From assembly GCA_903851195.1 (NCBI GenBank), contig CAINNJ010000008.1, positions 248,001 to 312,000 on the forward strand: a DNA stretch of 64,000 nucleotides, written 5' to 3'. A model generated the notes under the pieces. The model searched no databases and had not been told where the DNA came from. It worked only from the letters and a program-made list of their open reading frames with translations. Origin of the DNA: an uncultured Acidobacteriia bacterium (lineage in GTDB: Bacteria > Acidobacteriota > Terriglobia > Bryobacterales > Bryobacteraceae). Each line of letters starts with the position of its first letter. The first letter of the stretch is position 1. The translations under genes and the position numbers were made by a program. This document shows, piece after piece, positions 1 through 64,000 of this stretch.

Positions 1-2459
1 AGCAGTTCGGCCCGGCTCAGGATGCCGCAATCGTAGTGGACCTGCAGGGAGCGGATGCCGGGGGTCAGGTCGATGATGCCCCTGGGCTGCTCGCGTTCGA
101 ACCAGGCGAGCAGTTCCTGCACGCGGAAGCGGAGGTTCAGGTCGAGGACCGGCTCGCCGTACTCGATGAGCAGGTAGCGGTCGCCCGAAGCCCTGCAGAC
201 CATGCCCGGCGCGATCGTCTTAACGATGGCGTCTTCGTGGTTGAGGCGAATGAAGCGGATGGTGTCGCCGGGGCGTAACTGGCCCATCTTCCAGAGTTCG
301 TCATGGGCGATGACGGCGGGGCAGACGAAACCGCCCAGGCTCGGTCCATCCTGGCCGAGGATGACGGGCATGTCGCCGGTGAAGTCGATGGCGCCGATGG
401 CGTAGGCGTTGTCGTGGATGTTCGAGGGGTGCAGCCCCGCCTCGCCGCCGTCGCGACGGGCCCACTGCGGCACGGGGCCGATGAGCCGGACGCCGGTGCG
501 GCTGCTGTTGTAGTGCACTTTCCAGGACGTCGAGAAGAAGGTCCGGATGTCTTCGGGAGTGAAGAACTCGGGCCCGCCGTGCGGCCCGTAGAAGACGCCG
601 ATTTCCCAGTCGTTCGTGAGCAGCGGCAGGGCGTCGGGCGTCGACGCGTCGCCCGAAGACGTGCCCAGATGCAGGATGTCACCGGTCCGCAAGGCCCGGC
701 CCGCGTGCCCGCCGAAGTTGCCGAGAGTGAAGGTGCTCGCACTGCCGAGGTAGTCCGGCACGTCGAGCCCGCCGCGGAAGAGGATGTAAGCGCGCGCGCC
801 CGGCCCTTCGCACTGCGGCAGTTCCAGCACGGCGCCTGCCCGCACCGGGACGACGGCCCACTGTTCGACCGGCTCGCTATCGAGGCTGGCAAGATAATCG
901 GCGCCGGCGATGACGATTTCGGTGTCGCAGAGGAAGCGGAGGGTGGGGCCGGTAACCGTACATTCCAGCCCGGGCGCGCCTTCCGCGTTGCCCAGCATCT
1001 TGTTGCCGAGGCGGAAGGAGAGCGAGTCCATGGGACCGGAGGGCGGCACACCGACGTTCCAGTAGCCGAGGCGGCCCGGGTAATCCTGCACGGTCGTCAT
1101 GGTGCCGCCGTCGAGGACTTCGAGGGAGCGGCTCCGGTAAGTGAGGGTGTTGAGGAAGCCGGTGGTGACTCCGCCCTGTTCGAAAGCCGGAGTTGCGACC
1201 ACCTGAGCCAGATACGCCAGATTGGTCTCGATACCCGCGAGTCTGGTCTGCGCGAGTGCGGTGCGGAGACGGTCGATGGCCTGCTCGCGCGACGGGGCTT
1301 TCACCAGGAGCTTGGCGAGCATCGGGTCGTAGAACGGGGTGACTTCGGAGCCGCGCTCGACCCAGGAGTCGACCCGAATGCCGGCGGGGAACTCGACCTG
1401 CGTGAGGATGCCGGCGCTGGGCTGGAAGTTCTTGCCGGGGTCCTCGGCATAGACGCGCACCTGAATGGAGTGACCACTTGAGGCAGGTTTGGCGGGCATC
1501 GGTTCACCGGCCGCGACGCGCAGCATCCACTCGACGAGGTCGACGCCGGTGACTTCTTCGGTGACGCCGTGTTCGACCTGCAGGCGGGTGTTGACTTCGA
1601 GGAAGTAGAAGCGCTCGGCATCGGCGTCATAGACGAACTCGACGGTGCCGGCGGAGCGGTAGTCGACCGCTTTGCCCAGACGGACGGCGCAGGCGAGCAG
1701 TTCGGCGCGGAGTTCGGGGGCGAGGCCGGGGGCGGGCGTCTCCTCGATGACCTTCTGATTGCGGCGCTGGACGGAGCAGTCGCGCTCGCCCAGTTCGATC
1801 ACGTTGCCGAGGCCATCGCCGAAGATCTGGACCTCGATATGGCGGGCGCGGTCGACGAACTTTTCGAGATAGATGCCGCCCTCTTTGAAGCTGGAACGGC
1901 TGGTCCGCTCGACGGAGGCGAACGCCTCGGCGACTTCCTGCGCTTCGCGACAGAGCCGCATGCCGATGCCGCCGCCACCGGCGGTGCTCTTCAGCATGAC
2001 GGGCAGACCGATGCGCGCGGCTTCGGCGGCGGCTTCTTCCGCGTTGGCCAGCAACTGCGTCCCGGGCAGGAGGGGAACGTGGTTCGCGGCGGCGAGGGCG
2101 CGGGCGGTGTGCTTGAGGCCGAACTCGCGCATCTGCGAGGGGGTGGGTCCGATGAAGGCGATGCCCGCCGCTTCGCAGGCTTCGGCGAATTCGGCGTTCT
2201 CGCTGAGGAAGCCATAGCCCGGATGGATGGCGTCCGCTCCGGTGCGGCGGGCGGCGTCGAGCACCTTCCCGATATCGAGGTAGCTTTGGGCGGCGGGCGC
2301 GGGTCCGAGTAAGACGGATTCGCGCGCCTGCATGACGTGCAGGGAGTGCCGGTCGGCTTCCGAGCAGACGGCCACCGACGCGATGCCCATCCGGTGGAGG
2401 GTGCGAATGATCCGGCAGGCGATGGCGCCGCGGTTGGCGATCAGGACCTTCGTGAACAT
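1..2459 (-). CDS. uca: Urea/guanidine carboxylase, biotin-dependent (C-terminus beyond window)
   Basis: Biotin-dependent ATP-driven carboxylase. The first 819 residues are visible and the gene runs off the left edge. Residues 1-450 are a biotin carboxylase module starting [17 protein letters not shown], with an ATP-grasp glycine loop ([10 protein letters not shown]) and the [10 protein letters not shown] motif. From about residue 480 comes the carboxyltransferase module (KipI/KipA-like). The biotin-carrier domain must lie outside. The ATG overlaps the stop of the upstream DUF1989 gene (ATGA), so the genes are translationally coupled. Enzymes in this context were long called urea carboxylases; published work shows that those clustered with these partner proteins often act on guanidine. 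Substrate is therefore inferred from context, not seen. Confidence 0.93.
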
Positions 2460-3091
2460 CAGTTCCAGATCAGAACCTGAACGGGCGTGGGGTTGTACGC
2501 GTTGCAGGGATTATTGAGCTGCGGGCAGTTGCTGATGACGCAGATGACGTCCATTTCGGCACGCATCTCGACGTACTTGAGCGGCTCGGAGATGCCGTCT
2601 TCAAAGGTCAGGCGGCCTTCGGGGGTGACCGGCACGTTCATGAAGAAGTTGATGTTGGCGGTGACGTCGCGCTTGGTGAGGTTCCACTTCGGATCGGCGA
2701 TGGACAGCAGGAAGCTGTTGCGGCAGGCGTGCATGTGGCGCTTCGCAATGGCGTAGCGGACCTGGTTGCTTTCGGCCGAGCAGGCGCCGCCCAAGGTGTC
2801 ATGACGGCCGCAGGTATCGGCCACGATGGTCAGCAGAGGATTGCCGAGGTTCGAGCGCAGGACGGTTCCGGTGGTCAGGTAGATGTTTCGCTGGGCCACG
2901 ATGGTGTCGGTCGCGCTGTAGCGTTCCGCGGTGTCGGCGGCGCTGTAGAAGAGGGTGTCGACGGCCTGGTTGCCACCGAGATCGACGATGCGAAAGGTCT
3001 GGCCGGCTTTGATTTCGTGGATCCAGGAGTCGCCCGCCGTGACAACTTCATCGACGACGGCGTGTTCGGGCCTCAATGCGCTTTCGGTCAC
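2459..3091 (-). CDS. Urea-carboxylase-associated protein 2 (DUF1989; carboxyguanidine deiminase subunit)
   Basis: A 210-residue DUF1989 protein of the UAAP2 type. It carries the family motif CGRHDTLGG near residue 117 and ends in a short hydrophobic tail. Homologues form a two-subunit carboxyguanidine deiminase (CgdAB) that acts on the product of guanidine carboxylase. The start is GTG at 3091, overlapping the stop of the upstream paralogue as GTGA; its own stop overlaps the carboxylase start. The three genes thus form one tightly coupled operon. Assignment to the family is firm; the guanidine role is inferred from published work on this gene arrangement. Confidence 0.9.
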
Positions 3092-3792
3092 AGGTAATAC
3101 CTTTCCGTGTTGATGAAGCCGCGAACGTTTTCGGGTCTGGAGAGCCGGCAGGGGTCATCCGGCGCGACGGGCGCGGCTTTGCTCACCGAGAAGCTGACGG
3201 GCTTGGGCGCATAGACCGGGTTGGGGTCGAGCGGGTGCTGGCCGGTATCGAGGATAACGAGGAGGTCCATTTCGGCGCGGAGTTCGACGAAGTCGCCGGC
3301 CTGCGAGTTGCCGGGGATGAACTCCATGGCGCCATCTTCGAGGACCGCGACCTTGCTGAAGAAGTTGACGGTGGGCCCGAGATCGCGGCTGCCGAGGCCG
3401 TATTTCGCGACTTCGGCGAGGAAGTTATCGCGGGTGTTGCGGTACCAGGCGTTGCGGTGCTCCTGATAGGTGGCCTCTCCGTATTTGGCGGCGACGGCGG
3501 CGCGGTCATTGAAGCCGCCCAGGGGGTCGTGCCAGCCGCAGGAATCATCGGTGATGGAGGCGAGCACGCGGCCCATATCCGAGTAGAGAACCAAGCCGGA
3601 GGTGAGATGCGCGACGTGCTGGGCTTTCAGCGTATCGGGCATGTTGTAGCGCTCGACGGGGCAGTCGCGGTTATAGAGCAGGGTGGCGACGTTCGCCCCG
3701 CCTTCGGTGTCTTCAAGACGCAACAGATTGCCGCGCCGCAGGAGGAGAGACCAGCTGGCTCCCCCCTGTATGGTGTCTTCCCATAAGGGCAT
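3088..3792 (-). CDS. Urea-carboxylase-associated protein 1 (DUF1989; carboxyguanidine deiminase subunit)
   Basis: A 234-residue DUF1989 protein of the UAAP1 type and first gene of the minus-strand operon. It has the matching motif CGWHDPLGG near residue 107 and is a clear paralogue of the next gene. A strong ribosome binding site (AAGGAG) lies about ten bases upstream of the ATG. It is expected to pair with the downstream DUF1989 protein as the second deiminase subunit. The leader is about 310 bases long and shared with a divergent ABC importer. I recognise the family with confidence but cannot say which of the two is CgdA or CgdB. Confidence 0.9.
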
Positions 3793-4102
3793 GGGTACAA
3801 AACTCCTTCCGTGTTGCTGAAAAATGTCGGTGGTTTTACGAAGGTGCGGTCAGCGGCAGGGAGGGCCGCAGCAGACGTCCATTGCGGTGAGGCGCAGCAG
3901 GATGTGGATCGCGATTTTGCGCTCGGCTCTGATCCGCTGGCACTGCTGCATATCGGTATCATGGCAGAGCGTTGCGATGCACGCAATCGAAAAAATCGAT
4001 GCTAACCATACGCATATTCAAGGCCTGATTCGCGCTACAATCGGATTTTTAAAGGCCCTGTCGCCTGCCGGTCCACACTGTTGGTGGCAATCGGACACTG
4101 CC
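3793..4102. promoter_or_regulatory. Divergent leader between carboxylase operon and ABC importer
   Basis: About 310 bases without a convincing gene, carrying the start signals of both divergent operons. An A/T-rich inverted repeat at 3986-4000 (ATCGA, five A, TCGAT) is the clearest structure and could be an operator. Guanidine riboswitches are common upstream of such operons, but I could not match the conserved cores of classes I, II or III on either strand. A covariance search is needed to settle that. Confidence 0.5.
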
Positions 4103-5176
4103 TTGATCAATCGTCTCCTCATCGCCCTTTCCCTGGCCGTTATCTCCGCCGCCTCCGCGCCGGCGGCCGAGAAGCCTTCCTTCGTCGTCGGATGGTCCGT
4201 GTATGTGGGGTGGAACCCCTGGTATTACATGGGCAAGTCCGGCATTTTGAAGAAATGGGCGGACAAGTACAACGTCAATATCCGCGTGCAGCGGTTCGAT
4301 TACGCGCCTTCGCTGGACGCCTTTGTCGCGAAGAACGTAGACGCCTGCGCGATGACGAATATGGAAGCGCTGGACATGCCGGCGGCCTCCGGCATCGATA
4401 CCACCGCGATTATTACGGGCGATTATTCGAACGGCAACGACGCGTTGCTGGCGCGCAACGGACTCACGCTGCAACAACTGCCTGGTAAGAAGGTCTTACT
4501 GGTGCAGAAGACCGTATCCGAGTACTTATATGAACGCGCCATGACGCTCAATGGTCTGGAGAGTCAGATCAAGAAGGTGAAGCTGGTCAATACGTCGGAT
4601 TCCGACATTGCGACGGCATTCATAAGCGATACCTCACAGGACGCCGTGGTGACGTGGAAGCCGATGGTGTCGCAGATCGCGAAGACGAAGGGCGTGAAGG
4701 TGCTGTTCAATTCGTCGCAGATTCCTGGCGAAATCGTCGATTTGATGGTGGTGAGAACGGATATTCTGAACCGGCCGGACGGCAGCGGTCAGCGCTTCGC
4801 GAAGGCTTTGGCGGGCGCGTGGTACGAGACGACGCTGGCGATGTCCGGCAAGGGTCCGGCGGCGGATAAGGTGCTGACGGAGATCGCGGCGGGCAGCCAG
4901 GATTCACTGGCGTCCTATAAGGAACAGCTCAGCACGACGAATTTATTTTTTACGGCGCAGGCGGCTGCCGCGTTCACGGCCGCGGCGGAGTTTAAGCAGA
5001 AGATGAATCTGGTCCGGCAGTTCTGTTTCACGCACGGGTTGCTGGGAGCGAATACGAAGTCGGTGGACGACGTGGCGATCCGTTATCCGGACGGCACGGT
5101 GCAGGGGAAGGCGGATCGGGTGCGGCTGCGTTTCGATACGACCTGGATGGCGCTGGCGCAGCAGGGGAAGCTCTGA
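4103..5176 (+). CDS. ABC importer substrate-binding protein, urea-carboxylase-associated type
   Basis: Periplasmic binding protein of the nitrate/taurine-like class found beside urea/guanidine carboxylases. I chose the TTG at 4103 because it places a clean signal peptide (MINRLLIALSLAVISAASAP) directly at the N-terminus; the open frame extends further upstream but without export features. The mature part begins near EKPSFVVGWSVYVGWNPWYY, typical of this family. The stop overlaps the start of the permease (TGATG). Its likely ligand is urea, guanidine or a relative, judged from the divergent carboxylase. No strong ribosome binding site supports the start, so the exact N-terminus is uncertain. 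Confidence 0.85.
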   Translation: MINRLLIALSLAVISAASAPAAEKPSFVVGWSVYVGWNPWYYMGKSGILKKWADKYNVNIRVQRFDYAPSLDAFVAKNVDACAMTNMEALDMPAASGIDTTAIITGDYSNGNDALLARNGLTLQQLPGKKVLLVQKTVSEYLYERAMTLNGLESQIKKVKLVNTSDSDIATAFISDTSQDAVVTWKPMVSQIAKTKGVKVLFNSSQIPGEIVDLMVVRTDILNRPDGSGQRFAKALAGAWYETTLAMSGKGPAADKVLTEIAAGSQDSLASYKEQLSTTNLFFTAQAAAAFTAAAEFKQKMNLVRQFCFTHGLLGANTKSVDDVAIRYPDGTVQGKADRVRLRFDTTWMALAQQGKL

Positions 5177-6030
5177 TGTTGTTCCGAATCGACGCGAAGC
5201 CGAACCGGCTGACGGCATGGACGCTGTCGTGGTTTCTTTTCGCGTCGGGTATCGCGCTGTATTTTTATACGTCGAATAAGCGGCATATCGAGAATCCGGA
5301 AGATAAGGTAATTCCGAATCTGACGCAGCTGAGTCAGGGTGTGACGGATGCTTTCCTGAAGCCCGATACGGAAGAAGCCGCGCCGGAGGGTCTGGAGAAT
5401 GCGTCGCTGCCGAAGAAATTCCTGACGAGCATGCTTTGGACCGATACGGTGGCCAGCGCGAAACGGTTTGCGTGGAGCATGCTGCTGCTGATTCCGGCGG
5501 TGGTGCTGGGGCTGCATATGGGAATGTTCCCGGTGTTCGGTCAGTTCTTTCTTCGGTTCATTTTGTTTTTCGATAAAATCATCGCGCTTTCGGTGCTGCC
5601 GATTCTGTTTATTGCGTTCGGCATCGATGAGCTGGCGAAGATCATGCTGATCGTGATCGGGGTGACGCCGACGATTATTCTGGACACGTTCAATCTGACG
5701 AAGAGCGTGCCGAGTGAGCAGGTGGTGAAGGGGTTCACGCTGGGCGCGCAGGATTTCGGCGTGGCTTACAGCATTGTGCTGAAGCAGATTCTGCCGCGGG
5801 TTCTGAACAGTATCCGGCTGAATCTGAAGTCGATCATGCTGTTCTTGTTCGCGGGCGAGATGATTGCGTCGCAGGACGGGCTGGCGTTCCGGATCGCGCT
5901 GCTGCGGCGGCATATGGGGATGAACGTGATTATTCCCTATGTGCTGTGGGTGGCGCTGCTGTTGTTTCTGGTGGATCTGACGATGCGGGTGACGAACCGG
6001 AAACTGCATCCGTGGTTCCGGGAGGCATAA
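5176..6030 (+). CDS. ABC importer permease
   Basis: A 284-residue inner-membrane permease. One membrane segment lies near residues 15-32, followed by a long extracytoplasmic stretch and then a cluster of hydrophobic segments from about residue 95 to the end. The cytoplasmic EAA-like loop that contacts the ATPase is visible around residues 190-220 (GFTLGAQDFGVAYSIVLKQI). The start codon overlaps the stop of the binding-protein gene. With its neighbours it forms a complete one-permease importer, probably working as a homodimer. Confidence 0.88.
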   Translation: MLFRIDAKPNRLTAWTLSWFLFASGIALYFYTSNKRHIENPEDKVIPNLTQLSQGVTDAFLKPDTEEAAPEGLENASLPKKFLTSMLWTDTVASAKRFAWSMLLLIPAVVLGLHMGMFPVFGQFFLRFILFFDKIIALSVLPILFIAFGIDELAKIMLIVIGVTPTIILDTFNLTKSVPSEQVVKGFTLGAQDFGVAYSIVLKQILPRVLNSIRLNLKSIMLFLFAGEMIASQDGLAFRIALLRRHMGMNVIIPYVLWVALLLFLVDLTMRVTNRKLHPWFREA

Positions 6031-6035
6031 CGACC

Positions 6036-6881
6036 ATGCCGGAGCTGATTCAGCTGGAGAATGTGGGCGTTATTTATAACGTCCACGGTCATGCGCCGAA
6101 GCAGGTTTTGCAGGGATTGAATCTGACGATTCAGCCGGGTGAGTTCGTAGCGGTGTGCGGGCAGACCGGGTGCGGGAAATCCACCATGCTGCGGCTGATT
6201 CTGGGGGCGGAACGGCCGAGTTCCGGGCGGGTGCTGATTGAGGGCTGCGAGCGTCCGCGACCGGACCGGCACCGGGGTTATGTGCCGCAGAAATACTCGT
6301 TGTTTCCGGATAAGACGGTGCTGGATAACATTACGTTCGGTCCGGAGACGGAGGAGTTCGGGCTGATCGGAAGGCTGAGGCCAGGGTTCCGGCGGCGGCG
6401 GGAAGAGTTGCGGGAGAAGGCATTCGGGTATTTGCGGCAGATGGGGCTGCAGCAGTCGGATGCGCATAAGTATCCGGATCAGTTATCGGGCGGGATGCAG
6501 CAGCGGGTGGCGATTGCGCAGGCGCTGATTATGCGGCCGGCGATTCTGCTGATGGACGAGGCGTTCAGCGCGCTGGATCCGGGGACGCGGGCGGATATGC
6601 AGCGGCTGGTGCGGACGCTGTGGCAGGAGACGGGGACGACGTTTTTATTTGTCACGCATAATATTCCGGAGGCGGTTTATCTGGGGTCGCGGATCGTGGT
6701 GCTGGGGAAGGATTCGCCGGAGAGCAGTTCGCGGGTGCTGGTGGATATGGAAGTGCCGGAATCGGCGCGGACGGCTTCGGGGTATCCGAACCGGGAGGAA
6801 CTGGAGCGGCTGACGCGGGTGATCGAGGACGCGGCGCTGGGGGGGCGGCTGGAACTGGAGATGGCGGAGTTCGGGGGGTAG
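6036..6881 (+). CDS. ABC importer ATP-binding protein
   Basis: ATPase of the same importer, 281 residues. Visible motifs are Walker A (GQTGCGKST, 42-50), signature LSGGMQQR (150-157), Walker B ILLMDE (170-175) and the D-loop SALD. The ATG at 6036 lies five bases after the permease stop and gives the usual family N-terminus; the reading frame is open further upstream inside the permease gene but that extension is not homologous. The C-terminal tail of about 60 residues after the switch histidine is longer than in minimal ATPases. It closes the plus-strand operon. Confidence 0.92.
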   Translation: MPELIQLENVGVIYNVHGHAPKQVLQGLNLTIQPGEFVAVCGQTGCGKSTMLRLILGAERPSSGRVLIEGCERPRPDRHRGYVPQKYSLFPDKTVLDNITFGPETEEFGLIGRLRPGFRRRREELREKAFGYLRQMGLQQSDAHKYPDQLSGGMQQRVAIAQALIMRPAILLMDEAFSALDPGTRADMQRLVRTLWQETGTTFLFVTHNIPEAVYLGSRIVVLGKDSPESSSRVLVDMEVPESARTASGYPNREELERLTRVIEDAALGGRLELEMAEFGG

Positions 6882-7004
6882 GGGCGCGGGTTGGGTTTGT
6901 GGCCGCCCCAGGGGAGGGCGGTGGCTGTTCGGTTTTCAAAGAGCTGTGGGCCGGGGACTTTTCGGGTACGGCCGGGATTTTGTAACCTTTCCCTGGGGAA
7001 GAAG
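6882..7004. terminator. Possible terminator hairpin after the ABC operon
   Basis: GC-rich spacer with a short imperfect hairpin (CCGCCC pairing with GGGCGG around 6903-6921), followed by a run containing TTTTC. This may end the importer transcript. The evidence is limited to the hairpin and its position. Confidence 0.3.
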
Positions 7005-7208
7005 ATGACGGACTTTCAGCTACTGGCCGTATCAGTCACTGTGCTCGCGGTGTTTGCCGGGACAATCTTCACCAGGGTCAGGATCGGCGACTCAGAAGAA
7101 CTGATTCGCGCCGAACTCAGGGCCGAATTCGCGAGCGTGCGGCTTGACGTCGCATCGCGTTTGGACCTAATTGACGGGAAACTGGATAAGCTCCTGCGGA
7201 TTCGCTGA
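7005..7208 (+). CDS. Small single-span membrane protein
   Basis: A 67-residue protein with one membrane segment at residues 3-20 and a charged C-terminal part predicted to be helical and rich in Arg and Glu. The ATG at 7005 follows a purine-rich ribosome binding site (GGGGAAGAAG). Similar tiny proteins, an N-terminal membrane helix followed by an amphipathic tail, occur in many Acidobacteriota. No function is known to me. It stands alone between the importer operon and a convergent gene. Confidence 0.6.
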   Translation: MTDFQLLAVSVTVLAVFAGTIFTRVRIGDSEELIRAELRAEFASVRLDVASRLDLIDGKLDKLLRIR

Positions 7209-7216
7209 CGGAAGAG

Positions 7217-8008
7217 TCACGCGGCGCAGGTTTGCGCGGCGGCGGCGTGGTGCATGACCGGGGGCGCGGTGGCATCGCCGGGCGTTTGGGTTGGTTTTGT
7301 TTCGGGCGCGGCTTCTGTGGGCAGGGCTGCGGCGGGCGGATCGTAACGCTTCGTTAGTTTGGCGATGTCAAGGGGCGGGAAGGCGGCCAGGGCGGCGAGG
7401 TGGACCGCGTTGTTCTGTTTGATCTGGTCGATTTTGGCGAGGTCGAGTTGGGCGTTCACGGTGGCTGTGATGCCTTTGGTGATTTCGCGGGTGTCGGAGA
7501 TTCCCAGGTAGGTGGGTTCGAATTGTTCGGGGAGGGTTTCGACACGGACGCGGCGCTCGGTCTGCAGGCGGCGCAGTTCGGCGGTGGCTCGGTTGAGGAT
7601 GCCGAGGGCCTGGGTGCGGGCGCGGTCGACGGAGGTCTGGATTTCGTTGAGGCTGGCGTAGAGGGTGGCGTCGGCGGGGTCTTCCTGTCTTTTTTCCGCT
7701 ATCGCGAAGGCTTTGTCGACCAGGTCGGCTTCGACGTTGGCGCAGCGGCGGAGACGCCAGGTGGCGCGGAGAATTTCGATGGCGTAAGCGCCTTCGAGAG
7801 CGTCCTGGGGATTCAGACGATCCCAGAGTGCGGTGGTGAGTTCGCTGTATTCGGCTTCCTCGTGGGGGAGGACGAAGTTGCGGGTGGAGAAGAGGTGCAG
7901 TTTGCAGGCGTTTTGGGAGGACGCGGCTTTTCCGGCTTCGGTGCGGGGACCGGTGGAGGCCTGGGCGTTGCGGCGGTTGGCGTCGAGTTGTGCGGTGGTA
8001 GTCGGCAT
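7217..8008 (-). CDS. STGPRT-motif family protein of unknown function
   Basis: A 263-residue soluble protein. Residues 10-28 carry the signature ANRRNAQASTGPRTEAGKA, which marks a family that occurs in many copies in acidobacterial and planctomycete genomes. A central helical region of about 150 residues, including LRATWRLRRCANVEADLV, follows, then an Ala/Pro/Thr-rich tail. No enzyme motif is visible. Family members are often scattered near mobile or variable DNA, which agrees with the accessory region that starts just beyond it. Function unknown. Confidence 0.8.
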   Translation of the reverse strand: MPTTTAQLDANRRNAQASTGPRTEAGKAASSQNACKLHLFSTRNFVLPHEEAEYSELTTALWDRLNPQDALEGAYAIEILRATWRLRRCANVEADLVDKAFAIAEKRQEDPADATLYASLNEIQTSVDRARTQALGILNRATAELRRLQTERRVRVETLPEQFEPTYLGISDTREITKGITATVNAQLDLAKIDQIKQNNAVHLAALAAFPPLDIAKLTKRYDPPAAALPTEAAPETKPTQTPGDATAPPVMHHAAAAQTCAA

Positions 8009-8326
8009 GGTGGTGCTCCTGGGGCGAGGATGGCACGGGCTTCCAGAGCTGAACCGCTAAATCGCTGATTCGACTACGCATGTTTCCTGTTACCGACAAT
8101 TGCAATCAGCAGGATTGGTTTCCAGACCCGAGCTGACCGACACTAAGCGGGATTCTGATTTCACCGCCGTCAAAGCTCCGCCCTGCTTTTAGGTTTAGCG
8201 AGCCAACACGGTTCGGACGAAGGCAGGTGCCACATCGAGGGAGCGGCAAAGAGGGTGAACCTTGAACTTCGTGACAGACATGGCTAGATCCTTGTACGCT
8301 GGAAAGAGAACAGGAGAAACGCGGCT
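8009..8326. other. Intergenic region with leader of the PIN toxin-antitoxin pair
   Basis: About 320 bases between divergent genes. Close to the right end is a good ribosome binding site (AGGAG near 8311) for the antitoxin. I see no gene, strong hairpin or repeat in the rest. Confidence 0.4.
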
Positions 8327-8548
8327 ATGCAGATCGATATTGCCCCTGAAACTGAACGTCTGGTCCGTGAAGAGATCAGCAGCGGACACTATCGTTCCGT
8401 GGATGAACTGATCAAAGCCGGGGTCGAAGCGCTGCGCGAAAAGAGCGCGCCGAAAAGCCTTGTTCAATTTTTCCGTGAATCGCCCCTCGTGGGTCTTGAG
8501 CTTCCTTTCGAGAGGGACAAGGACACGGGCAGGAATACCGCGCTGTGA
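8327..8548 (+). CDS. RHH-type antitoxin (ParD/CopG-like)
   Basis: A 73-residue protein with the ribbon-helix-helix layout: a beta strand (MQIDIAPETERLV) followed by two helices (EEISSGHYRSVDELIKAGVE). The C-terminal thirty residues would wrap the toxin. Its stop overlaps the start of the downstream PIN toxin as GTGA, the classic coupled arrangement. Such antitoxins bind their own promoter, so autoregulation with the toxin is expected. The closest functional label is ParD-like; pairing with a PIN toxin rather than ParE is common enough. Confidence 0.82.
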   Translation: MQIDIAPETERLVREEISSGHYRSVDELIKAGVEALREKSAPKSLVQFFRESPLVGLELPFERDKDTGRNTAL

Positions 8549-8973
8549 GCGGGTTTCTCCTCGACACGAATTGCATATCCGAACTCGTGAGCATTATGCC
8601 GGATCCCCGCGTGTTGGCGTGGATGGATGCGGCGGATGAACGGAACCTCTATTTGAGCGCACTCACTTTGGGTGAAATCCGAAAAGGCATCGTGACGCTT
8701 GCAGAGGGCAAGCGCCGGGCTCAGTTGGAGGCTTGGCTTGAGATTGATTTGCGGAATCGTTTCGCCGGTCGAATCTTGCCGGTGGATGCCGCAGTAGCCG
8801 ACCGATGGGGTATGCTCGCAGGCGAGATGAAGCGGAAGGGTAAGCCCATGCCTGCAGTTGACGCGATGATAGCGGCCACGGCGATACACCACAAGCTGAC
8901 CGTCGTTTCCCGCAATGTGGACGATTTCGGGAACGCCGAAGTATCGCTGTTCAATCCGTGGAAAACCGCCTAA
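8545..8973 (+). CDS. PIN-domain toxin (VapC/FitB-like ribonuclease)
   Basis: A 142-residue PIN-domain protein. The acidic residues that bind Mg2+ are present: Asp7 in LLDTNCISEL, Glu in LTLGEIRKG, Asp in PAVDAMIAATA, and Asp in SRNVDDFG. The layout is that of the FitB/VapC group, which cleaves RNA. The GTG start overlaps the antitoxin stop, so translation is coupled. The pair is intact, unlike the two other toxins further along in this region. Confidence 0.9.
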   Translation: MSGFLLDTNCISELVSIMPDPRVLAWMDAADERNLYLSALTLGEIRKGIVTLAEGKRRAQLEAWLEIDLRNRFAGRILPVDAAVADRWGMLAGEMKRKGKPMPAVDAMIAATAIHHKLTVVSRNVDDFGNAEVSLFNPWKTA

Positions 8974-9165
8974 GCCCACTCGTCAAGATCATTGACGCGC
9001 CGGAGCTGTTCGCGCGGCCTTCCATGCGGTGGGCAGCTTGTCTTCCTTCGGTGGAATACCTACCAGGACGCTCCTACCCTTCAGCATGTCGATGAGGCCT
9101 TCCAGCGACCGTTATTTTCAGCAACCGTGGCTTTGCGCCTGTTGAGCCGGCCCCTGTAAAGAAAA

Positions 9166-9208
9166 CTTGACAAGCCGCCCGGATTGAAGCGACAATTTTG
9201 ATGTCAAG
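9166..9208 (+). promoter_or_regulatory. Promoter with flanking inverted repeat
   Basis: A -35 box TTGACA (9167-9172) and a -10-like GACAAT (9191-9196) are 18 bases apart, upstream of the membrane-protein/HTH pair. The sequence CTTGACA (9166-9172) is repeated in inverted form as TGTCAAG (9202-9208), so the core promoter sits between two half-sites. This would fit control by the HTH protein encoded downstream; that link is inference. The rest of 8974-9165 shows nothing else. Confidence 0.5.
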
Positions 9209-9243
9209 AGAACTTTACCTAAAGACAATAAAGGAAGACATCA

Positions 9244-9666
9244 ATGAGTCAAACGAAACAATCCGATGGTGGCTATCAGACTCGGGTCCGGACGAAAGTA
9301 ACACGGCTCTTCCTCTGGAACGGCGCGTGGGGGGTGGCGACGGCGCTGATGGCGTTCGGGCCGAAATTTCTTTGGGATCACTCCCTGGCATTCACGCTGT
9401 TGGCGGTCGGACTGGATGTCGCCGTGGGTGTCGGCATGCTTCGCGCCAACAAAATCTACCTGGCGCAACTGGACGAACTGCAGCGGAAGGTTCAGTTCAA
9501 CTCCATGGGCATCACGTTAGGAGTCGGCCTGATCGCCGGTGTTCCGATTTCGGTGATGGACGCCTATCATTTCATTCCCTTCCATGCGGATATCGGGTAC
9601 CTGCTGATTCTGATGAGCGTCACGTTCGCGGCGTGCAATCTGTACGGAACGTGGCGCTACCGGTGA
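9244..9666 (+). CDS. Small integral membrane protein paired with an HTH regulator
   Basis: A 140-residue protein with about four membrane segments (near residues 25-42, 46-62, 90-107, 116-134). A charged cytoplasmic loop with the motif LDELQRKVQFNSM separates the second and third. Proteins of this type are regularly encoded immediately before small YgzD-like HTH regulators, and here too the stop codon overlaps the next start (GTGA). No enzymatic residues are evident. It may tether or sense for the regulator, which is inference. Confidence 0.8.
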   Translation: MSQTKQSDGGYQTRVRTKVTRLFLWNGAWGVATALMAFGPKFLWDHSLAFTLLAVGLDVAVGVGMLRANKIYLAQLDELQRKVQFNSMGITLGVGLIAGVPISVMDAYHFIPFHADIGYLLILMSVTFAACNLYGTWRYR

Positions 9667-9854
9667 AGAACCGGCTGAAGGTGCTGCGGGCCGAGCGCGA
9701 CTGGACGCAGGCCGATTTGGCCAACGCACTCGACGTGTCCCGGCAGACGATCAACGCGATCGAGACGGGCAAGTTCGATCCGAGTCTGCCGCTGGCGTTT
9801 CGGACGGCGCGGCTGTTCGCTCTGCGCATTGAGGAGATTTTTCAAGACGAATAG
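9663..9854 (+). CDS. Minimal HTH regulator (Xre family)
   Basis: A 63-residue protein consisting almost only of a helix-turn-helix domain, with the motif WTQADLANALDVSRQTINAI and a C-terminal end IEEIF typical of the YgzD-like group. The GTG at 9663 overlaps the stop of the membrane-protein gene and is chosen because it gives the family's usual N-terminus (MKNRLKVLRAERDW). It probably controls its own operon from the inverted repeat around the upstream promoter. Confidence 0.85.
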   Translation: MKNRLKVLRAERDWTQADLANALDVSRQTINAIETGKFDPSLPLAFRTARLFALRIEEIFQDE

Positions 9855-10032
9855 CGCTGGGATCGGATTTCCTGGTGGCGTCCTGTTTATCGCGGAACAA
9901 AGGGCGGAGGGGTAGCGATCGCGGTCTGAAAGGCTTTCCACATTTGGAGTTCAGGCCGAAGTGTCGACGTCGCTGACAACTTCGAAAGAAAACTGAGCGC
10001 CTGAAGAGCCGACGATACGATAGTGTGGCGGT

Positions 10033-10275
10033 ATGGCCAGCCGGAAGCTGACGTTTACGTTACCCCAGGAACTGGCCGCGGAATTTCTGCATCGGGTGCC
10101 CGCCAGCCTCCGGTCCCATTATGTGGCAACGGCGATAGCGGACAGGCTGAGGGAACGTGAATTGGAGCTTGTCCGGGCCTGCGAAGTCGCGAACAACTCA
10201 GCCGATGTCGCTGACATCGAAAGGTCGTTCGACGCCCTGGCGGATGCATCCGACGCCGTGCAGGAACCGTGGTAG
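10033..10275 (+). CDS. MazE-like antitoxin, partner broken
   Basis: An 80-residue protein starting MASRKLTFTLPQELAAEF, an antitoxin-like N-terminal DNA-binding stretch, with an acidic C-terminal helix rich in Ala and Asp that would bind the toxin. It directly precedes and overlaps the remains of a MazF gene. Without a working toxin it may be a relic itself or a solitary regulator. The frame is intact with a good start. A decayed second copy of its 3' part lies near 13.5 kb. Confidence 0.65.
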   Translation: MASRKLTFTLPQELAAEFLHRVPASLRSHYVATAIADRLRERELELVRACEVANNSADVADIERSFDALADASDAVQEPW

Positions 10276-10516
10276 AGCCTCTCCGAGGGGAAGTCTGGTG
10301 GGTCCGCCTGGATCCAATTTTTCAACAGCCACCCCGGACACTGAGCCCGGTGCCCCTCTGCTGGTACCGGTAAGGTGCGATGGCCGTGAAGTGGTAGCCG
10401 TGACCGACCAGATCCGGATAATCTCCAAACAGCGACTTGACCGGCGCCTCGGAGAGTTGTCCACCAAAGACCTCGCGGCCGTCGGGGAGGGCCTGCGGGA
10501 AGTCCTCGAACTGTAG
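10269..10516 (+). pseudogene. mazF: Broken MazF/PemK toxin
   Basis: Two recognisable pieces of a MazF endoribonuclease in different frames. The N-terminal piece starts with GTG 10269 overlapping the antitoxin stop and reads VVEPLRGEVWWVRLDP (10269-10316), the usual start of MazF. The C-terminal piece (about 10382-10516, shifted frame) reads VVAVTDQIRIISKQRL and continues to GLREVLEL, the usual end. Roughly forty central residues are missing and the frame changes between the pieces, so no active toxin can be made. Confidence 0.8.
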
Positions 10517-10549
10517 GGGACCCCGCGTGAATTTCCGAAGACGGGCCAG

Positions 10550-10897
10550 GTGGGCCGCCTTCGGGTGGCCGACAAGCCGGGCAATGAAACGGTAGAGATT
10601 CCGGCTTCAGCGGCGCGAATGCCGATGCAAATCCTCAACGAAATGGCAATGGGGAATGCGGCCACGCTGATACCGGTGCGTGCCGAATTGACCACGCAGG
10701 AGGCGGCGAACCTGCTGAACATCTCGCGGCCTTCACTGATCCAGCTTCTCGATCAGGGCAAGATCGAATACCGCAGGATCGGTACGCACCGCCGCGTTCG
10801 ATTCGAGGGCCTGATGGCTTACAAGCGGCGCGCCGACGCCGACCGCAGGGCGGCACTCGCGGAACTCGCCGCTTACGACCAGGAAATCGGGCTGTAG
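10550..10897 (+). CDS. Excisionase-type HTH antitoxin
   Basis: A 115-residue protein with a MerR/excisionase helix-turn-helix (AELTTQEAANLLNISRPSLI near residues 45-64), followed by DQGKIEYRRIGTHRRVRF, the wing. This is the antitoxin family that precedes a particular group of PIN toxins. Homologues are often about 145 residues, so this copy may be shortened at its N-terminus; the GTG at 10550 is the first start after an in-frame stop. The partner PIN gene just downstream is broken. Confidence 0.75.
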   Translation: MGRLRVADKPGNETVEIPASAARMPMQILNEMAMGNAATLIPVRAELTTQEAANLLNISRPSLIQLLDQGKIEYRRIGTHRRVRFEGLMAYKRRADADRRAALAELAAYDQEIGL

Positions 10898-10903
10898 CCG
10901 TGC

Positions 10904-11058
10904 GTGGCGGGTTTTACCGCGTTTTACGACGTCAACGTGCTCTATCCCGCGGAGCTTCGGAATGTGCTCATGCACCTGGCGCGGTATGCGGAAGACGCGC
11001 CGGCTATGAGGTTCTGATTCCGGGATTGCAATTGCCGGATCCGAATGACAGGCACGTA
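10904..11058 (+). pseudogene. Broken PIN-domain toxin
   Basis: Remains of the PIN toxin expected after the excisionase-type antitoxin. The first piece reads FTAFYDVNVLYPAELRNVLM with the PIN-type Asp and LYPA motif of this family, and stops at 11015-11017. In another frame, 11005-11058 encodes LIPGLQLPDPNDRHV, which matches the C-terminal active-site stretch of the same family. The middle of about 70 residues is absent. This is a deletion plus frameshift, not a short functional gene. Confidence 0.75.
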
Positions 11059-11189
11059 CAGAGCCGCCCGCCGAAGCCAAGAAATTCGGTGCTGAGCGGA
11101 CATTTGGGGAACCGCTCGGGTTGCAGCCGTCGGACGCGGCTGAACGGGTGGTTCCACCGACTCACGGCGCCGCGCCGGCCGCTCCCGAG

Positions 11190-11375
11190 CTTTTGGGAAA
11201 CTCGCGCACAACGGACTCGCTTCCGGCGGCTATGTCCGCCGAGTTTCTCTTTCGCTTGGTGCCGCCGAAAGCGGCCTGTGCGCTTTTGGGAAACTCGCGC
11301 ACAACGGACTCGCTTCCGGCGGCTATGTCCGCCGAGCTTCTCTTTCGTTTGGTGCCGCCGAAAGCGGCCTGTGCG
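11190..11375. repeat. 93-bp tandem repeat, two copies
   Basis: Two head-to-tail copies of a 93-bp unit (11190-11282 and 11283-11375) differ at only a few positions, so the duplication is recent. Each unit holds a perfect hairpin, CGGCGG-CTATGT-CCGCCG. The array ends three bases before the stop codon of the minus-strand ParE-like toxin gene and could act downstream of it as a transcript end. Bases 11059-11189 just before it show no gene. Confidence 0.85.
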
Positions 11376-11378
11376 CTT

Positions 11379-11654
11379 CTAAGGCCTGTCCTGTGCATCG
11401 TGCCAGATGTTGAGGATTTCGACCGCCTCGTTTTTGATTCGGCAGGCGATGATGTACGGCAAGGGCGCAAGCACAAGCTCGCGGGTTCCGGTTCTTCGAC
11501 CGTTGCGGCCACGCGATGGGAACGTCTTGAGAGAAAGGGCGCTCTCGTAAATCCTGCTCACCGTCGATTGGGCCAGAGGGGGGAAGTTTTCTTTGAGGTA
11601 CTGCTTGATGTTTTCCAAATCGTCGGCGGCTGGAACCGTCCAGCGGATCCGCAT
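11379..11654 (-). CDS. RelE/ParE-family toxin
   Basis: A 91-residue toxin of the RelE/ParE superfamily. It begins MRIRWTVPAADDLENIKQYL, the canonical first strand and helices, and has RELVLAPLPYIIACRI and ILNIWHDAQDRP, the family's C-terminal strands and its final helix with Trp-His. ParE-type members poison gyrase, RelE-type members cleave mRNA; the sequence does not decide which. Its ATG follows directly after the antitoxin stop with no gap. Confidence 0.88.
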   Translation of the reverse strand: MRIRWTVPAADDLENIKQYLKENFPPLAQSTVSRIYESALSLKTFPSRGRNGRRTGTRELVLAPLPYIIACRIKNEAVEILNIWHDAQDRP

Positions 11655-11879
11655 TCAGGACAGAAGCATCCGCTCAACGCGGGCGTCCATTTCTTCTTCC
11701 TCGACGAATTCTCCCCGGTCGGCGGCGGCGATTCCACGGTCAACGGCGGCGAGAAAACGGGCATCCTCACTAACCATTCGCAAAGTTGCATCTTTCACCA
11801 GCTGCTCGATGTCTGTCCCGGCGTGATTGGCGATTTGCGAAAGCAGGGCTTCCTGCTCGGGGGTAAAGTGAACTTCCAT
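11655..11879 (-). CDS. Antitoxin of the RelE/ParE pair
   Basis: A 74-residue antitoxin starting MEVHFTPEQEALLSQIANHA and containing VKDATLRMV. A strongly acidic stretch (FVEEEEMDARVE) near the C-terminus would bind the basic toxin. It is the first gene of a two-gene operon, and the toxin starts immediately after its stop. Autoregulation of the pair is expected for the family. Confidence 0.82.
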   Translation of the reverse strand: MEVHFTPEQEALLSQIANHAGTDIEQLVKDATLRMVSEDARFLAAVDRGIAAADRGEFVEEEEMDARVERMLLS

Positions 11880-12044
11880 GCCCTAAAGGTAAAGGTTCTG
11901 TTGTTTTGTGTCAACTCGCAAGCGGGGTCCGGAAAAATCGCTTTCGGGGGAGCGCTGCTCCCCTGCGACCACACGGGATTCAGCGCTTTTGAAGCCAACG
12001 CCGGGGGCGGCCCTTGCAGCTCGCCCTTCCGGTTCGTCTGATGT
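11880..12044. other. Leader of the antitoxin operon; otherwise nothing seen
   Basis: About 165 bases upstream of the antitoxin. Close to the gene there is an A/T-rich stretch (TTGTTTTGTGTC and TAAAGGTAAAGG) that probably holds the promoter. The remainder looks like unconstrained GC-rich DNA leading into the duplicated segment described next. Confidence 0.35.
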
Positions 12045-12340
12045 TATGTGGAGGCGCCGGGAGTGATTTACTTCAACGACGGCACGGGCCGGAAATACGT
12101 CGCCGCGCGGTCGGGCGCGCCGAGTTTCGTCCTGTTCAGCCGGCCGGAAAAGAAATAAGGCGTGCCGGCTACACGGCTTCGCGGCTGGCTTCTTTGTGGG
12201 GCGTCTTCAGCAATGTGCCGACTTCGTCCTGCGCGCCCTGGGTGTTGTCGCGGGTGCGCTGCGCCTGGGTGTCTTCGTTGACCGCACGTTCGCGCTGGCC
12301 GGAAATATCGAAGATTTTGCCGAGGCAGATGTGGGCTTTC
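12045..12340. repeat. Decayed duplicate of the FG-GAP/M1 gene junction
   Basis: This stretch matches 14581-14966, the region where the plus-strand FG-GAP gene and the minus-strand M1-like gene converge. Shared landmarks include GTGATTTACTTCAACGACGG, GCGCGCCGAGTTTCGT, CAGCCGGCCGGAAAAGAA and GCTACACGGCTTCGCGGCTG, in the same order and orientation. About 93 bases inside the FG-GAP part are deleted and several bases differ. Both fragments are gene ends without starts, so neither can be expressed as a protein. It is a local duplication that has begun to decay. Confidence 0.88.
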
Positions 12341-12546
12341 GTCCGGCGCTGGTGAAGCGTGGACCATGGCCCCATCACATCCGATCAGCCGGATACGGTT
12401 TCCAATCGCGTTTTCACATCAAGGCAGGAACCACGGAACTGTAATCGATATTGGAGTTCGCGCGGGCAGAGCGGCTAAGAAGTAACGGGTGGCCGTGCAG
12501 GCTTTTTATGCAGGCCGCACGCCGGCACGGACCCAGACATCGGAGT

Positions 12547-12590
12547 GAATTTCCGACAACGGGCTAGGTGGGCCGGCTTCGAACACGAAA
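12547..12590. repeat. Short decayed copy of the excisionase-type antitoxin start
   Basis: About 40 bases resemble 10527-10573, the beginning of the excisionase-type antitoxin gene and its leader: GTGAATTTCCGA, then ACGGGC-AGGTGGGCCG and CTTCG in the same order. The match stops abruptly. The surrounding 12341-12546 and 12591-12661 contain no gene that I can support. Confidence 0.55.
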
Positions 12591-12661
12591 CCGGAGGCGG
12601 AAAAGAAGAAAATCGGGAGCGAGATCGCCGTTAATTTTTCTCTTTCGTCCGAATGCAGAAC

Positions 12662-12691
12662 AAGGGCCGGGTCCTGAGACCCGACCCTTTT
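12662..12691. terminator. Hairpin terminator of the PEP-CTERM gene
   Basis: A strong hairpin: AAGGG plus CGGGTC pair with GACCCG plus CCCTT around a CTGA loop, with one internal mismatch. It lies about 18 bases beyond the stop of the minus-strand PEP-CTERM gene. The T-run is better on the plus strand (CCCTTTT) than on the minus, so it may work in both directions. Confidence 0.65.
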
Positions 12692-12708
12692 CCGTTGGAC
12701 TGTCGAAG

Positions 12709-13320
12709 TTACCGCTTGCGGCGTTTGAGAAGGGCAATACCGCCCAGCGCGAAGAGTGCCGAAAAAGCGGTGGCCGGTTCCGGCGTGCTCGGCGCCTGGG
12801 TGCCCTGGAACTGGAACTGAACGTCCACTTCGGGAATACGGTAGAAGCTGGCGCCAGAATCCGACTCATACGCGATTCCCCCCGCATAGGGGTCAGCCCC
12901 GAACAGGACCTCGGTATCGCTGAAAGCTGCATTTTCGTACAGGTAGTAGGTGGTGCTGGACTCAACGGTGACAGCGGAATCGAAAACCCACGCCCCGCTC
13001 ACGATACTGGACGTGCTGGCGACAAAGCCACTGGTTGAGGAACTCAGCCCGGCCGGGGTTCCTGAGTATGCCTGGGTCAGCAGAAACAGAGTGCCCAGAG
13101 CGTAGGGCGAGTTGCTGGTAGAAATCAGATTGAAACTCAGGTCGCTCCACGGACCATCCGCGGGAGTGGTCACACTCTGGCCGACCCAGAAGTCGTTGTC
13201 TGTGGAGCTGTATGATCCTGACAAATTCTCGGTGATGACTCCGGCAGACAGGTTGCCAGGCATCGCAGAACCGAGCGTAACGAGAGCGGCGGCGTTCATA
13301 ATCAACGTTCTTAATTTCAC
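12709..13320 (-). CDS. PEP-CTERM sorting-domain exported protein
   Basis: A 203-residue exported protein. A signal peptide covers about residues 1-26. The C-terminus has the complete PEP-CTERM signal: the PEPA motif, a hydrophobic segment (FSALFALGGIALL) and a basic end (KRRKR). Such proteins are cleaved by exosortase and sorted to the cell surface or into the matrix. The middle resembles no enzyme I recognise and is rich in Ser, Thr and Tyr. The GTG at 13320 is supported by an AGGAG six bases upstream. A hairpin terminator follows the gene. Confidence 0.85.
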   Translation of the reverse strand: MKLRTLIMNAAALVTLGSAMPGNLSAGVITENLSGSYSSTDNDFWVGQSVTTPADGPWSDLSFNLISTSNSPYALGTLFLLTQAYSGTPAGLSSSTSGFVASTSSIVSGAWVFDSAVTVESSTTYYLYENAAFSDTEVLFGADPYAGGIAYESDSGASFYRIPEVDVQFQFQGTQAPSTPEPATAFSALFALGGIALLKRRKR

Positions 13321-13432
13321 GTATTCTCCTGGAGCGCGGGAATAATTATCGTGATTTACCGCACACGAAACGTCTTAACCATTAAATACGGTGCTTTCCA
13401 AAAAATCCAGTTTTATTTTCGACCTCATCCGC

Positions 13433-13620
13433 GCATCAGGCCAGCGGCACCCGGTCTATCGTGCACCTGGCGGGGGGCTACCGAACCGGAAAACCGGACC
13501 AGTCCAAGACGATAGCGGACAGGCGGCCCGCGAAGTGGCGAACAACCGGCTGCTGTCGGCGACAGATCCGACGCTGTACAGGAATCCTGGCAGAGCCTCG
13601 CCGGGGAAGTCGGGCGGGGC
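13433..13620. repeat. Decayed second copy of the MazE/MazF junction
   Basis: A degraded copy of about 10090-10305. Matches in order include GATAGCGGACAGG, GCGAAGT-GCGAACAAC, ATCCGACGC-GT-CAGGAA and AGAGCCTC-CCG-GGGGAAGTC, separated by two deletions of about 25-35 bases. It carries neither an antitoxin nor a toxin reading frame. With 13321-13432, which shows only an A/T-rich promoter-like area for the PEP-CTERM gene, it fills the gap before the FG-GAP gene. Confidence 0.75.
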
Positions 13621-13662
13621 TGTCCGGATCACGCGCGACCGCGGCTACCATGTAGCGTGGAC

Positions 13663-14778
13663 ATGCGATGGCAGAGAGTTCTTCTTTGTGGGGTGTTGGC
13701 GTATGGGATAGCGGCCGGGCAGAGCGGCGGGTTGCGCTCGTTCGAGGTGGTTCCGCTGGAAACGGTGTCGGAAACGTCGTCGAACGCCGGCATCGCCGAC
13801 CTGAACGGTGACGGGTTTCCCGACATCGTGCTGGTGAAGGGGCGGCACTGGCAGGTGACCAGCCGAGTCTTCTTCGGCGACGGGAAGGGGCATTTCACGC
13901 CGGGGCCGCCGCTGCCGAGTCAGGCGACGAAGAGCTACTCGGGGTCGCTGGCGGATATGACGAAGAGCGGACATTTGGACATGGTGCTCAGCAACGATCA
14001 GCCGGATGCGAAGCTGGTGCTGCTCAACGATGGCAAGGGGAATTTCACGATCGGCGGCCGTTATGGCGATCCAAAATGGCCGACGCGCAACGCGGCTGTG
14101 GGGGATCTGAACGGGGATGGTTATCCGGATATCGCGGTGGCGAACCGCAACGCGACCAGCTATGTTTGCATGAACGATGGCAAGGTGCACTTCGAGTGCC
14201 GACCGCTCAAAGATTCGCCCAGCGCCGCGACGGTGGCCATTGCGGATGTGGACGGAGACGGCGCGAACGACGTGATTTACGCGTGCCGGGATGCGTGCCA
14301 GAGCGCCGTTTACTTCAATGACGGGAAAGGCGGGTTTGCGCGGAAGGAGAGTTGGGGACCCGCCGGGTCGTCAACGCGCGCGATGGCGATCGCCGATCTG
14401 GACGGGGACGGCAGGCCGGATATTGCCGCGTGCCATGAGGAGCTGGGCTGCTTTGTTTACTTCAATGAAGGCAAGGGGCGATTCGGCGCCGGGGTCCTGT
14501 TCCAGAAGCCCGCGGCGACGCCGTATTCGATGATTGCCGCGGATCTGAACCGGGACCGGCGGCCGGATCTCGTGGTGGGCTATGTGGACGCGCCGGGGGT
14601 GATTTACTTCAACGACGGCACGGGCCGGGCATACCGGGCGATGCCGTTCGGGGACGGCAAGGGGTCGATTTACGGCATGGCGGCCGGCGATCTGGATGGC
14701 GATGGCTGGCCGGATATTGTGGCCGCGCGGTCGGGCGCGCCGAGTTTCGTGCTGTTCAGCCGGCCGGAAAAGAAGTAG
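13663..14778 (+). CDS. Exported FG-GAP/VCBS repeat beta-propeller protein
   Basis: A roughly 371-residue exported protein made of FG-GAP/VCBS repeats. At least six copies of the calcium-binding motif of the type DLNGDGFPDI are seen, for example DLNGDGYPDI, DLDGDGRPDI and DLDGDGWPDI, spaced about 50-55 residues apart, as in a six- or seven-bladed propeller. The signal peptide ends AAG|Q, putting Gln at position +1. It lacks the ASPIC/UnbV tail of CRTAC1 proteins. I prefer ATG 13663 over the GTG two codons upstream, though no clear ribosome binding site decides. It converges on the M1-like gene with an 18-base gap. Confidence 0.85.
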   Translation: MRWQRVLLCGVLAYGIAAGQSGGLRSFEVVPLETVSETSSNAGIADLNGDGFPDIVLVKGRHWQVTSRVFFGDGKGHFTPGPPLPSQATKSYSGSLADMTKSGHLDMVLSNDQPDAKLVLLNDGKGNFTIGGRYGDPKWPTRNAAVGDLNGDGYPDIAVANRNATSYVCMNDGKVHFECRPLKDSPSAATVAIADVDGDGANDVIYACRDACQSAVYFNDGKGGFARKESWGPAGSSTRAMAIADLDGDGRPDIAACHEELGCFVYFNEGKGRFGAGVLFQKPAATPYSMIAADLNRDRRPDLVVGYVDAPGVIYFNDGTGRAYRAMPFGDGKGSIYGMAAGDLDGDGWPDIVAARSGAPSFVLFSRPEKK

Positions 14779-14796
14779 CGCGGCCGCGGGTTACCG

Positions 14797-16764
14797 CTAC
14801 ACGGCTTCGCGGCTGGCTTCTTTGTAAGGCGTTTTCAGGTATTTGCCGACTTCGTCCTGCGCGCCTTGCGTGTTGTCGCGGGTGCGCTGCGCCTGGGTGT
14901 ATTCGTTGACGGCGCGTTCGCGCTGGCCGGAAATGTCGAAGATCTTGCCCAGGTAGATGTGGGTCCAGACTTCGGTCCATTTCGGCTGCAGATCGCCGTC
15001 AAACACCTGCCGGAATTCGTTGGCGGCCGACTGGTAGTTGTGCTGCAGGAAGAAGATTTCGGCGACGCGGTAGTGCGCCATCGAGCTGTTGCGCTGGGTG
15101 TCGAGCGCCTTCTGGTATTCCTTGAGCGCGTCGGCGAATTCGCTGACCTGAGCGAACTGCTCGCCGCGGCGGATGGCGACTTCGACGCGGACCTGCGGGC
15201 TCATGCGGAGCACTTTATTGCCGGGATCGATGGTGATTTTCTTTGGTTTGCCGAAGGTGTCGACGGAGAATTCCGAAGAAGTCCCCATGACTTCGATGCG
15301 TTTGTCTTCGGGGTTGCCTTCGGTCTCGATATGGAGATCGACGGGCATGCGGAAGGTGTCGAGATCCTGGGCGATTTTGCCCTGGACGCGGAAGCCTTTC
15401 TGCGTGCGGAAAATCGTGTATTCGAGTTTAAATTCGGGTGCGCCGTTCGATTCCACCCACTGGATGAAGAAGTAGCGGAGTTCCTCGCCCATAACGCTTT
15501 CGCAGGCCTTGCGGAAATCCTCGGTGGTGGCGGATTGCCAGGCTTTCTGTTCGAGGAAAAGCTTCAGACCTTTGAAGAATTTCTCGTCGCCCATGGTGCT
15601 GCGCAGCATCTGCATGACGACCGCGCCTTTGCTGGCGCTGAGCGCCCAGTATTCGGGGGAATAGTCTTCGAGGCGAGCGGTCTGGATCAGCGGCACGTTG
15701 TCGACGGTCAGGGCCGTGATGGCGGCGTCTTTCATGCGCTGGTCGAGCGCGGCGGCGCCCTTTTCTTTTTCCAGCCAGAGCGCTTCGGCGTAGAGGGCCA
15801 TGCCGTTTTCCAGCCACATGTGATTGCGATTGACGGGGGAAACATCCACCTGCCACCACTGGCGGGCGATCTGGTTGACCATGACGTTGGTGTTGACGTC
15901 TTTCACGATGGCGTGGGGCGCGAGGAAGAGGATGCCGGGGCCGCAGTAGCCGTTGGGCGCGCCATCGGCGGTTTCAACCACGGTGAGGTTCGCGTAGGGC
16001 GCGAGGCCGAAGACGCCGGTGAAGTGGGAGACGATCTGCGCGGCGGCCGCGCCGTAGGCGTTCGCGAAAGCGGCTTCCCCGCCCCGGAACCAGAGCGTGG
16101 TGGTGATGCCGTCGGTGTTGTTCTTTACGGGCTGGCCTTTCAGGACGGCGATGTCGCCGGGGAAGGACGGCTTGTTGAATTCGAAGGTGGAGACCGCGCC
16201 GCTGGTGGAACCGCTGCCGCTGCCGATGACCTGATAGCCGGCCGGCACGGTGATGTTCATCTTCGAGGTGAAACGGTCCGCCGTATAGCCGCTGACGGGG
16301 AACCAGCGCGAGGGGTAAAGCAGAAAGGTGGAGTCCGGGGAGATCTGGGCGAATTTGATGCCGTAAATGGGCGATTCTTCCTTGCCGGTGAGGCGGCCGT
16401 CATACGTGAAGGTGACCGAGACGGGCTGGCCTTTCGGGAGGCCCTGGGGGAAAGTGAGGCGGACGGTGTTCTCCTGCTGATTGCGGGCGCCGGAGATGGA
16501 CTGGCCGGCGCCATCCACGATCTTCGAGATATTGAGGTTGTTGTTGAGTTCGAAGGTCGCGGAATTGACCTGATCGTCCAGCGGAGTGAAGCGGACGGTC
16601 ACGCGCGCGGCGAGGGTCTGGGTGTCCGGATTCACCTGCGCGTCGATGACGTAGCTTTCCACGTCGATCCGGGACCGTCTCTCCTCGGAATTCTGCGCCA
16701 ACGCGCTTTGTCCGGCCAGCCCCGCGGCCAGCAGGACGCACCCTGCCACGATCGAAAATCTCAT
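14797..16764 (-). CDS. M1-family peptidase fold without catalytic residues (pseudo-peptidase)
   Basis: A 655-residue exported protein with the layout of M1 aminopeptidases: an N-terminal beta domain, a thermolysin-like domain and a helical C-terminal part with a TPR-like stretch (residues 540-640). The zinc signature is gone. Where active members have HExxH followed by QWW, this protein has NQIAR at 297-301 before QWW, and the third ligand Glu is Asn320. The GAMEN substrate loop reads GYCGPG, and the usual catalytic Tyr before KG is missing. Framework residues such as QWW and MWLENG are kept, so the loss is specific. The signal peptide ends ALA|Q. The start overlaps the lpxB stop. Confidence 0.88.
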   Translation of the reverse strand: MRFSIVAGCVLLAAGLAGQSALAQNSEERRSRIDVESYVIDAQVNPDTQTLAARVTVRFTPLDDQVNSATFELNNNLNISKIVDGAGQSISGARNQQENTVRLTFPQGLPKGQPVSVTFTYDGRLTGKEESPIYGIKFAQISPDSTFLLYPSRWFPVSGYTADRFTSKMNITVPAGYQVIGSGSGSTSGAVSTFEFNKPSFPGDIAVLKGQPVKNNTDGITTTLWFRGGEAAFANAYGAAAAQIVSHFTGVFGLAPYANLTVVETADGAPNGYCGPGILFLAPHAIVKDVNTNVMVNQIARQWWQVDVSPVNRNHMWLENGMALYAEALWLEKEKGAAALDQRMKDAAITALTVDNVPLIQTARLEDYSPEYWALSASKGAVVMQMLRSTMGDEKFFKGLKLFLEQKAWQSATTEDFRKACESVMGEELRYFFIQWVESNGAPEFKLEYTIFRTQKGFRVQGKIAQDLDTFRMPVDLHIETEGNPEDKRIEVMGTSSEFSVDTFGKPKKITIDPGNKVLRMSPQVRVEVAIRRGEQFAQVSEFADALKEYQKALDTQRNSSMAHYRVAEIFFLQHNYQSAANEFRQVFDGDLQPKWTEVWTHIYLGKIFDISGQRERAVNEYTQAQRTRDNTQGAQDEVGKYLKTPYKEASREAV

Positions 16765-17909
16765 TGCCTGAAAGCCTCCAGCACCCTAACCGATTCTTCC
16801 GCCGCGCGCTGCATGACATCGCCGTCCATGGCCAGACGTCCCGCCACGCGCGCCAGTTCCACTTTCATTTTGCCGCGTTCTTCCGCGTTGTCCAGCAGCC
16901 GCGTTGTTTCGGCCGCGAGACGCTCGCCGGTCATCTCACTCTGCATGAGTTCCGGGACCACTTTTCGTTCCGCGATCAGATTCACCATGGAATAAAACGG
17001 CACTTTCACGAGCACTTTTCCGATATTCCAGCTCAACCCGGTTACCCGGTAAAAAGTCACCATGGGCGCGCCCAGCAGGGCGGCTTCCACGGTAACGGTG
17101 CCGCTGGCCGCGAGGGCGACATCGCAAAACGCCATGGTTTCCCATGCCTCCCCGTCGATGGCGCGGATCTCGCTGCCCTCCAGCGGACCGGTAAAAAACT
17201 GTTCTCCACAGGTCGCGGAAGCCGGCAGGAGGAAGCTCAACGGGCGGCTGCGCGACAGAATCGCGGCCGCGCGCTTCAGCTCCGGGAGGTGTCGGAGGGC
17301 TTCACTCCGCCGGCTGCCCGGCAGGACCGCAATTAAAGGACGGTCGGGAGGAATATTGTGTTTCCGGAAAAACTCGTCGCGGGTGAGGCGGGCGCGGACT
17401 TTGCCGGCGAGAGGGTGGCCGATATAACGGACGGGAACCTGGTGTTTCCGGAAAAAGGCTTCTTCGAAGGGGAAGATGCAGAGAAGCTGGTCGATGATGC
17501 GCCGCATGGTTTTGACCCGGCCCTGCCGCCACGCCCAGACCTGGGGGGCGACCAGGTAGACGACGGGGACGCCCTGTTTTTTGAGTCTGGCGGCGACGCG
17601 GAAGTGGAAATCGGGCGAGTCGGTGAGGATGGCGAGGGCGGGTTTGCGCGCCTGCGCGGCGGCGACGAGTTCCTGGAAGCGGCGCCAGATGCGCGGCAGG
17701 TGTTCGACGACCTCGATGAGTCCGACGACGGCGAGATCTTCGGTGCGGATGACGGCTTCGACGCCGGCGGCGCGCATTTTGGGGCCAGCGCAGCCGAAGA
17801 AGTGGCAATCGGGCCAGCGGGCGCGGAGATGGCCGACGAGTTCGGCGGCGTAATGGTCTCCGGAGGCCTCGCCGGCGGAGATCAGCACGGATTCGGGATG
17901 GTTCGCCAA
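16761..17909 (-). CDS. lpxB: Lipid-A-disaccharide synthase
   Basis: A GT-B fold glycosyltransferase of 382 residues that joins UDP-2,3-diacylglucosamine and lipid X to form the lipid A disaccharide at the inner membrane. Diagnostic motifs are ISAGEASGDHYAA near residue 10, DSPDFHFRVA, APQVWAWRQGR, VLPGSRRSE and LAASGTVTVEAAL. The full length is present. The start is TTG at 17909, which gives a sensible N-terminus only ten residues before the ISAGEASGD motif. Its stop overlaps the start of the pseudo-M1 gene (ATGA), so the two are co-translated. It shows the organism makes lipid A. Confidence 0.95.
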   Translation of the reverse strand: MANHPESVLISAGEASGDHYAAELVGHLRARWPDCHFFGCAGPKMRAAGVEAVIRTEDLAVVGLIEVVEHLPRIWRRFQELVAAAQARKPALAILTDSPDFHFRVAARLKKQGVPVVYLVAPQVWAWRQGRVKTMRRIIDQLLCIFPFEEAFFRKHQVPVRYIGHPLAGKVRARLTRDEFFRKHNIPPDRPLIAVLPGSRRSEALRHLPELKRAAAILSRSRPLSFLLPASATCGEQFFTGPLEGSEIRAIDGEAWETMAFCDVALAASGTVTVEAALLGAPMVTFYRVTGLSWNIGKVLVKVPFYSMVNLIAERKVVPELMQSEMTGERLAAETTRLLDNAEERGKMKVELARVAGRLAMDGDVMQRAAEESVRVLEAFRQ

Positions 17910-17989
17910 CCTACAGAGTAGCGTCTCCGGCGGGTCGGCCTGTTACAATCAAACCGATTCCCGTTTCACCACACGACCTTACATTGAAG

Positions 17990-18751
17990 ATGCCATCCTC
18001 CAACGGCCGTCCCCGCAGCACGGTTGACGAACTTGCGCGCCGTCTCCGGCCGGGCATGACCGCCCTGAATCCCCGCTTTTCCTGGCACGCGATCGTTCCG
18101 GTGCCCGAGGAAGATCTGCACCAGTATCTGAACGATCCGGTGGCGGCGCTGCCCCCGGCGGTGTGCGATTTGCTGCCGCGGATCGGCATTGTGCTTGCGC
18201 CGTATCTGGAGCGCGGCACGGCGAAAGGGCCGGTTTCGGTAGTGGACGAGAAGCCGGCGGAAGCGAAGCTGATTCTTTCCGCGCAGGTGACGAACGGCGA
18301 TTTCGCGACGCTGTTTTTTACCGTGAAGGGCGAGCAGGTCGCCGATTATCATTACTTTCTGTTCGATGAGATCGCGGCGATTGTGTCGGAACGGTGGCCG
18401 GCGGCGGTGCAGGAAGTCTGGCACGGCCTGCTGCGCGAGGAACTGAGCGCGGAAGTGCACGGCGAGGTGGATGAGCGGAGCTGGCAGGCGAAGCAGACTC
18501 TGCTGCGGCGTCCGCTGGCGTCGAGGAAAGACGGGAAGCCGTTTCGGGATTACGCGCGGGAGTCGTTCCGCGACACGATGACGCTGCTGCTGCACGGCAT
18601 CTGTTGCGATATTGATGTGGAGACCGGGCCCCGGCAGATTCCCAGCCGGTTTCTGCGGAAGCGGCTGGAAGCGCTGAAGGCGCTGTTTCCGCCGCCTGAG
18701 GGGCACGCGGTTTTCCCGGAAGATCTGCCGCAGAAGCAGACTTTGGTGTAA
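17990..18751 (+). CDS. Conserved hypothetical protein
   Basis: A soluble protein of about 253 residues that I do not recognise. It has no signal peptide or membrane segment, is rich in charged residues, and contains blocks such as HYFLFDEIAAIVSERWP and FRDTMTLLLHGICCDIDVE. The ATG at 17990 is preferred to the TTG two codons upstream. It lies divergent from lpxB and 21 bases before the MaoC-like gene, so the two plus-strand genes probably form an operon. Context suggests a housekeeping role but gives no specific function. Confidence 0.7.
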   Translation: MPSSNGRPRSTVDELARRLRPGMTALNPRFSWHAIVPVPEEDLHQYLNDPVAALPPAVCDLLPRIGIVLAPYLERGTAKGPVSVVDEKPAEAKLILSAQVTNGDFATLFFTVKGEQVADYHYFLFDEIAAIVSERWPAAVQEVWHGLLREELSAEVHGEVDERSWQAKQTLLRRPLASRKDGKPFRDYARESFRDTMTLLLHGICCDIDVETGPRQIPSRFLRKRLEALKALFPPPEGHAVFPEDLPQKQTLV

Positions 18752-18772
18752 CAGAGATGCGGGTTTAAAGAG

Positions 18773-19222
18773 ATGCGCTACCTCGAAGATTTCGTGGTCG
18801 GCGAGATTTTGCGGACACCCTCCGCGGCGATGCCGGAAGAGGAAACGCTGGCATTTGCGGCGAAGTACGATCCGCAGGCGATGCACCTCGACCACGAGGC
18901 GGCGCTGGAGGGGCCACTGGGCGGTATCTCGGCCAGCGGTTGGCACACGGCGGCGGTGGTGATGCGGCTGATTGTGGAGGCGGATGTTCTGCTGGGCGGT
19001 CCGATTCTGGGGCTGGGCGTGGAAGAACTGAACTGGCCCGCGCCGACGCGTCCGGGAGATGTGATCAGCGCGGATCTGGAGACGGTTTCGATCACGCCGT
19101 CGCGTTCGCGGCCGACCCATGGGGTGGTACGAATCCGGGTGACGGCGCGAAATCAGGACGGGGCGACGGTTTTGACGATGACGCCGAAGCTGTGGGTGGC
19201 GCGACGTCCGGAACAGAGCTGA
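18773..19222 (+). CDS. MaoC-like hotdog-fold hydratase
   Basis: A 149-residue single-hotdog protein of the MaoC dehydratase family, which hydrates enoyl-CoA thioesters. It begins RYLEDFVVGEI, has DPQAMHLDHEAA, which supplies the Asp and His of the active site, and then SGWHTAAVVMRL and the GLGVEELNWPAPTRPGDVI block. The full length of the family is present. It follows an unknown gene by 21 bases and ends at a hairpin terminator. The natural substrate cannot be deduced. Confidence 0.88.
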   Translation: MRYLEDFVVGEILRTPSAAMPEEETLAFAAKYDPQAMHLDHEAALEGPLGGISASGWHTAAVVMRLIVEADVLLGGPILGLGVEELNWPAPTRPGDVISADLETVSITPSRSRPTHGVVRIRVTARNQDGATVLTMTPKLWVARRPEQS

Positions 19223-19238
19223 CGGGCAGACGGGAAGA

Positions 19239-19260
19239 GAGGGCGGGATGAACCGCCCTC
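19239..19260. terminator. Bidirectional terminator hairpin
   Basis: A perfect eight-base stem (GAGGGCGG with CCGCCCTC) around a GATGAA loop lies between two convergent genes, 17 bases after the MaoC stop and nine bases from the PEP-CTERM stop. No long T-run follows, so its strength is uncertain. Confidence 0.6.
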
Positions 19261-19268
19261 CGGGTTGA

Positions 19269-20282
19269 TTATTTCCTGCGACGCCGGAATGCGAGGGCGG
19301 CGAGTCCCGCGCCGAACAGCATGCCGAGGGTGCCGGGTTCCGGGGTGGCAGCCGCCACGCCGATGCTGCAGCCCGGACCACACGAGAGCCGCTGAACACT
19401 TTCCACCTGGGAAATAAAGAGCGTGCCGTTATTGGTGTCGGGAGAGACGAAATCGCCCCGGGAACCGCCATCGGCGATGATGACGAACTGATTCGGGTCG
19501 CCATCCGCTTTCGTCGGATCGAGCAAACCGAGTGTGCCGTCGTTGTTGTTCACGACAATGTCGCCATTCAGCGGGCCGCCGATGATGACGCCGGTTCCGT
19601 CCGGGCTGTGGCCGGTGAAATAAGTGTGAGTCAGCGAGCCATCCGCGATGGAGTAACTCTGAATAACTCCGCCGTTTTCGACGAAGGCCGTGGCACCGTC
19701 GGGGGATACGGACACGCCGTCGGGATACAGGCCGTTGTTGATCACGCGGTAAGTTCCGGCAAGGGGATCTATATCGACGAGGCCCTGGTTGCTGGCGCCG
19801 ATCAGGTGGCCGTTGACCGGATTGCCCCAGAGTCCCAGATAGCCGTAAAGGTTGTCGGCCTGGAGATTCGGGATAGGGGTGAAGGAGCCGTCACTGGCGA
19901 AGTGCTCATAGATGCCGCCAAAAGCCTGGGCGCCGTACACCTCGCCGCCCGCGGTCGCCATGGCCCAGTTGCAGTTGCCGGTCTGGCAGGCGTAAGGGAT
20001 GGAGCTGACGGCGTCGCCGAGGGTCTGGTTATCCGCGTCGTTGAAGACGTAGATTGTGCCGTTGCCGACGCTGCCGGTGATGACCTTGCCGCCGGCCGTG
20101 ATGCCCTGGGCGAGGGGCCCGTAGTTACCGAGGTTGTAGCCATTCACAAAGGTAGTTAGTGTGAGTCCCAGGCTGGTCCCTTCCGGTGTCAGAGTAAGGG
20201 GCAAGGCATAGGACGGAGCGGCGAAGGAGAGTAAAGCCAGGCCACCGATGAGCACGGTGGCTCCGGAAAGAAAGCGCGTCAT
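19269..20282 (-). CDS. PEP-CTERM protein with a beta-propeller-like body
   Basis: A 337-residue exported protein. A signal peptide covers about residues 1-26 (ending SYA). The C-terminus has the PEPG motif, a hydrophobic segment (LGMLFGAGLAALAF) and RRRRK, a complete exosortase sorting signal. Residues 40-300 contain repeated stretches such as GNGTIYVFNDADN, LVDIDPLAGTYRVI, VSPDGATAFVENGG and LGLLDPTKADGDP, which look like blades of an NHL/SMP-type propeller. It is unrelated in its body to the other PEP-CTERM protein in the window. A ribosome binding site (AGGAGG) precedes the ATG. No enzyme residues can be assigned. Confidence 0.86.
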   Translation of the reverse strand: MTRFLSGATVLIGGLALLSFAAPSYALPLTLTPEGTSLGLTLTTFVNGYNLGNYGPLAQGITAGGKVITGSVGNGTIYVFNDADNQTLGDAVSSIPYACQTGNCNWAMATAGGEVYGAQAFGGIYEHFASDGSFTPIPNLQADNLYGYLGLWGNPVNGHLIGASNQGLVDIDPLAGTYRVINNGLYPDGVSVSPDGATAFVENGGVIQSYSIADGSLTHTYFTGHSPDGTGVIIGGPLNGDIVVNNNDGTLGLLDPTKADGDPNQFVIIADGGSRGDFVSPDTNNGTLFISQVESVQRLSCGPGCSIGVAAATPEPGTLGMLFGAGLAALAFRRRRK

Positions 20283-20466
20283 GATTCCTCCTGAGTTGCC
20301 CGGAAGGTAAGTGGCTCCGGGTCAAGATTCTTTTCCATGTTATCGGTGTGATTTGTTACTCAACAGGGCTAATCCCCGGAATCCGGTACTGGCTGGTAAC
20401 GTTCGGTTCGGGGAGAATGGGTTGATGCCGGCGTGCAATCGGCCAGGCAATTGCAGATTGGGGCTT

Positions 20467-20715
20467 ATGAATTCCAACCGGTTCGAGAGCAGCCGCATTG
20501 CGGACGGAATGATGGCGAGAGGCGCGCAGCATGCGGGCGCGGCGCTGGATCCGCAGATAGAAGCCTATATTACGGAGTTAAAGTCGAAGATACCGGCGGA
20601 AGATCATTGGACCATCGACGCACGGGTGCAGGCGCTGCTGGACGATCCGGATGTGACACCGCATGAGGTGACGGAGATTCTGGGCAAAGAATTCAACCCG
20701 GCGCCGAATTCCTGA
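20467..20715 (+). CDS. Small soluble protein of unknown function
   Basis: An 82-residue protein, start at ATG 20467 chosen because upstream in-frame sequence does not look coding. It is polar and predicted helical, with a patch IPAEDHWTIDARVQALLDDP in the middle. The ribosome binding site is weak. It lies 11 bases before another small open frame, so the two may be co-transcribed. No family recognised. Confidence 0.5.
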   Translation: MNSNRFESSRIADGMMARGAQHAGAALDPQIEAYITELKSKIPAEDHWTIDARVQALLDDPDVTPHEVTEILGKEFNPAPNS

Positions 20716-20726
20716 TCGGAACGAGT

Positions 20727-20900
20727 ATGGAACCTCTCGACATCGACGAGATCGCCGCGATCGACTACCCGGAAGATGCTGCCGGCGCTTCCGAAACTGC
20801 CACCATTACTTTCAAGGATGGTTCGACGAGAACTTACAGCGGCGCCGAGCATCCGGAAGTGTTTGCGCTGCTGAATCACTGGACGCCGCCCACTGCCTGA
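20727..20900 (+). CDS. 57-residue acidic protein
   Basis: A short reading frame starting at ATG 20727, encoding an acidic protein with the segment ATITFKDGSTRTYSGAEHPE, which looks like two beta strands, and an end LLNHWTPPTA. The codon pattern matches neighbouring genes and it follows another small gene by 11 bases. It lies 43 bases before the hexapeptide transferase. Function unknown; it could be a small ligand-binding or structural protein. Confidence 0.5.
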   Translation: MEPLDIDEIAAIDYPEDAAGASETATITFKDGSTRTYSGAEHPEVFALLNHWTPPTA

Positions 20901-20943
20901 GCCGGCCCAGTCCGCGCAACCGCGCCGCATTCCCCCCGCGTCG

Positions 20944-21642
20944 ATGGCGGTAGCCGGAAGTGTGATTGCGCTTTCGTTACTGGCTGGGGCAATGGCGGCA
21001 AGGAAGGCGGCGGGCTTGGGAAGTCCGGTTCAGGTCCTGGCAGCCCTGCTCGCGTTTTATGCGGCGGCGATCTTCGGTTACCGGATCCTGCTGCGGAGCT
21101 TTCCTTTGCGGGAAGGGGCAGTGGAGGCAGGCCGGACGGCGTTCGCGTATTGCACGTACATGCTGCTCAACATCTTCGTCTTCTTTCCGGTGATGCAGAG
21201 CAGTTTCCCGATGCCGTTTCCGTTCCGCCGCCTGTTCTATGTGCTGCTGGGCATGCGCGTGGGGCGGAATACGCACTTCCCCGGGATTGTGATGGACCCG
21301 CCTCTGGTGGAGTTCGGAGACGACGTGGTAATCGGATTCGAAGCGGTGTTTTCGGCGCACGTGGCGGAAGGGGAGAGATTTTCCCTGATGCGAGTGCGCA
21401 TCGGCAGCCGGGCGACGGTTGGCGCGCGGGCGATTGTGATGCCGGGCGTAACGATCGGCGAAGGCGCGGTGGTGGCGGCGGGCGCGGTGGTTCTGAAGGG
21501 GACGAACATCGGGCCCGGCGAGTTTTGGGGAGGTGTGCCGGCGCGGTGTCTGCGGGGGGCGCCCCAGGGCGAGATCGACGAAGCGAGCGGTTTACCGCTG
21601 GCTCGCCTCACCGGCCGCGACTTTCCGGTTAAAGTCGGATGA
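20944..21642 (+). CDS. Membrane-anchored hexapeptide-repeat acyltransferase
   Basis: A 232-residue protein. Three hydrophobic stretches (residues 5-20, 28-48, 66-84) precede a left-handed beta-helix built from hexapeptide repeats (VEFGDDVVIG, VRIGSRATVGARAIVMPGV, IGEGAVVAAGAVVLKGTNIG, ending FWGGVPAR). This is the layout of bacterial O-acetyl or serine-acetyltransferase-like enzymes that modify sugars or other acceptors. The catalytic His is plausibly the one in AHVAEGE. The acceptor is unknown. Its 3' end overlaps the convergent DinB-like gene by 51 bases. Confidence 0.8.
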   Translation: MAVAGSVIALSLLAGAMAARKAAGLGSPVQVLAALLAFYAAAIFGYRILLRSFPLREGAVEAGRTAFAYCTYMLLNIFVFFPVMQSSFPMPFPFRRLFYVLLGMRVGRNTHFPGIVMDPPLVEFGDDVVIGFEAVFSAHVAEGERFSLMRVRIGSRATVGARAIVMPGVTIGEGAVVAAGAVVLKGTNIGPGEFWGGVPARCLRGAPQGEIDEASGLPLARLTGRDFPVKVG

Positions 21643-22140
21643 CTTATTCTTCGGTACGGTGAGTGCAATCCAGTGCTCACCGGAGTATTGTTTCGCGAGT
21701 AAGACAATCTGGCCGACATGGTACGGATAATGACTGAGTTGACGGTTGATTGCCTGCAGGACGGAATGGGCTTCGCCGCGGATTGTCACGGTGCGGGCGA
21801 GGTCCTCTTCGGAAAGCGGCTCCAGCGCGGCGAACAGTGTATTCCAGCCTTGTTCCCACATTTCGAGCAGCGCTTCGCGGGTTTCCGGGGGATCGACGAA
21901 CTCGGTGTCGCGGTTGCGGTCCGGCTTTTCGCCGTCGGTGGTCAGAAAGTCGGTCCAGCGGCTGCGCATATTGCCGGCCATGTGTTTGACGATGACCGCG
22001 ATGGAGTTCGATTCCTGACCAGGAGAAGAGAATAACGCCGGATCGGGCACCTGCCCGATGGCGCGCTCGGCAAGCGCTTTGTAGTAGCGAAACAGCGAGA
22101 GGGAATCCTCCAGACAGGATGTTGTAAACTTCAGTGCCAT
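21592..22140 (-). CDS. DinB-superfamily protein (DUF1572)
   Basis: A 182-residue protein of the DinB four-helix fold, DUF1572 type. The start ATG 22140 gives the N-terminus MALKFTTSCLEDSLSLFRYY typical of the family. Conserved blocks are IAVIVKHMAGNMRSRWTDFL, containing the first metal His, GEAHSVLQAINRQLSHYPYH with further His residues, and VGQIVLLAKQY. Members bind a divalent metal and are thought to act in thiol-transfer chemistry. The gene overlaps the acyltransferase tail-to-tail. Confidence 0.85.
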   Translation of the reverse strand: MALKFTTSCLEDSLSLFRYYKALAERAIGQVPDPALFSSPGQESNSIAVIVKHMAGNMRSRWTDFLTTDGEKPDRNRDTEFVDPPETREALLEMWEQGWNTLFAALEPLSEEDLARTVTIRGEAHSVLQAINRQLSHYPYHVGQIVLLAKQYSGEHWIALTVPKNKSSDFNRKVAAGEASQR

Positions 22141-22243
22141 GCATTTATCGTAAGGCTGGCGGAAGCGTGTGTCAGTTTGGGCAGAGCCCCCAAAAATCCG
22201 CTCCTGCCCGATAGAATAGAGACTCACCGGAACGGAGAACAAT

Positions 22244-24373
22244 TTGCCCACTCTTGAAACTACAGATCTTGAAACCCTGGCCATCAATACGATTCGCATC
22301 CTTTCGGCCGATTCCGTTCAGAATGCGAATTCGGGCCATCCGGGTATGCCAATGGGCGCCGCCGCCATGGCGTACACGCTCTGGACGAAGTTCCTGAAAC
22401 ATAACCCGACGGACCCGTCATGGTTCGATCGCGACCGTTTCATCCTGTCGGCCGGCCACGGCTCGATGCTGCATTACAGCCTTCTCCATCTCACCGGCTA
22501 CAATGTCCCGCTCGACGAACTGAAGCATTTCCGGCAGTGGGGAAGCCGCACGCCGGGTCACCCGGAGCGCAACCATACCGAAGGCATCGAAGTTGCGACG
22601 GGGCCGCTGGGACAGGGCTTCGGCAACGCGGTCGGGATGGCGATCGCCGAAGCGTGGCTCGCGGCGAAGTACAACAAGCCGGGCCACACGGTGATCGATC
22701 ACCACACCTACACCATCTGCGGCGACGGATGCCTGATGGAAGGCGTCACGCAGGAAGCGGCCTCGCTGGCGGGACACCTGAAGCTGGGCAAGCTGATCGT
22801 GCTTTACGATGACAACCACATTACGCTGGCCGGCAGCACGCCGCTTTCCTTCACGGAAGATGTCGCGATGCGCTTCGACGCGTACGGATGGCAGACGATC
22901 ACGGTGGAAGACGGCAACGACGTGGCTGCCATCGCGAGCGCGATTGAAGCCGCGAAGGGCGACACGGAACGCCCGTCCCTGCTGCTGATCAAAACGCACA
23001 TCGGCTTCGGCAGCCCGAAGAAGCACGACAATTTCAGCGCGCACGGCAATCCGCTGGGCGAGGACGAACTGCTCGCGACCAAGAAGGCGCTGGGCTGGCC
23101 TTCGACTGAGAAGTTTTATCTGCCGGAAGAAGCGCTGGCGTTGTTCCGCGAGGCGATTCCGGCGGGCAACAAGGCGCGCGACGAGTGGAAAGCGCGCGTG
23201 GAAGCCTATAAAGCCGCGTTCCCGGCGGAAGGCGCGGAGTTCGAGCAGACGATTCTGGGCAAGTTGCCGGCCGAGTGGAATGCCGATCTGCCGAAGTGGA
23301 AGCCCGGCGATAAAGCCATCGCGACGCGCGTGGCCGGCGGCGAGGTGATGAATGCGCTGGCGAAAAAGATTCCCAATCTCATCGGCGGTTCTGCCGATCT
23401 GAATCCTTCCACCAACACGGCGCTCAAGGGCATGGGCGATTTCCAGCCCGAAAGCCAGGGCAGCGGGGAAACGCAGGGCGCGGTGGGCGGCGGCTGGAGT
23501 TTCGCGGGCCGCAACGTCGCGTTCGGCGTTCGGGAACACGCGATGGGGTCGGCGGTCAACGGCATGGCGGCGCACGGCGGCGTGCTGCCGTTCAGCGCGA
23601 CGTTCTTCGTGTTCTCGGACTACATGAAGCCGGCGCTCCGGCTGGGCGCGCTGATGAAGATTCAGGCGTTTTATGTCTTCACGCACGACAGTATCGCGGT
23701 GGGTGAAGACGGACCGACGCATGAGCCGGTGGAACAGCTGGCGGGTGTGCGGTCGATTCCGGACCTGGTGGTGCTGCGGCCGGCCGACGCCAATGAAACG
23801 GCGGAGAGCTGGGCGTTTGCGTTGCAGCACAAAGAGGGTCCCACTCTGTTCGTGCTCAGCCGGCAGAATATTCCGCATCTGGATCGTTCGAAGGCGGTGA
23901 ATCCCGACGTTTCGAAGGGCGCGTATATTCTTGCGGAGGCGGAGGGCGGCACGCCGGATGTGATCCTGATCGGCACGGGCAGCGAAGTCGGGCTGTGCGT
24001 GAAGGCGCAGGAAAAGCTGGCGAGCTACGGCGTGAAAGCGCGCGTGGTGAGCATGCCCGGCATGAGCCTGTTCGAGAAGCAGGACGCGGCTTACCGCGAG
24101 AGCGTGCTGCCGAAGGCGATCAAAAAGCGCGTGACAGTGGAAGCGGGAACGACCTTCGGCTGGGACCGCTGGGCCGGGGATGAAGGGCATATGATCGGCC
24201 TCGACCGGTATGGCGCTTCGGCTCCCGGGGACATTGTGATGAAGAACCTGGGATTCACGGTGGGGGCGGTGGCTTCGGCGGCTCTGCGGATGATGGGCAA
24301 GGACGCGGAAGCGAAGATCGAGGAAGCTTCCGACGAGACAGCATTCGCCGGGCCGACGCTGCACCACGCGTAG
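22244..24373 (+). CDS. tkt: Transketolase
   Basis: A 709-residue thiamine-diphosphate enzyme of the non-oxidative pentose phosphate pathway. Visible landmarks are [20 protein letters not shown] near the N-terminus, [15 protein letters not shown], the ThDP motif [23 protein letters not shown], the second-domain stretch [20 protein letters not shown] and [10 protein letters not shown], and [18 protein letters not shown], all at normal spacing. The length is slightly above the usual 660-690. TTG 22244 follows a GGAG sequence. A very strong terminator follows, shared with the convergent esterase gene. Confidence 0.97.
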
Positions 24374-24392
24374 GCAGTTCGGGTAGTTGGCG

Positions 24393-24430
24393 CGGGCCCG
24401 CTCCGAAAGGGGCGGGCCCGTTTGCGTTTT
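24393..24430. terminator. Strong rho-independent terminator after transketolase
   Basis: A 12-base stem (CGGGCCCGCTCC pairing with GGGGCGGGCCCG, one T-G wobble) with a GAAA tetraloop, followed by TTTGCGTTTT. The structure lies 20 bases after the transketolase stop. Its right flank touches the end of the convergent SGNH gene, so it may serve both transcripts. Confidence 0.9.
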
Positions 24431-25628
24431 ATTTGAAGAGCGCCAGATCGATCGCTTCGCCCATGGCCTGATAGCCGGCGTCGCTCGGGTGCAGCGCATC
24501 GCCGCTGTCGAAGGCGGCTTTGACTTTGTTCGGCGCGGCGGGGTCGCGGACAGCTTTGTCGAAATCGATGAAGCCGTCGAAGCCTTTTCCGCTGCGGATC
24601 CAGACGTTCACGGCATCGCGGACCTTTGCCTTTTCCGCGGTCCAGTAGCCGCGTTTGATGTTGGCCTCGCCTTCGAACGGAGTGATGGTGGCGAGGATCA
24701 CGCGGATGCCCTTCTCGTGAGCGCGTTCGATCATCTGGGTGAGTCCGGCGATGATGTCTTCCGCGGTGACCGTTTCCGAGGCGGGCGCGGAGGAGCCGGC
24801 GTGGCCAATGTCGTTGATGCCTTCGAGAATCACGAGGTATTTCACGCCCGGCTGCGCGAGCACGTCGGAATCGAAGCGGGCAAGCGCGTTGATGCCGAAC
24901 TGCGGACGTTTGGAGGCCGCGCCTTCGTGGAGAATGCGGTTGCCGCCGATACCCATGTCCACGACGGCGAGTTTGGAACCGGCTTTGCGCAGGCGCGCGG
25001 CGAGGGTATCGGGCCAGCGGTGATTGGCGTCCACTGTGGAGCGCGCGCCGTCGGTGATGGAGTCGCCAAACGCCACGATCGAGCTGGTGGAGGCCGGGGC
25101 GAGGACATCCACGCCGGTCAGAAAGGCCCAGGAGGTGATCGGCTTCGGATTGTTCAGCGTGGCGGCGTTCGTTACGTTGCCGGCGGCGAGCCAGGAGGTC
25201 TGCTGGGACGAGGCATGGAAGCCCGCGCCGAGGACGTCGCCGGGCAGGTAGAGGCTGATGGCCAGGTCGGCGGCGGCGGGCACGGTGAGCTTGACGGGAT
25301 CGCTGAGGACGACGGCGCCGGCGGGGATCTGCACGCGCGTCCTGCCGCTGAAGGTAAGGGTCTTGTCAGACGCTGCGACGACGGACGCGCCCGATTCGCG
25401 GAGGGCGAGATGCGCGGCGCCGATGTCCACGGGCTCGGGACCGAAGGCGTTGGAGAGCCGCACGCGCACGGTGTCGCCGCCGATGCTGACGTGGACGATT
25501 TCGCGCAGGGTCTGGTCGTGGAAGCGGACGTCGGGCTGAGGCGCGGGGGCGGCGGCCCAGGTGCCGACCCAATGTGTCTGCGCGCTGAGCGAGAAGGCCA
25601 GCGCGGCTGTGAGAAGAATTGTTTTCAT
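24429..25628 (-). CDS. Exported SGNH/GDSL hydrolase
   Basis: A 399-residue exported esterase-like enzyme. The signal peptide ends LSA|Q. A beta-rich N-terminal domain of about 170 residues (starting THWVGTWAAAPAPQ) precedes the SGNH core: FGDSITDG (catalytic Ser), GIGGNRIL (block II Gly), LEGINDIGH (block III Asn), and DALHPSDAGY with catalytic Asp and His. This domain order is found in carbohydrate esterases acting on acylated sugars. It is last of a three-gene minus-strand block with an SDR and a ThDP enzyme. Confidence 0.9.
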   Translation of the reverse strand: MKTILLTAALAFSLSAQTHWVGTWAAAPAPQPDVRFHDQTLREIVHVSIGGDTVRVRLSNAFGPEPVDIGAAHLALRESGASVVAASDKTLTFSGRTRVQIPAGAVVLSDPVKLTVPAAADLAISLYLPGDVLGAGFHASSQQTSWLAAGNVTNAATLNNPKPITSWAFLTGVDVLAPASTSSIVAFGDSITDGARSTVDANHRWPDTLAARLRKAGSKLAVVDMGIGGNRILHEGAASKRPQFGINALARFDSDVLAQPGVKYLVILEGINDIGHAGSSAPASETVTAEDIIAGLTQMIERAHEKGIRVILATITPFEGEANIKRGYWTAEKAKVRDAVNVWIRSGKGFDGFIDFDKAVRDPAAPNKVKAAFDSGDALHPSDAGYQAMGEAIDLALFK

Positions 25629-25639
25629 GGTGATTCCTT

Positions 25640-26380
25640 TTAGATGGATGAAAGCAGGAAGCCGCCGTCGATGGTGAGGGTCTGACCGGTCATGTAGGAC
25701 GCGCCTTCGCCCGCGAGCAGCAGGGCGGCTTCGGCGATCTCGCGCGGCTGGCCGAGATGGCGGATGGGCTGGCGGTCGATCTGGCTGTTCCGGCGGGCGT
25801 CGTCTTTCCAGTAGTATTCGCTGAGTTTGGTCTGGATGAGGCCGGGGGCGATGGCATTCACGCGGACGCCGCGCGGCCCGAGTTCCACGGCATAGGACTG
25901 CGTCATCATGATGAGCGCCGCTTTGGTCATGCTGTAGAGCATGCCGTGGAGTTGCGGCCGCAGCCCCGAGATGGAGGCGATGTTGACGATGGAGCCCGAG
26001 CCGCGCTCGCACATTCCGGGCGCCACAGCGTTCATCAGGCGGAAGGCGCTCTTCAGGTTGACTTCGACCATCTTGTCGAACTGCGCTTCGTCCATTTCGA
26101 GGCAGGGCCCCTGGGCGACGTTGGTGCCCGCATTGTTGACCAGGATGTCGACGGGGCCGGCGAAGTCCACCAGGCGGCGGATATCGTCGGCGCGGCCGAC
26201 GTGACAGGCGAGGGGCTTCACCGCAGGGCCAATCTCGGCGGCGACGGCGTCGAGTGTCTCCTGCTTTCGGCCGCAGATGACGACCGTGGCGCCTTCGCGG
26301 ACGAACGTCTCGGCAATGGCGCGGCCAATTCCCCGGCTGCCGCCGGTCACAATCGCGATTTTCCCTTGTAGCTGGCTCAA
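25640..26380 (-). CDS. Short-chain dehydrogenase/reductase
   Basis: A 246-residue classical SDR. NAD(P) binding motif GGSRGIGRAIA at residues 13-23, NNAG near residue 87, catalytic Ser in IVNIASISG, and the YxxxK pair in YSMTKAAL. The C-terminus ends LTIDGGFLLSSI as is usual. The Arg after the glycine motif and the CGRK at the end of the second strand suggest NADP. It starts at TTG 26380, five bases after the ThDP-enzyme stop, and is followed by the esterase after 11 bases, so an operon is likely. Substrate unknown. Confidence 0.93.
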   Translation of the reverse strand: MSQLQGKIAIVTGGSRGIGRAIAETFVREGATVVICGRKQETLDAVAAEIGPAVKPLACHVGRADDIRRLVDFAGPVDILVNNAGTNVAQGPCLEMDEAQFDKMVEVNLKSAFRLMNAVAPGMCERGSGSIVNIASISGLRPQLHGMLYSMTKAALIMMTQSYAVELGPRGVRVNAIAPGLIQTKLSEYYWKDDARRNSQIDRQPIRHLGQPREIAEAALLLAGEGASYMTGQTLTIDGGFLLSSI

Positions 26381-26384
26381 GCGG

Positions 26385-27914
26385 TTATCCTATCGCGGCT
26401 TCGATGAGCCGGGGGCCGCGATGCTGCAGGGCCTGGCGGAACTGGTCCGTGAAGGCGCGCGCGGTGGTGGCGCGGGAGGCTTCCACGCCGAGGCCTTCGG
26501 AGAGTTTGACGAAGTCGAGATCGGGACGGCCGATATCGATCATGTCGTTGGACATGCGACCAAAGCCCTGCGCGCAGGTGCGCTGCATTTCGATATCGAG
26601 GATGCGGTAGCGGCGGTTGGCCAGAATCACGACGGTGACATCGAGGCGCTCGCGGGCCATGGTCCAAAGGGCCTGGAGGGTGTACATGGCGCTGCCGTCG
26701 GCTTCCAGAGCGACGATCTTGCGGTCCGGACAGGCGATGGCCGCGCCGACCGCCACGGGCAGGCCCTGACCGATGGAACCGCCGGCGACGGGCATGAACT
26801 CGTGGGCGGCGGCGCTTTTCAGGTGGTTCAGAATCACGCCGGCGGAGGAGACCATTTCGTCGGCGATGAGCGCGCCTTCGGGCAGGAGCGCGGCTACAGT
26901 GAGGCCGATGTGATCCAGGGTGAGCGGGACGTCTTCCGAGGGGGAGGCGGGCGCTGGCCGTTCGGGAAGGCGAATGTCGGGCAGGCCTGCCGCGAGGGCT
27001 TCGAGAGCCGCCGTGCCGTCTTCGTCGCGCCGGGCGAGGATGTGATCGATGCAGCCGGCGGGGGTCATGTAACTGGGTTTGCCGGGATAGGCGAAGAAGC
27101 TGACGGGGCGCTCGGCTTCCACGAGGAGCAGGTTTCTAACGTCGGCCAGAAACGGGAGCGCGCCTTCGGGGAAGTAGGGCACCTGCGGGGCTTCGAAAGA
27201 GCTTCGGCCGGAGGCGATCTTGCCCACGTTGCGCGCGGTGATGACGCGGACGCCGGTGGCGGCGGCGATTCGTCCGGCGGCGCGCAGGGCGCGGTGGTTG
27301 GCTGCCGTTCCACCGAGCAGGATAGCGGTTCCCGGCTCGCGCAGGAGGGCGGCGGCTTTGTCGATGGCAGGAACCTTGCGGACGGGGGGTATGACTGCCC
27401 CGCCCTGGATGGCGGTCTGCGACCAGGAATAATCGGCGGGAATGATGAGGTGCGCAATTTGTCCCGGCGGACCCCAGGCGGCGGCGATGGTTTCGGCGGC
27501 GGCGGGTCCGACATCGTCCGCCGAAGCGGCCACGCGCACGTGCGTGGAGACGGCGCGGGCGAAGGTCGCGATATCGCTGGTGAGGGGCGCGTCAACGCGC
27601 AGGTGGGCGGTGGCATGTTCGCCGACGATGCTCACCACGGGCGATCTCGCTTTGCGCGCGTTGTGGAAGTTGGCGAGGGCGTTTCCGAGGCCGGGGCCGA
27701 GATGGAGGAGCGTCGCGGCGGCCTTGCCGAGAGCGCGCGCGTAGCCGTCGGCCGCACCGGAACAGACGCCTTCGAAGAGACAGAGTACGCCGCGTATGCG
27801 ACTCACACGGTCCAGCGCGGCCACGAAATGCATCTCCGAGGTGCCCGGATTCATGAAACAGGTGTCGACGCCGCCGGCCACCAGGGTTTGTAAAAGACTT
27901 TCCGCTCCGGTCAC
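26385..27914 (-). CDS. ThDP-dependent acetolactate-synthase-like enzyme
   Basis: A 509-residue thiamine-diphosphate enzyme with the three-domain layout of acetolactate synthase and benzoylformate decarboxylase. The activating Glu is in VLCLFEGVCSGAADGYAR, near residue 48. The cofactor motif is EADGSAMYTLQALWTMARE followed by ANRRYRILDIE. No FAD-binding insert typical of true acetolactate synthase is apparent, and the length is short, so a decarboxylase or lyase of 2-oxo acids fits better than branched-chain biosynthesis. It heads a block with an SDR and an SGNH esterase. Confidence 0.88.
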   Translation of the reverse strand: MTGAESLLQTLVAGGVDTCFMNPGTSEMHFVAALDRVSRIRGVLCLFEGVCSGAADGYARALGKAAATLLHLGPGLGNALANFHNARKARSPVVSIVGEHATAHLRVDAPLTSDIATFARAVSTHVRVAASADDVGPAAAETIAAAWGPPGQIAHLIIPADYSWSQTAIQGGAVIPPVRKVPAIDKAAALLREPGTAILLGGTAANHRALRAAGRIAAATGVRVITARNVGKIASGRSSFEAPQVPYFPEGALPFLADVRNLLLVEAERPVSFFAYPGKPSYMTPAGCIDHILARRDEDGTAALEALAAGLPDIRLPERPAPASPSEDVPLTLDHIGLTVAALLPEGALIADEMVSSAGVILNHLKSAAAHEFMPVAGGSIGQGLPVAVGAAIACPDRKIVALEADGSAMYTLQALWTMARERLDVTVVILANRRYRILDIEMQRTCAQGFGRMSNDMIDIGRPDLDFVKLSEGLGVEASRATTARAFTDQFRQALQHRGPRLIEAAIG

Positions 27915-27950
27915 TTCGAAAGCTTACTATGTACTGTTGAGGAATCCCCG

Positions 27951-30038
27951 TTGAACGAACTCGTTAAATACGCTGTCCACGACGACATTGCCGTCGTCAC
28001 CATCGACAATCCGCCGGTGAATGCGCTGAGCCCGGGCGTGCCGGAAGGCATTCTGGAAGGCGTGCAGCGGGCGGTGAAGGATCCGAAGGTTCGCGCGATT
28101 GTGGTGATCGGCGCGGGAAGCACGTTCATCGCCGGCGCGGATATTCGTGAATTCGCCAAAATCGTGGCGGGTGAAGCGCCGCCCTCGGACCTGGCGCAGA
28201 TCATCCTGCAGATTGAAGATTCATCCAAGCCGGTAGTGATGGCGCTGCACGGCACGGCTTTCGGCGGCGGGCTGGAACTGGCGATGGGCGGGCATTACCG
28301 GGTGATTTCTCCCACTGGCCAGGTGGGTCAGCCGGAGGTGAAGCTGGGCCTGATTCCGGGCGCGGCCGGGACACAGCGGCTGCCGCGGCTGGCCGGGGTG
28401 CGGCTCGCGGTAGAGATGTGCGCGTTCGGGGAACCCATCGGGGCGAAAGAAGCGCTGGCGGCGCGCATTGTGGACCGGATCATCGAAGGCGATCTGCTGA
28501 CCGGCGCGATGGCGTTTGCCCGCGAGATCTCGCGCAAACCGTTCCGCAAAGTGCGCGACCGGCGGGAGCGGCTGACGGATGTGGATCCGGTGATTTTCAG
28601 TTCCGCCACGGATAAGGCGCGGGCAACGCGAAAGCATCAGGAAGCTCCGCTGGCCGCGATCGAAGCGGTGGAAGCGGCGATCCGGCCGTTCGAGCGCGGC
28701 TGCCAGATCGAGCGCCAGTTGTTCGAAGAGTGTCTGCGTTCGAACACTTCGAAGGCGCTGATTCATGCGTTTTTCGGCGAGCGCACGGTGGCGAAAATTC
28801 CGGATGTGCCGAAGGAGACGGCGACGTATCCGATCCGGCGCGCGGCCGTGATCGGCGCGGGAACCATGGGCGGCGGCATCGCGATGAATTACGCGAACGC
28901 GGGCATTCCGGTGATGATCAAAGAGACCACGCAGGAAGCGCTCGATCGCGGCATGAAGGTGATTCGTGGAAATTACGCGAATTCGGTGAAAAAAGAGCGC
29001 TTCACGCAGAAGGTGATGGACGAGCGCCTCGCGCTGATGACCCCGCAACTCACCTACGAGGGCTTCGAACAGGCCGACATTGTTGTGGAAGCGGTGTTCG
29101 AGAACATGGCGCTGAAGAAGGAAATCTTCACGGCGCTGGACGGGATCGCGAAGCCCGAGTGCATTCTGGCGACGAATACGTCGACGCTCGATATCGACGA
29201 GATTGCGTCCGCCACGAAGCGGCCGGAGATGGTGGTGGGACATCACTTCTTCAGCCCGGCGAACGTGATGCGGCTGCTGGAAGTGGTGCGCGGGAAGGCG
29301 ACGTCGAAGGAAGTGATCGCGACGTCGATGGCGCTCGGCAAGAAGCTGAAGAAAGTCGCGGTGCTGGCGGGCAACTGCCGGGGCTTCATCGGCAACCGGA
29401 TGATCCACATTTATCTGCGCGAGGCGCAGTTCCTGCTGGAAGAGGGCGCTTCGGTGGAGGAGATCAACGGCGCGCTGGTGGATTTCGGGATGGCCATGGG
29501 GCCGCTGGCGATGTCGGACCTGGCGGGGATCGATGTGGGCTGGCGGATCCGGCAGGAATCGAAGCATCTGGAGAAGCCGGGCGTGCGGCGTCCGCTGGTT
29601 GCGGACAAACTCTATGAGATGCGGCGCTACGGGCAGAAGACCGGGCGCGGATTCTCGTGGTACGACGAAAATCGCCGGCCCACGCCGGATCCGGAGATCA
29701 CGGTGGTCGCGGAGGTGGCGGCGGCCGAAGCGGGCATCGCGCGGCGAAAAATCGCGCGGGAGGAGATTCTCGATCGCTGCCTGTACGCGCTGGTCAATGA
29801 AGGCGCGTGGCTGCTGGGCGAAGGGATCGCGCTGCGGGCTGTGGATATCGATGTGGTGTACCTGATGGGATACGGATTCCCGGCCTGGCGCGGCGGACCT
29901 ATGTTTTATGCCGATACGGTGGGGTTGGATAAGGTGCTGGCGCGCGTGGAGGAGTTCGGAAAAACACACGGCACGGACCTTTGGGAACCGGCGCCGCTGC
30001 TGCGCGAACTGGCCGCGGCGGGAAAGAAGTTCAACTAG
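27951..30038 (+). CDS. Bifunctional enoyl-CoA hydratase/3-hydroxyacyl-CoA dehydrogenase
   Basis: A 695-residue FadB/FadJ-like enzyme of fatty acid beta-oxidation. Residues 1-190 form the crotonase domain with the oxyanion-hole motif [10 protein letters not shown] and [13 protein letters not shown], and the catalytic Glu within [14 protein letters not shown]. From about residue 296 comes the NAD-binding domain ([19 protein letters not shown]), then [22 protein letters not shown] with the catalytic His, and two C-terminal helical domains. It starts at TTG 27951 after a GAGGAA site. The next gene starts directly after the stop. Confidence 0.94.
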
Positions 30039-30965
30039 ATGCCGGCGCGCGTTCTGCTGCTGCTGGTTGCCGCCGTCGCCATGCAGGCGGCGACGATTCC
30101 GGTGATCGTCAATCAGGTGCATGCGGCGGTGGCGGCGGGCGATCTGCAGGGCGCGCGGCAGGAGCTGACGCTGTATCGCAAGGCGCGGGGCGCGTCGCCG
30201 GAGTACATCGAAGCGCTGTCCTGGCTGGGTCGCGGCGAACTGGCGGCGAAGCACTACGGCCTGGCCGAAGAGAATGCCACGGAAGTGCGCGCATTGTCTT
30301 TGAAGGCACTCGCGGGCCGGAAGCCCGATGCGGATGCGAGTCTTTCCATGGCGCTCGGTGCATCGATCGAGGTACAGGCGCAGGCGGCCGCTCAGCAGGG
30401 GCGGCGGGATCAGGCGGTGGCCTTCCTTCGGCAGGAGGTCGCGCGCTGGCACGAGAGTTCCATTCGGGCACGCATTCAGAAGAATCTGAATCTGCTGACG
30501 CTCGAAGGGAAAGCGGCGCCGGCGCTGGAAGTGCGGTCCGCGGTGACGGCGACGAAGCTGAAGACCTTAGCGGAACATCGCGGGCATCCGGTGCTGCTGT
30601 TCTTCTGGGCGCACTGGTGCAGCGACTGTAAGCAGGAGATCGGAGTCATCGAACAATTGCAGCGGAAGTACGCAAAACGCGGTTTCGAGGTGGTGGCGCC
30701 GACGCAGCATTACGGCTATGTGGCGGGCGGGCAGGATGCCGATGTGGCAACCGAGACGACCTATATCAGGAACGTGTTCGGCAGCTACTATGCGGGCCTG
30801 GGCGCGGTGGAAACGCCTTTGAGCGAGGAGAATTTCGCGCGGTATGGCGTGAGCACGACGCCCACTCTGGTGCTGGTGGACGGCGCGGGGACCGTGCGGC
30901 TTTATAATCCCGGCAACCTGAGCTATGAGAAATTGGCCGCGAAGATTGAACCGTTGCTCAAATGA
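30039..30965 (+). CDS. Exported TlpA-like thioredoxin-fold protein
   Basis: A 308-residue exported protein. A signal peptide covers residues 1-18. A helical, TPR-like region (20-165) precedes a C-terminal thioredoxin fold with active site HWCSDCKQE near residue 194 and the cis-proline loop in GVSTTPTLVLVD. The arrangement resembles periplasmic TlpA-type reductases, but a CSDC site differs from the usual CPPC or CGPC. ATG 30039 follows the stop of the fatty-acid enzyme with no gap, and its own stop overlaps the response-regulator start (ATGA). Confidence 0.85.
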   Translation: MPARVLLLLVAAVAMQAATIPVIVNQVHAAVAAGDLQGARQELTLYRKARGASPEYIEALSWLGRGELAAKHYGLAEENATEVRALSLKALAGRKPDADASLSMALGASIEVQAQAAAQQGRRDQAVAFLRQEVARWHESSIRARIQKNLNLLTLEGKAAPALEVRSAVTATKLKTLAEHRGHPVLLFFWAHWCSDCKQEIGVIEQLQRKYAKRGFEVVAPTQHYGYVAGGQDADVATETTYIRNVFGSYYAGLGAVETPLSEENFARYGVSTTPTLVLVDGAGTVRLYNPGNLSYEKLAAKIEPLLK

Positions 30966-31402
30966 GGCCGGTACGCGTACTGCTGGTGGAAGACAATGAG
31001 AGCGATATTTATCTCATCCGCAGGGCGCTGAGTGAAGCGGATTTTCCGCATGTGCTGACCGTGCTGAGCGACGGGGCGGAGGCGCGGGCTTTTCTGGAGC
31101 GGGAAGGCGTCACTACGGAAGACCCGCTGCCGGAGATCGTGCTGCTCGATATGAATCTGCCGCGCGTGAACGGGTCGGCGCTGGTGGAACTGTTTCGGGA
31201 CCGGCCCGCGCTGCAGAATATTCCGGTTGTGCTGCTGAGTTCGTCGCAAGCGCCGCAGGACCTTGCCCGCGCCGATGAACTGCGGCGCGGGATTTACTTC
31301 GTGAAGCCTTCCGACCTGGAGAGCTTTATGGACATCGGACGGCGGGTGAAGGAATTCTGGACAGATTCTCTCAATTGCTCGGCGAGTTCTCAAGGAGCCT
31401 GA
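30962..31402 (+). CDS. Single-domain response regulator (Rcp1-like)
   Basis: A 146-residue CheY-like receiver without output domain. It has the acidic pair in VLLVEDNESD, the phosphoacceptor Asp in IVLLDMNLPRVNG, the Ser in VVLLSSS and the Lys in YFVKPSD. The length and the YLIRRAL helix are typical of the group that partners phytochrome or hybrid kinases. No kinase gene is nearby. It is the last gene of a coupled string with the fatty-acid enzyme and the thioredoxin-like protein, and overlaps the convergent membrane gene by 32 bases. Confidence 0.9.
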   Translation: MRPVRVLLVEDNESDIYLIRRALSEADFPHVLTVLSDGAEARAFLEREGVTTEDPLPEIVLLDMNLPRVNGSALVELFRDRPALQNIPVVLLSSSQAPQDLARADELRRGIYFVKPSDLESFMDIGRRVKEFWTDSLNCSASSQGA

Positions 31403-31985
31403 GGCCGGCGATTTTCGCGTCGAGTTTGCGGGCGGCTTTTTGGTTCATCGCGCCCACGCCCCAGAACAGCAGCACGGCGAAGACGGCATAACCAATCGCA
31501 AACCAGCGGCGGGCGGGCGGGCTGTTGAGGATGCCGGAAATGGTCAGAATCGCCATGCCAGGTGCCAGCGGACCCAGGTACCAGCGCCAGATGCCGCCGA
31601 CGAGATCGCGCTGCCGTTCGAGTTCGCGCCGGTGAAATTGCAGATAAGTGGAAGCGCCCAATTCAGCGGGCACGGCCTGAGCCGAACCGCGTTTGTGCAG
31701 GTGATAAACGATCCAGCAGGTGGCGATCACGGTCAAGCCGAACCCGATGCGCGCCACCGGATCGGGGTTCTTGAAAAACATCCATGAAAATGTGGGGATG
31801 ACGAAGCCCGCGCCGATGTATTCGCGCAGATTCCGCCTTCCGATTCGTTTCTGAAATGCCGACGCCTTGCGGCGCAGTTCGTCCGTTGCAATGCGCATTT
31901 GTTCCGTCTCCTGTTCCTGCCAGATATTTCTGAGGTCGCGGGTTTCATCGTTCCGGGGTTCATCGTTCCGGGGTTCATCGGGCAT
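31371..31985 (-). CDS. Membrane protein coupled to an ECF sigma factor
   Basis: A 204-residue protein. Residues 1-60 are hydrophilic with a repeat DEPRNDEPRNDET at the very start, and residues 60-80, 83-95, 136-155 and 164-182 are hydrophobic. Its first codons overlap the stop of the sigma-factor gene by 11 bases, so it may be the regulatory partner of the sigma factor (anti-sigma-like). No zinc-anti-sigma motif is present. The N-terminal repeat is encoded by a 15-bp tandem repeat, so its length may vary between strains. Confidence 0.75.
   Translation of the reverse strand: MPDEPRNDEPRNDETRDLRNIWQEQETEQMRIATDELRRKASAFQKRIGRRNLREYIGAGFVIPTFSWMFFKNPDPVARIGFGLTVIATCWIVYHLHKRGSAQAVPAELGASTYLQFHRRELERQRDLVGGIWRWYLGPLAPGMAILTISGILNSPPARRWFAIGYAVFAVLLFWGVGAMNQKAARKLDAKIAGLRLLENSPSN
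31944..31980. repeat. 15-bp tandem repeat across a gene junction
   Basis: Two full copies of TTCATCGTTCCGGGG (31944-31958, 31959-31973) plus seven bases of a third. The array lies where the sigma-factor gene ends and the membrane-protein gene begins: the partial third copy holds the TGA of the former, and the whole array encodes the DEPRN repeats of the latter. Confidence 0.9.
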
Positions 31986-32487
31986 GGCGAACTCCTGTTT
32001 TGATTTGGCGGGCGAGAATCGCTTTGATGCGATGGACCTTCGTCGCCACGTTGCCTGCGGAGAGGCCCGTCAACTCTCCGATGGCCGCCGCGTCCATGCC
32101 TTCGAGGTAAGAAAGAATCACCTGGCGGTCGAGTGGCTTGAGGCTCTGAATCAGCTCCGTTATCCGGTCGAGAACGACGGCTTCATCCGCATGACCGGCG
32201 GGGAGCGCGACGGCTTCGAGTTCTTCCAGACCCACCAGCATTTGCGAGCGTCCGCGCTTCTGCCGGGCGATGTAAGTCGCCCCGGCGTTGTGAGCGACAC
32301 GGTAAACCCAGGTGCGCAGGGAACAGCGGGCGTCGAAACCTTCGAGGCTGCGCCACAGGGCGAGATGGATTTCCTGCAGCAGATCGCGGCGTTTTTCGGG
32401 ATCCGCTTCGTAACCGCGCGCCAGACGGGACAGCGCCGGGCTGAATTCCGCCGCCGCGCGTTCGTAAGTGTCGTCCTGTGCGCTCAC
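31975..32487 (-). CDS. ECF-type RNA polymerase sigma factor
   Basis: A sigma-70 family regulator, about 170 residues. Region 2 includes RRDLLQEIHLALWRSLEGF and SLRTWVYRVAHNAGATYI. Region 4 is LKPLDRQVILSYLEGMDAAA followed by IGELTGLSAGNVATKVHRI, with a helix-turn-helix. I chose GTG 32487; the frame is open to 32547 but the longer form would overlap the permease gene by 29 bases. It is followed with overlap by a membrane protein, the usual place for an anti-sigma factor. Confidence 0.88.
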   Translation of the reverse strand: MSAQDDTYERAAAEFSPALSRLARGYEADPEKRRDLLQEIHLALWRSLEGFDARCSLRTWVYRVAHNAGATYIARQKRGRSQMLVGLEELEAVALPAGHADEAVVLDRITELIQSLKPLDRQVILSYLEGMDAAAIGELTGLSAGNVATKVHRIKAILARQIKTGVRHAR

Positions 32488-32518
32488 AACTGAGGTAGTC
32501 TGCCGGACCGGCGATTCC

Positions 32519-33841
32519 TTACACGCGGGTTTGACGCCGGTAAACAAAAAACGCGGAGAGGATCACCGCGGCCGTGCCGAGCGCGAGTTTCAGTTCGAAG
32601 AGCCAGATGCGATGGATGTCGCCCGTGGGGATGACGGCGCAGAGGATCGCGAGGGCGCTGACCGAGGCTCCGGAGACAGCCGAGAGCCGGTTGCCCGCCT
32701 TCCAGGCGCTGGCGAAGATGTACAGGAACGGCAGGAAGCCCGAGATCACCATGAGCGAGACGATGGTCTGGTAGGCGGCCTGCGCGGTGTCGCCCAACTG
32801 GATGGCGAGCAGCAGGAGCGAGGCGAGCGCGCCGAAGATGAGCATGGAAATCCATGGCGTCGCCCAACGCGGGTGAACGCGGGCGAAAAGGGGCGGCAAC
32901 AGGTGGTCGGCCCCGGCGGCGAAGGGCATGCGGGCGACGGCGCTGCCGAGGCCACCGAACTGCCCGACGGCGGAGCAAAGGACCAGGACGGCGATCAGAG
33001 GCGAGAGCCAGGGGAGGCCGAGGATTTCGCCGGCGGCCTTGCCGGTTTCCGCAAGACCGTTCAGGTCGCTGATTTTGCCCGGCGGCAGGATCACAAGCAG
33101 CGCGGCGGTGGCGCCGGCGTAGAACAGGGTGGTGAAGGCGGAGGCGATCCAGGCGGCGCGGGGGAGATCGCGGGAGGGGTTGCGGATTTCCGCGCCCATC
33201 ATGCCGGCGACTTCGAAGCCGGTCATGCCGTAGGCGATGGAGGCCCAGAAGTTGACGGTGTCCCAGTTCCGCTCCGGCAGCAGGTGGAAGGTGGTGGCGG
33301 AACCCTGGCGCTGCCAGATGCGGAACGCGAGGACGGCCAGGGCGAGGCCGAGCAGCCAAGTGGCGGACGCGCCCAGGTTTTCGGTCCACTTGCCGACTTT
33401 CATGCCGAGGATGTTGGTGCCGAGAGCGACCCAGATGATGGCGAGCGAGGCGACGATCAGATACGGGCGGCTGTTGGCGAGCGGGGCGAAGCGCGGGCCG
33501 AGCGTGAAGACGGCGGCGCTGGCGTAGAACATGGCCGCGCTGGGGAACCAGACGACGGTGCTCATCCAATAGATCCAGAAGCAGAGGAAGCCGTGCCACT
33601 GGCCGAAGTCGCGGCGACTCCAGAGATACATGCCGCCCGCGCCGGGGTCGCGCGCGGTGAGGTGGGCGACCGCGATCGACAGCGGGATCAGGAACAGGAG
33701 CGCCGCAAGCAGCCAGAGCAGGATGGAACCGGGCCCGGCGTGGGCGGCGGAGGCGATCCAGCGGACGCCGACTATGCTCGCGATGGCGAAGAGCGTGAGG
33801 TCACGGGCGCCGAGTTCGCGGGAAAGGGGCGTGGCGGGCAA
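32519..33841 (-). CDS. APC-superfamily amino acid permease
   Basis: A 440-residue integral membrane transporter with about 12 hydrophobic segments. It begins LGARDLTLFAIASIVGVRWI, matching the first helix and its unwound glycine-rich stretch in the APC fold. The consensus NFWASIAYGMTGFEVAGMMG and GAEIRNPSRDLPRAAW (helix 6 and the loop after it) are typical of glutamate/GABA-type members. The ligand cannot be read from sequence. TTG 33841 is the best start. The threonine synthase gene lies 19 bases upstream on the same strand. Confidence 0.9.
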   Translation of the reverse strand: MPATPLSRELGARDLTLFAIASIVGVRWIASAAHAGPGSILLWLLAALLFLIPLSIAVAHLTARDPGAGGMYLWSRRDFGQWHGFLCFWIYWMSTVVWFPSAAMFYASAAVFTLGPRFAPLANSRPYLIVASLAIIWVALGTNILGMKVGKWTENLGASATWLLGLALAVLAFRIWQRQGSATTFHLLPERNWDTVNFWASIAYGMTGFEVAGMMGAEIRNPSRDLPRAAWIASAFTTLFYAGATAALLVILPPGKISDLNGLAETGKAAGEILGLPWLSPLIAVLVLCSAVGQFGGLGSAVARMPFAAGADHLLPPLFARVHPRWATPWISMLIFGALASLLLLAIQLGDTAQAAYQTIVSLMVISGFLPFLYIFASAWKAGNRLSAVSGASVSALAILCAVIPTGDIHRIWLFELKLALGTAAVILSAFFVYRRQTRV

Positions 33842-33860
33842 TACGAAAGCATACCGCTGT

Positions 33861-35168
33861 TCAGGAGCCGATCAGTTCGGTGATTCGGTCGGCGTCGTTC
33901 GGCACCGTGACTGGTTTGTTGCCAAAAGCGGGATGAATGGGGGAGCCGTCGGGCGCCTGCAGTTGGCCGGTGTGGTAGCGATAGATGTAATCCGGGTCTT
34001 TGAGAACATTGCCGGTAAGCACGGCCACCACGTCTTCGCCGTGCGCGATGACGCCCGCCGCGGTGAGTTTCCTGATACCCGCGAGGGTCGCGGCGGAAGC
34101 CGGTTCGCAGCCGATGCCGCACTTGCCGATCACCGCTTTGGCGTCCGCGATTTCCTGCTCGGTGGCGCGTTCCACCACGCCGTTGGTGGTTTCGATTTCG
34201 AATTGCGCTTTGGGCCAGGAGACGGGATCGCCGATCTTGATGGCCGTCGCGAGAGTCTCGGGATGTTCCTGGGCGCGGAAAGGCGTGAGTCCCTTCTCCG
34301 CCATGTATTCGTAGAAGGGCGAGGAGCCGGCGGCCTGCACCACGGCGAGGCGCGGCAGTTTGTCGATGAGGCCCAAGGCCTTCATTTCGCGAAGCCCTTT
34401 GCCGAAGGCGGAGACGTTGCCGAGGTTGCCGCCGGGGAGCACGATCCAGTCCGGCACGGCCCAGTCGCGCTGGTCCATCATCTCGATCACGATGGATTTC
34501 TGGCCTTCGATGCGGAAGGGGTTGATGGAGTTCAGCAGGTAGATTCCGAGGCGCTCGGCGAGCACGCGCACCAGGGCGAGGATCTGATCGAAATTCGCGT
34601 CCACCTGGAAGGTTTTCGCGCCATATTCGAGAGCCTGCGCAAGTTTCCCGTACGAAATATTGCCGTTCGGAATGAAAATATACGGGTCGAGTCCGCCGGC
34701 GCTGGCATAAGCGGCCATGGAGGCGCTGGTATTGCCGGTGGAGACGCAGGCCACGCGCGACATGCCGAGTTTGCGGGCCTGGGCGACGCCGGCGGTCATG
34801 CCGTTGTCTTTGAAACTGCCGGTGGGATTGAAGCCCTGGTGTTTGAAGGTGAGGTTGGCCAGTCCGCCATACGCGGCGGCTCGGGGCGCCTGCAACAGCG
34901 GCGTGTTGCCCTCGCGCAGGGTGACCACGGGCCCGGTGTCGGCGAGGAACGGAAACATTTCCCGGTAGCGCCAGACGCCGCTTTGGGAGAGGGGTGCGTT
35001 GTCCATGCGCCGTTCGCGCCAGGTCCGCTTCATGGCGGTTGCTTCGAACGCGGTGAAATCGTACCGGGCTTCGAGCAGGCCGCCGCAGTGCGGGCAGTTG
35101 TAGAGGACTTCGTCGATGCCGAGGCGCGCACGGCAAGCAGGGTTAAAGCACACCAGCCAGGAATTCAT
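33861..35168 (-). CDS. thrC: Threonine synthase
   Basis: A 435-residue PLP enzyme that converts O-phosphohomoserine to threonine. It has an N-terminal zinc ribbon (Cys7, Cys12, Cys25, Cys28), frequent in one class of ThrC. The PLP lysine is in GFNPTGSFKDNGM near residue 118. The phosphate loop VSTGNTSASMAAYASAG and a glycine loop in VLPGGNLGNVSAFG are present at usual spacing. The ATG at 35168 is well placed. Gene order with an amino acid permease downstream suggests a small amino-acid operon. Confidence 0.95.
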   Translation of the reverse strand: MNSWLVCFNPACRARLGIDEVLYNCPHCGGLLEARYDFTAFEATAMKRTWRERRMDNAPLSQSGVWRYREMFPFLADTGPVVTLREGNTPLLQAPRAAAYGGLANLTFKHQGFNPTGSFKDNGMTAGVAQARKLGMSRVACVSTGNTSASMAAYASAGGLDPYIFIPNGNISYGKLAQALEYGAKTFQVDANFDQILALVRVLAERLGIYLLNSINPFRIEGQKSIVIEMMDQRDWAVPDWIVLPGGNLGNVSAFGKGLREMKALGLIDKLPRLAVVQAAGSSPFYEYMAEKGLTPFRAQEHPETLATAIKIGDPVSWPKAQFEIETTNGVVERATEQEIADAKAVIGKCGIGCEPASAATLAGIRKLTAAGVIAHGEDVVAVLTGNVLKDPDYIYRYHTGQLQAPDGSPIHPAFGNKPVTVPNDADRITELIGS

Positions 35169-35183
35169 GGGGGAAATTCGATT

Positions 35184-37631
35184 TTACCGTCTGAGGACGC
35201 TCCAGCCGGGATCGAGCACCGCTTTGGCCGAGGGGGCGGCGACGCTGACCGTGAACTGGACAGGTTCGGAACTGGTGCGCACCAGTTGCACGACGGTCTT
35301 CCCACGCACCGACTGAATCTCCACCGGGACAGGAATGCTGTAGTCGTCGGGAACTTCGGTCTGGGTGACGGTGCCGGTCAGCTTGTAGGCGCCGGGCTTG
35401 CCCTTCACGAAATAGGTCAGCTTGAGGGCCGGGACGCCGGTGCCGTAGACCCACTGGTCGAAGAAGGCTTCGAGTTTGGGATCGGGCGAGCCGGGCGGCA
35501 GGAACTCGGCGCAGAGGGCACGGAACGCCTCGGTGTCGAGAGTTTTCCATTCGTAGCGTTTGCGCAGTTCGGCCAGCATTTTCAGGAAGCGCTCGTCACC
35601 CAGGCGGCGGCGCAGCATGTGGATGATCCAGGTGCCCTTGCCGTAGAGGACGGCGGTGGAGGCGTTCGGGTTGTTGGAGCCTTCGAGGCGGCGGCCCTGG
35701 ACCACGGGGCCTTCGGATTCCGCCGTTTCGCCGTCGGGGCCTCGGAGGAAGAGCTCTTTACGGTACATATCCAGAGCCATTTCCGAGGCCTTCGGGCCGG
35801 TCTTTTTCTCGGCGGACATGACGGTTTCCATGTACATGATGGCCGAGTAATTCGCCAGCGCTTCCATGAGCCACTCGTGGTGATAAGAACCGGAGGCGAC
35901 GATATTGCCCCACCACTGGTGCGCCACTTCGTGGGCGAGCAACAGGTCGCGGAAGAAGGTCTGCTCGCGGACGGTGCTGGCCGCGCCCAGGCTTTCCAGA
36001 TAGTTCAGGGTGGGCAGGTAGATCATGCCGGAAAAGCCCTGGCCGAACTTGCCGGGAACCGGCGAGACTTCAATTCTTTTGAGCGGCGGATCGCCGAAGC
36101 GGGCGCGGTAAAACTCGGTGGCGGCGTCCACGTGGGTGGCCAGGCGGGTGAGCTGGTTGACCGTGTTGGGAACGGGAACGGGAGCGGTCGGTACCAGAGT
36201 GTCGGAGCCGCCTGCCATGGGACTGCGCCGCCGGGTCATGTGGTTCAGGTCGGGGATCGCAAGGGGCACGTCCACATTGGGGCGGGGACGGAGGGCGTCT
36301 TCCAGCTGCTTATTGGCGCAGATTTCGATGGTGATGCCGGCGCGTTCCAGTTCCTTGCGCTGGTACTGGCCGAGGTTGAAGCCGAGCAGGCGAACCGGCC
36401 CGTCGGGGACGCGCCGCATCACGCGCTGGTCGCCCTCGATGCGGTCTTCAACCACTTTGCCGGCGGAAACCAGATCGAGCGTTTTGGGGAAGCGGTAAGT
36501 GACATCGAAAGTCGCGAACTGCAGCCCGCGATTGGGGTACCAGGCGCCGCGCGCGCTGACGAAGTAGACGTCGTGACCCGATTCGAGAATGACCTTGCCT
36601 TCGTGCGTGATTTCGAGTTCGTGTTCCGAGCCGGGCTCAAGCGGCTGAGGCGGCAGCACCAGCAACAGTTCGTTGCCGGTATTCTGCACCAGACCGGTGC
36701 GGAGCGATTCCCGTTCGTAGACTTCGGCGGGAACACCGTCGATCTTCGCGGCGGTGGCCCGCATGCGACCGGAAAGATCGAGCGGGATGACGTTGCGCGA
36801 CTCTTCGGTGGCGCGAATGCGGATGCGGGTGACGCAGTGGAGGGAAAGCGCGTCGTCGAGCGTGGCAGTGATTTGATAGCTGAGAATCTGCTGTTCCGGG
36901 CGGGGTGAGGGGCGGCCTTTATGACTGCGGCTGACGAAGCTCGACCAGGTGTCCCACCAGCTGCGCCCGTCGCGGTTCGTGACCTGGCCTGCCACCATTT
37001 GCTCATAGGCGCGGGCGTCGGCAATGATATCGAAGTTGCCGAGTTTGTTGCCCTGGATGACGGCTTCGAAAAAGCCGGGATGCGCGCCGGGGGTGAGCAG
37101 GTCGAGCACGATGCGGGACTCGAAGCCCTGCAGCAGGTTCATGACGACGGAGTTCCAGCGGGCGGACATGACGGCGCCGAGGTCCGGCGCCTTTTTGGCG
37201 TCGGCGGCGCGGACCTGTTCGAGCAGCAGTTTGGCGGTTTCGTCGGTGAAGATGAAGGCGGCCTGGCTGAAGTGCTCGTTGAGATTGGGAGCGCCTGTGT
37301 AGGCGGCCATGGAGTGGCGCTCGGAACGGTCCGGCGGGAGCAGCAGAACTTCGGCGTCGCCGCCATCGGTGTCGGCGGAAAAGACGGCGGTCAGGGGAGC
37401 GCCGTTCACGGGCTTGCCGAACATGAGATAGCCGTCCGTGAGGTAGATGCGGGCTTCGTCCTGGGTGATTTCGATGTCGCGGATGCGGTAGCATTCGGCC
37501 GGATCGAGACCGGCGGCGAGGACCTGACGGCCCAGTTCCGCGGCACGGTTCTGTGCGGGGGGCGTTTGCGCGGCGGCGGGCGGGACGAAGGCCAAGACGG
37601 GGGTCAGGACCAGCAAGGCGAGGCGTTTCAC
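35184..37631 (-). CDS. M1-family aminopeptidase, catalytically intact
   Basis: An 815-residue exported metallopeptidase. The signal peptide ends AAA|Q, so Gln22 is predicted at +1. Residues 20-240 are an extra N-terminal region not found in minimal M1 enzymes. The catalytic site is complete: HEVAH at 567-571 followed by QWW, and Glu590 at the standard 18-residue spacing as third zinc ligand. The Met/Gly-rich GMIYLP segment lies where GAMEN usually sits. GTG 37631 follows a GGAG site. Contrast the second M1 fold in this window (14797-16764), which has lost all these residues. Confidence 0.9.
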   Translation of the reverse strand: MKRLALLVLTPVLAFVPPAAAQTPPAQNRAAELGRQVLAAGLDPAECYRIRDIEITQDEARIYLTDGYLMFGKPVNGAPLTAVFSADTDGGDAEVLLLPPDRSERHSMAAYTGAPNLNEHFSQAAFIFTDETAKLLLEQVRAADAKKAPDLGAVMSARWNSVVMNLLQGFESRIVLDLLTPGAHPGFFEAVIQGNKLGNFDIIADARAYEQMVAGQVTNRDGRSWWDTWSSFVSRSHKGRPSPRPEQQILSYQITATLDDALSLHCVTRIRIRATEESRNVIPLDLSGRMRATAAKIDGVPAEVYERESLRTGLVQNTGNELLLVLPPQPLEPGSEHELEITHEGKVILESGHDVYFVSARGAWYPNRGLQFATFDVTYRFPKTLDLVSAGKVVEDRIEGDQRVMRRVPDGPVRLLGFNLGQYQRKELERAGITIEICANKQLEDALRPRPNVDVPLAIPDLNHMTRRRSPMAGGSDTLVPTAPVPVPNTVNQLTRLATHVDAATEFYRARFGDPPLKRIEVSPVPGKFGQGFSGMIYLPTLNYLESLGAASTVREQTFFRDLLLAHEVAHQWWGNIVASGSYHHEWLMEALANYSAIMYMETVMSAEKKTGPKASEMALDMYRKELFLRGPDGETAESEGPVVQGRRLEGSNNPNASTAVLYGKGTWIIHMLRRRLGDERFLKMLAELRKRYEWKTLDTEAFRALCAEFLPPGSPDPKLEAFFDQWVYGTGVPALKLTYFVKGKPGAYKLTGTVTQTEVPDDYSIPVPVEIQSVRGKTVVQLVRTSSEPVQFTVSVAAPSAKAVLDPGWSVLRR

Positions 37632-37730
37632 AGCAGACTCCGTTGTGGAGATTATCGCAAGCCGCGCGGCAGGCCAGGTAACGGTTCCTTTCGTTAAGGC
37701 GCTGCGGGCCGATGATAGACTAGCCCTTTC

Positions 37731-38582
37731 ATGCGCTTCGTAACCTTTGAGCATCACGGCCACCAGCACGCGGGAGTGGTTTCCGGCGACCATGTCGTCA
37801 GCCTGAAAGGGGCCGGGTTTCCCGACGTCCTTTCTCTTCTGAACGGAGGCGAGGAGGCGTTGAAGAAAGCGGCGGAAGTGCTTGCGAATCCGCCGGCGGA
37901 CGCCACGGTGCCGCTCGCTTCGGTGAAGCTGTGCGCGCCGATTCCGAAACCGACCAAGATTGTCTGCGTGGGCCTGAACTACCGGGATCACGCGATCGAG
38001 TCGAAGATGGAAATTCCCACGCGGCCCACCATTTTCTCGAAGTACAACAACACGGTGATCGCGACGGGCGACAATATCGTGCTGCCGAAGAATTCCGAGA
38101 AGCCGGATTACGAAGCGGAGTTCGCGTTCGTGATCGGCAAGGGCGGGCGCCACATCAAAGCCGCCGACTGGAAAGAGCACGTCTTCGGTTACATGAACCT
38201 GAACGACGTGAGCGCGCGCGACGTGCAGCTGGCGGTTTCGCAGTGGGTTATGGGCAAGACGTTCGACACGTTCGCGCCGATGGGACCGTGGCTGGTGACG
38301 GCGGATGAAGTGGAAGATCCGCACAACCTGACGATCTCACTCACGGTGAACGGCGAGACGCTGCAGAATTCCAACACGAAAGAACTGATTTTCAAGATTC
38401 CGGAGCTGGTGGAATTCCTTTCGTCGATTATGACGCTGGAGCCGGGCGACATTGTTTCGACGGGAACACCTTCGGGAGTGGGCTTCTCGTACAATCCGCC
38501 GAAGTGGCTGAAGCCGGGCGATGAAGTGGTAGTCCGGGTCCAGGGTTTGGGCGAATTGCGCAATACCTGCGTCGCCGAATAG
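37731..38582 (+). CDS. Fumarylacetoacetate-hydrolase-family enzyme
   Basis: A 283-residue FAH-family protein. Motifs are KIVCVGLNYRDHAIE, PTIFSKYNNTVIATGDNIVL, DYEAEFAFVIGKGGR, containing acidic metal ligands, and GYMNLNDVSARDVQ with the family's Asp and Arg. The end GDIVSTGTPSGVGFSYNPPK is classic. Members hydrolyse or isomerise acylpyruvates and related acids from aromatic or sugar-acid breakdown. It stands alone with 99 bases to the divergent M1 gene. The substrate is open. Confidence 0.93.
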   Translation: MRFVTFEHHGHQHAGVVSGDHVVSLKGAGFPDVLSLLNGGEEALKKAAEVLANPPADATVPLASVKLCAPIPKPTKIVCVGLNYRDHAIESKMEIPTRPTIFSKYNNTVIATGDNIVLPKNSEKPDYEAEFAFVIGKGGRHIKAADWKEHVFGYMNLNDVSARDVQLAVSQWVMGKTFDTFAPMGPWLVTADEVEDPHNLTISLTVNGETLQNSNTKELIFKIPELVEFLSSIMTLEPGDIVSTGTPSGVGFSYNPPKWLKPGDEVVVRVQGLGELRNTCVAE

Positions 38583-38758
38583 CAAACCGTAAATAATCGT
38601 ACATATATCTCTTTGGCTTCCACGGCTTTTCCGGTAACTCTTTTCGCGTAACTGCCACAAACTCAGCGGGTGGCGCCTGTAAGCAATACGCAGGTGGCTC
38701 TCTAACGGGGGCGCGAACGGCGGCCGGAAAGGGTATAGTGGAAGCCAAGACGATATTT

Positions 38759-39127
38759 ATGGTGGTCAGAATTCGTTTCGGTCGGGGTCCGCTGGTGACG
38801 CGCCGAAAAGGCAAGAACAGTCGGTTAGCGATGCTGGCGGCGAGTTCGATGACGATGGTTTCGGTCTGCTTTGCGTCTCTCGGCGTCTGGCGGCTTGGAC
38901 AGGATGTCGATCTGACAGGCGACTTCGTATTCAAAGACGGCCTGTTGTCACACTGGCAGGTCTGGACCGCGGCGGCTGTCGCGACGCAGTACGGCGCGTG
39001 GCGTCTCAACCGATACGCGCAGCAGGCGCGTTCCGGCGTGGAAAGCGCCGAACCCGGATCGGGTGAAATCCCGTTGCAGAGCGGCGTGGAGACGCCGCAA
39101 GCGGTAAGGATCGCGGCAAAAGTCTGA
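38759..39127 (+). CDS. Small membrane protein of unknown function
   Basis: A protein of about 122 residues with one clear membrane segment (AMLAASSMTMVSVCFASLGV near residue 24) and a second weaker one around residues 65-80 (WQVWTAAAVATQYGAWRL). I prefer ATG 38759 over GTG 38738. The N-terminus is very basic, and the C-terminal 35 residues are polar. It lies between a FAH-family gene and a rhomboid gene. No function is known to me. Confidence 0.65.
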   Translation: MVVRIRFGRGPLVTRRKGKNSRLAMLAASSMTMVSVCFASLGVWRLGQDVDLTGDFVFKDGLLSHWQVWTAAAVATQYGAWRLNRYAQQARSGVESAEPGSGEIPLQSGVETPQAVRIAAKV

Positions 39128-39206
39128 TTGCGGGGGAGCCGGCGGTATTCAGCGGCTCTGCTATCCTGCAATTGGATTCCGCCTGTAACGTTCCGGGCAA
39201 CCGACC

Positions 39207-39977
39207 ATGCGCTACGACACGCGTTACCGAAGTCGCAGTTCCCTCTTCTACTCTTCTTTTCCGAACGGAGTGAAATGGCTGATCGCCGCGAATGTCGCGG
39301 TTTATCTGGTCTATTTTTTCGGTTCGTTTTTTCAGGGCGATGAGATTTTCCGGGGTCTGAAGCTGGTGCCGCGGGATGTGATTCGGGGCGCGATCTGGCA
39401 GCCGGTCACCTACCTGTTTCTGCACAGCCTGAGCGGACCCGGGCACATTCTGTTCAATATGCTGGGGCTCTGGATGTTCGGAGCGCCAATTGAACAGACC
39501 TGGGGAACAAAGCGGTTCGTCCAGTATTACTTCCTTTGCGGCGTGGGAGCGGGCTTCTGCGTGGTGGTGGCGAATCTGCTCTTCGGCAACCCGAATGTCG
39601 CCGTGCTGGGAGCGTCCGGCGCAATCTACGGACTTTTGCTGGCGTTCGGCATGTTGTTCCCGGAGCAGGAGATTCTGGTGGCCTTCCTGTTTCCGATGAA
39701 GGCCAAGTACATGGTGATGCTGTTCGGCGGCATCGCATTCGTGTTTTCGTTCCAGCGCGGCAGCACGGTGAGCAATCTGGCGCATCTGGGCGGCATGATT
39801 TTCGGCTTTCTGTATATTAAGAGCCAGTTCTCGCGCCGGCGCGTGGCCGCAGGACCGGGTTTCCGGCTGGATCTGAAGCGCCGCTGGAAAGAGTACAAAC
39901 TGCAGCGGGCCAAGAAGAAGTTTCAGGTCTACATGAAGAAGCACGATTCGGGGCGCGGCGGGCCCTGGGTCAACTAA
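39207..39977 (+). CDS. Rhomboid-family intramembrane serine protease
   Basis: A 256-residue membrane protein with six hydrophobic segments. The catalytic Ser137 is in VLGASGAIYG and His193 in SNLAHLGGM, the two residues of the rhomboid dyad. The HILFNMLGLWMFG segment in TM2 is also typical. The C-terminal 50 residues are strongly basic and cytosolic. Rhomboids cleave membrane helices near their ends; substrates are unknown here. The stop codon lies within the first unit of a 15-bp tandem repeat. Confidence 0.93.
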   Translation: MRYDTRYRSRSSLFYSSFPNGVKWLIAANVAVYLVYFFGSFFQGDEIFRGLKLVPRDVIRGAIWQPVTYLFLHSLSGPGHILFNMLGLWMFGAPIEQTWGTKRFVQYYFLCGVGAGFCVVVANLLFGNPNVAVLGASGAIYGLLLAFGMLFPEQEILVAFLFPMKAKYMVMLFGGIAFVFSFQRGSTVSNLAHLGGMIFGFLYIKSQFSRRRVAAGPGFRLDLKRRWKEYKLQRAKKKFQVYMKKHDSGRGGPWVN

Positions 39978-40023
39978 ACCTGGGTCAACTAAACCTGGGT
40001 CAACTAAACCTGGGTCAACTAAA
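39964..40023. repeat. 15-bp tandem repeat, four copies, containing a stop codon
   Basis: Four perfect copies of CCTGGGTCAACTAAA (39964-39978, 39979-39993, 39994-40008, 40009-40023). The first copy supplies the end of the rhomboid gene, including its TAA stop; the other three duplicate that end in the intergenic region. Confidence 0.95.
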
Positions 40024-40118
40024 AGCGCCTTCCCGACTGCGCCTCCGAAACCACGCAACACCTCTCCGCGTCTCTTCGTGTAGTCTCGATTTCGTATGAT
40101 CAAGGCGGAAGTGTTTCT

Positions 40119-41249
40119 ATGAAAATCTGGCTTATCGGTTCCTTCGCGGCACTTGGTTTAATTGCGGGCGTATGGGCGCAGGAAGGTCCGCAGCAGCAGG
40201 GCAGCGAGACGGTCGCGAGACCGAGGAAGAAGGCGGATTCTTCGAAACCCGCCGATGCCGATCCGGCCGATCTGCCGAAGATCCCCTCAAAGCTCGGTCC
40301 GAAAGTAAAGGACGAGGCGACAGCCGGCGGCGACGTCAGCTTCAAGGCGGAAACGAATATCGTCAACGTCGATGTCGCGGTGCTGGACAACAAGGGCGTG
40401 CCGATTCCGAAAATTCCGCGCGGCAATTTCCGTATTCTGGAGGACAATGTCCCGCAGACGGTGACGCAGTTCTCCATGGGCCAGGCGCCGATGACCGTGT
40501 CGCTGGTGATCGAGTTCAGCAACCGTTTTCAGTCCTATTGGGGACAGGGATGGTACGAGACACTTTCCGCGGCGTACGGGTTCACACAGACGCTGCGTCC
40601 GGACGATTACATCGCCATCATCGCTTACGATCTGCGGACGGAAATTCTGGCGGATTTCACCAATGACAAGAGCAAAATTCAGGAGGCGATGAGCCGCCTG
40701 CGAATCCCGGGCTTTTCCGAAAGCAATATGTTCGACGCCATCACGGACACGGCGGACCGGATGACGAAGATCGAAGGCCGGAAGGCGATTGTTCTAATCA
40801 CGTCCGGCATCGATACCTTCAGTAAGCTGACCTACGATAAGACGCGTAAGAGCCTGCAGGAGAGCGGCATTCCCGTCTACTCCATCGGCATTTTGCAGTT
40901 GGCGCGACAGATGGCGGAGGCGCGCGGCGGCAATATGATCGACTTTCTGCAGGGCGATAACGAACTGCGGACGTTCGCCAAGGAAACGGGCGGCCAGGCA
41001 TTCTTCCCCCGGTTTATGGCGGAAATGCCCAATGCTTTCTATGCGATCAACCAGGCGCTGCGCAATCAGTATTCTCTGGGTTATTCGCCTACCAATCAGG
41101 CGCGCGACGGCAAGTTCCGGAAGCTGACGGTGCAGCTGGTGAATCCGGCGACCAACGAACCTCTCAAAGTGACGGATGAGAAGGGGAAGCCGATCAAATA
41201 CCAGATCATCGCGAAGGCGGGATACAAAGCGCCGCTGCCTGTGGAATAG
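40119..41249 (+). CDS. Exported VWFA-related acidobacterial-domain protein
   Basis: A 376-residue exported protein of the acidobacterial VWFA-related family. The signal peptide ends VWA|Q, so Gln21 is predicted as the first mature residue. A Lys/Pro-rich linker precedes a beta domain (VDVAVLDNKGVPI, RILEDNVPQ) and then a von Willebrand factor A domain (about 155-310). The metal-binding DxSxS motif is degenerate: LVIEFSNRFQ has Glu for Asp and Asn-Arg at the end. The C-terminus ends with a strand-rich part (SLGYSPTNQARDGKFRKL). These proteins occur in large numbers in Acidobacteriota; none has a firm role that I know. Confidence 0.9.
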   Translation: MKIWLIGSFAALGLIAGVWAQEGPQQQGSETVARPRKKADSSKPADADPADLPKIPSKLGPKVKDEATAGGDVSFKAETNIVNVDVAVLDNKGVPIPKIPRGNFRILEDNVPQTVTQFSMGQAPMTVSLVIEFSNRFQSYWGQGWYETLSAAYGFTQTLRPDDYIAIIAYDLRTEILADFTNDKSKIQEAMSRLRIPGFSESNMFDAITDTADRMTKIEGRKAIVLITSGIDTFSKLTYDKTRKSLQESGIPVYSIGILQLARQMAEARGGNMIDFLQGDNELRTFAKETGGQAFFPRFMAEMPNAFYAINQALRNQYSLGYSPTNQARDGKFRKLTVQLVNPATNEPLKVTDEKGKPIKYQIIAKAGYKAPLPVE

Positions 41250-41350
41250 TCCCTGGGCAGCCGCCCGGAGCTAAGCACATGTAGCGTACGGGCAGAGAAG
41301 CCCGAAGTCAAGGATTACATTCCCCACGGTTTCAGGGGGATGCAGATCCG

Positions 41351-41379
41351 TTGACAGGTCCGTGACGGCTCTGTTACGT
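41351..41379 (+). promoter_or_regulatory. Sigma-70-like promoter upstream of a response regulator
   Basis: TTGACA (41351-41356) and TTACGT (41374-41379) are 17 bases apart, 16 bases before the ATG of the response-regulator gene. The -35 is perfect, the -10 poor. The short leader leaves little space for other control. Confidence 0.45.
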
Positions 41380-41395
41380 TCGGTTCGTCCCCTCA

Positions 41396-41842
41396 ATGAA
41401 AACAGACCCCGTAGTGCATTCCAGTATTTTGCTCGTCGACGACAATACCCATGGCCTGATCGCAAGAGGCATGATATTGAAGGAGCAGGGTCACACGGTT
41501 GTGACCGCTCTGAGCGGCGAGGAAGCTTGGGAACTTTTTCAGAAAACCTCTTTCGATCTGGTGGTGACGGATTATCGGATGGGCAAAATGGACGGTTTGG
41601 AACTGATTCGTCTGATTCGCTCGACCGAATCGCCGACGCGGATTGTGCTGCTTTCCGGTTTTGTGGGCTGCCTGGGTGTGACGGACGCGGAGACCGGCGC
41701 CGACGAAGTGATTGCGAAGAGCAACAAAGAAGTGCCGGAACTGCTGCGCGCGGTTCGCAATTTGTCGCACCAGCCGCCTCGCCGCGCGGCGGGATCGGTG
41801 CGCCGGGCCGCGGCGGTCCGCCGGACTGCAGGACGCGCGTAG
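41396..41842 (+). CDS. Single-domain response regulator
   Basis: A 148-residue receiver protein. Acidic pair in ILLVDDNTHG, phosphoacceptor Asp in VVTDYRMGKMDG, Ser in RIVLLSG and Lys in VIAKSNKE. The last 30 residues are basic and rich in Arg and Ala, with no output domain. No histidine kinase lies in the window. It is followed after 47 bases by the GH3 gene on the same strand. Confidence 0.9.
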   Translation: MKTDPVVHSSILLVDDNTHGLIARGMILKEQGHTVVTALSGEEAWELFQKTSFDLVVTDYRMGKMDGLELIRLIRSTESPTRIVLLSGFVGCLGVTDAETGADEVIAKSNKEVPELLRAVRNLSHQPPRRAAGSVRRAAAVRRTAGRA

Positions 41843-41889
41843 CTTTTCCTTTCGCTGCTGCCATCTCCCTTGCCCCATTCAGGGCCGTC

Positions 41890-43707
41890 GTGCTCGCGTT
41901 CGCAACAGCGGCCCTGCTGTTTCCCGCTCTGCTGTTCTCCGCCACGGTAAAACGGCCGGTTAAGGCCCCTTCCGCGACTCCCTCCGCCAGAAAACCGGCG
42001 CCTTACACGAAGCCGGCATCCGAACAGGCAATCGCGAATCGCTGGATGCAGTCGCTCACGCTGCGCGAGAAAGTGGCCCAGCTGATCGTGATTCCGTTCA
42101 ACGGGCATCCGCTGAACACAAAGACGCGCGAGTACCGCCGGTTCGTCAACCTGACGGAGCGAGAGCACGTGGGCGGACTGGTGCTGATCAATGTGCCGAA
42201 TCAGCGGCCGGGTGGCCGGGCGGATCCGATGGAAGTGGCCAATTTCCTGAACCGGATGCAGTCGCTGGCGAAGGTGCCGCTGCTTGTGGCGGGCGATTTC
42301 GAGCGGGGCGTTTCCATGCGGGTGGATTCGACTACCGTGTTCCCGCACGCGATGGCGTTCACGGCGGCGGGCGACGCGTCGCTGGAGCGCAAGGAAGGCG
42401 AGATCACCGCGAAAGAGGCGCGCGCGCTCGGCTTCCACTGGATTTTCTTTCCGGACGCCGACGTCAACAACAACCCGGATAATCCGATCATCAACATCCG
42501 TTCGTTCGGCGAGAATCCGGACGATGTCTCCGGCATGGTGAAGGCGTTTATCGAAGGCGCGCATTCGGCGCCGGCCAACGCGCGCGTTCTGGTAACGGCC
42601 AAGCACTTTCCGGGGCACGGGGACACGGCACAGGACACCCATTACGGGCTGGCGACGATTGGCGGCGACCGGGCGCGGCTCGAAAAAGTGGAGTGGGCGC
42701 CCTTCCGCGTGGCGATCCAGAGCGGGGTGGATTCGGTGATGTCCGCGCATCTGGCGGTGCCGGCGGTGGAATCGCCCGAACTGCCGGCCACGTTGTCGCC
42801 GAAACTGCTGAACGGAATCCTGCGCGACGAGATGGGCTTCAAGGGCGTGATTGTGACGGATGCCATGCAGATGGGCGGCATCGCGCAGGGGTTCCCGAAC
42901 GGGGAGGCGTCCGTGCGCGCGTTGCTGGCGGGCGCCGACGTGCTGCTGATGCCACCGGATCCCGTGGCGGCGATCAACGCCATCATGGCAGCGCTGCGCA
43001 CCGGGAGGCTGACGGCGAAACGGATCGATCAATCTGTGGCACGGGTGCTGGCGGCGAAGGCGCGGGTGGGGCTCGGCTCGAAAAAACTGGTGGATCTGGA
43101 TGCGGTGCATGAGGTGCTGAATTCGCCGGAGAGCAACGCGGTGGCGCAGCAGGTGGCGGATCGCGCCGTGACGCTGGTGCGCAACGAGAACCGGATGCTG
43201 CCGCTGCAGGCGGCGCAGTCCACCGCGTTTTTCCTGCTGGCCGAGGGCCGGAACGGCGTGGAGGGGCAGGCGATGGCGCTGGAGATCCGGAAGCGCGCGG
43301 GATCGGCCACGGTGATTCAGGTGGATGCGACGATGTCCGACGCGGATCTGCTGGCGGCGGTGCAGCATGCGGGCGACGCGCAGCAGATTGTGGTGGCGGC
43401 GTTTGCGTCGGTGGCGGCGTTTCGCGGCAATGTGCCGTTGGGCGGCGGGCTGCCGCAACTGGTGCAGAGTCTGATTGCCCTGAAGAAGCCGGTCGCGCTG
43501 GTGGCGCTGGGGAATCCTTATCTGCTGCGGGCGTTTCCGGAGGTGGCCGCTTATCTGACCGGCTACAGCACGGTGCCGCCAAGCGAAGTGGCGGCCGTGA
43601 AGGCGTTGTTCGGCGAGATCCCGATTGCGGGAAAATTGCCGGTGACGATTCCCGGTTTCGCGAAGTACGGCGACGGCATCGCCCTGCCCGCGCAGTCGCC
43701 CAAATAG
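41890..43707 (+). CDS. Glycoside hydrolase family 3 (NagZ-like)
   Basis: An exported enzyme of about 605 residues. GTG 41890 gives a signal peptide (MLAFATAALLFPALLFSA) and is the only start in the right place; the frame is open further upstream but overlaps the response-regulator gene. The GH3 catalytic domain includes GDFERGV, VTAKHFPGHGDTAQDTHYG, the NagZ-type His/Asp general-acid loop, and FKGVIVTDAMQMGGI with the nucleophile Asp. A C-terminal alpha/beta domain follows (VTLVRNENRMLPL). Homologues release N-acetylglucosamine from cell-wall or chitin fragments. It probably heads the operon with the glutaminyl cyclase. Confidence 0.9.
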   Translation: MLAFATAALLFPALLFSATVKRPVKAPSATPSARKPAPYTKPASEQAIANRWMQSLTLREKVAQLIVIPFNGHPLNTKTREYRRFVNLTEREHVGGLVLINVPNQRPGGRADPMEVANFLNRMQSLAKVPLLVAGDFERGVSMRVDSTTVFPHAMAFTAAGDASLERKEGEITAKEARALGFHWIFFPDADVNNNPDNPIINIRSFGENPDDVSGMVKAFIEGAHSAPANARVLVTAKHFPGHGDTAQDTHYGLATIGGDRARLEKVEWAPFRVAIQSGVDSVMSAHLAVPAVESPELPATLSPKLLNGILRDEMGFKGVIVTDAMQMGGIAQGFPNGEASVRALLAGADVLLMPPDPVAAINAIMAALRTGRLTAKRIDQSVARVLAAKARVGLGSKKLVDLDAVHEVLNSPESNAVAQQVADRAVTLVRNENRMLPLQAAQSTAFFLLAEGRNGVEGQAMALEIRKRAGSATVIQVDATMSDADLLAAVQHAGDAQQIVVAAFASVAAFRGNVPLGGGLPQLVQSLIALKKPVALVALGNPYLLRAFPEVAAYLTGYSTVPPSEVAAVKALFGEIPIAGKLPVTIPGFAKYGDGIALPAQSPK

Positions 43708-43737
43708 GATCCCCGGATAAGATAAAAGCTCCGCCCG

Positions 43738-44502
43738 ATGCGAATACTGATTCTTGCGATCGCCCTCGCGACCTGGTCGTGTGGAGGCAGCCCGCCGCCC
43801 GAAGTGCAGGAGTACGGATACGAAGTGGTGCACGCTTATCCGCACGACGCCGGGGCGTTCACCGAAGGCCTGTTTTATCTCGACGGTTATCTTTACGAGA
43901 GCACCGGGATGGAGCGGCAGTCGTCGGTCCGCAAGGTACGTCTGGAGACCGGCGAAGTGCTGCAGAAGCACGATCTGCCGGAGCAGTATTTCGGCGAAGG
44001 AATCGTGGCGTGGAAGGACCGGGTGATTCAGCTCACCTATAAGTCGCAGGTGGGCTTCGTGTACGACCTGGGCGGCTTTCAGGTACAGCGGCAGTTCGAG
44101 TATCCGGGCGAAGGCTGGGCCATGACGCAGGACGACAAGCGCATTATCATGAGCGACGGGACGCCGGAACTGCGCTTCTGGGATCCGGAGAGTCTCCAGG
44201 AAAAGGGCCGCGTCACGGTCACGGAGTTCGGGCAGCCGCTGAAGAACGTCAACGAGCTCGAATACATCAAAGGCGAGATCTACGCGAACGTGTGGCTGAC
44301 GAACCGCATTGTCCGCATCGATCCGGCGACGGGCAAGGTGACGGGCTCCGTCGATCTGACGGGTCTGCTGAAGGCCGGCGACTTCGTGGAAGGGCAGACG
44401 GATGTGCTCAACGGAATCGCATATGATGCGAAGGGCGATCGTTTGTTCGTCACGGGCAAACGCTGGCCCAAACTGTTCGAAATTCGCCTCGTAAAAAAAT
44501 AG
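43738..44502 (+). CDS. Glutaminyl-peptide cyclotransferase (plant/bacterial beta-propeller type)
   Basis: A 254-residue exported enzyme that converts N-terminal Gln of proteins into pyroglutamate. It belongs to the five-bladed-propeller class known from papaya and Xanthomonas. Key residues are present: AFTEGLFY (Glu43), YFGEGIVAW (Glu87), VNELEYI (Asn172-Glu173) and DVLNGIAYD. The N-terminus is a signal peptide with a possible, weak lipobox (WSC). It lies 30 bases after the GH3 gene and 10 bases before a dehydrogenase whose predicted mature N-terminus is Gln. Many exported proteins in this window begin with Gln after cleavage, so it likely serves the whole periplasm. Confidence 0.92.
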   Translation: MRILILAIALATWSCGGSPPPEVQEYGYEVVHAYPHDAGAFTEGLFYLDGYLYESTGMERQSSVRKVRLETGEVLQKHDLPEQYFGEGIVAWKDRVIQLTYKSQVGFVYDLGGFQVQRQFEYPGEGWAMTQDDKRIIMSDGTPELRFWDPESLQEKGRVTVTEFGQPLKNVNELEYIKGEIYANVWLTNRIVRIDPATGKVTGSVDLTGLLKAGDFVEGQTDVLNGIAYDAKGDRLFVTGKRWPKLFEIRLVKK

Positions 44503-44512
44503 GAGTTTCCCG

Positions 44513-46822
44513 ATGCCGATCAAGGCCGCGGCCCTGTGCTGCGTGGTTTTCGCCGTCCCCGCGCTGGCGCAGAATTCGCATCCGGCGGGTCAGGACATGA
44601 CGCCCGGACAGCGGCTTTTCGTGGACAACTGTTCCACGTGTCACGGCGCGGATGCCAAAGGCGCGCGCGGGCCGGATCTCACATCCGGCAAGTGGCTGCA
44701 CGGCAGCAGCGCGGCCGAGATTGCGCGCAATATCCACGACGGTATCGCGGGCACGGGTATGCCGGCGGTTCCGTTGCCGGATAACCAGCCGCGGCTGATT
44801 GCCGACTGGCTGCTGGCGATTACGCGCGGCTCGGACGAACAAGCCGCGGGGGATGTGAACGCGGGGCGCGCGGTGTTCTTCGGCGCGGGTGGCTGTTCGG
44901 GCTGCCATGCGGTGCAGGGCGCGGGGCGCGGGTTCGGACCGGATCTGACGGCGATCGGGCAACAACGGTCGGTGGCGGATCTGACGCGGGCGATCACGCA
45001 GCCCGGGGAGAACGCGCGCGGGGGCAATCGCGGCGCGGAAGTGAAAACGGCGGACGGCAAGACCGTGCGCGGCGCCATCGTCATGGAGAATTCGTTCTCT
45101 CTTTACCTGCGGGACAGCGCGGAGAAGCTTTATCTGTTATCGAAGGCGGAGATTCGGTCGCGGCAGGATGTGAAGTCGCTGATGCCGAAGATCGCGCTGG
45201 AGCCAAAGCAGGTGAACGATCTGGTGGCGTTCCTGAAGCAGCCTTCGGGCGTGGAACACGATCTTTCCGTCTGGAAGCCGGCGGACGATTTCAACGTCAC
45301 CTGGGACCGCCTGAAGAACTCCGCCGCCGAGCCGCGCAACTGGCTGCACTACTGGGGCGACCTGCAGGGGACGCACTACAGCGGGCTGCAAGCGATCACG
45401 CCCGCCAATGTTTCGAAGCTCGCCGCGCAGTGGACGTACCAGTTTGGCGGCGGCAACGTGGAAGTGACGCCGCTGGTGGTGGACGGTCTGATGTTCGTGA
45501 CGGGTCCGCGCGACAACGCGGCCGCGCTGGATGCACGCACGGGGACACCGATCTGGCGGTACCGGCGACCACTGCCTGAGTTCCACGCGAACTGCACGGT
45601 GTCGACCAACCGCGGCTTCGCGGTGCTGGGCGACCGGCTGTTTCTGGGCACGCTCGACACGCATCTGGTTTCGCTCGACGCGAAGAGCGGGCGGGTGATC
45701 TGGGACATTGCGGTGGACGACTACAAGGTCGGCTTCTCGATCACCCATGCGCCGCTGGTGGTGGGCGATAAGATCATCGTCGGCGTGACGGCGGGCGAGT
45801 GCGCGCTTTATGGGTTCCTGGACGCGTATGACGCGAAGACCGGGAAGCGGCTGTGGCGGGTGCAATCCATCGCGCAGCCGGGGGATCCGAACCGCGCGAC
45901 GTGGGCGGGCAAGTCGGCCGAAACGGGCGGCGGGCCGACGTGGATGACCGGCACCTACGACCCGGAGACCGACACCATTTTCTGGGGCACCGGGAACCCC
46001 TCGCCCGATTACAACGGTTCGGTTCGGGAGGGCGATAACCTCTACACGAACTGCGTGCTGGCTCTGGATCCGGCGACGGGCCGCCGCAAGTGGTTCTTCC
46101 AGTTCACCCCGCACGACACGCACGACTGGGACGCCTCGGAGACGCCGGTGCTGATCGATGCAGTGTTCCAGGGCAAGCCGCGCAAGCTGCTGCTGCATGC
46201 CGACCGCAACGCGTTTTTCTACGTGCTGGACCGCGAGACCGGCGAGTTCCTGCTGGGCAAGCCGTTCACGCGGCAGACCTGGGCGAAGGGCCTGGACGCG
46301 AAGGGCCGGCCCATCGTGATTCCCAACACGGACCCGACGCCCGAGGGCAATTACGTCTGTCCCGATGCGACGGGAGGCACGAACTGGGATTCGCCCAGTT
46401 ACGATCCGAAGACGAAACTGCTGTATATCGGCGCACGGGATTCCTGCGCGATTTACAAGAGCGTCACGAAGCCTCCCGTGCCCGGCGCGCCGTACACGGG
46501 GACGGGCGATCAGGCGGATGAATCGATCGGCGGCAAGGGCGTGTTAACGGCCATCGATCCCTTTACCGGGGATGTTCGCTGGAAGTACACGCTGCAGCAG
46601 GGTTCGGCTTCGGCGGGCGTGCTGGGGACGGCGGGGGGCGTGTTGTTTGCGGCGTCGAAGGAAGGGTTTTTGCTGGGGCTCGACGCGCGGGCCGGGAAGC
46701 TGCTTTGGAAGTACCAGACAGGGTCTGAGATTCGTGCTTCGCCGATGGCTTTTGCGGTGGACGGGAAGCAGTACGTGGCGATTGCGAACGACGCGGCGTT
46801 GATGGTTTTCGCTCTGCCTTAG
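44513..46822 (+). CDS. PQQ-dependent quinohaemoprotein dehydrogenase with two cytochrome c domains
   Basis: A 769-residue periplasmic enzyme. The signal peptide ends ALA|Q20. Two cytochrome c motifs lie at the N-terminus (CSTCH 40-44, CSGCH 128-132), an inverted order compared with the usual C-terminal cytochrome of quinohaemoprotein alcohol dehydrogenases. From about residue 265 there is an eight-bladed PQQ propeller with tryptophan-docking repeats such as LDARTGTPIWRYRR and LDAKSGRVIWD. The stretch HDTHDWDASETPVL contains the catalytic Asp. No adjacent Cys-Cys pair of classical alcohol dehydrogenases is seen. An AGGAG lies eight bases before the ATG. Confidence 0.9.
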   Translation: MPIKAAALCCVVFAVPALAQNSHPAGQDMTPGQRLFVDNCSTCHGADAKGARGPDLTSGKWLHGSSAAEIARNIHDGIAGTGMPAVPLPDNQPRLIADWLLAITRGSDEQAAGDVNAGRAVFFGAGGCSGCHAVQGAGRGFGPDLTAIGQQRSVADLTRAITQPGENARGGNRGAEVKTADGKTVRGAIVMENSFSLYLRDSAEKLYLLSKAEIRSRQDVKSLMPKIALEPKQVNDLVAFLKQPSGVEHDLSVWKPADDFNVTWDRLKNSAAEPRNWLHYWGDLQGTHYSGLQAITPANVSKLAAQWTYQFGGGNVEVTPLVVDGLMFVTGPRDNAAALDARTGTPIWRYRRPLPEFHANCTVSTNRGFAVLGDRLFLGTLDTHLVSLDAKSGRVIWDIAVDDYKVGFSITHAPLVVGDKIIVGVTAGECALYGFLDAYDAKTGKRLWRVQSIAQPGDPNRATWAGKSAETGGGPTWMTGTYDPETDTIFWGTGNPSPDYNGSVREGDNLYTNCVLALDPATGRRKWFFQFTPHDTHDWDASETPVLIDAVFQGKPRKLLLHADRNAFFYVLDRETGEFLLGKPFTRQTWAKGLDAKGRPIVIPNTDPTPEGNYVCPDATGGTNWDSPSYDPKTKLLYIGARDSCAIYKSVTKPPVPGAPYTGTGDQADESIGGKGVLTAIDPFTGDVRWKYTLQQGSASAGVLGTAGGVLFAASKEGFLLGLDARAGKLLWKYQTGSEIRASPMAFAVDGKQYVAIANDAALMVFALP

Positions 46823-47130
46823 CGGCGCAGGAGCACGATTCCCGCGGTTACCAGAATAACGGCCAGGATGCGGACCGGCGTGGCGGGTTCGGAGAAGATC
46901 CAGATGCCCAACAGGAACGCCAGCACCGCTTCGAGGCCGAGCACGGCGATATAGGTCACACCCATTTCGGCTTCGCGCATGGCAAGCGCCTGGAGCGCCG
47001 CGCCCGCGCAGAACAGGGCGAACACGGAGAGAGACGGCCAGAAGCGCGTCAGCCCTTCCGAGAGCTTCATGCCGACGCCGCCCAGCGTAAATGCCAGCGC
47101 GGCGCCGGTGGAAAGCAGGAAGGACCGCAA
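46819..47130 (-). CDS. SMR-family small membrane protein lacking Glu14
   Basis: A 103-residue four-helix membrane protein aligning without gaps to EmrE-type small multidrug transporters (for example MKLSEGLTRFWPS matches the conserved region after TM1). The residue corresponding to the essential proton/drug-binding Glu14 is Phe14, and an acidic residue, Glu67, appears in TM3 (VLGLEAVLAF) where EmrE has Gly. TTG 47130 starts it three bases after the phosphatase-like gene. It may be a flippase-like or otherwise re-purposed SMR protein; transport activity cannot be assumed. Confidence 0.8.
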   Translation of the reverse strand: MRSFLLSTGAALAFTLGGVGMKLSEGLTRFWPSLSVFALFCAGAALQALAMREAEMGVTYIAVLGLEAVLAFLLGIWIFSEPATPVRILAVILVTAGIVLLRR

Positions 47131-47133
47131 GGC

Positions 47134-47547
47134 TCAGACCTTTTTCTGGCGAGTCTGTTCGCGGCGGAGGCGGAGGATCAGCTGCATGACGCGCTCCTCG
47201 ATATCGCCGCGAATTTTGCGGTAAACCTCGGCGGAATTCAGGTACGGATCCTGCACCTTCCACTCCAGCAGTTCTTTCGGCTGCTTGCCGGGCAGGCGAA
47301 AACCCGACATATTGACGACGATGTCGTACTGGTCCGCGCCGAAGGGATCGTAGGGCATGGGGACGTGCTTCGAGACATCCACGTTCAGCTCGTCCATGAT
47401 CGCGACGGTTTCCTTCACGATGGAGGGCACCGGTGAGAGGCCCGCGCTGCGCGCGATCAGAACGTCACTGCCGTATTTGTTGGCGAAGCCTTCCGCCATG
47501 GGACTTCTGCACGTATTGCCGATGCAGACGAACAGAACCCGTTTCAC
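47134..47547 (-). CDS. Low-molecular-weight phosphatase / arsenate-reductase-fold protein
   Basis: A 137-residue protein of the LMW protein tyrosine phosphatase fold. The P-loop CIGNTCRS (Cys8-Arg14) is complete, and a general-acid Asp is present in KVQDPYL. It could dephosphorylate proteins or reduce arsenate. No other arsenic gene lies nearby, and a third Cys for disulphide cycling is missing, which favours phosphatase activity. The start ATG overlaps the pdxT stop (ATGA). Confidence 0.87.
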   Translation of the reverse strand: MKRVLFVCIGNTCRSPMAEGFANKYGSDVLIARSAGLSPVPSIVKETVAIMDELNVDVSKHVPMPYDPFGADQYDIVVNMSGFRLPGKQPKELLEWKVQDPYLNSAEVYRKIRGDIEERVMQLILRLRREQTRQKKV

Positions 47548-48125
47548 AGCTTGCTGAGGAATAATTTGTGTACCCTCGAATCCATTGTCAGTTCCGGATG
47601 GAAGGTCGCGATCAGATACTTCCCCTGCTCCACCAGCACCGGATTACCATGGTACTCCGCGAGCACCTTCACCCCGGGGCCGGCGCGGCGAATGATGGGC
47701 GCGCGAATGAAGACGGCTTCCAGATCGTCGCCGCCGGCGCGCTCCCGGAATTCCGCTTCCGGCGTGATGTGGGCGACGCGGCTGTCGATCTGCCTTCCGT
47801 AGGCGTTGCGCTCCACCGTCAGATCGACGGCGCCGAAGCTTTCCTGCGCGGGGTTGCACACTTCATTGGCGAGAAGAATGGCTCCGGCGCAGGTGCCGAA
47901 GACCGGCTTCTCGCCGATGAAGCGACGCAGCGGTTCCTTGAGGTCCATCAGGTTGAGGAGCTTGAGCATGGTGGTGCTCTCGCCCCCCGGAATCACGAGG
48001 CCGTCGACGGACTCCAGTTCCGAAGCCGTGCGCACCTGCACGGCCTCGGCGCCGGCGCGCACGAGAGCTTTCTCGTGCGCTTCGAAATCCCCCTGCAGCG
48101 CGAGCACGCCGACACGTTTTTTCAC
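47544..48125 (-). CDS. pdxT: Pyridoxal 5'-phosphate synthase, glutaminase subunit
   Basis: A 193-residue class-I glutaminase that feeds ammonia to PdxS. It begins MKKRVGVLALQGDFEAHEKA, contains GLVIPGGESTTM, the nucleophile Cys in FGTCAGAILLA, and His/Glu in TFHPELT. GTG 48125 is the right start, giving the usual length; it lies five bases after the pdxS stop. It forms with PdxS the two-protein vitamin B6 synthase. The next gene overlaps by four bases. Confidence 0.96.
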   Translation of the reverse strand: MKKRVGVLALQGDFEAHEKALVRAGAEAVQVRTASELESVDGLVIPGGESTTMLKLLNLMDLKEPLRRFIGEKPVFGTCAGAILLANEVCNPAQESFGAVDLTVERNAYGRQIDSRVAHITPEAEFRERAGGDDLEAVFIRAPIIRRAGPGVKVLAEYHGNPVLVEQGKYLIATFHPELTMDSRVHKLFLSKL

Positions 48126-48130
48126 CTTGC

Positions 48131-49018
48131 CTACCAGCCCCGGGTCTGCATCAGTTCGCCCTCGGGCAGCTTCGAAATATCGAGGCCGGGCATGGCCATG
48201 CCGAGTTCTTCGCTGGCTTCGAGCAGCTTCTGCGGGTCTTTGTAGTAAGTGGTGGCTTTCACGATGGCTTTGGCGCGCGCTTCGGGGTCGGAACTCTTGA
48301 AGATGCCGGAGCCGACGAAGACCGCTTCGGCGCCCAGGTTCAGCACCAGCGCGGCATCGGCCGGAGTGGCAATGCCGCCCGCCGAGAAGTTCGGCACCGG
48401 GAGTTTGCCGTGCTCGGCGACCCATTCCACCAGGTCGAGCGGCGCGCCCAGAATCTTCGCTTCATGCACCAGTTCCTCCTTGCCGAGGATGGTGAGGTGC
48501 CGCATTTCCTTCACGATGGTGCGGATGTGGCGCACCGCTTCCACGATGTTGCCGGAGCCCGCTTCACCCTTGGTGCGGATCATGGCCGCGCCTTCCGCGA
48601 TGCGCCGCAGGGCTTCGCCCAGGTTGCGCGCGCCGCAGACGAAGGGCACGGAGAAGTCTTTCTTCAGAATGTGGTGCTCTTCATCGGCCGGCGTGAGCAC
48701 TTCGCTTTCGTCGATGTAATCGACGCCGAGGGCTTCGAGGATGCGGGCTTCGGAGAAGTGGCCGATGCGGGCTTTGGCCATGACGGGGATGGAGACGGAC
48801 GCCATGATCTCCCGGATGATGCTCACCGGAGACATGCGGGCGACGCCGCCTTCCTTGCGGATATCGGAGGGCACGCGTTCGAGAGCCATGACGGCGCAGG
48901 CGCCCGCGCGTTCCGCGATTACGGCCTGCTCGGCGTTGACGACGTCCATAATCACGCCGCCCTTGAGCATTTCGGCCAGGCCGACTTTGAGCCGGAATTG
49001 TTCGTTGTCGAGAATCAT
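48131..49018 (-). CDS. pdxS: Pyridoxal 5'-phosphate synthase, synthase subunit
   Basis: A 295-residue TIM-barrel enzyme that makes PLP from ribose 5-phosphate, glyceraldehyde 3-phosphate and ammonia. Motifs include [40 protein letters not shown] with the first catalytic lysine, [14 protein letters not shown] with the second catalytic lysine just before it (TKGE), and [12 protein letters not shown]. It is complete. The upstream MocR regulator is on the same strand with a gap of 47 bases. Confidence 0.97.
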
Positions 49019-49065
49019 CTTTTTGTCTCCTGTCGTTTTTTAAAAACTCTTAAACCGAATAAACG

Positions 49066-50511
49066 TCAAACCATGGCCAGCGTCGGCCTGGACGCTTCTT
49101 CGCGCGGAACTCCCGCGTTGCCGATTACCCCGCCCAGCAGTTCGATGCCGCGGCGAATTTCGTTTGGTTCGAGGCCCGCGAAACTCAGGCGCAGGCCGGA
49201 ATCGAGCGGTCTGGAAACCGAAAAATAACGGCCTGGCAGATAATCCACGCCGGCCTGTTGCGCGAGGCCACGCAATGCGCTGGCATCGAGGCCATCCGGC
49301 AGGTCGAGCCAGAGATTCATGCCCCCGTTGGGCAGCGTGAATTTGCAGGCGGAGAGATGTTTGCGCGCGGCCTGTTCGACGGCCCGCAGGCGCTCTTTGC
49401 CGGCGGCGATCATCTTCGCCTGGTGGGCTTCGAGCGGTCCGCTTTCGGCGAACTGCAACAGAAAAGCCTGGGAGAGCTGGTCGGTGTGGAGGTCCGCCAG
49501 CTGCTTGAGTTCGGTGGCGCGGGCGATCACGGGTTTGGGCGCGATGATCCAGCCGCAGCGCATGCCGGGAAAAGCGATTTTCGAGAAGCTGCCGAGCAGA
49601 ATGACGTTCGGATCGAGCGATTTGAGGCGCGGCAGTTCGCCGCCGGCGTAGGCGAGTTCGCTATAGATATCGTTCTCGATGACGATCGCGCCGGCCGCGC
49701 GGGTCAGGCTCAGGATCAGTTTGCGGGCCGCGGCGGGGATGGTGGCGCCAGTGGGATTCTGGAACGACGGCGTCAGCACGATCACCTTCGCGCCCGCTTC
49801 CAGAGCCTGCCGGAGCGAGTAGAGATCCACTCCTTCCGGCGTCATCTGCAGGCCGATGAGTTCCGCGCCGCCTTCGAGGAAAAGATTCCGCAGGCCGGGG
49901 TAGACGGGTTCTTCCAGCGCGACTTTCACGCCGGGACGGACCAGAGCGCGCCGAAGCAGGTCCACGGCCTGCTGGCAGCCGTTGGTGATGAGGATGTCGT
50001 CGGTTTCGCGCGCCAGACCGGAGCGGCGAAGCAGGAAGGCGCGGAGCGGTTCGTAGCCGCCGGGCGAGCCCAGCTGGAGCAGGGAGCGCAGCCGGTCGCT
50101 GCGCAAAACCTCCTCACAGCACTCGCGGAATTCCTTTACCGGAAAAAGTTTTTCAGAAGGCCGGGATGCCGAGAAATTGATGAGGCCGGGGCGGGAGGAA
50201 CCCATCGGCGTGGCGACGGACGGGGTGAGCGCGCGGGACCAGTTCACCGTTTCGGTTTCCCGCTGCGGGGCGCCGCAGACGAAGCTTCCCCGCCCTACCG
50301 AACCTTTGATCAGGCCATCGCCCTCCAAAAGCTCGTACGCGGCGGAGACGGTGGTCCGGTTCAGTCCAAGTTGACCAGCCAATTCGCGGGTCGGAGGCAG
50401 CCGGTCACCGGGCAAGAGATCGCCGTTCCCGATCAAAGTCTGGAGATATCCCCCTAACTGACGGTACAGTGGTACGTCCGAATTGAGATCCAGCTCCGGG
50501 CGGATGTCCAT
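49066..50511 (-). CDS. MocR-family regulator (GntR HTH fused to aminotransferase), PdxR-like
   Basis: A 481-residue regulator. Residues 1-75 are a winged-helix GntR domain (VPLYRQLGGYLQTLIGNGDL, LGLNRTTVSAAYELLEGDG). The rest is a type-I aminotransferase fold with the PLP lysine in LLGSFSKIAFPGMRCGW and conserved NPTGA and YSELAY. ATG 50511 is the only sensible start. Its place next to pdxS-pdxT suggests a PdxR role, sensing PLP to control B6 synthesis. A candidate operator lies in the 99-base divergent region just upstream. Confidence 0.9.
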   Translation of the reverse strand: MDIRPELDLNSDVPLYRQLGGYLQTLIGNGDLLPGDRLPPTRELAGQLGLNRTTVSAAYELLEGDGLIKGSVGRGSFVCGAPQRETETVNWSRALTPSVATPMGSSRPGLINFSASRPSEKLFPVKEFRECCEEVLRSDRLRSLLQLGSPGGYEPLRAFLLRRSGLARETDDILITNGCQQAVDLLRRALVRPGVKVALEEPVYPGLRNLFLEGGAELIGLQMTPEGVDLYSLRQALEAGAKVIVLTPSFQNPTGATIPAAARKLILSLTRAAGAIVIENDIYSELAYAGGELPRLKSLDPNVILLGSFSKIAFPGMRCGWIIAPKPVIARATELKQLADLHTDQLSQAFLLQFAESGPLEAHQAKMIAAGKERLRAVEQAARKHLSACKFTLPNGGMNLWLDLPDGLDASALRGLAQQAGVDYLPGRYFSVSRPLDSGLRLSFAGLEPNEIRRGIELLGGVIGNAGVPREEASRPTLAMV

Positions 50512-50533
50512 CTCGCGCTCAGTGTAGCATGCC

Positions 50534-50563
50534 AAATTGGACTGGCCAACTGTCAGCCAATTT
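50534..50563. promoter_or_regulatory. Candidate operator of the MocR regulator
   Basis: Inverted repeat AAATTGG (50534-50540) and CCAATTT (50557-50563) in the divergent space between the MocR gene and the Rid-like gene. The interior contains further TTGG/CCAA half-matches. The position, 23 bases upstream of the regulator ATG, fits autoregulation; the assignment is inference. Confidence 0.45.
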
Positions 50564-50610
50564 TCGTGAAGTGGACTGCCCCGGCCTCTCCCGCTAGAAT
50601 TGAAAAACGA

Positions 50611-51618
50611 ATGCGACACAGGCGTGTGTTGGGCGGGGCGGCGGTATTCGGACTTATTTTCTTCGTGGGAATCTGCGCCGCCGCGAAGAAGAAAAAAGAC
50701 GATTTCACGCAGACGCTGGAGCTTCCCAAAGACCCGCCGCAGGTCGCGGTGGCCGAAACACGCAAACTGGTTTTTCATGTGTCGCCGCTCTCCGGCAAGG
50801 GCCTGCTGACGGCGCAGACTCGCGATGCGCTGCGGGCCGTGATGAAGCTTAACGGGGGCCTGCCGATCATCCATGTGCGCGCGTTCGTGGCGGGCAGCGG
50901 AGACGTTCGGCGCATTCCCCAGATCATCAGCGAAGTGGCGGGGGAACGGAAGATGCCGCTGCCTTCGGTCAGCGTAGTTCGCGCCGGCGGGCTGCCGCTC
51001 GAAAACGCGCAGGTGGTGCTCGAAACGGTGTCCGTGGCGAAACGGGATGTGAATGCGCAGGGGCTCGATTTCATTGCGGGCGAGGCGGTGACGGCGGAAG
51101 ATCCGGCCAGTCCGCCGAAGCCGCTGCTGCTGAAGGCGCTGGATCAGCTGGCGTCGAAAGTGGGCGGGGAAGCGCCGCTGCTGGTGAGTTGTTTCGTGAG
51201 CACGATGGAGAATCCGGCGGAACTGACGGCGGCGATTGCCAGCCGCTTCCCGGCAGCGTCTATGAATCTGGTGCAGCCGCGCCGGGGTCCGTTTCACGCG
51301 CTGGCGGTTTGCGAGGCGATTGCGCGCGGCGCGCGGGTCACGTCGGAGCGGCTGGCATTTACCGGCACGCGGGTCGCGTTCGGGGCGGAACAGAAAGACG
51401 CCACGCTTGCGTTTCAGCGCCTGGATCGCGATCTGGCGGAAGCGGGCGCGGGACCGGCGGGCATCGTGTTCAGCCACATTTATCCGTTGAGCGGGCCGAT
51501 TGCGGAAATGGCGCGCAAGCTGCGGGCTTCGGCGGAACCGATCGAGATTATTCCGTTTGAAGGCCTGGCGTCGATCGATGCCGGGTTTGCCGTGGATGCC
51601 GTGGCGGCTGTGCGCTGA
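50611..51618 (+). CDS. Exported protein with repeated Rid-like domains
   Basis: A 335-residue protein with a signal peptide (VLGGAAVFGLIFFVGICAAA). The mature part looks like three consecutive modules of the YjgF/YER057c (Rid) fold; characteristic stretches are PIIHVRAFVAGSGDVRRIPQ, APLLVSCFVSTMENPAELTA and LAFTGTRVAFGAEQKDATLA followed by GIVFSHIYPLSGPIAEM. The Arg that anchors the substrate in active RidA is not at its usual place in the first two modules. I recognise the fold with moderate confidence. It is divergent from the MocR/pdxS/pdxT block. Confidence 0.65.
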   Translation: MRHRRVLGGAAVFGLIFFVGICAAAKKKKDDFTQTLELPKDPPQVAVAETRKLVFHVSPLSGKGLLTAQTRDALRAVMKLNGGLPIIHVRAFVAGSGDVRRIPQIISEVAGERKMPLPSVSVVRAGGLPLENAQVVLETVSVAKRDVNAQGLDFIAGEAVTAEDPASPPKPLLLKALDQLASKVGGEAPLLVSCFVSTMENPAELTAAIASRFPAASMNLVQPRRGPFHALAVCEAIARGARVTSERLAFTGTRVAFGAEQKDATLAFQRLDRDLAEAGAGPAGIVFSHIYPLSGPIAEMARKLRASAEPIEIIPFEGLASIDAGFAVDAVAAVR

Positions 51619-51622
51619 CCCG

Positions 51623-53563
51623 TCAGTGTGCTTTGGCGACGCCGTTATTGCAGGCCCAGATCTTATCCTGACCGGCTTCGTAGCCGACAATGCCGTTGAC
51701 CTGTCCTTTGCAATCGGGTGGACCGGTGAGGGCGCGGAGAGCGGCGGGCGTTTTGTTGAGCGGAATCCCGGTGGAATCCAGCCAGCCCTGCGGGGCGAAG
51801 ATGTAGACCGCTTTGGCGTCTTCACCGTCGTTCCCGTAGAGACGGAAGCGAATACTCGCGGGACCGTTGCGGGCCGCGGTAGTGACGTTCGCGGCGATCC
51901 AGCGCCAGTTCGTGTCGATGCTCTGGCGGAGCGGCTGGTTGAGGGCGGAGCCGGTATAGACCTCGGCCGCGTCGAAAACCTCGACCCAGGCGGTCGCGCT
52001 GCCCGCGGCGGTGCGCATCCACGCGCCCGCGCCGATCAGGTGTCCCGCGGTGGCGAGGCGCGGCGTCTGCGTCAGCATGGTCATATTGGCCGCATTGGAA
52101 CCCGGCGGCAGCGGGATCTTCCATGCCGGGCCTTCGTCGCGGAAACGCGTGCCGTCCTGACAGGCGTGCTGCGGCGGCGGACAGCCGCGTCCGGCGTTAT
52201 TCCATGTCCACGCGCGGCCGTTCAGGGCATTGGCCTGCAGCAGCAGGTTTTCGGTATAGCGAGCGGGGCCGGTGTGGACAGGCGCGCCCGCATCGCCGCG
52301 AACATCGAGCCGCGTATTGCCTTCGAACACGGGATTCACGACGCCTTTTCCCAGAATCACGGCATTTTCCAGGAATGCATCGCCCAAAAGCGGCGGCATG
52401 CCGATATTGTGCGAGATTTCCAGATCCACGGTGTTTTCGATGTGCACCGCCTGGGCGGCATCGAGCGAATTAAAGAGCGTGTTGCGGATGGAAACGCCGA
52501 TGGCGGGGTGGTCGTAATCGAGGAAGTCGCCGTACACGTCGTAGCCGGTGTGGTTGTAGCCGTTTCCTTCGAAGTAGGCGTCGTTGATGTGCAGGCCGGT
52601 CAGATGACCGCGGTAATAGATGGCGTACTTTTTGTTGCCTTCGGAGATGGAACTGAAGTAGAGCTGAATGGAATCGGTGCCGATATAGAGGCCGCCGACG
52701 GCGTTTTGCGAGTACTCTCCGCCGACGATCTGCGTGGCGTTGTTGAAGCCGTCGCGCAGGTAGAGGCCCCAGCCACCCGAGCCGGAGGAGTGCACGTTCA
52801 GGAAGAGGAAGCCGTAGGTCCGGTTGAGTTCGATGTTTTTGGAGCGGAAGCCCGACACGGTGACGGCGTCGAGCGTGCACAGAAGGGCGTCACTGGCCGG
52901 AGAGCCATCCTGCTGGACGGCGCTCTCTTCGCCGTTGAACTGCATGCCGACATCGGTAACGCCGTCTCCGTAGACCGCGATATTGCGAATCCGGAATTTG
53001 TAAGCGCCGTCGGAGTAGAGGAGCGGTTTGTTGCTGCCGTCGGGGATCAGGCAGGAAGCTTCGCCGTCGCCTTCGAGCATGGTGCCGGTGGAAAGAGTTA
53101 CCTGGCTGACTTTATAGCAGCGGAGGGCGGGCACAATGTGGACCGCGGGCGGCTGGGTGTAGCCGGCGCCCGGATTGGTGAGGGTGATTTCGGCGACGCG
53201 GCAGTCTTTATCGATGCGGGCGGTGGCGGCGGCGTCGTGCCCCCCGCCTCCCGTGAAGACGATACGCGGCGCTTTGCAGTAATGGGAGCCGGGGCTGGTG
53301 ATTTCGAGCGCCGTCAGGCTGCCGCCGCTCAGTGTCGCGCGGGCCAGCGCGCCGGTGCCCGCGAGATCGCCGGGCAGATAAACGCGTCCGCCCTTCGCGC
53401 GATTGATGGCGGCCTGAATGCCGGGTGTGGCATCGGTGACGCCGTCGTCGGGAAAAGCGCCATAGGCGGCTACCGAGCGGCTGTCCGACGTGACCTGCGG
53501 GCGGCACAGCGAAGCGGCGGCCAGGCACAGGATCCCGATCCTGCTAATTCTCACATTACTCAC
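51623..53563 (-). CDS. Exported right-handed beta-helix protein (pectate-lyase-3 type)
   Basis: A protein of about 646 residues. After the export signal comes the hallmark of the pectate-lyase-3 superfamily (VAAYGAFPDDGVTDATPGIQ), then about 400 residues with the regular short-strand repeats of a parallel beta-helix (ISEGNKKYAIYYRGHLTGLH, IRNTLFNSLDAAQAVHIENT). The last 150 residues look like a carbohydrate-binding-type beta domain. The start may be GTG 53563 or GTG 53554. It is the last gene of a four-gene block with a glycosidase, a CRTAC1 and a TPR protein, all co-oriented. The polysaccharide target is unknown. Confidence 0.82.
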   Translation of the reverse strand: MSNVRISRIGILCLAAASLCRPQVTSDSRSVAAYGAFPDDGVTDATPGIQAAINRAKGGRVYLPGDLAGTGALARATLSGGSLTALEITSPGSHYCKAPRIVFTGGGGHDAAATARIDKDCRVAEITLTNPGAGYTQPPAVHIVPALRCYKVSQVTLSTGTMLEGDGEASCLIPDGSNKPLLYSDGAYKFRIRNIAVYGDGVTDVGMQFNGEESAVQQDGSPASDALLCTLDAVTVSGFRSKNIELNRTYGFLFLNVHSSGSGGWGLYLRDGFNNATQIVGGEYSQNAVGGLYIGTDSIQLYFSSISEGNKKYAIYYRGHLTGLHINDAYFEGNGYNHTGYDVYGDFLDYDHPAIGVSIRNTLFNSLDAAQAVHIENTVDLEISHNIGMPPLLGDAFLENAVILGKGVVNPVFEGNTRLDVRGDAGAPVHTGPARYTENLLLQANALNGRAWTWNNAGRGCPPPQHACQDGTRFRDEGPAWKIPLPPGSNAANMTMLTQTPRLATAGHLIGAGAWMRTAAGSATAWVEVFDAAEVYTGSALNQPLRQSIDTNWRWIAANVTTAARNGPASIRFRLYGNDGEDAKAVYIFAPQGWLDSTGIPLNKTPAALRALTGPPDCKGQVNGIVGYEAGQDKIWACNNGVAKAH

Positions 53564-53588
53564 TTTTCGCCATGATACGAGTGGCGAG

Positions 53589-56045
53589 TCACCAGGAGAA
53601 GCGGACCTGCACACGCCGGTAAGTCGCATCGTCGGGAAAACGCACCAGCAGGCGGCCGTTTTCCAGCGTGGCGCCGTCGATTTTTGCGGGACGGCGGGCG
53701 AAGCGAACATCGACTTGCGCCACAGTGCCGCCAGTGCCCTCCAGTTCGAAGCCGTCTCCGGACTGCGCCAGCAGCTTCGGGCCGGTGGTTGCCGCGCCCG
53801 GAGCCGGGAGTTCCGCCGGGAGTCCGATCTCAAAGGCCGGCAACGCGACCTCCAGGCGGTGCGTGCGGGCCGACACGGGTGTGCAGTCGGGGCCGCTGGT
53901 AAGGCACAACTGTTGGGGCGCGGCCGAGGAGGCTTCCACGACCATTCGCCCGGTCTCGCGGCGGAAGGTCAGATCGAAGCTGTCCGGGCCGACGCGGACA
54001 TGCCGCAGCGAGGCGCTGTCCCACGTCACCGGAAGCTGCGGGCGAACGCGGAGCGTGTGCCGCAGTGCGTCCGCTTCCACGCCGAACAGGCCGCGGACAG
54101 CCGGCGTGACGACCATCGCGGAGGACCAGAGCTGGTGCGAACTGCTTCGCCCGAACGGCTGAAAGAACTCGCCCGACAGCAGTTCCGTCACGGCGCCCAG
54201 GTCCTGCGTAAACGTCATCCCCGCGTTTTGCATGAGGTGCGCGTAACCGGCGAAGGGGCGGCCGGCCCGATACTCGGCGAGCGCCATCCAGCCCGTGTAG
54301 AGCGGCCAGACGGAACCCTGGTGATAACTGATCGGGTCATAGATGGGTTCGGCGCGGCTGACGTCGCGCACGCCCCAATCGGTGGAGAATTCCGGCGACG
54401 CCCAGCGTTCGAACATGCCGTCCGCGTTCGGCAGTTGCAGCGTGCCGTCCCACCAGGCGATCGACGGGAACGATGTGGCGGTGCGATCCGTGGAGCCATC
54501 GGCATTGCGGCTGAACGCATAGAATTTGTGGGCGCCGTCGAAGTATTCGGGCGCGAGCGCGGCTTCGATCCGGCGTGCCTGGGCGCTCGCGGAGGCAGCC
54601 AGCGCGGGCTCCCGCATCGTCTCCGCCAGTTTCGCCATGGCGGTGCACGATTGCTGGTCGAGGGCGGCCAGATAAATTTCCTGATGCGGCATGCCGGTAG
54701 GCCAGCTTTCCACCCAGCCGGTGCCTTCGGTGTTTTCGTAGATGCCGTCGCCATCGGAATCGTGGGCGCGCGTGAAGGCCCAGGCCCGCTTCAGTTCGGC
54801 CCAGTGCTGCCGCAGGAAGGCGACGTCGCCGCTGCCGCGAATGTAGTCCCAGGCGGTCATCAGCAGCAGCGGGGTGGAATCGGCGGCGGCATAGAAGTAG
54901 GGCGTGGCCTTCCAGTCCACCAGATCGGCGGTCTGGGAGAATTCGTGCATGATTTTGCCGTCGGCCCGCTGCCGGTTGAGAAGGAATTCGAGCGCGCGGC
55001 GGCTGAGGGCGAAATCGCCATAGCTGTGGGCTGCGTAGAGGGTGAACAGCGTATCGCGTCCGAAAAACCAGCCGAAACCGGGGCGCGCGGAATCGGCGGA
55101 GGAGTAGTAGCCCGCGATCAGTCCGGTCTCGATGTGAAAACGCACCTGCGCCTGATCGATGGCGAGTTCCGCCCAGCGCATGGCCAGATTGAAAGCGGCG
55201 TCCGGCGATTCGACGAGCAGCCGGTTATCGAAGAAGTGCGCATAGTATTCGGAGGTCCGCTGGTATTGCCGGGGCCAGTCGGCCTGCATGGCGAGCAGTT
55301 TGGCGGCGACCTCGGATGAACTCGCGCCGGCCGTCATGAGCAGCGGGAAAAATTTGCCGGACTGCGTTTTCGGATCGAACGGGAGTTTCAGTTCCAGCGG
55401 GTAAGTGCGCGGGCGTTCCTGATAAGGCGCGAGAATGCCCGGCAGAGCGCCGGGGATGCCGACCGCGCCCAGCAGTGTTTCGTTGTCGGTATGCAGGATG
55501 TAATAACCGCTGGCCTCCTTTTGGACCCACTCGGCGGAGGGAAGGCCGAAGTTCGGCGCCGGCCACATCCGCAACATATCCGGGGTGAAGCGAAAAGTCA
55601 GCGTCAGAGGGCGGACCGAGGCGATTTCGAAAAAGACTACGGGGCCCGTCGCGCTTTCTCCGCGCCCGGAGAACATGTGCTGCTTCACGGTGAACGCGGC
55701 GTGCGAGTACGTGATGGTGGTGTGATCGGGATGGACGTCGATCGCAGCCGCGTATTCATTCAACTCGATCGGCACGGGATATCCGGCGAGTTCCGCGGTA
55801 ATTCGGAAATGGCTGGCGATTTTCACCGGAAAAGCCCAGGCTTCAAAGGTGCCATCGCCCTGACCGAAGACGGCGCCGGCCTCGCCCGCCACCGTGAACG
55901 GATTGTGCGGATGAGCCGCGCGCGAGATGGCGATCGGGCTCGCGGGGAGCGGGAAAGCGTGGGTCGATTGCCAGGCGTCCTGAGCGTCGAGGGAGTGCAG
56001 CGCCCCGAACAGGAGCAACCATATCAGTGTGTGACGCATCATCAC
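53589..56045 (-). CDS. Exported alpha/alpha-toroid glycoside hydrolase
   Basis: An 818-residue exported enzyme. The signal peptide ends LDA|Q. Residues 25-290 are a beta-sandwich domain, and residues 300-690 form an (alpha/alpha)6 barrel related to glycogen-debranching/amylo-1,6-glucosidase-type and GH15/GH63-like enzymes (GFGWFFGRDTLFTLYAAHSY, DSDGDGIYENTEGTGWVESW, PISYHQGSVWPLYTGWMALA). Acidic residues in FGRDT and EGTGWVES are candidate catalytic groups. It lies 13 bases after the CRTAC1 gene stop. Its sugar specificity cannot be decided from sequence. Confidence 0.82.
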   Translation of the reverse strand: MMMRHTLIWLLLFGALHSLDAQDAWQSTHAFPLPASPIAISRAAHPHNPFTVAGEAGAVFGQGDGTFEAWAFPVKIASHFRITAELAGYPVPIELNEYAAAIDVHPDHTTITYSHAAFTVKQHMFSGRGESATGPVVFFEIASVRPLTLTFRFTPDMLRMWPAPNFGLPSAEWVQKEASGYYILHTDNETLLGAVGIPGALPGILAPYQERPRTYPLELKLPFDPKTQSGKFFPLLMTAGASSSEVAAKLLAMQADWPRQYQRTSEYYAHFFDNRLLVESPDAAFNLAMRWAELAIDQAQVRFHIETGLIAGYYSSADSARPGFGWFFGRDTLFTLYAAHSYGDFALSRRALEFLLNRQRADGKIMHEFSQTADLVDWKATPYFYAAADSTPLLLMTAWDYIRGSGDVAFLRQHWAELKRAWAFTRAHDSDGDGIYENTEGTGWVESWPTGMPHQEIYLAALDQQSCTAMAKLAETMREPALAASASAQARRIEAALAPEYFDGAHKFYAFSRNADGSTDRTATSFPSIAWWDGTLQLPNADGMFERWASPEFSTDWGVRDVSRAEPIYDPISYHQGSVWPLYTGWMALAEYRAGRPFAGYAHLMQNAGMTFTQDLGAVTELLSGEFFQPFGRSSSHQLWSSAMVVTPAVRGLFGVEADALRHTLRVRPQLPVTWDSASLRHVRVGPDSFDLTFRRETGRMVVEASSAAPQQLCLTSGPDCTPVSARTHRLEVALPAFEIGLPAELPAPGAATTGPKLLAQSGDGFELEGTGGTVAQVDVRFARRPAKIDGATLENGRLLVRFPDDATYRRVQVRFSW

Positions 56046-56058
56046 GAGGACACCTCAG

Positions 56059-57789
56059 TCACTTACTGTAATCCGCTTTGCCTTCAATCAATGTGTAAAT
56101 ATGATTGGCTGCCAGCCCCGGATGTTTGTCGATCTGACCGCTGGGCCAGCGGATCTCGATATCCGCGGTTTCGGCTTTTCCCAGTCCGAAATGCACCCGC
56201 AAATCGTTCTGCGAAATGTAGCTCCCGCCGCTGCGGACCTCGTCCATCTGCTTCCGCTTACCCGTGACGCAATAGATCCGCGCGCCCACGGCCGAGCGAT
56301 TCGATTTCACGCCGATGCACTTGATCTTGATCCAGGTGTTCTGCGTCGCGCTGTCGCAACGCAACAGTTGCGGCACATCGTTCACGCAGTTCACCACCAC
56401 GTCCACGTCGCCATCGTTATCGAAATCGCCGATGGCGCAGCCGCGGCCGCAGACCTTCTCCAGAATGCCCGGGCCGGCGCCTTCGGACATATCCAGAAAG
56501 CGACCGTTGCCCAGGTTCCGATAGAGCACTTTGCGCTGCCGGTAGCCGTATTCGATGGCGGTCTCGGCCACCTCGGGATAGACGTGCCCGTTGGTCAGCA
56601 GAATGTCGGGCCAGCTGTCGTTGTCGTAATCGAGAAACATGGCGCCCCAGCCGAGGAAGCGCGTATTTCGCCCCAGCCCGGCCGGAAACGTCGCGTCCTC
56701 GAACGAGTTGTTGCCCATGTTGCGGTACAGGCTGGAGGTGTCGCCCGCGAAGTTGGTTTTGACGATATCCAGGTTGCCGTCGCCATCGTAGTCGGCCGTT
56801 GAAACGCCCATGCCGGCCTGCGGCTTGCCGTCCGCCGAATACGCGACGCCGGATTCGATGGCGATATCGGTGAAAGTGCCGTCATGGTTATTGCGGTAAA
56901 GCGCGGACGAGGTGGAGTCGTTCGCGACATAGATATCGGGCCACCCGTCATTATCGAAATCGGCCACCAGCACGCCCAGCGCGTAAGTGCCCTGCGTCTT
57001 CAGAATACCGGCTTTTTCGCTGACGTCGGTGAAGTGTCCGCGGCCATCGTTATGCAGCAGGATATTCTTGCCGCCATCGAGTCCGGGCGGCCCGCACGCG
57101 ACGCGCAGACCTTTGTACAGACAGTTGCCGTCTTCCGGCACGGGCACGGTTTTCGGATCGAAATCGATGTAATTGCCGATGAAGATATCGAGCCAGCCGT
57201 CGCGGTCATAATCGACGAAGGCACAGCCGGTGTTCCAGCGGTTCAGTCCCGCCGCCGTGACGCGGGTCGTCTTCGCGACGCCGGATAGTTCCGAAACATC
57301 GGTGAAGGTCCCGTTGCCGTTATTGCGGTACAAGACGCAATCGCCCCAGTAAGTGACCAGTAAGTCGTCGAGGCCGTCGTTGTCGTAATCGCCGACGCAG
57401 CAGCCCTGCCCCCAACCCGTGCGCGCCAGGCCGGATTGCAGCGTGACGTCCGTAAACGTGCCGTCGCGATTGTTCTTGTACAGACGGCTGACCGGCGCCT
57501 CGCCCTTCGGCCACGTGGTTTCGAAGCGCGTCCCGTTGACCAGAAAGATGTCCAGCCAGCCATCGTGATCGTAATCGTAGAAAGCGACGCCGCAACCGGT
57601 GGTTTCGAGCAAAAAGCGATTTTTATTCTCGCGGCCGAAAATGGTTTTCGAGCGCAGCCCCGCCTCGCGCGCGATATTGATGAACTGCACGCCCAGCGGC
57701 GCGCCGGTCAGCAACTGGTCCAGAGTGAAGACGGAAGCGGTGGCGCAGAGAGAACGGATGAGACCTCGTCGGCTGATGGGCGTCGTCAA
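56059..57789 (-). CDS. CRTAC1-family protein (FG-GAP repeats with ASPIC/UnbV tail)
   Basis: A protein of about 576 residues with an N-terminal twin-arginine-like signal (SRRGLIRSLCATASVFTL). Ten or so FG-GAP/VCBS repeats follow, with calcium loops such as DYDHDGWLDIF, DYDNDGLDDLL, DFDNDGWPDIY, DYDGDGNLDIV and DFDNDGDVDVV. It closes with the ASPIC/UnbV domain (NTWIKIKCIGVKSNRSAVGA, IEIRWPSG). TTG 57789 is chosen because longer forms overlap the TPR gene. Such proteins bind ligands at the cell surface or in the periplasm. It lies between a TPR and a glycosidase gene with 13-base gaps on each side. Confidence 0.9.
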   Translation of the reverse strand: MTTPISRRGLIRSLCATASVFTLDQLLTGAPLGVQFINIAREAGLRSKTIFGRENKNRFLLETTGCGVAFYDYDHDGWLDIFLVNGTRFETTWPKGEAPVSRLYKNNRDGTFTDVTLQSGLARTGWGQGCCVGDYDNDGLDDLLVTYWGDCVLYRNNGNGTFTDVSELSGVAKTTRVTAAGLNRWNTGCAFVDYDRDGWLDIFIGNYIDFDPKTVPVPEDGNCLYKGLRVACGPPGLDGGKNILLHNDGRGHFTDVSEKAGILKTQGTYALGVLVADFDNDGWPDIYVANDSTSSALYRNNHDGTFTDIAIESGVAYSADGKPQAGMGVSTADYDGDGNLDIVKTNFAGDTSSLYRNMGNNSFEDATFPAGLGRNTRFLGWGAMFLDYDNDSWPDILLTNGHVYPEVAETAIEYGYRQRKVLYRNLGNGRFLDMSEGAGPGILEKVCGRGCAIGDFDNDGDVDVVVNCVNDVPQLLRCDSATQNTWIKIKCIGVKSNRSAVGARIYCVTGKRKQMDEVRSGGSYISQNDLRVHFGLGKAETADIEIRWPSGQIDKHPGLAANHIYTLIEGKADYSK

Positions 57790-57802
57790 ATCGGGGGCCT
57801 CG

Positions 57803-59023
57803 TTATTTCTTCCGGCGGATATTCTTCGCCTGTTCCGCTTCTTTCTTTTCCTTGATGCGGGCACCCTCGGCGAAAGCAAGTTTGCTTCCTTCCGTGTCGC
57901 CCTGCGAACGCAGAACCTGGCCGATCATATTCGACGGACCGGGATCTTCCGGCAACAGCCGCGCGGCTTCGCGGAGGGCTTTCAGGGCGCCGTCCAGATC
58001 GCCCTTCTGCTTGAGCGCGGAACCGAGAAGATAGTGCGCCTGCCCATACTCCGGCCGTTGCGCCACGGCGGCCTGCATCTGCTTCGCGGTCTCCTCGTAA
58101 TCCCCCAGTTGCCAGTTCGTCATGCCGAGCGTGTAGTGCGCTTCGGGCAGATTGTCATCCAGGCGGATGGCTTCGAGGAACTCTTTTTTCGCGCCCTCCA
58201 GATCGTCCTGCTGCTTCAGAGACAGACCCAGATCGTAGTGCGCGATCGGCGAACTGTTATCGATCTTCAGCACGTCGCGGAACTGCTGCTCCGCCTTTCG
58301 ATAATCTCCGGTCTGCAGGTGCGTGAAACCGATATTCACCATCGCGTCGGTATTTTTTCCATCGCTTTGCAGCACCTTTTCGAACTGTTCGATGGCTTTC
58401 ACGGGCTCGCGCAACTGCACCAGCGTGAAGCCGTAACTGTTGCGTACGCGCAGATCGGCCGGATTCAGTTCCAGCGACTTCGCGTAGGCGTCGCGCGCTT
58501 CGGGCAGCGCCGCCGTTTGCTGCAGCGCGTCGCCCAGAGAGCCCCAGGCGGAAGCGTTGCGGGGATCGGTCTGCACGGCGGCTTTCAGTTCGGTAACGGC
58601 CTCCGGAAAGTGCGAAACTTCATAGAACGAGAGCCCCAGTTTCAGGTGGTAATCGGCCACGCGAGGGGCGAGGCGCACGGCGGTCTGCAGCAGCGGAATC
58701 GCCTGGTTCGGATCCTTCGCCAGCCAGTAGAGCACACCCAGATGAAATGCCGCGGGCGCATAGTCTGGCTGCAGTTGCAATGCCCGCTCGAAGTGCGGTT
58801 TCGCTTCGGCCGCACGGTTCAGCACGGCCAGAAGGAAGCCGCGCTCGTCTTCGATTTCGGCGGAACGCGGGTCGGCCGCGGCCGCTTTGTCCATGAAGGC
58901 CAGCGCGCCGGCCGCATCCCCGCGACTCTTCAGTGCCTCCGCCTGCTGACGGAACTGTGCGGCGGTCTGCCCGTGCGCGGCGAGGCAAAACAGCGCTCCA
59001 ACGAAGAGAATACGACGACCCAT
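57803..59023 (-). CDS. Exported TPR-repeat protein
   Basis: A 406-residue exported protein. The signal peptide ends AHG|Q19. At least ten tetratricopeptide repeats fill the rest, with the usual pattern seen in YAPAAFHLGVLYWLAKDPNQ, ASAWGSLGDALQQTAALPEA and PEAHYTLGMTNWQLGDYEET. It is the first of four co-oriented genes (TPR, CRTAC1, glycosidase, beta-helix lyase). A scaffold role for these exported partners is plausible. The C-terminus is basic. Confidence 0.9.
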   Translation of the reverse strand: MGRRILFVGALFCLAAHGQTAAQFRQQAEALKSRGDAAGALAFMDKAAAADPRSAEIEDERGFLLAVLNRAAEAKPHFERALQLQPDYAPAAFHLGVLYWLAKDPNQAIPLLQTAVRLAPRVADYHLKLGLSFYEVSHFPEAVTELKAAVQTDPRNASAWGSLGDALQQTAALPEARDAYAKSLELNPADLRVRNSYGFTLVQLREPVKAIEQFEKVLQSDGKNTDAMVNIGFTHLQTGDYRKAEQQFRDVLKIDNSSPIAHYDLGLSLKQQDDLEGAKKEFLEAIRLDDNLPEAHYTLGMTNWQLGDYEETAKQMQAAVAQRPEYGQAHYLLGSALKQKGDLDGALKALREAARLLPEDPGPSNMIGQVLRSQGDTEGSKLAFAEGARIKEKKEAEQAKNIRRKK

Positions 59024-59083
59024 CACCCTGGTCCTCAGTATATCGGGAAGAACCGAACCCGATACAATATCGGGCACGTCCTC

Positions 59084-60406
59084 ATGCACCGCAGCCAGGC
59101 CCATCGAACCGCACCCCTGATCGCCCTCCTCACTTCGCTCTGTGCGTCCGCGCAGACTCCGCAATACGATCTGCTGTTGCAGGGCGGCCGGGTGATCGAC
59201 GCGAAAAACAATCTGAGCGCGGTGCGCGACGTGGCAATCCTCGACGGCAAAATCGCGGCGGTGGAAACGAAAATCGATCCGGCGCGCGCGCTGAAAACCG
59301 TCAATGTGGCCGGACTTTATGTCACGCCCGGCATCGTCGACATCCACGTGCATGTTTACAACGGCACCGGGGAGCGCGGTTCCTACGCGGGGGATCTCAG
59401 CGTCCCGCCCGACGGTTTCACCTTCCGCACCGGCGTCACGACGGTCGCCGACGCCGGTTGCGCGGGCTGGCGCAATTTCGAGGATTTCAAACAGCGCATC
59501 ATCGATCGTTCGAAAACACGCGTGCTCGCGTTCCTCAACATCGTGGGCAACGGCATGCGCGGCGGGAAATTCGAGAGCGATCTGAACGATATGGAAACCA
59601 AGCCGGCGGCGGAGATGGCGCAGAAGTACAAAGACGTGATCATCGGGATTAAGACCGCGCACTTCACCGGCCCCGAATGGACGCCCGTGGAGCACGCCGT
59701 GGAAGCCGGGACGATCGCCAACATCCCCGTGATGGTGGATTTCGGTTCCGATAAACCCGAGCGTCCCATCGGCCAGCTGCTTACGGCGAAACTCCGCCCC
59801 GGCGATATCTACACGCACTGCTACTCGGGCTTGCGGCATGAGCTGGACGATTCCGGCAAACTGAATCCGGCGCTGTTCCAGGGCCGCCAGCGCGGCGTGT
59901 TTTTCGATGTTGGCCAGGGCGGCGGCAGCCTCGCGTATCCGGTCGCCGTGGAAGCGCTGAAAGAGCGCTTCCTGCCCGATTCCATCTCGACCGACCTGCA
60001 CACCGCGAGCATGAATTCGGGCACCAAAGACATGCTGAATCTGATGAGCGAGTTCCTCGCCCTGGGGCTTTCGCTCGACGATGTGGTGCGGCGCGCCACG
60101 TGGAATCCGGCGCGCGAGATTCACCAGGAATCTTTGGGGAATTTGTCCGTGGGCGCACCTGCCGATGTCGCGGTGCTGAGCCTGCAGACCGGCAAGTTCG
60201 GTTTCGCCGATATGTATGGCGCCCGGCTGAAAGGCACGAAACGCCTGCAGTGCGAACTGACTCTGCGCGCCGGCAAGGTGGTTTACGATCTGAACGCGAT
60301 CTCCCGGCCGGACTGGGAGACGCTGCCGAAGGGCTATCGCAACACGGCGGACCCGCGCTGGGACGCTGTCAGCCCCGTCCGCGTTCGGCGAGCGCCCACA
60401 CCGTAG
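59084..60406 (+). CDS. Exported amidohydrolase/deacetylase-family metallohydrolase
   Basis: A 440-residue exported amidohydrolase. The signal peptide ends ASA|Q24. The metal motif VDIHVHVYNG lies near residue 86, a carboxylated-lysine candidate in IGIKTAH, His in YTHCYSG and the catalytic Asp in STDLHTASM. This set fits the amidohydrolase/deacetylase branch, and homologues of its closest type are exported. The RidA-type gene follows after 47 bases on the same strand. Confidence 0.88.
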   Translation: MHRSQAHRTAPLIALLTSLCASAQTPQYDLLLQGGRVIDAKNNLSAVRDVAILDGKIAAVETKIDPARALKTVNVAGLYVTPGIVDIHVHVYNGTGERGSYAGDLSVPPDGFTFRTGVTTVADAGCAGWRNFEDFKQRIIDRSKTRVLAFLNIVGNGMRGGKFESDLNDMETKPAAEMAQKYKDVIIGIKTAHFTGPEWTPVEHAVEAGTIANIPVMVDFGSDKPERPIGQLLTAKLRPGDIYTHCYSGLRHELDDSGKLNPALFQGRQRGVFFDVGQGGGSLAYPVAVEALKERFLPDSISTDLHTASMNSGTKDMLNLMSEFLALGLSLDDVVRRATWNPAREIHQESLGNLSVGAPADVAVLSLQTGKFGFADMYGARLKGTKRLQCELTLRAGKVVYDLNAISRPDWETLPKGYRNTADPRWDAVSPVRVRRAPTP

Positions 60407-60453
60407 CACCCACACAGTAAATGTCCGGTCAGTAAACTGGAAGGAGCCTTCGA

Positions 60454-60912
60454 ATGAACACCAACAGCAGACGCAAATTTCTCGGCCGCACCGCCGTGGC
60501 CGCCACCGCTGCCGCAGCCGTCGCGACGCCCGCCGCGGCGCAGGAAAAGCCGGTCAAACGGGTGATCCGCAAGGGCCCGAAGCCGGAAAAGACGCCGCTG
60601 TTCAACGGCACGGTGGCGTACGGCAACCTGCTGTTCATCGCGGGTGTGGGATATCACAAAGAAGGCGATATCAAGGTGCACACCAAAGCGGTGCTCGACC
60701 AGATTAAAGACCAGCTGGAAGCCGCCGGATCGTCCATGAACAAGGTGCTGAAGTGCAACGTGTACCTGAACGATCTGAAAGATTATGCGGCAATGAACGA
60801 AGTCTTTCTGGGCAGCTTCGGCGACGAACCGCCGGTCCGCACCACCATCGCGGCGCCCGGCGGCATCCCCGGCAATTCGCTGGTGGAAATCGACGTCATC
60901 GCCTGCATTTAA
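60454..60912 (+). CDS. Tat-exported RidA-family protein
   Basis: A 152-residue RidA protein with a twin-arginine signal (NSRRKFLGRTAVAATAAAA) ending AAA|Q30. The core matches RidA: LLFIAGVGYHKEGDI, VLKCNVYLNDLKDYAAMNEV and PPVRTTIAAPG, in which the Arg that binds the substrate carboxylate is kept. RidA proteins usually act in the cytosol on reactive imines, so an exported copy is unusual. It lies between the amidohydrolase and a thioredoxin gene. A GGAG precedes the ATG. Confidence 0.92.
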   Translation: MNTNSRRKFLGRTAVAATAAAAVATPAAAQEKPVKRVIRKGPKPEKTPLFNGTVAYGNLLFIAGVGYHKEGDIKVHTKAVLDQIKDQLEAAGSSMNKVLKCNVYLNDLKDYAAMNEVFLGSFGDEPPVRTTIAAPGGIPGNSLVEIDVIACI

Positions 60913-60916
60913 GCGT

Positions 60917-61345
60917 ATGATTCGCGCCTGCCCTGCCTGCGGCTCGAAAAACCGGGTGCCGGCCAAACACCTCGCGCACACCGGCCGCTGCGGCTCCTGC
61001 AAAGCGCCGCTGCCGCCGCTGAGCGAACCGCTCGACGTGGATGAAGCGGAGTTCGCGGGCATCGTGCAGGACGCCACGGTGCCTGTTCTGATCGACTTCT
61101 GGGCGGATTGGTGCGGCCCCTGCCGCGCCGCCGCGCCGGAGGTGCATGCGCTGGCCAAAGAGATGGCGGGCAAGCTGATCGTGCTGAAGGTCGACACGGA
61201 ACGGAACCCTGGCCTATCCGCGCAGTACCGAGTACAGTCCATCCCGAACTTCATGTTGATGAAGAACGGGCGCGTGGTGCAGCAGCGCGCCGGGTTCGGG
61301 GGCCGCGCGGAAATGCGGCACTGGCTGGAATCGGGGGGAGCTTGA
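60917..61345 (+). CDS. trxC: Zinc-ribbon thioredoxin (TrxC-like)
   Basis: A 142-residue cytosolic thioredoxin of the thioredoxin-2 type. The N-terminal zinc ribbon has Cys5, Cys8, Cys25 and Cys28. The redox site is WCGPC (Cys66, Cys69) and the cis-Pro loop is in VQSIPNFML. The start is four bases after the RidA stop, so the genes are probably co-transcribed. Its stop overlaps the start of the helicase gene. Confidence 0.94.
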   Translation: MIRACPACGSKNRVPAKHLAHTGRCGSCKAPLPPLSEPLDVDEAEFAGIVQDATVPVLIDFWADWCGPCRAAAPEVHALAKEMAGKLIVLKVDTERNPGLSAQYRVQSIPNFMLMKNGRVVQQRAGFGGRAEMRHWLESGGA

Positions 61346-64000
61346 AGTCTGGCCGCGACAGTGCAATCGTTTTGCCTGCACTGGTGGACCCGGCAATCGC
61401 GGACGACCTTACTCTTCACGCCGCCTATCGCGACCGGAAACTGCTGATCTGGGGCGCCTGCCCGCCGAAGAAGACACCGCCGCGCATCCTGCCTTTTGCA
61501 GTGAAGTCCGCGCGTGTGAGTCGGGCTATCGGGCACGTGGCGGATACCGTTCCGGCGGTGTGGTCGAAAGCAACGCTCTGGGTTCCCGCGCGCAAAGGCC
61601 ACGCCATCGGCCTCTCCGAGCCATCACAGCTGGATGAAACGGTGCAGCCTTGGCTGGTGGACACGGCCATTCTGGACGCGGGCAATGCGTTCTATTTTCT
61701 GCACGCCTGCAACCGGTTCCCCGCGGCCGGAATCTCGGGAACCAGGCTTTCGCCCGCCATGCGTTACTGGGCCGCGGCGCTGCGGTTTGTCGCGAATCTG
61801 GCCGGCCGCAATCGCCTGCTGCCTTCGGTCGCGGCGGAGGGCGAAGTCTTTCATGCGCGCTGGAAAACCGTGCTCGCCGCGCCGGACCGCTTTTCGCTTC
61901 ATCAGCTCGCGCAGGCCATGCCGCCTTCCGCGCGCGCCGTCACGGTGGAAACCGGCGGCGACCGCAAACCGCCGCAGGACGACCCGGCCGTGCTGCTGAC
62001 CAGTTTCGTGGAATGGATGATGGACGTGATTCCGCGCCTGGCGAACCGGTCGGACCGGCCGCGTCCCACGCCGCGCGAGATCAACGCCGTGAACATGGCA
62101 TCCGTCTGGAACGCGCGCCTGAGTTCCATGGAGTCCATGATCCCGGCGGACCGGAAGCTGCTCGCCACCTTCCACGATCAGATCAAAGTCTGGCAGCGGC
62201 CCGCGCTGCGCGAAGCGGCTTTCCCCTGGCTGCTGCGCTTTTCGCTGCGCGAGCCGGCGGAGGGAATGGACGACAGTTCCTGGCAGTTAGAGTATCTGCT
62301 CGAGCCTGCAAACGGGGGCGAACCTGTGCAGGTTTCCGACGCCGGTCTGGACGCGGCGGACCAAAAACATCTGTCGCGGCTTCTGGCCCGCGCCGCCACC
62401 GTTTTCCCCGGCATCCGCGACGATGCCGGCAGCTTCCCTCTCGACGTGACCGGCGCGTTCCGCTTCCTCACGGAGACCAGAACAGCGCTCGAACAGCAGG
62501 GCTTCCGCGTCGCGGTGCCGACGTGGTGGAAAAACCATGAGCAGACGGCGCAGGTGCGCGCCCGCCCGGTGATCAAAGGAACGCGCGCATCCGGAAGCAC
62601 GACGTTCTCGCTCGACGAACTGATGCGCTTCGATTGGGAAGTCGCCATCGGCGGCGAACAGTTCACGCGGGAGGAACTGGACCGGCTGGCGGAATCCACC
62701 GCGCCGCTGGTCCGCGTCCACGGCAAGTGGCTGCCGTTCGAGCCGCAGAGCATCAAGGCCGCGCTGGACCTCTGGAAGCGCGAGGCCGCGCCGGCCCGCG
62801 ATGTGATCCGCATGGCGTTCGGCGCCGTGGAAGCCCCGCCCGGCGTGCAACTGGATGAGGCGCGCGGCGAGGGCTGGGTTGGCGACCTGCTCGAAAAACT
62901 GCAGGGCCGCAGCCGCTATGAAGAGCTTCCGGTGCCCGCCGGCTTTCGAGGCACGCTGCGCCCGTATCAGGTCCGCGGCTACTCCTGGCTCTGTTTCCTG
63001 CGCGAATACGGACTGGGCGCGTGCCTGGCCGACGACATGGGTCTGGGCAAGACCGTGCAGACGCTGGCGCTGCTGGGCCATGATCGGGAGAAGGGCGTCA
63101 CGCGCCCCACCCTGCTGGTCTGTCCCACGTCCGTGGTGGGCAACTGGCGCAAAGAGACGGAGCGCTTTTCGCCCGATCTTTCCGTGCTGGTGCATCATGG
63201 CGGCGACCGCACCCGCGGCGGCGAATTCATCGAAAAAGCCCGGCAGCATGCGCTGGTGATTTCGAGCTACTCGCTGGTGCATCGCGATATCGAGGTGCTG
63301 CAGGATGTGCCCTGGGCCGGCATCATCCTCGATGAAGCCCAGAACATCAAGAACGCCGAAACGCGCCAGTCGCAGGCGGCGCGTTCTCTCAGTGCGGACT
63401 ACCGGGTCGCGCTGACCGGCACACCCGTGGAGAATAACGTGGGCGAGCTCTGGGCCATCATGGATTTCCTGAATCCGGGCATGCTCGGCACCGCCGCCGA
63501 TTTCCGCCGGCGTTTCCTGCTGCCCATCCAGAAACGCGCGGATTCGGTGGCCGCCGTGGAACTGCGCAAGCTCACCGCGCCCTTTATTCTCCGCCGTCTC
63601 AAGAGCGACAACAGCATCATTCAGGATCTGCCGCAGAAGATGGAAATGAAGGTCTACTGCAACCTGACGCCGGAGCAGGCATCGCTGTATCGCGGCGTGG
63701 TGGCGGATATGACCGGCGGCCTCGATTCCACAACGGGCATCCAGCGCAAGGGGCTGATTCTCGCCGCGCTCACGCGCCTGAAACAGGTCTGCAATCACCC
63801 GGCGCAGTTCCTGGGCGACGATTCGCCTCTGCCCGGCCGTTCCGGCAAGCTGGCGCGGCTCACGGAAATGGTGGAGGAACTGCTTTCGGAAGGCGACCGC
63901 GCGCTGATCTTCTCTCAGTTCGCCGATATGGGCGAGAAACTGCGCCGCCATCTCACCGCGACCTTCGGACAGGAGGCTTTGTTCCTGCACGGCGGCGTGC
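61342..64000 (+). CDS. SNF2-family helicase-like ATPase (C-terminus beyond window)
   Basis: The first 886 residues of a Swi2/Snf2 ATPase are visible, and the frame stays open to the window edge. Residues 1-540 are a long N-terminal region found in bacterial SNF2 proteins with a helicase-associated module. Then come Walker A (LADDMGLGKTVQTLAL near residue 563), the DEAQ box (ILDEAQNIKN near 663), ALTGTPVEN, and the start of the second RecA domain (LILAALTRLKQVCNHP, ALIFSQFADM). TTG 61342 overlaps the thioredoxin stop and follows a GGGGGGAG site. Such proteins remodel protein-nucleic acid complexes. Confidence 0.93.
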   Translation, partial: MKSGRDSAIVLPALVDPAIADDLTLHAAYRDRKLLIWGACPPKKTPPRILPFAVKSARVSRAIGHVADTVPAVWSKATLWVPARKGHAIGLSEPSQLDETVQPWLVDTAILDAGNAFYFLHACNRFPAAGISGTRLSPAMRYWAAALRFVANLAGRNRLLPSVAAEGEVFHARWKTVLAAPDRFSLHQLAQAMPPSARAVTVETGGDRKPPQDDPAVLLTSFVEWMMDVIPRLANRSDRPRPTPREINAVNMASVWNARLSSMESMIPADRKLLATFHDQIKVWQRPALREAAFPWLLRFSLREPAEGMDDSSWQLEYLLEPANGGEPVQVSDAGLDAADQKHLSRLLARAATVFPGIRDDAGSFPLDVTGAFRFLTETRTALEQQGFRVAVPTWWKNHEQTAQVRARPVIKGTRASGSTTFSLDELMRFDWEVAIGGEQFTREELDRLAESTAPLVRVHGKWLPFEPQSIKAALDLWKREAAPARDVIRMAFGAVEAPPGVQLDEARGEGWVGDLLEKLQGRSRYEELPVPAGFRGTLRPYQVRGYSWLCFLREYGLGACLADDMGLGKTVQTLALLGHDREKGVTRPTLLVCPTSVVGNWRKETERFSPDLSVLVHHGGDRTRGGEFIEKARQHALVISSYSLVHRDIEVLQDVPWAGIILDEAQNIKNAETRQSQAARSLSADYRVALTGTPVENNVGELWAIMDFLNPGMLGTAADFRRRFLLPIQKRADSVAAVELRKLTAPFILRRLKSDNSIIQDLPQKMEMKVYCNLTPEQASLYRGVVADMTGGLDSTTGIQRKGLILAALTRLKQVCNHPAQFLGDDSPLPGRSGKLARLTEMVEELLSEGDRALIFSQFADMGEKLRRHLTATFGQEALFLHGGV

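Follow-up and report, generated by a model that had tools for sequence, protein, structure and literature searches.

Glutamine after the predicted signal peptidase I site in exported proteins of Acidobacteriota: a moderate counterpart of the Bacteroidetes Q-rule?

Introduction

Why do so many exported proteins encoded in one stretch of DNA from a soil acidobacterium begin with glutamine (Gln) once the signal peptide is removed? The stretch, a window of 64,000 nucleotides (the whole of the DNA analysed at this locus), was the subject of a sequence-only reading that named ten such proteins, noted a glutaminyl cyclase (QC) gene in the same window and likened the pattern to that of Bacteroidota, where Gln directly after the signal peptidase I (SPI) site (+1) is known as the Q-rule. 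The rule has been described for Bacteroidetes (Bochtler 2018, PMC5837995; Szczesniak 2023, PMC10653852), for which the accessible parts of these papers give a phylum average of 71% for the +1 Gln share (PMC5837995; PMC10653852), and the accessible part of the later one, published in mBio, describes the trait as confined to that phylum (PMC10653852). No description of an acidobacterial Q-rule was found in the literature searched, as far as its accessible parts extend.

Gln at +1 in the window and in its genome

Gln stands at +1 after a plausible signal peptide in all ten named proteins, eight of which were recovered by gene calling with cleavage sites (marked here by an arrow) as originally stated. 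On the forward strand (+), these are an FG-GAP protein (13663..14778; ...YGIAAG↓QSGGLRSF; Pfam FG-GAP_3), a VWFA protein (40119..41249; ...IAGVWA↓QEGPQQQG; Pfam VWA), a PQQ dehydrogenase with cytochrome c (44513..46822; ...AVPALA↓QNSHPAGQ; Pfam PQQ and Cytochrom_C), and a protein with a Tat-type signal peptide, called RidA in the sequence-only reading (60454..60912; ...VATPAAA↓QEKPVKRV; site from gene calling). On the reverse strand (-), they are an M1-like protein without HExxH (14797..16764; ...QSALA↓QNSEERRS; Pfam Peptidase_M1), an SGNH/GDSL esterase (24429..25628; ...AFSLSA↓QTHWVGTW; Pfam Lipase_GDSL_2), an M1 peptidase with HEVAH at residue 567 (35184..37631; ...VPPAAA↓QTPPAQNR; Pfam Peptidase_M1), and an MGH1-like glycosidase (53589..56045; ...LHSLDA↓QDAWQSTH; Pfam MGH1-like_GH). 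The remaining two, divergent genes that the gene caller had fused, were located by motif search and their starts counted by hand: a TPR protein, so named in the earlier reading (57803..59023, -; MGRRILFVGALFCLAAHG↓QTAAQFRQ; Gln codon at 58969), and an amidohydrolase (59084..60406, +; ...LLTSLCASA↓QTPQYDLL; Gln codon at 59153; Pfam Amidohydro_3 in frame). The VWFA protein has a 90% identical homologue in locus L075 that keeps the Gln (...VGALA↓QEGPAQQG). About seven other exported proteins had been said to depart from the pattern; the genes at 4103, 12709, 19269, 50665, 51623 and 56059 came out with a +1 residue other than Gln, the N-termini of the GH3 and TlpA-like proteins lying outside this check. 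By the count of the sequence-only reading, ten Gln among roughly 17 proteins, the binomial p is 9e-10 against the own-genome Gln rate at +2 to +12, and 5e-7 if the +1 rate pooled from proteobacteria serves as reference.

The survey beyond the window used a home-made signal peptide predictor with hand-set site weights, which never reads the +1 residue and lets in false positives such as transmembrane anchors. In a sample of 0.76 Mb, about 10% of the own genome, Gln occupied +1 in 35/102 predicted SPI substrates, compared with 54 of the 1122 residues (4.8%) at +2 to +12 (Fisher p 1e-17); after filtering for anchors the count was 30/76 (CI 29-51%). Controls were low: 5/61 at the false sites of multi-transmembrane proteins, and 95/2979 (3.2%) behind internal [AVS]xA motifs of 378 proteins for which no signal was predicted; on the latter count an artefact of base composition or codons was rejected. 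The six +1 residues with the strongest enrichment in this genome include neither Glu nor Asn. At scores of at least 5, Gln was counted in 7/11 cases within the window and in 28/91 in the sampled sequence outside it, so that the enrichment is not confined to the window; the window is richer in +1 Gln than the genome average, which itself exceeds the controls some six- to nine-fold. A genome-wide frequency near background, which the sequence-only reading had named as grounds for abandoning its proposal, was thus not found in the tenth of the genome covered. Of the likeness to Bacteroidota that it had drawn, over-representation exactly at +1 holds, and a majority of SPI substrates does not, the share in this genome being about 34-39%.

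Gln at +1 in other genomes and between homologues

Ten further QC-bearing Acidobacteriota genomes gave 71/176, and all eleven, the own genome included, 106/278, with Gln leading the +1 residues in every one of them. Two Bacteroidota genomes, the positive control, gave 14/18. Lower shares were found in Escherichia coli (1/16), QC-bearing Rhodanobacter and Caulobacter (3/20) and QC-bearing Xanthomonadales loci (2/29), together 6/65, a pool that omits 6 of 17 Xanthomonadales loci as near-duplicate Xanthomonas species; all 17 gave 8/81 at scores of at least 4. Outside the pool stand three Sphingomonas loci (7/14 at scores of at least 5) and the small groups Caulobacterales (0/10), Verrucomicrobia (0/6), delta-type proteobacteria (0/8) and Methanothrix (0/3). 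In the locus survey at scores of at least 4, in which locus L026 is counted in two groups, named Bryobacter and Solibacter loci gave only 2/13 and other named acidobacterial loci 11/42. The acidobacterial pattern, at about 40%, lies in strength between E. coli and Bacteroidota.

To assess retention, 73 exported proteins were compared in 114 homologous pairs. Of the 97 pairs with a +1 Gln in at least one partner, 52 had it in both; at the remaining positions between -8 and +10, summed, Gln was common to both partners in 2/114 cases. Retention at +1 resembles that at -3 and -1. The data support a +1 Gln preference that is genome-wide, phylum-wide (in most sampled acidobacteria), position-specific and retained.

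Glutaminyl cyclases

A QC of the beta-propeller (plant-type) class is encoded in the window at 43738..44502 (+), as had been proposed, with a full-length match to PF05096 (E 2e-97, 325.7 bits against a curated cut-off of 22.3) and 3mbr as best PDB match (E 5e-90). Equivalents of papaya E69, N155 and K225 are present, and a Tyr is aligned with what we take to be papaya Trp83 (both alignments counted by hand). Compared with papaya-type beta-propeller QCs (2faw/2iwa), Gln24 is replaced by Glu, as it likewise is in the Xanthomonas enzyme according to the accessible part of PMC5837995. Its N-terminus (...ATWSC↓GG) holds a possible if atypical lipobox (TWSC). By its sequence, the gene product is predicted to be an intact beta-propeller enzyme.

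The sequence-only reading had named this one cyclase; the genome also encodes a second, of the animal-type (M28-fold) class, outside the window (L084, contig C25). The best PDB match of L084, 7d18 (E 2e-58), is itself named Peptidase M28 and is followed by many entries named QC. Equivalents of human D159, E201/E202, D248 and H330 are present, and the Zn ligands, general base and WHT motif are kept (by eye). Among animal-type QCs (7d18, 7d17, Drosophila 4fbe, human 2afm), L084 shares Glu at position 202 with the human enzyme, a position that is Asp in most Bacteroidetes orthologues (PMC5837995, accessible part), and differs in having an N-terminus (ARS↓QQPAAS) that resembles an SPI substrate, not a lipoprotein. 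M28-type QCs are indistinguishable from aminopeptidases by active-site residues alone, as the same source states (PMC5837995), and the own genome has 16 M28 matches at E <= 1e-15, QC included. L084 is a predicted animal-type QC whose best solved relatives are QCs, though its residues alone would also fit an aminopeptidase. Both cyclases begin with a signal-like segment.

Among 297 Acidobacteriota genomes, at least one QC class occurs in 158 and both occur together in 44, the plant-type count having been reduced from 107 to 103 by removal of four PF05096 matches weaker than E 1e-10. The order in which VWA and GH3 genes precede the QC is kept, among 61 QC loci, only in L075.

Gln at +1 with and without cyclases

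Four Acidobacteriota genomes that yielded neither class had Gln at +1 in 9/27 cases (G010 4/7, two of the four being apparent paralogues; G026 0/4; G018 3/8; G028 2/8), compared with 71/176 in QC-bearing genomes, the own genome excluded (p 0.53); after the anchor filter, the counts were 9/24 and 96/223 (p 0.67). A relaxed-threshold QC re-search covered 4 of 14 QC-null genomes, and QC-null genomes have M28 peptidases, up to 11 of them. Because Gln is enriched without a found QC, the link to the cyclase is weaker than had been assumed.

TonB receptors, represented by 38/50 N-termini from QC-null and 19/26 from QC-bearing genomes (signal score of at least 5, no better lipoprotein call), had +1 Gln in 10/19 cases with a QC and 9/38 without (p 0.04 by sequence, 0.24 by genome); the counts were 12/21 and 9/38 at score 4.5, and 8/15 and 8/35 at score 6. 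A dependence of the enrichment on QC is suggested by these data and no more. QC presence alone is rejected as the cause, since Xanthomonadales loci with a QC of the same class give only 2/29, which makes a QC by itself insufficient for a Q-rule.

Discussion

With moderate confidence, we favour a moderate Q-rule in Acidobacteriota in which +1 Gln is selected and QC-made pyroglutamate then blocks envelope aminopeptidases. Once SPI has cut, about 40% of Sec/Tat-exported proteins would start with a Gln held there by selection; in QC-bearing genomes, an exported QC (beta-propeller, M28-fold or both) would turn the exposed Gln into pyroglutamate; and this cap would block aminopeptidases in the envelope. 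Acidobacterial +1 Gln is probably capped by cyclases; cyclisation, a protective role and QC as the selective reason are what we infer.

Alternatively, cyclisation might play no part in +1 Gln: the acidobacterial signal peptidase or export machinery could favour this residue at P1', or the preference could be structural, and QCs would then be present for other reasons. The Gln of QC-null genomes (9/27 SPI substrates, 9/38 receptors) and the likeness of +1 to -3 and -1 in retention point this way, but receptor Gln is about twice as frequent with a QC (10/19 against 9/38, a difference that loses significance by genome), neither Glu nor Asn ranks in the top six enriched +1 residues of the own genome, and the Bacteroidota pattern has been linked to cyclisation (PMC5837995 and PMC10653852, accessible parts); we consider this explanation rather doubtful. 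Less probable still is that QCs have just a handful of particular secreted substrates, proteins or peptides, and that the majority of +1 Gln either cyclise spontaneously or stay uncyclised: spontaneous cyclisation is known (PMC5837995, accessible part), and some bacterial lineages have QCs but no visible Q-rule (the 2/29 of Xanthomonadales loci), yet the keeping of +1 Gln across several unrelated protein families suggests that its benefit is a general one. A home-made predictor with hand-set weights and anchors among its false positives could raise the fear that the pattern is an artefact, whether of the signal peptide prediction, of base composition or of the choice of window; this is very improbable given that the predictor is blind to +1, that controls were low (multi-transmembrane 5/61, internal AxA 3.2%, E. 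coli 1/16) beside 14/18 in Bacteroidota, and that 28/91 sites outside the window carry Gln.

Wider than the capping model that we favour is the proposition that the Q-rule is phylum-wide in Acidobacteriota, not exclusive to Bacteroidetes, and persists in acidobacterial lineages lacking both known QC classes, which would imply either a cyclase of a third kind, so far undescribed, or a cause of N-terminal Gln older than cyclisation; we advance it as speculation with a minor chance of being right. If the rule holds in a second major phylum, this processing would no longer be exclusive to Bacteroidetes. Together, a graded Q-rule, both QC classes and QC-null lineages form a natural experiment on the selection of N-terminal Gln: is the sequence driven by capping, or did a preference for it come first? 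Pyroglutamate-capped exoenzymes would be expected in an abundant soil phylum, and these would matter both for protein stability and for the way soil metaproteomes are searched by mass spectrometry.

Set beside the Bacteroidetes Q-rule, the acidobacterial pattern, known from sequence alone and with its pyroglutamate predicted, is alike in placing Gln right after the SPI site in exported proteins of many families and in occurring with a plant-type or animal-type QC in the genome. It differs in strength, at about 34-45% against an average of 71%, and in extending to genomes without a recognised QC.

Glutamine at +1 in exported proteins

We analysed the source genome (7.72 Mb, 67 contigs), in which the window spans C8:248001-312000, with a home-made gene caller and a signal-peptide scorer that is blind to the +1 residue, supplemented by motif searches. 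All ten window proteins that the sequence-only reading had named as carrying glutamine directly after the signal peptidase I (SPI) site were recovered at the sites it proposed; two of them, a TPR protein (57803-59023, minus strand) and an amidohydrolase (59084-60406, plus strand), are encoded by divergent neighbouring genes. The M1-like protein encoded at 14797-16764 (minus strand), which lacks the HExxH zinc motif and has TPR matches, is likely a non-catalytic relative of the M1 protein encoded at 35184-37631.

The genome-wide enrichment suspected from these ten proteins is borne out. Across 759 kb (the window and 37 other stretches of the source genome), Gln occupies +1 in 35 of 102 predicted SPI substrates (score ≥ 5) versus 54 of 1122 residues at +2 to +12. 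Shares at other thresholds were 40/134 (score ≥ 4) and 21/69 (score ≥ 6), and 28/91 when the window was removed, with control values of 5/61 at false sites of multi-TM proteins and 95/2979 after internal [AVS]xA. An extra +1-blind membrane-anchor filter gave 30/76 (CI 29–51%), and all of these source-genome shares would be underestimates if false positives remain.

Gln is also the commonest +1 residue in each of ten other sampled Acidobacteriota genomes bearing a glutaminyl cyclase (QC) (G175, G276, G229, G205, G221, G213, G115, G172, G270, and G144), with 71/176 overall and a per-genome range of 4/17 to 6/7. Gln peaks at +1 in every one of them; lesser values at -2 (up to 23%, in G276) or +2 in several probably stem from cleavage sites predicted two or three residues away from the true ones. 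In the neighbourhoods of QC genes from named acidobacteria, scored at a looser threshold, the counts were 2/13 (Bryobacter/Solibacter) and 11/42 (others).

Homologues were compared in 114 pairs (≤ 70% identity, 73 exported proteins, QC itself left out). The +1 residue is identical in 57 pairs, -3 in 62, and -1 in 72; elsewhere between -8 and +10, each position matches in 7–21 pairs, with the exception of +9 (38 pairs). When either partner has Gln at +1, both share it in 52 of 97 pairs, and Gln is common to both in 2/114 cases summed over all other tested positions; the pairs are not independent, one 12-member family having 10 Gln members. By +1 residue, 3 of 23 families are all-Gln, 14 mixed, and 6 without Gln.

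Glutaminyl cyclases

At 43738-44502 the window encodes a full-length beta-propeller QC (PF05096) whose closest named relatives are from Candidatus Solibacter, Bryobacteraceae, and Bryobacterales MAGs. The residues corresponding to papaya E69, N155, and K225 are conserved in it, and Glu stands at the papaya Gln24 position (roles of the catalytic residues are treated in PMC5837995). The N-termini of this QC (TWSC) and of those at locus L075 of a Bryobacterales MAG (TWAC) and locus L019 (FCAC) suggest that the three are possibly lipoproteins, though the box is atypical; N-termini of Terriglobales relatives resemble SPI substrates. The gene order VWFA, GH3, QC is common to the window (40119-44502) and L075 (1037-5010), with identities of 90% (VWA) and 66% (GH3).

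A second, animal-type QC (M28-fold, 299 aa) is predicted at C25:585907-586803 (locus L084:1477-2373, minus strand in L084). Most of its relatives with solved structures bear the name QC; an alignment judged by eye shows the Zn and general-base residues of the human enzyme retained, and the protein's own N-terminus reads ARS|QQ. Among 297 Acidobacteriota genomes, 103 have a beta-propeller QC and 99 have M28-type matches to the L084 protein (E ≤ 1e-30; putative cyclases); 44 match both of these unrelated classes, 158 at least one, and 139 neither. Contigs named as the archaea Methanothrix/Methanosaeta (L057, L060, L064, L066, and L070) also carry beta-propeller QC genes (48–53% identity), perhaps acquired by transfer.

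Dependence on glutaminyl cyclase

A link between +1 Gln and QC presence is suggestive only. TonB receptors have +1 Gln in 9/38 cases from 14 genomes in which neither QC class was recognised (QC-null) versus 10/19 from QC-bearing genomes (p 0.04 with sequences as the unit, 0.24 with genomes). Stretch samples showed no QC-linked difference: four QC-null genomes gave 9/27, against the 71/176 of the QC-bearing ones (p 0.53), and anchor-filtered stretches gave 9/24 against 96/223, source genome included (p 0.67). QC-null genomes may encode a divergent or third QC; a relaxed search of the four stretch-sampled ones gave no M28-type match in G010 and G026, while those in G018 and G028 were only weak and lay within long open frames. 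The sole QC found in G276, of the same family as the source genome, is of animal type and is reported with one in-frame TGA (C1:271419-272222), yet 8/22 exported proteins there have +1 Gln.

In P. gingivalis, QC is described as essential and cyclisation is thought to guard proteins against aminopeptidases (PMC10653852). By analogy, SPI cleavage would expose an N-terminal Gln, which an envelope QC would then cyclise, and the cyclised N-terminus would protect the exported protein. The source genome has 16 M28 matches (E ≤ 1e-15), one being the QC, and the window has one M1 gene retaining its zinc motif (35184-37631); the aminopeptidase argument is non-discriminating here, since QC-null genomes also have up to 11 M28 matches.

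Comparison with other groups

Open-access titles and abstract starts (subscription papers and preprints lying outside this scope) yielded no description of the Q-rule in Acidobacteriota. The comparison set of PMC5837995 comprises Bacteroidetes, Chlorobi, Spirochaetes, Chlamydiae, and Cyanobacteria, PMC10653852 contains the wording ‘exclusively in the Bacteroidetes phylum’, and ‘Acidobacteri’ is absent from the main text of both.

By the same method, two Bacteroidota MAGs gave 14/18, in agreement with the published Q-value of 71% (PMC10653852), and lower counts came from E. coli (1/16), Rhodanobacter/Caulobacter (3/20), and Xanthomonadales loci (2/29). Three loci of Sphingomonas, an alphaproteobacterial genus with QC, gave 7/14 (L047, L051, and L054; the first two have genes in common, and L054 alone gave 0/4). 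A Q-rule-like pattern is possible in Sphingomonas, and its count speaks against a clean contrast between Acidobacteriota and other groups; it fits the continuum of Q-values stated in PMC5837995 for organisms outside Bacteroidetes.
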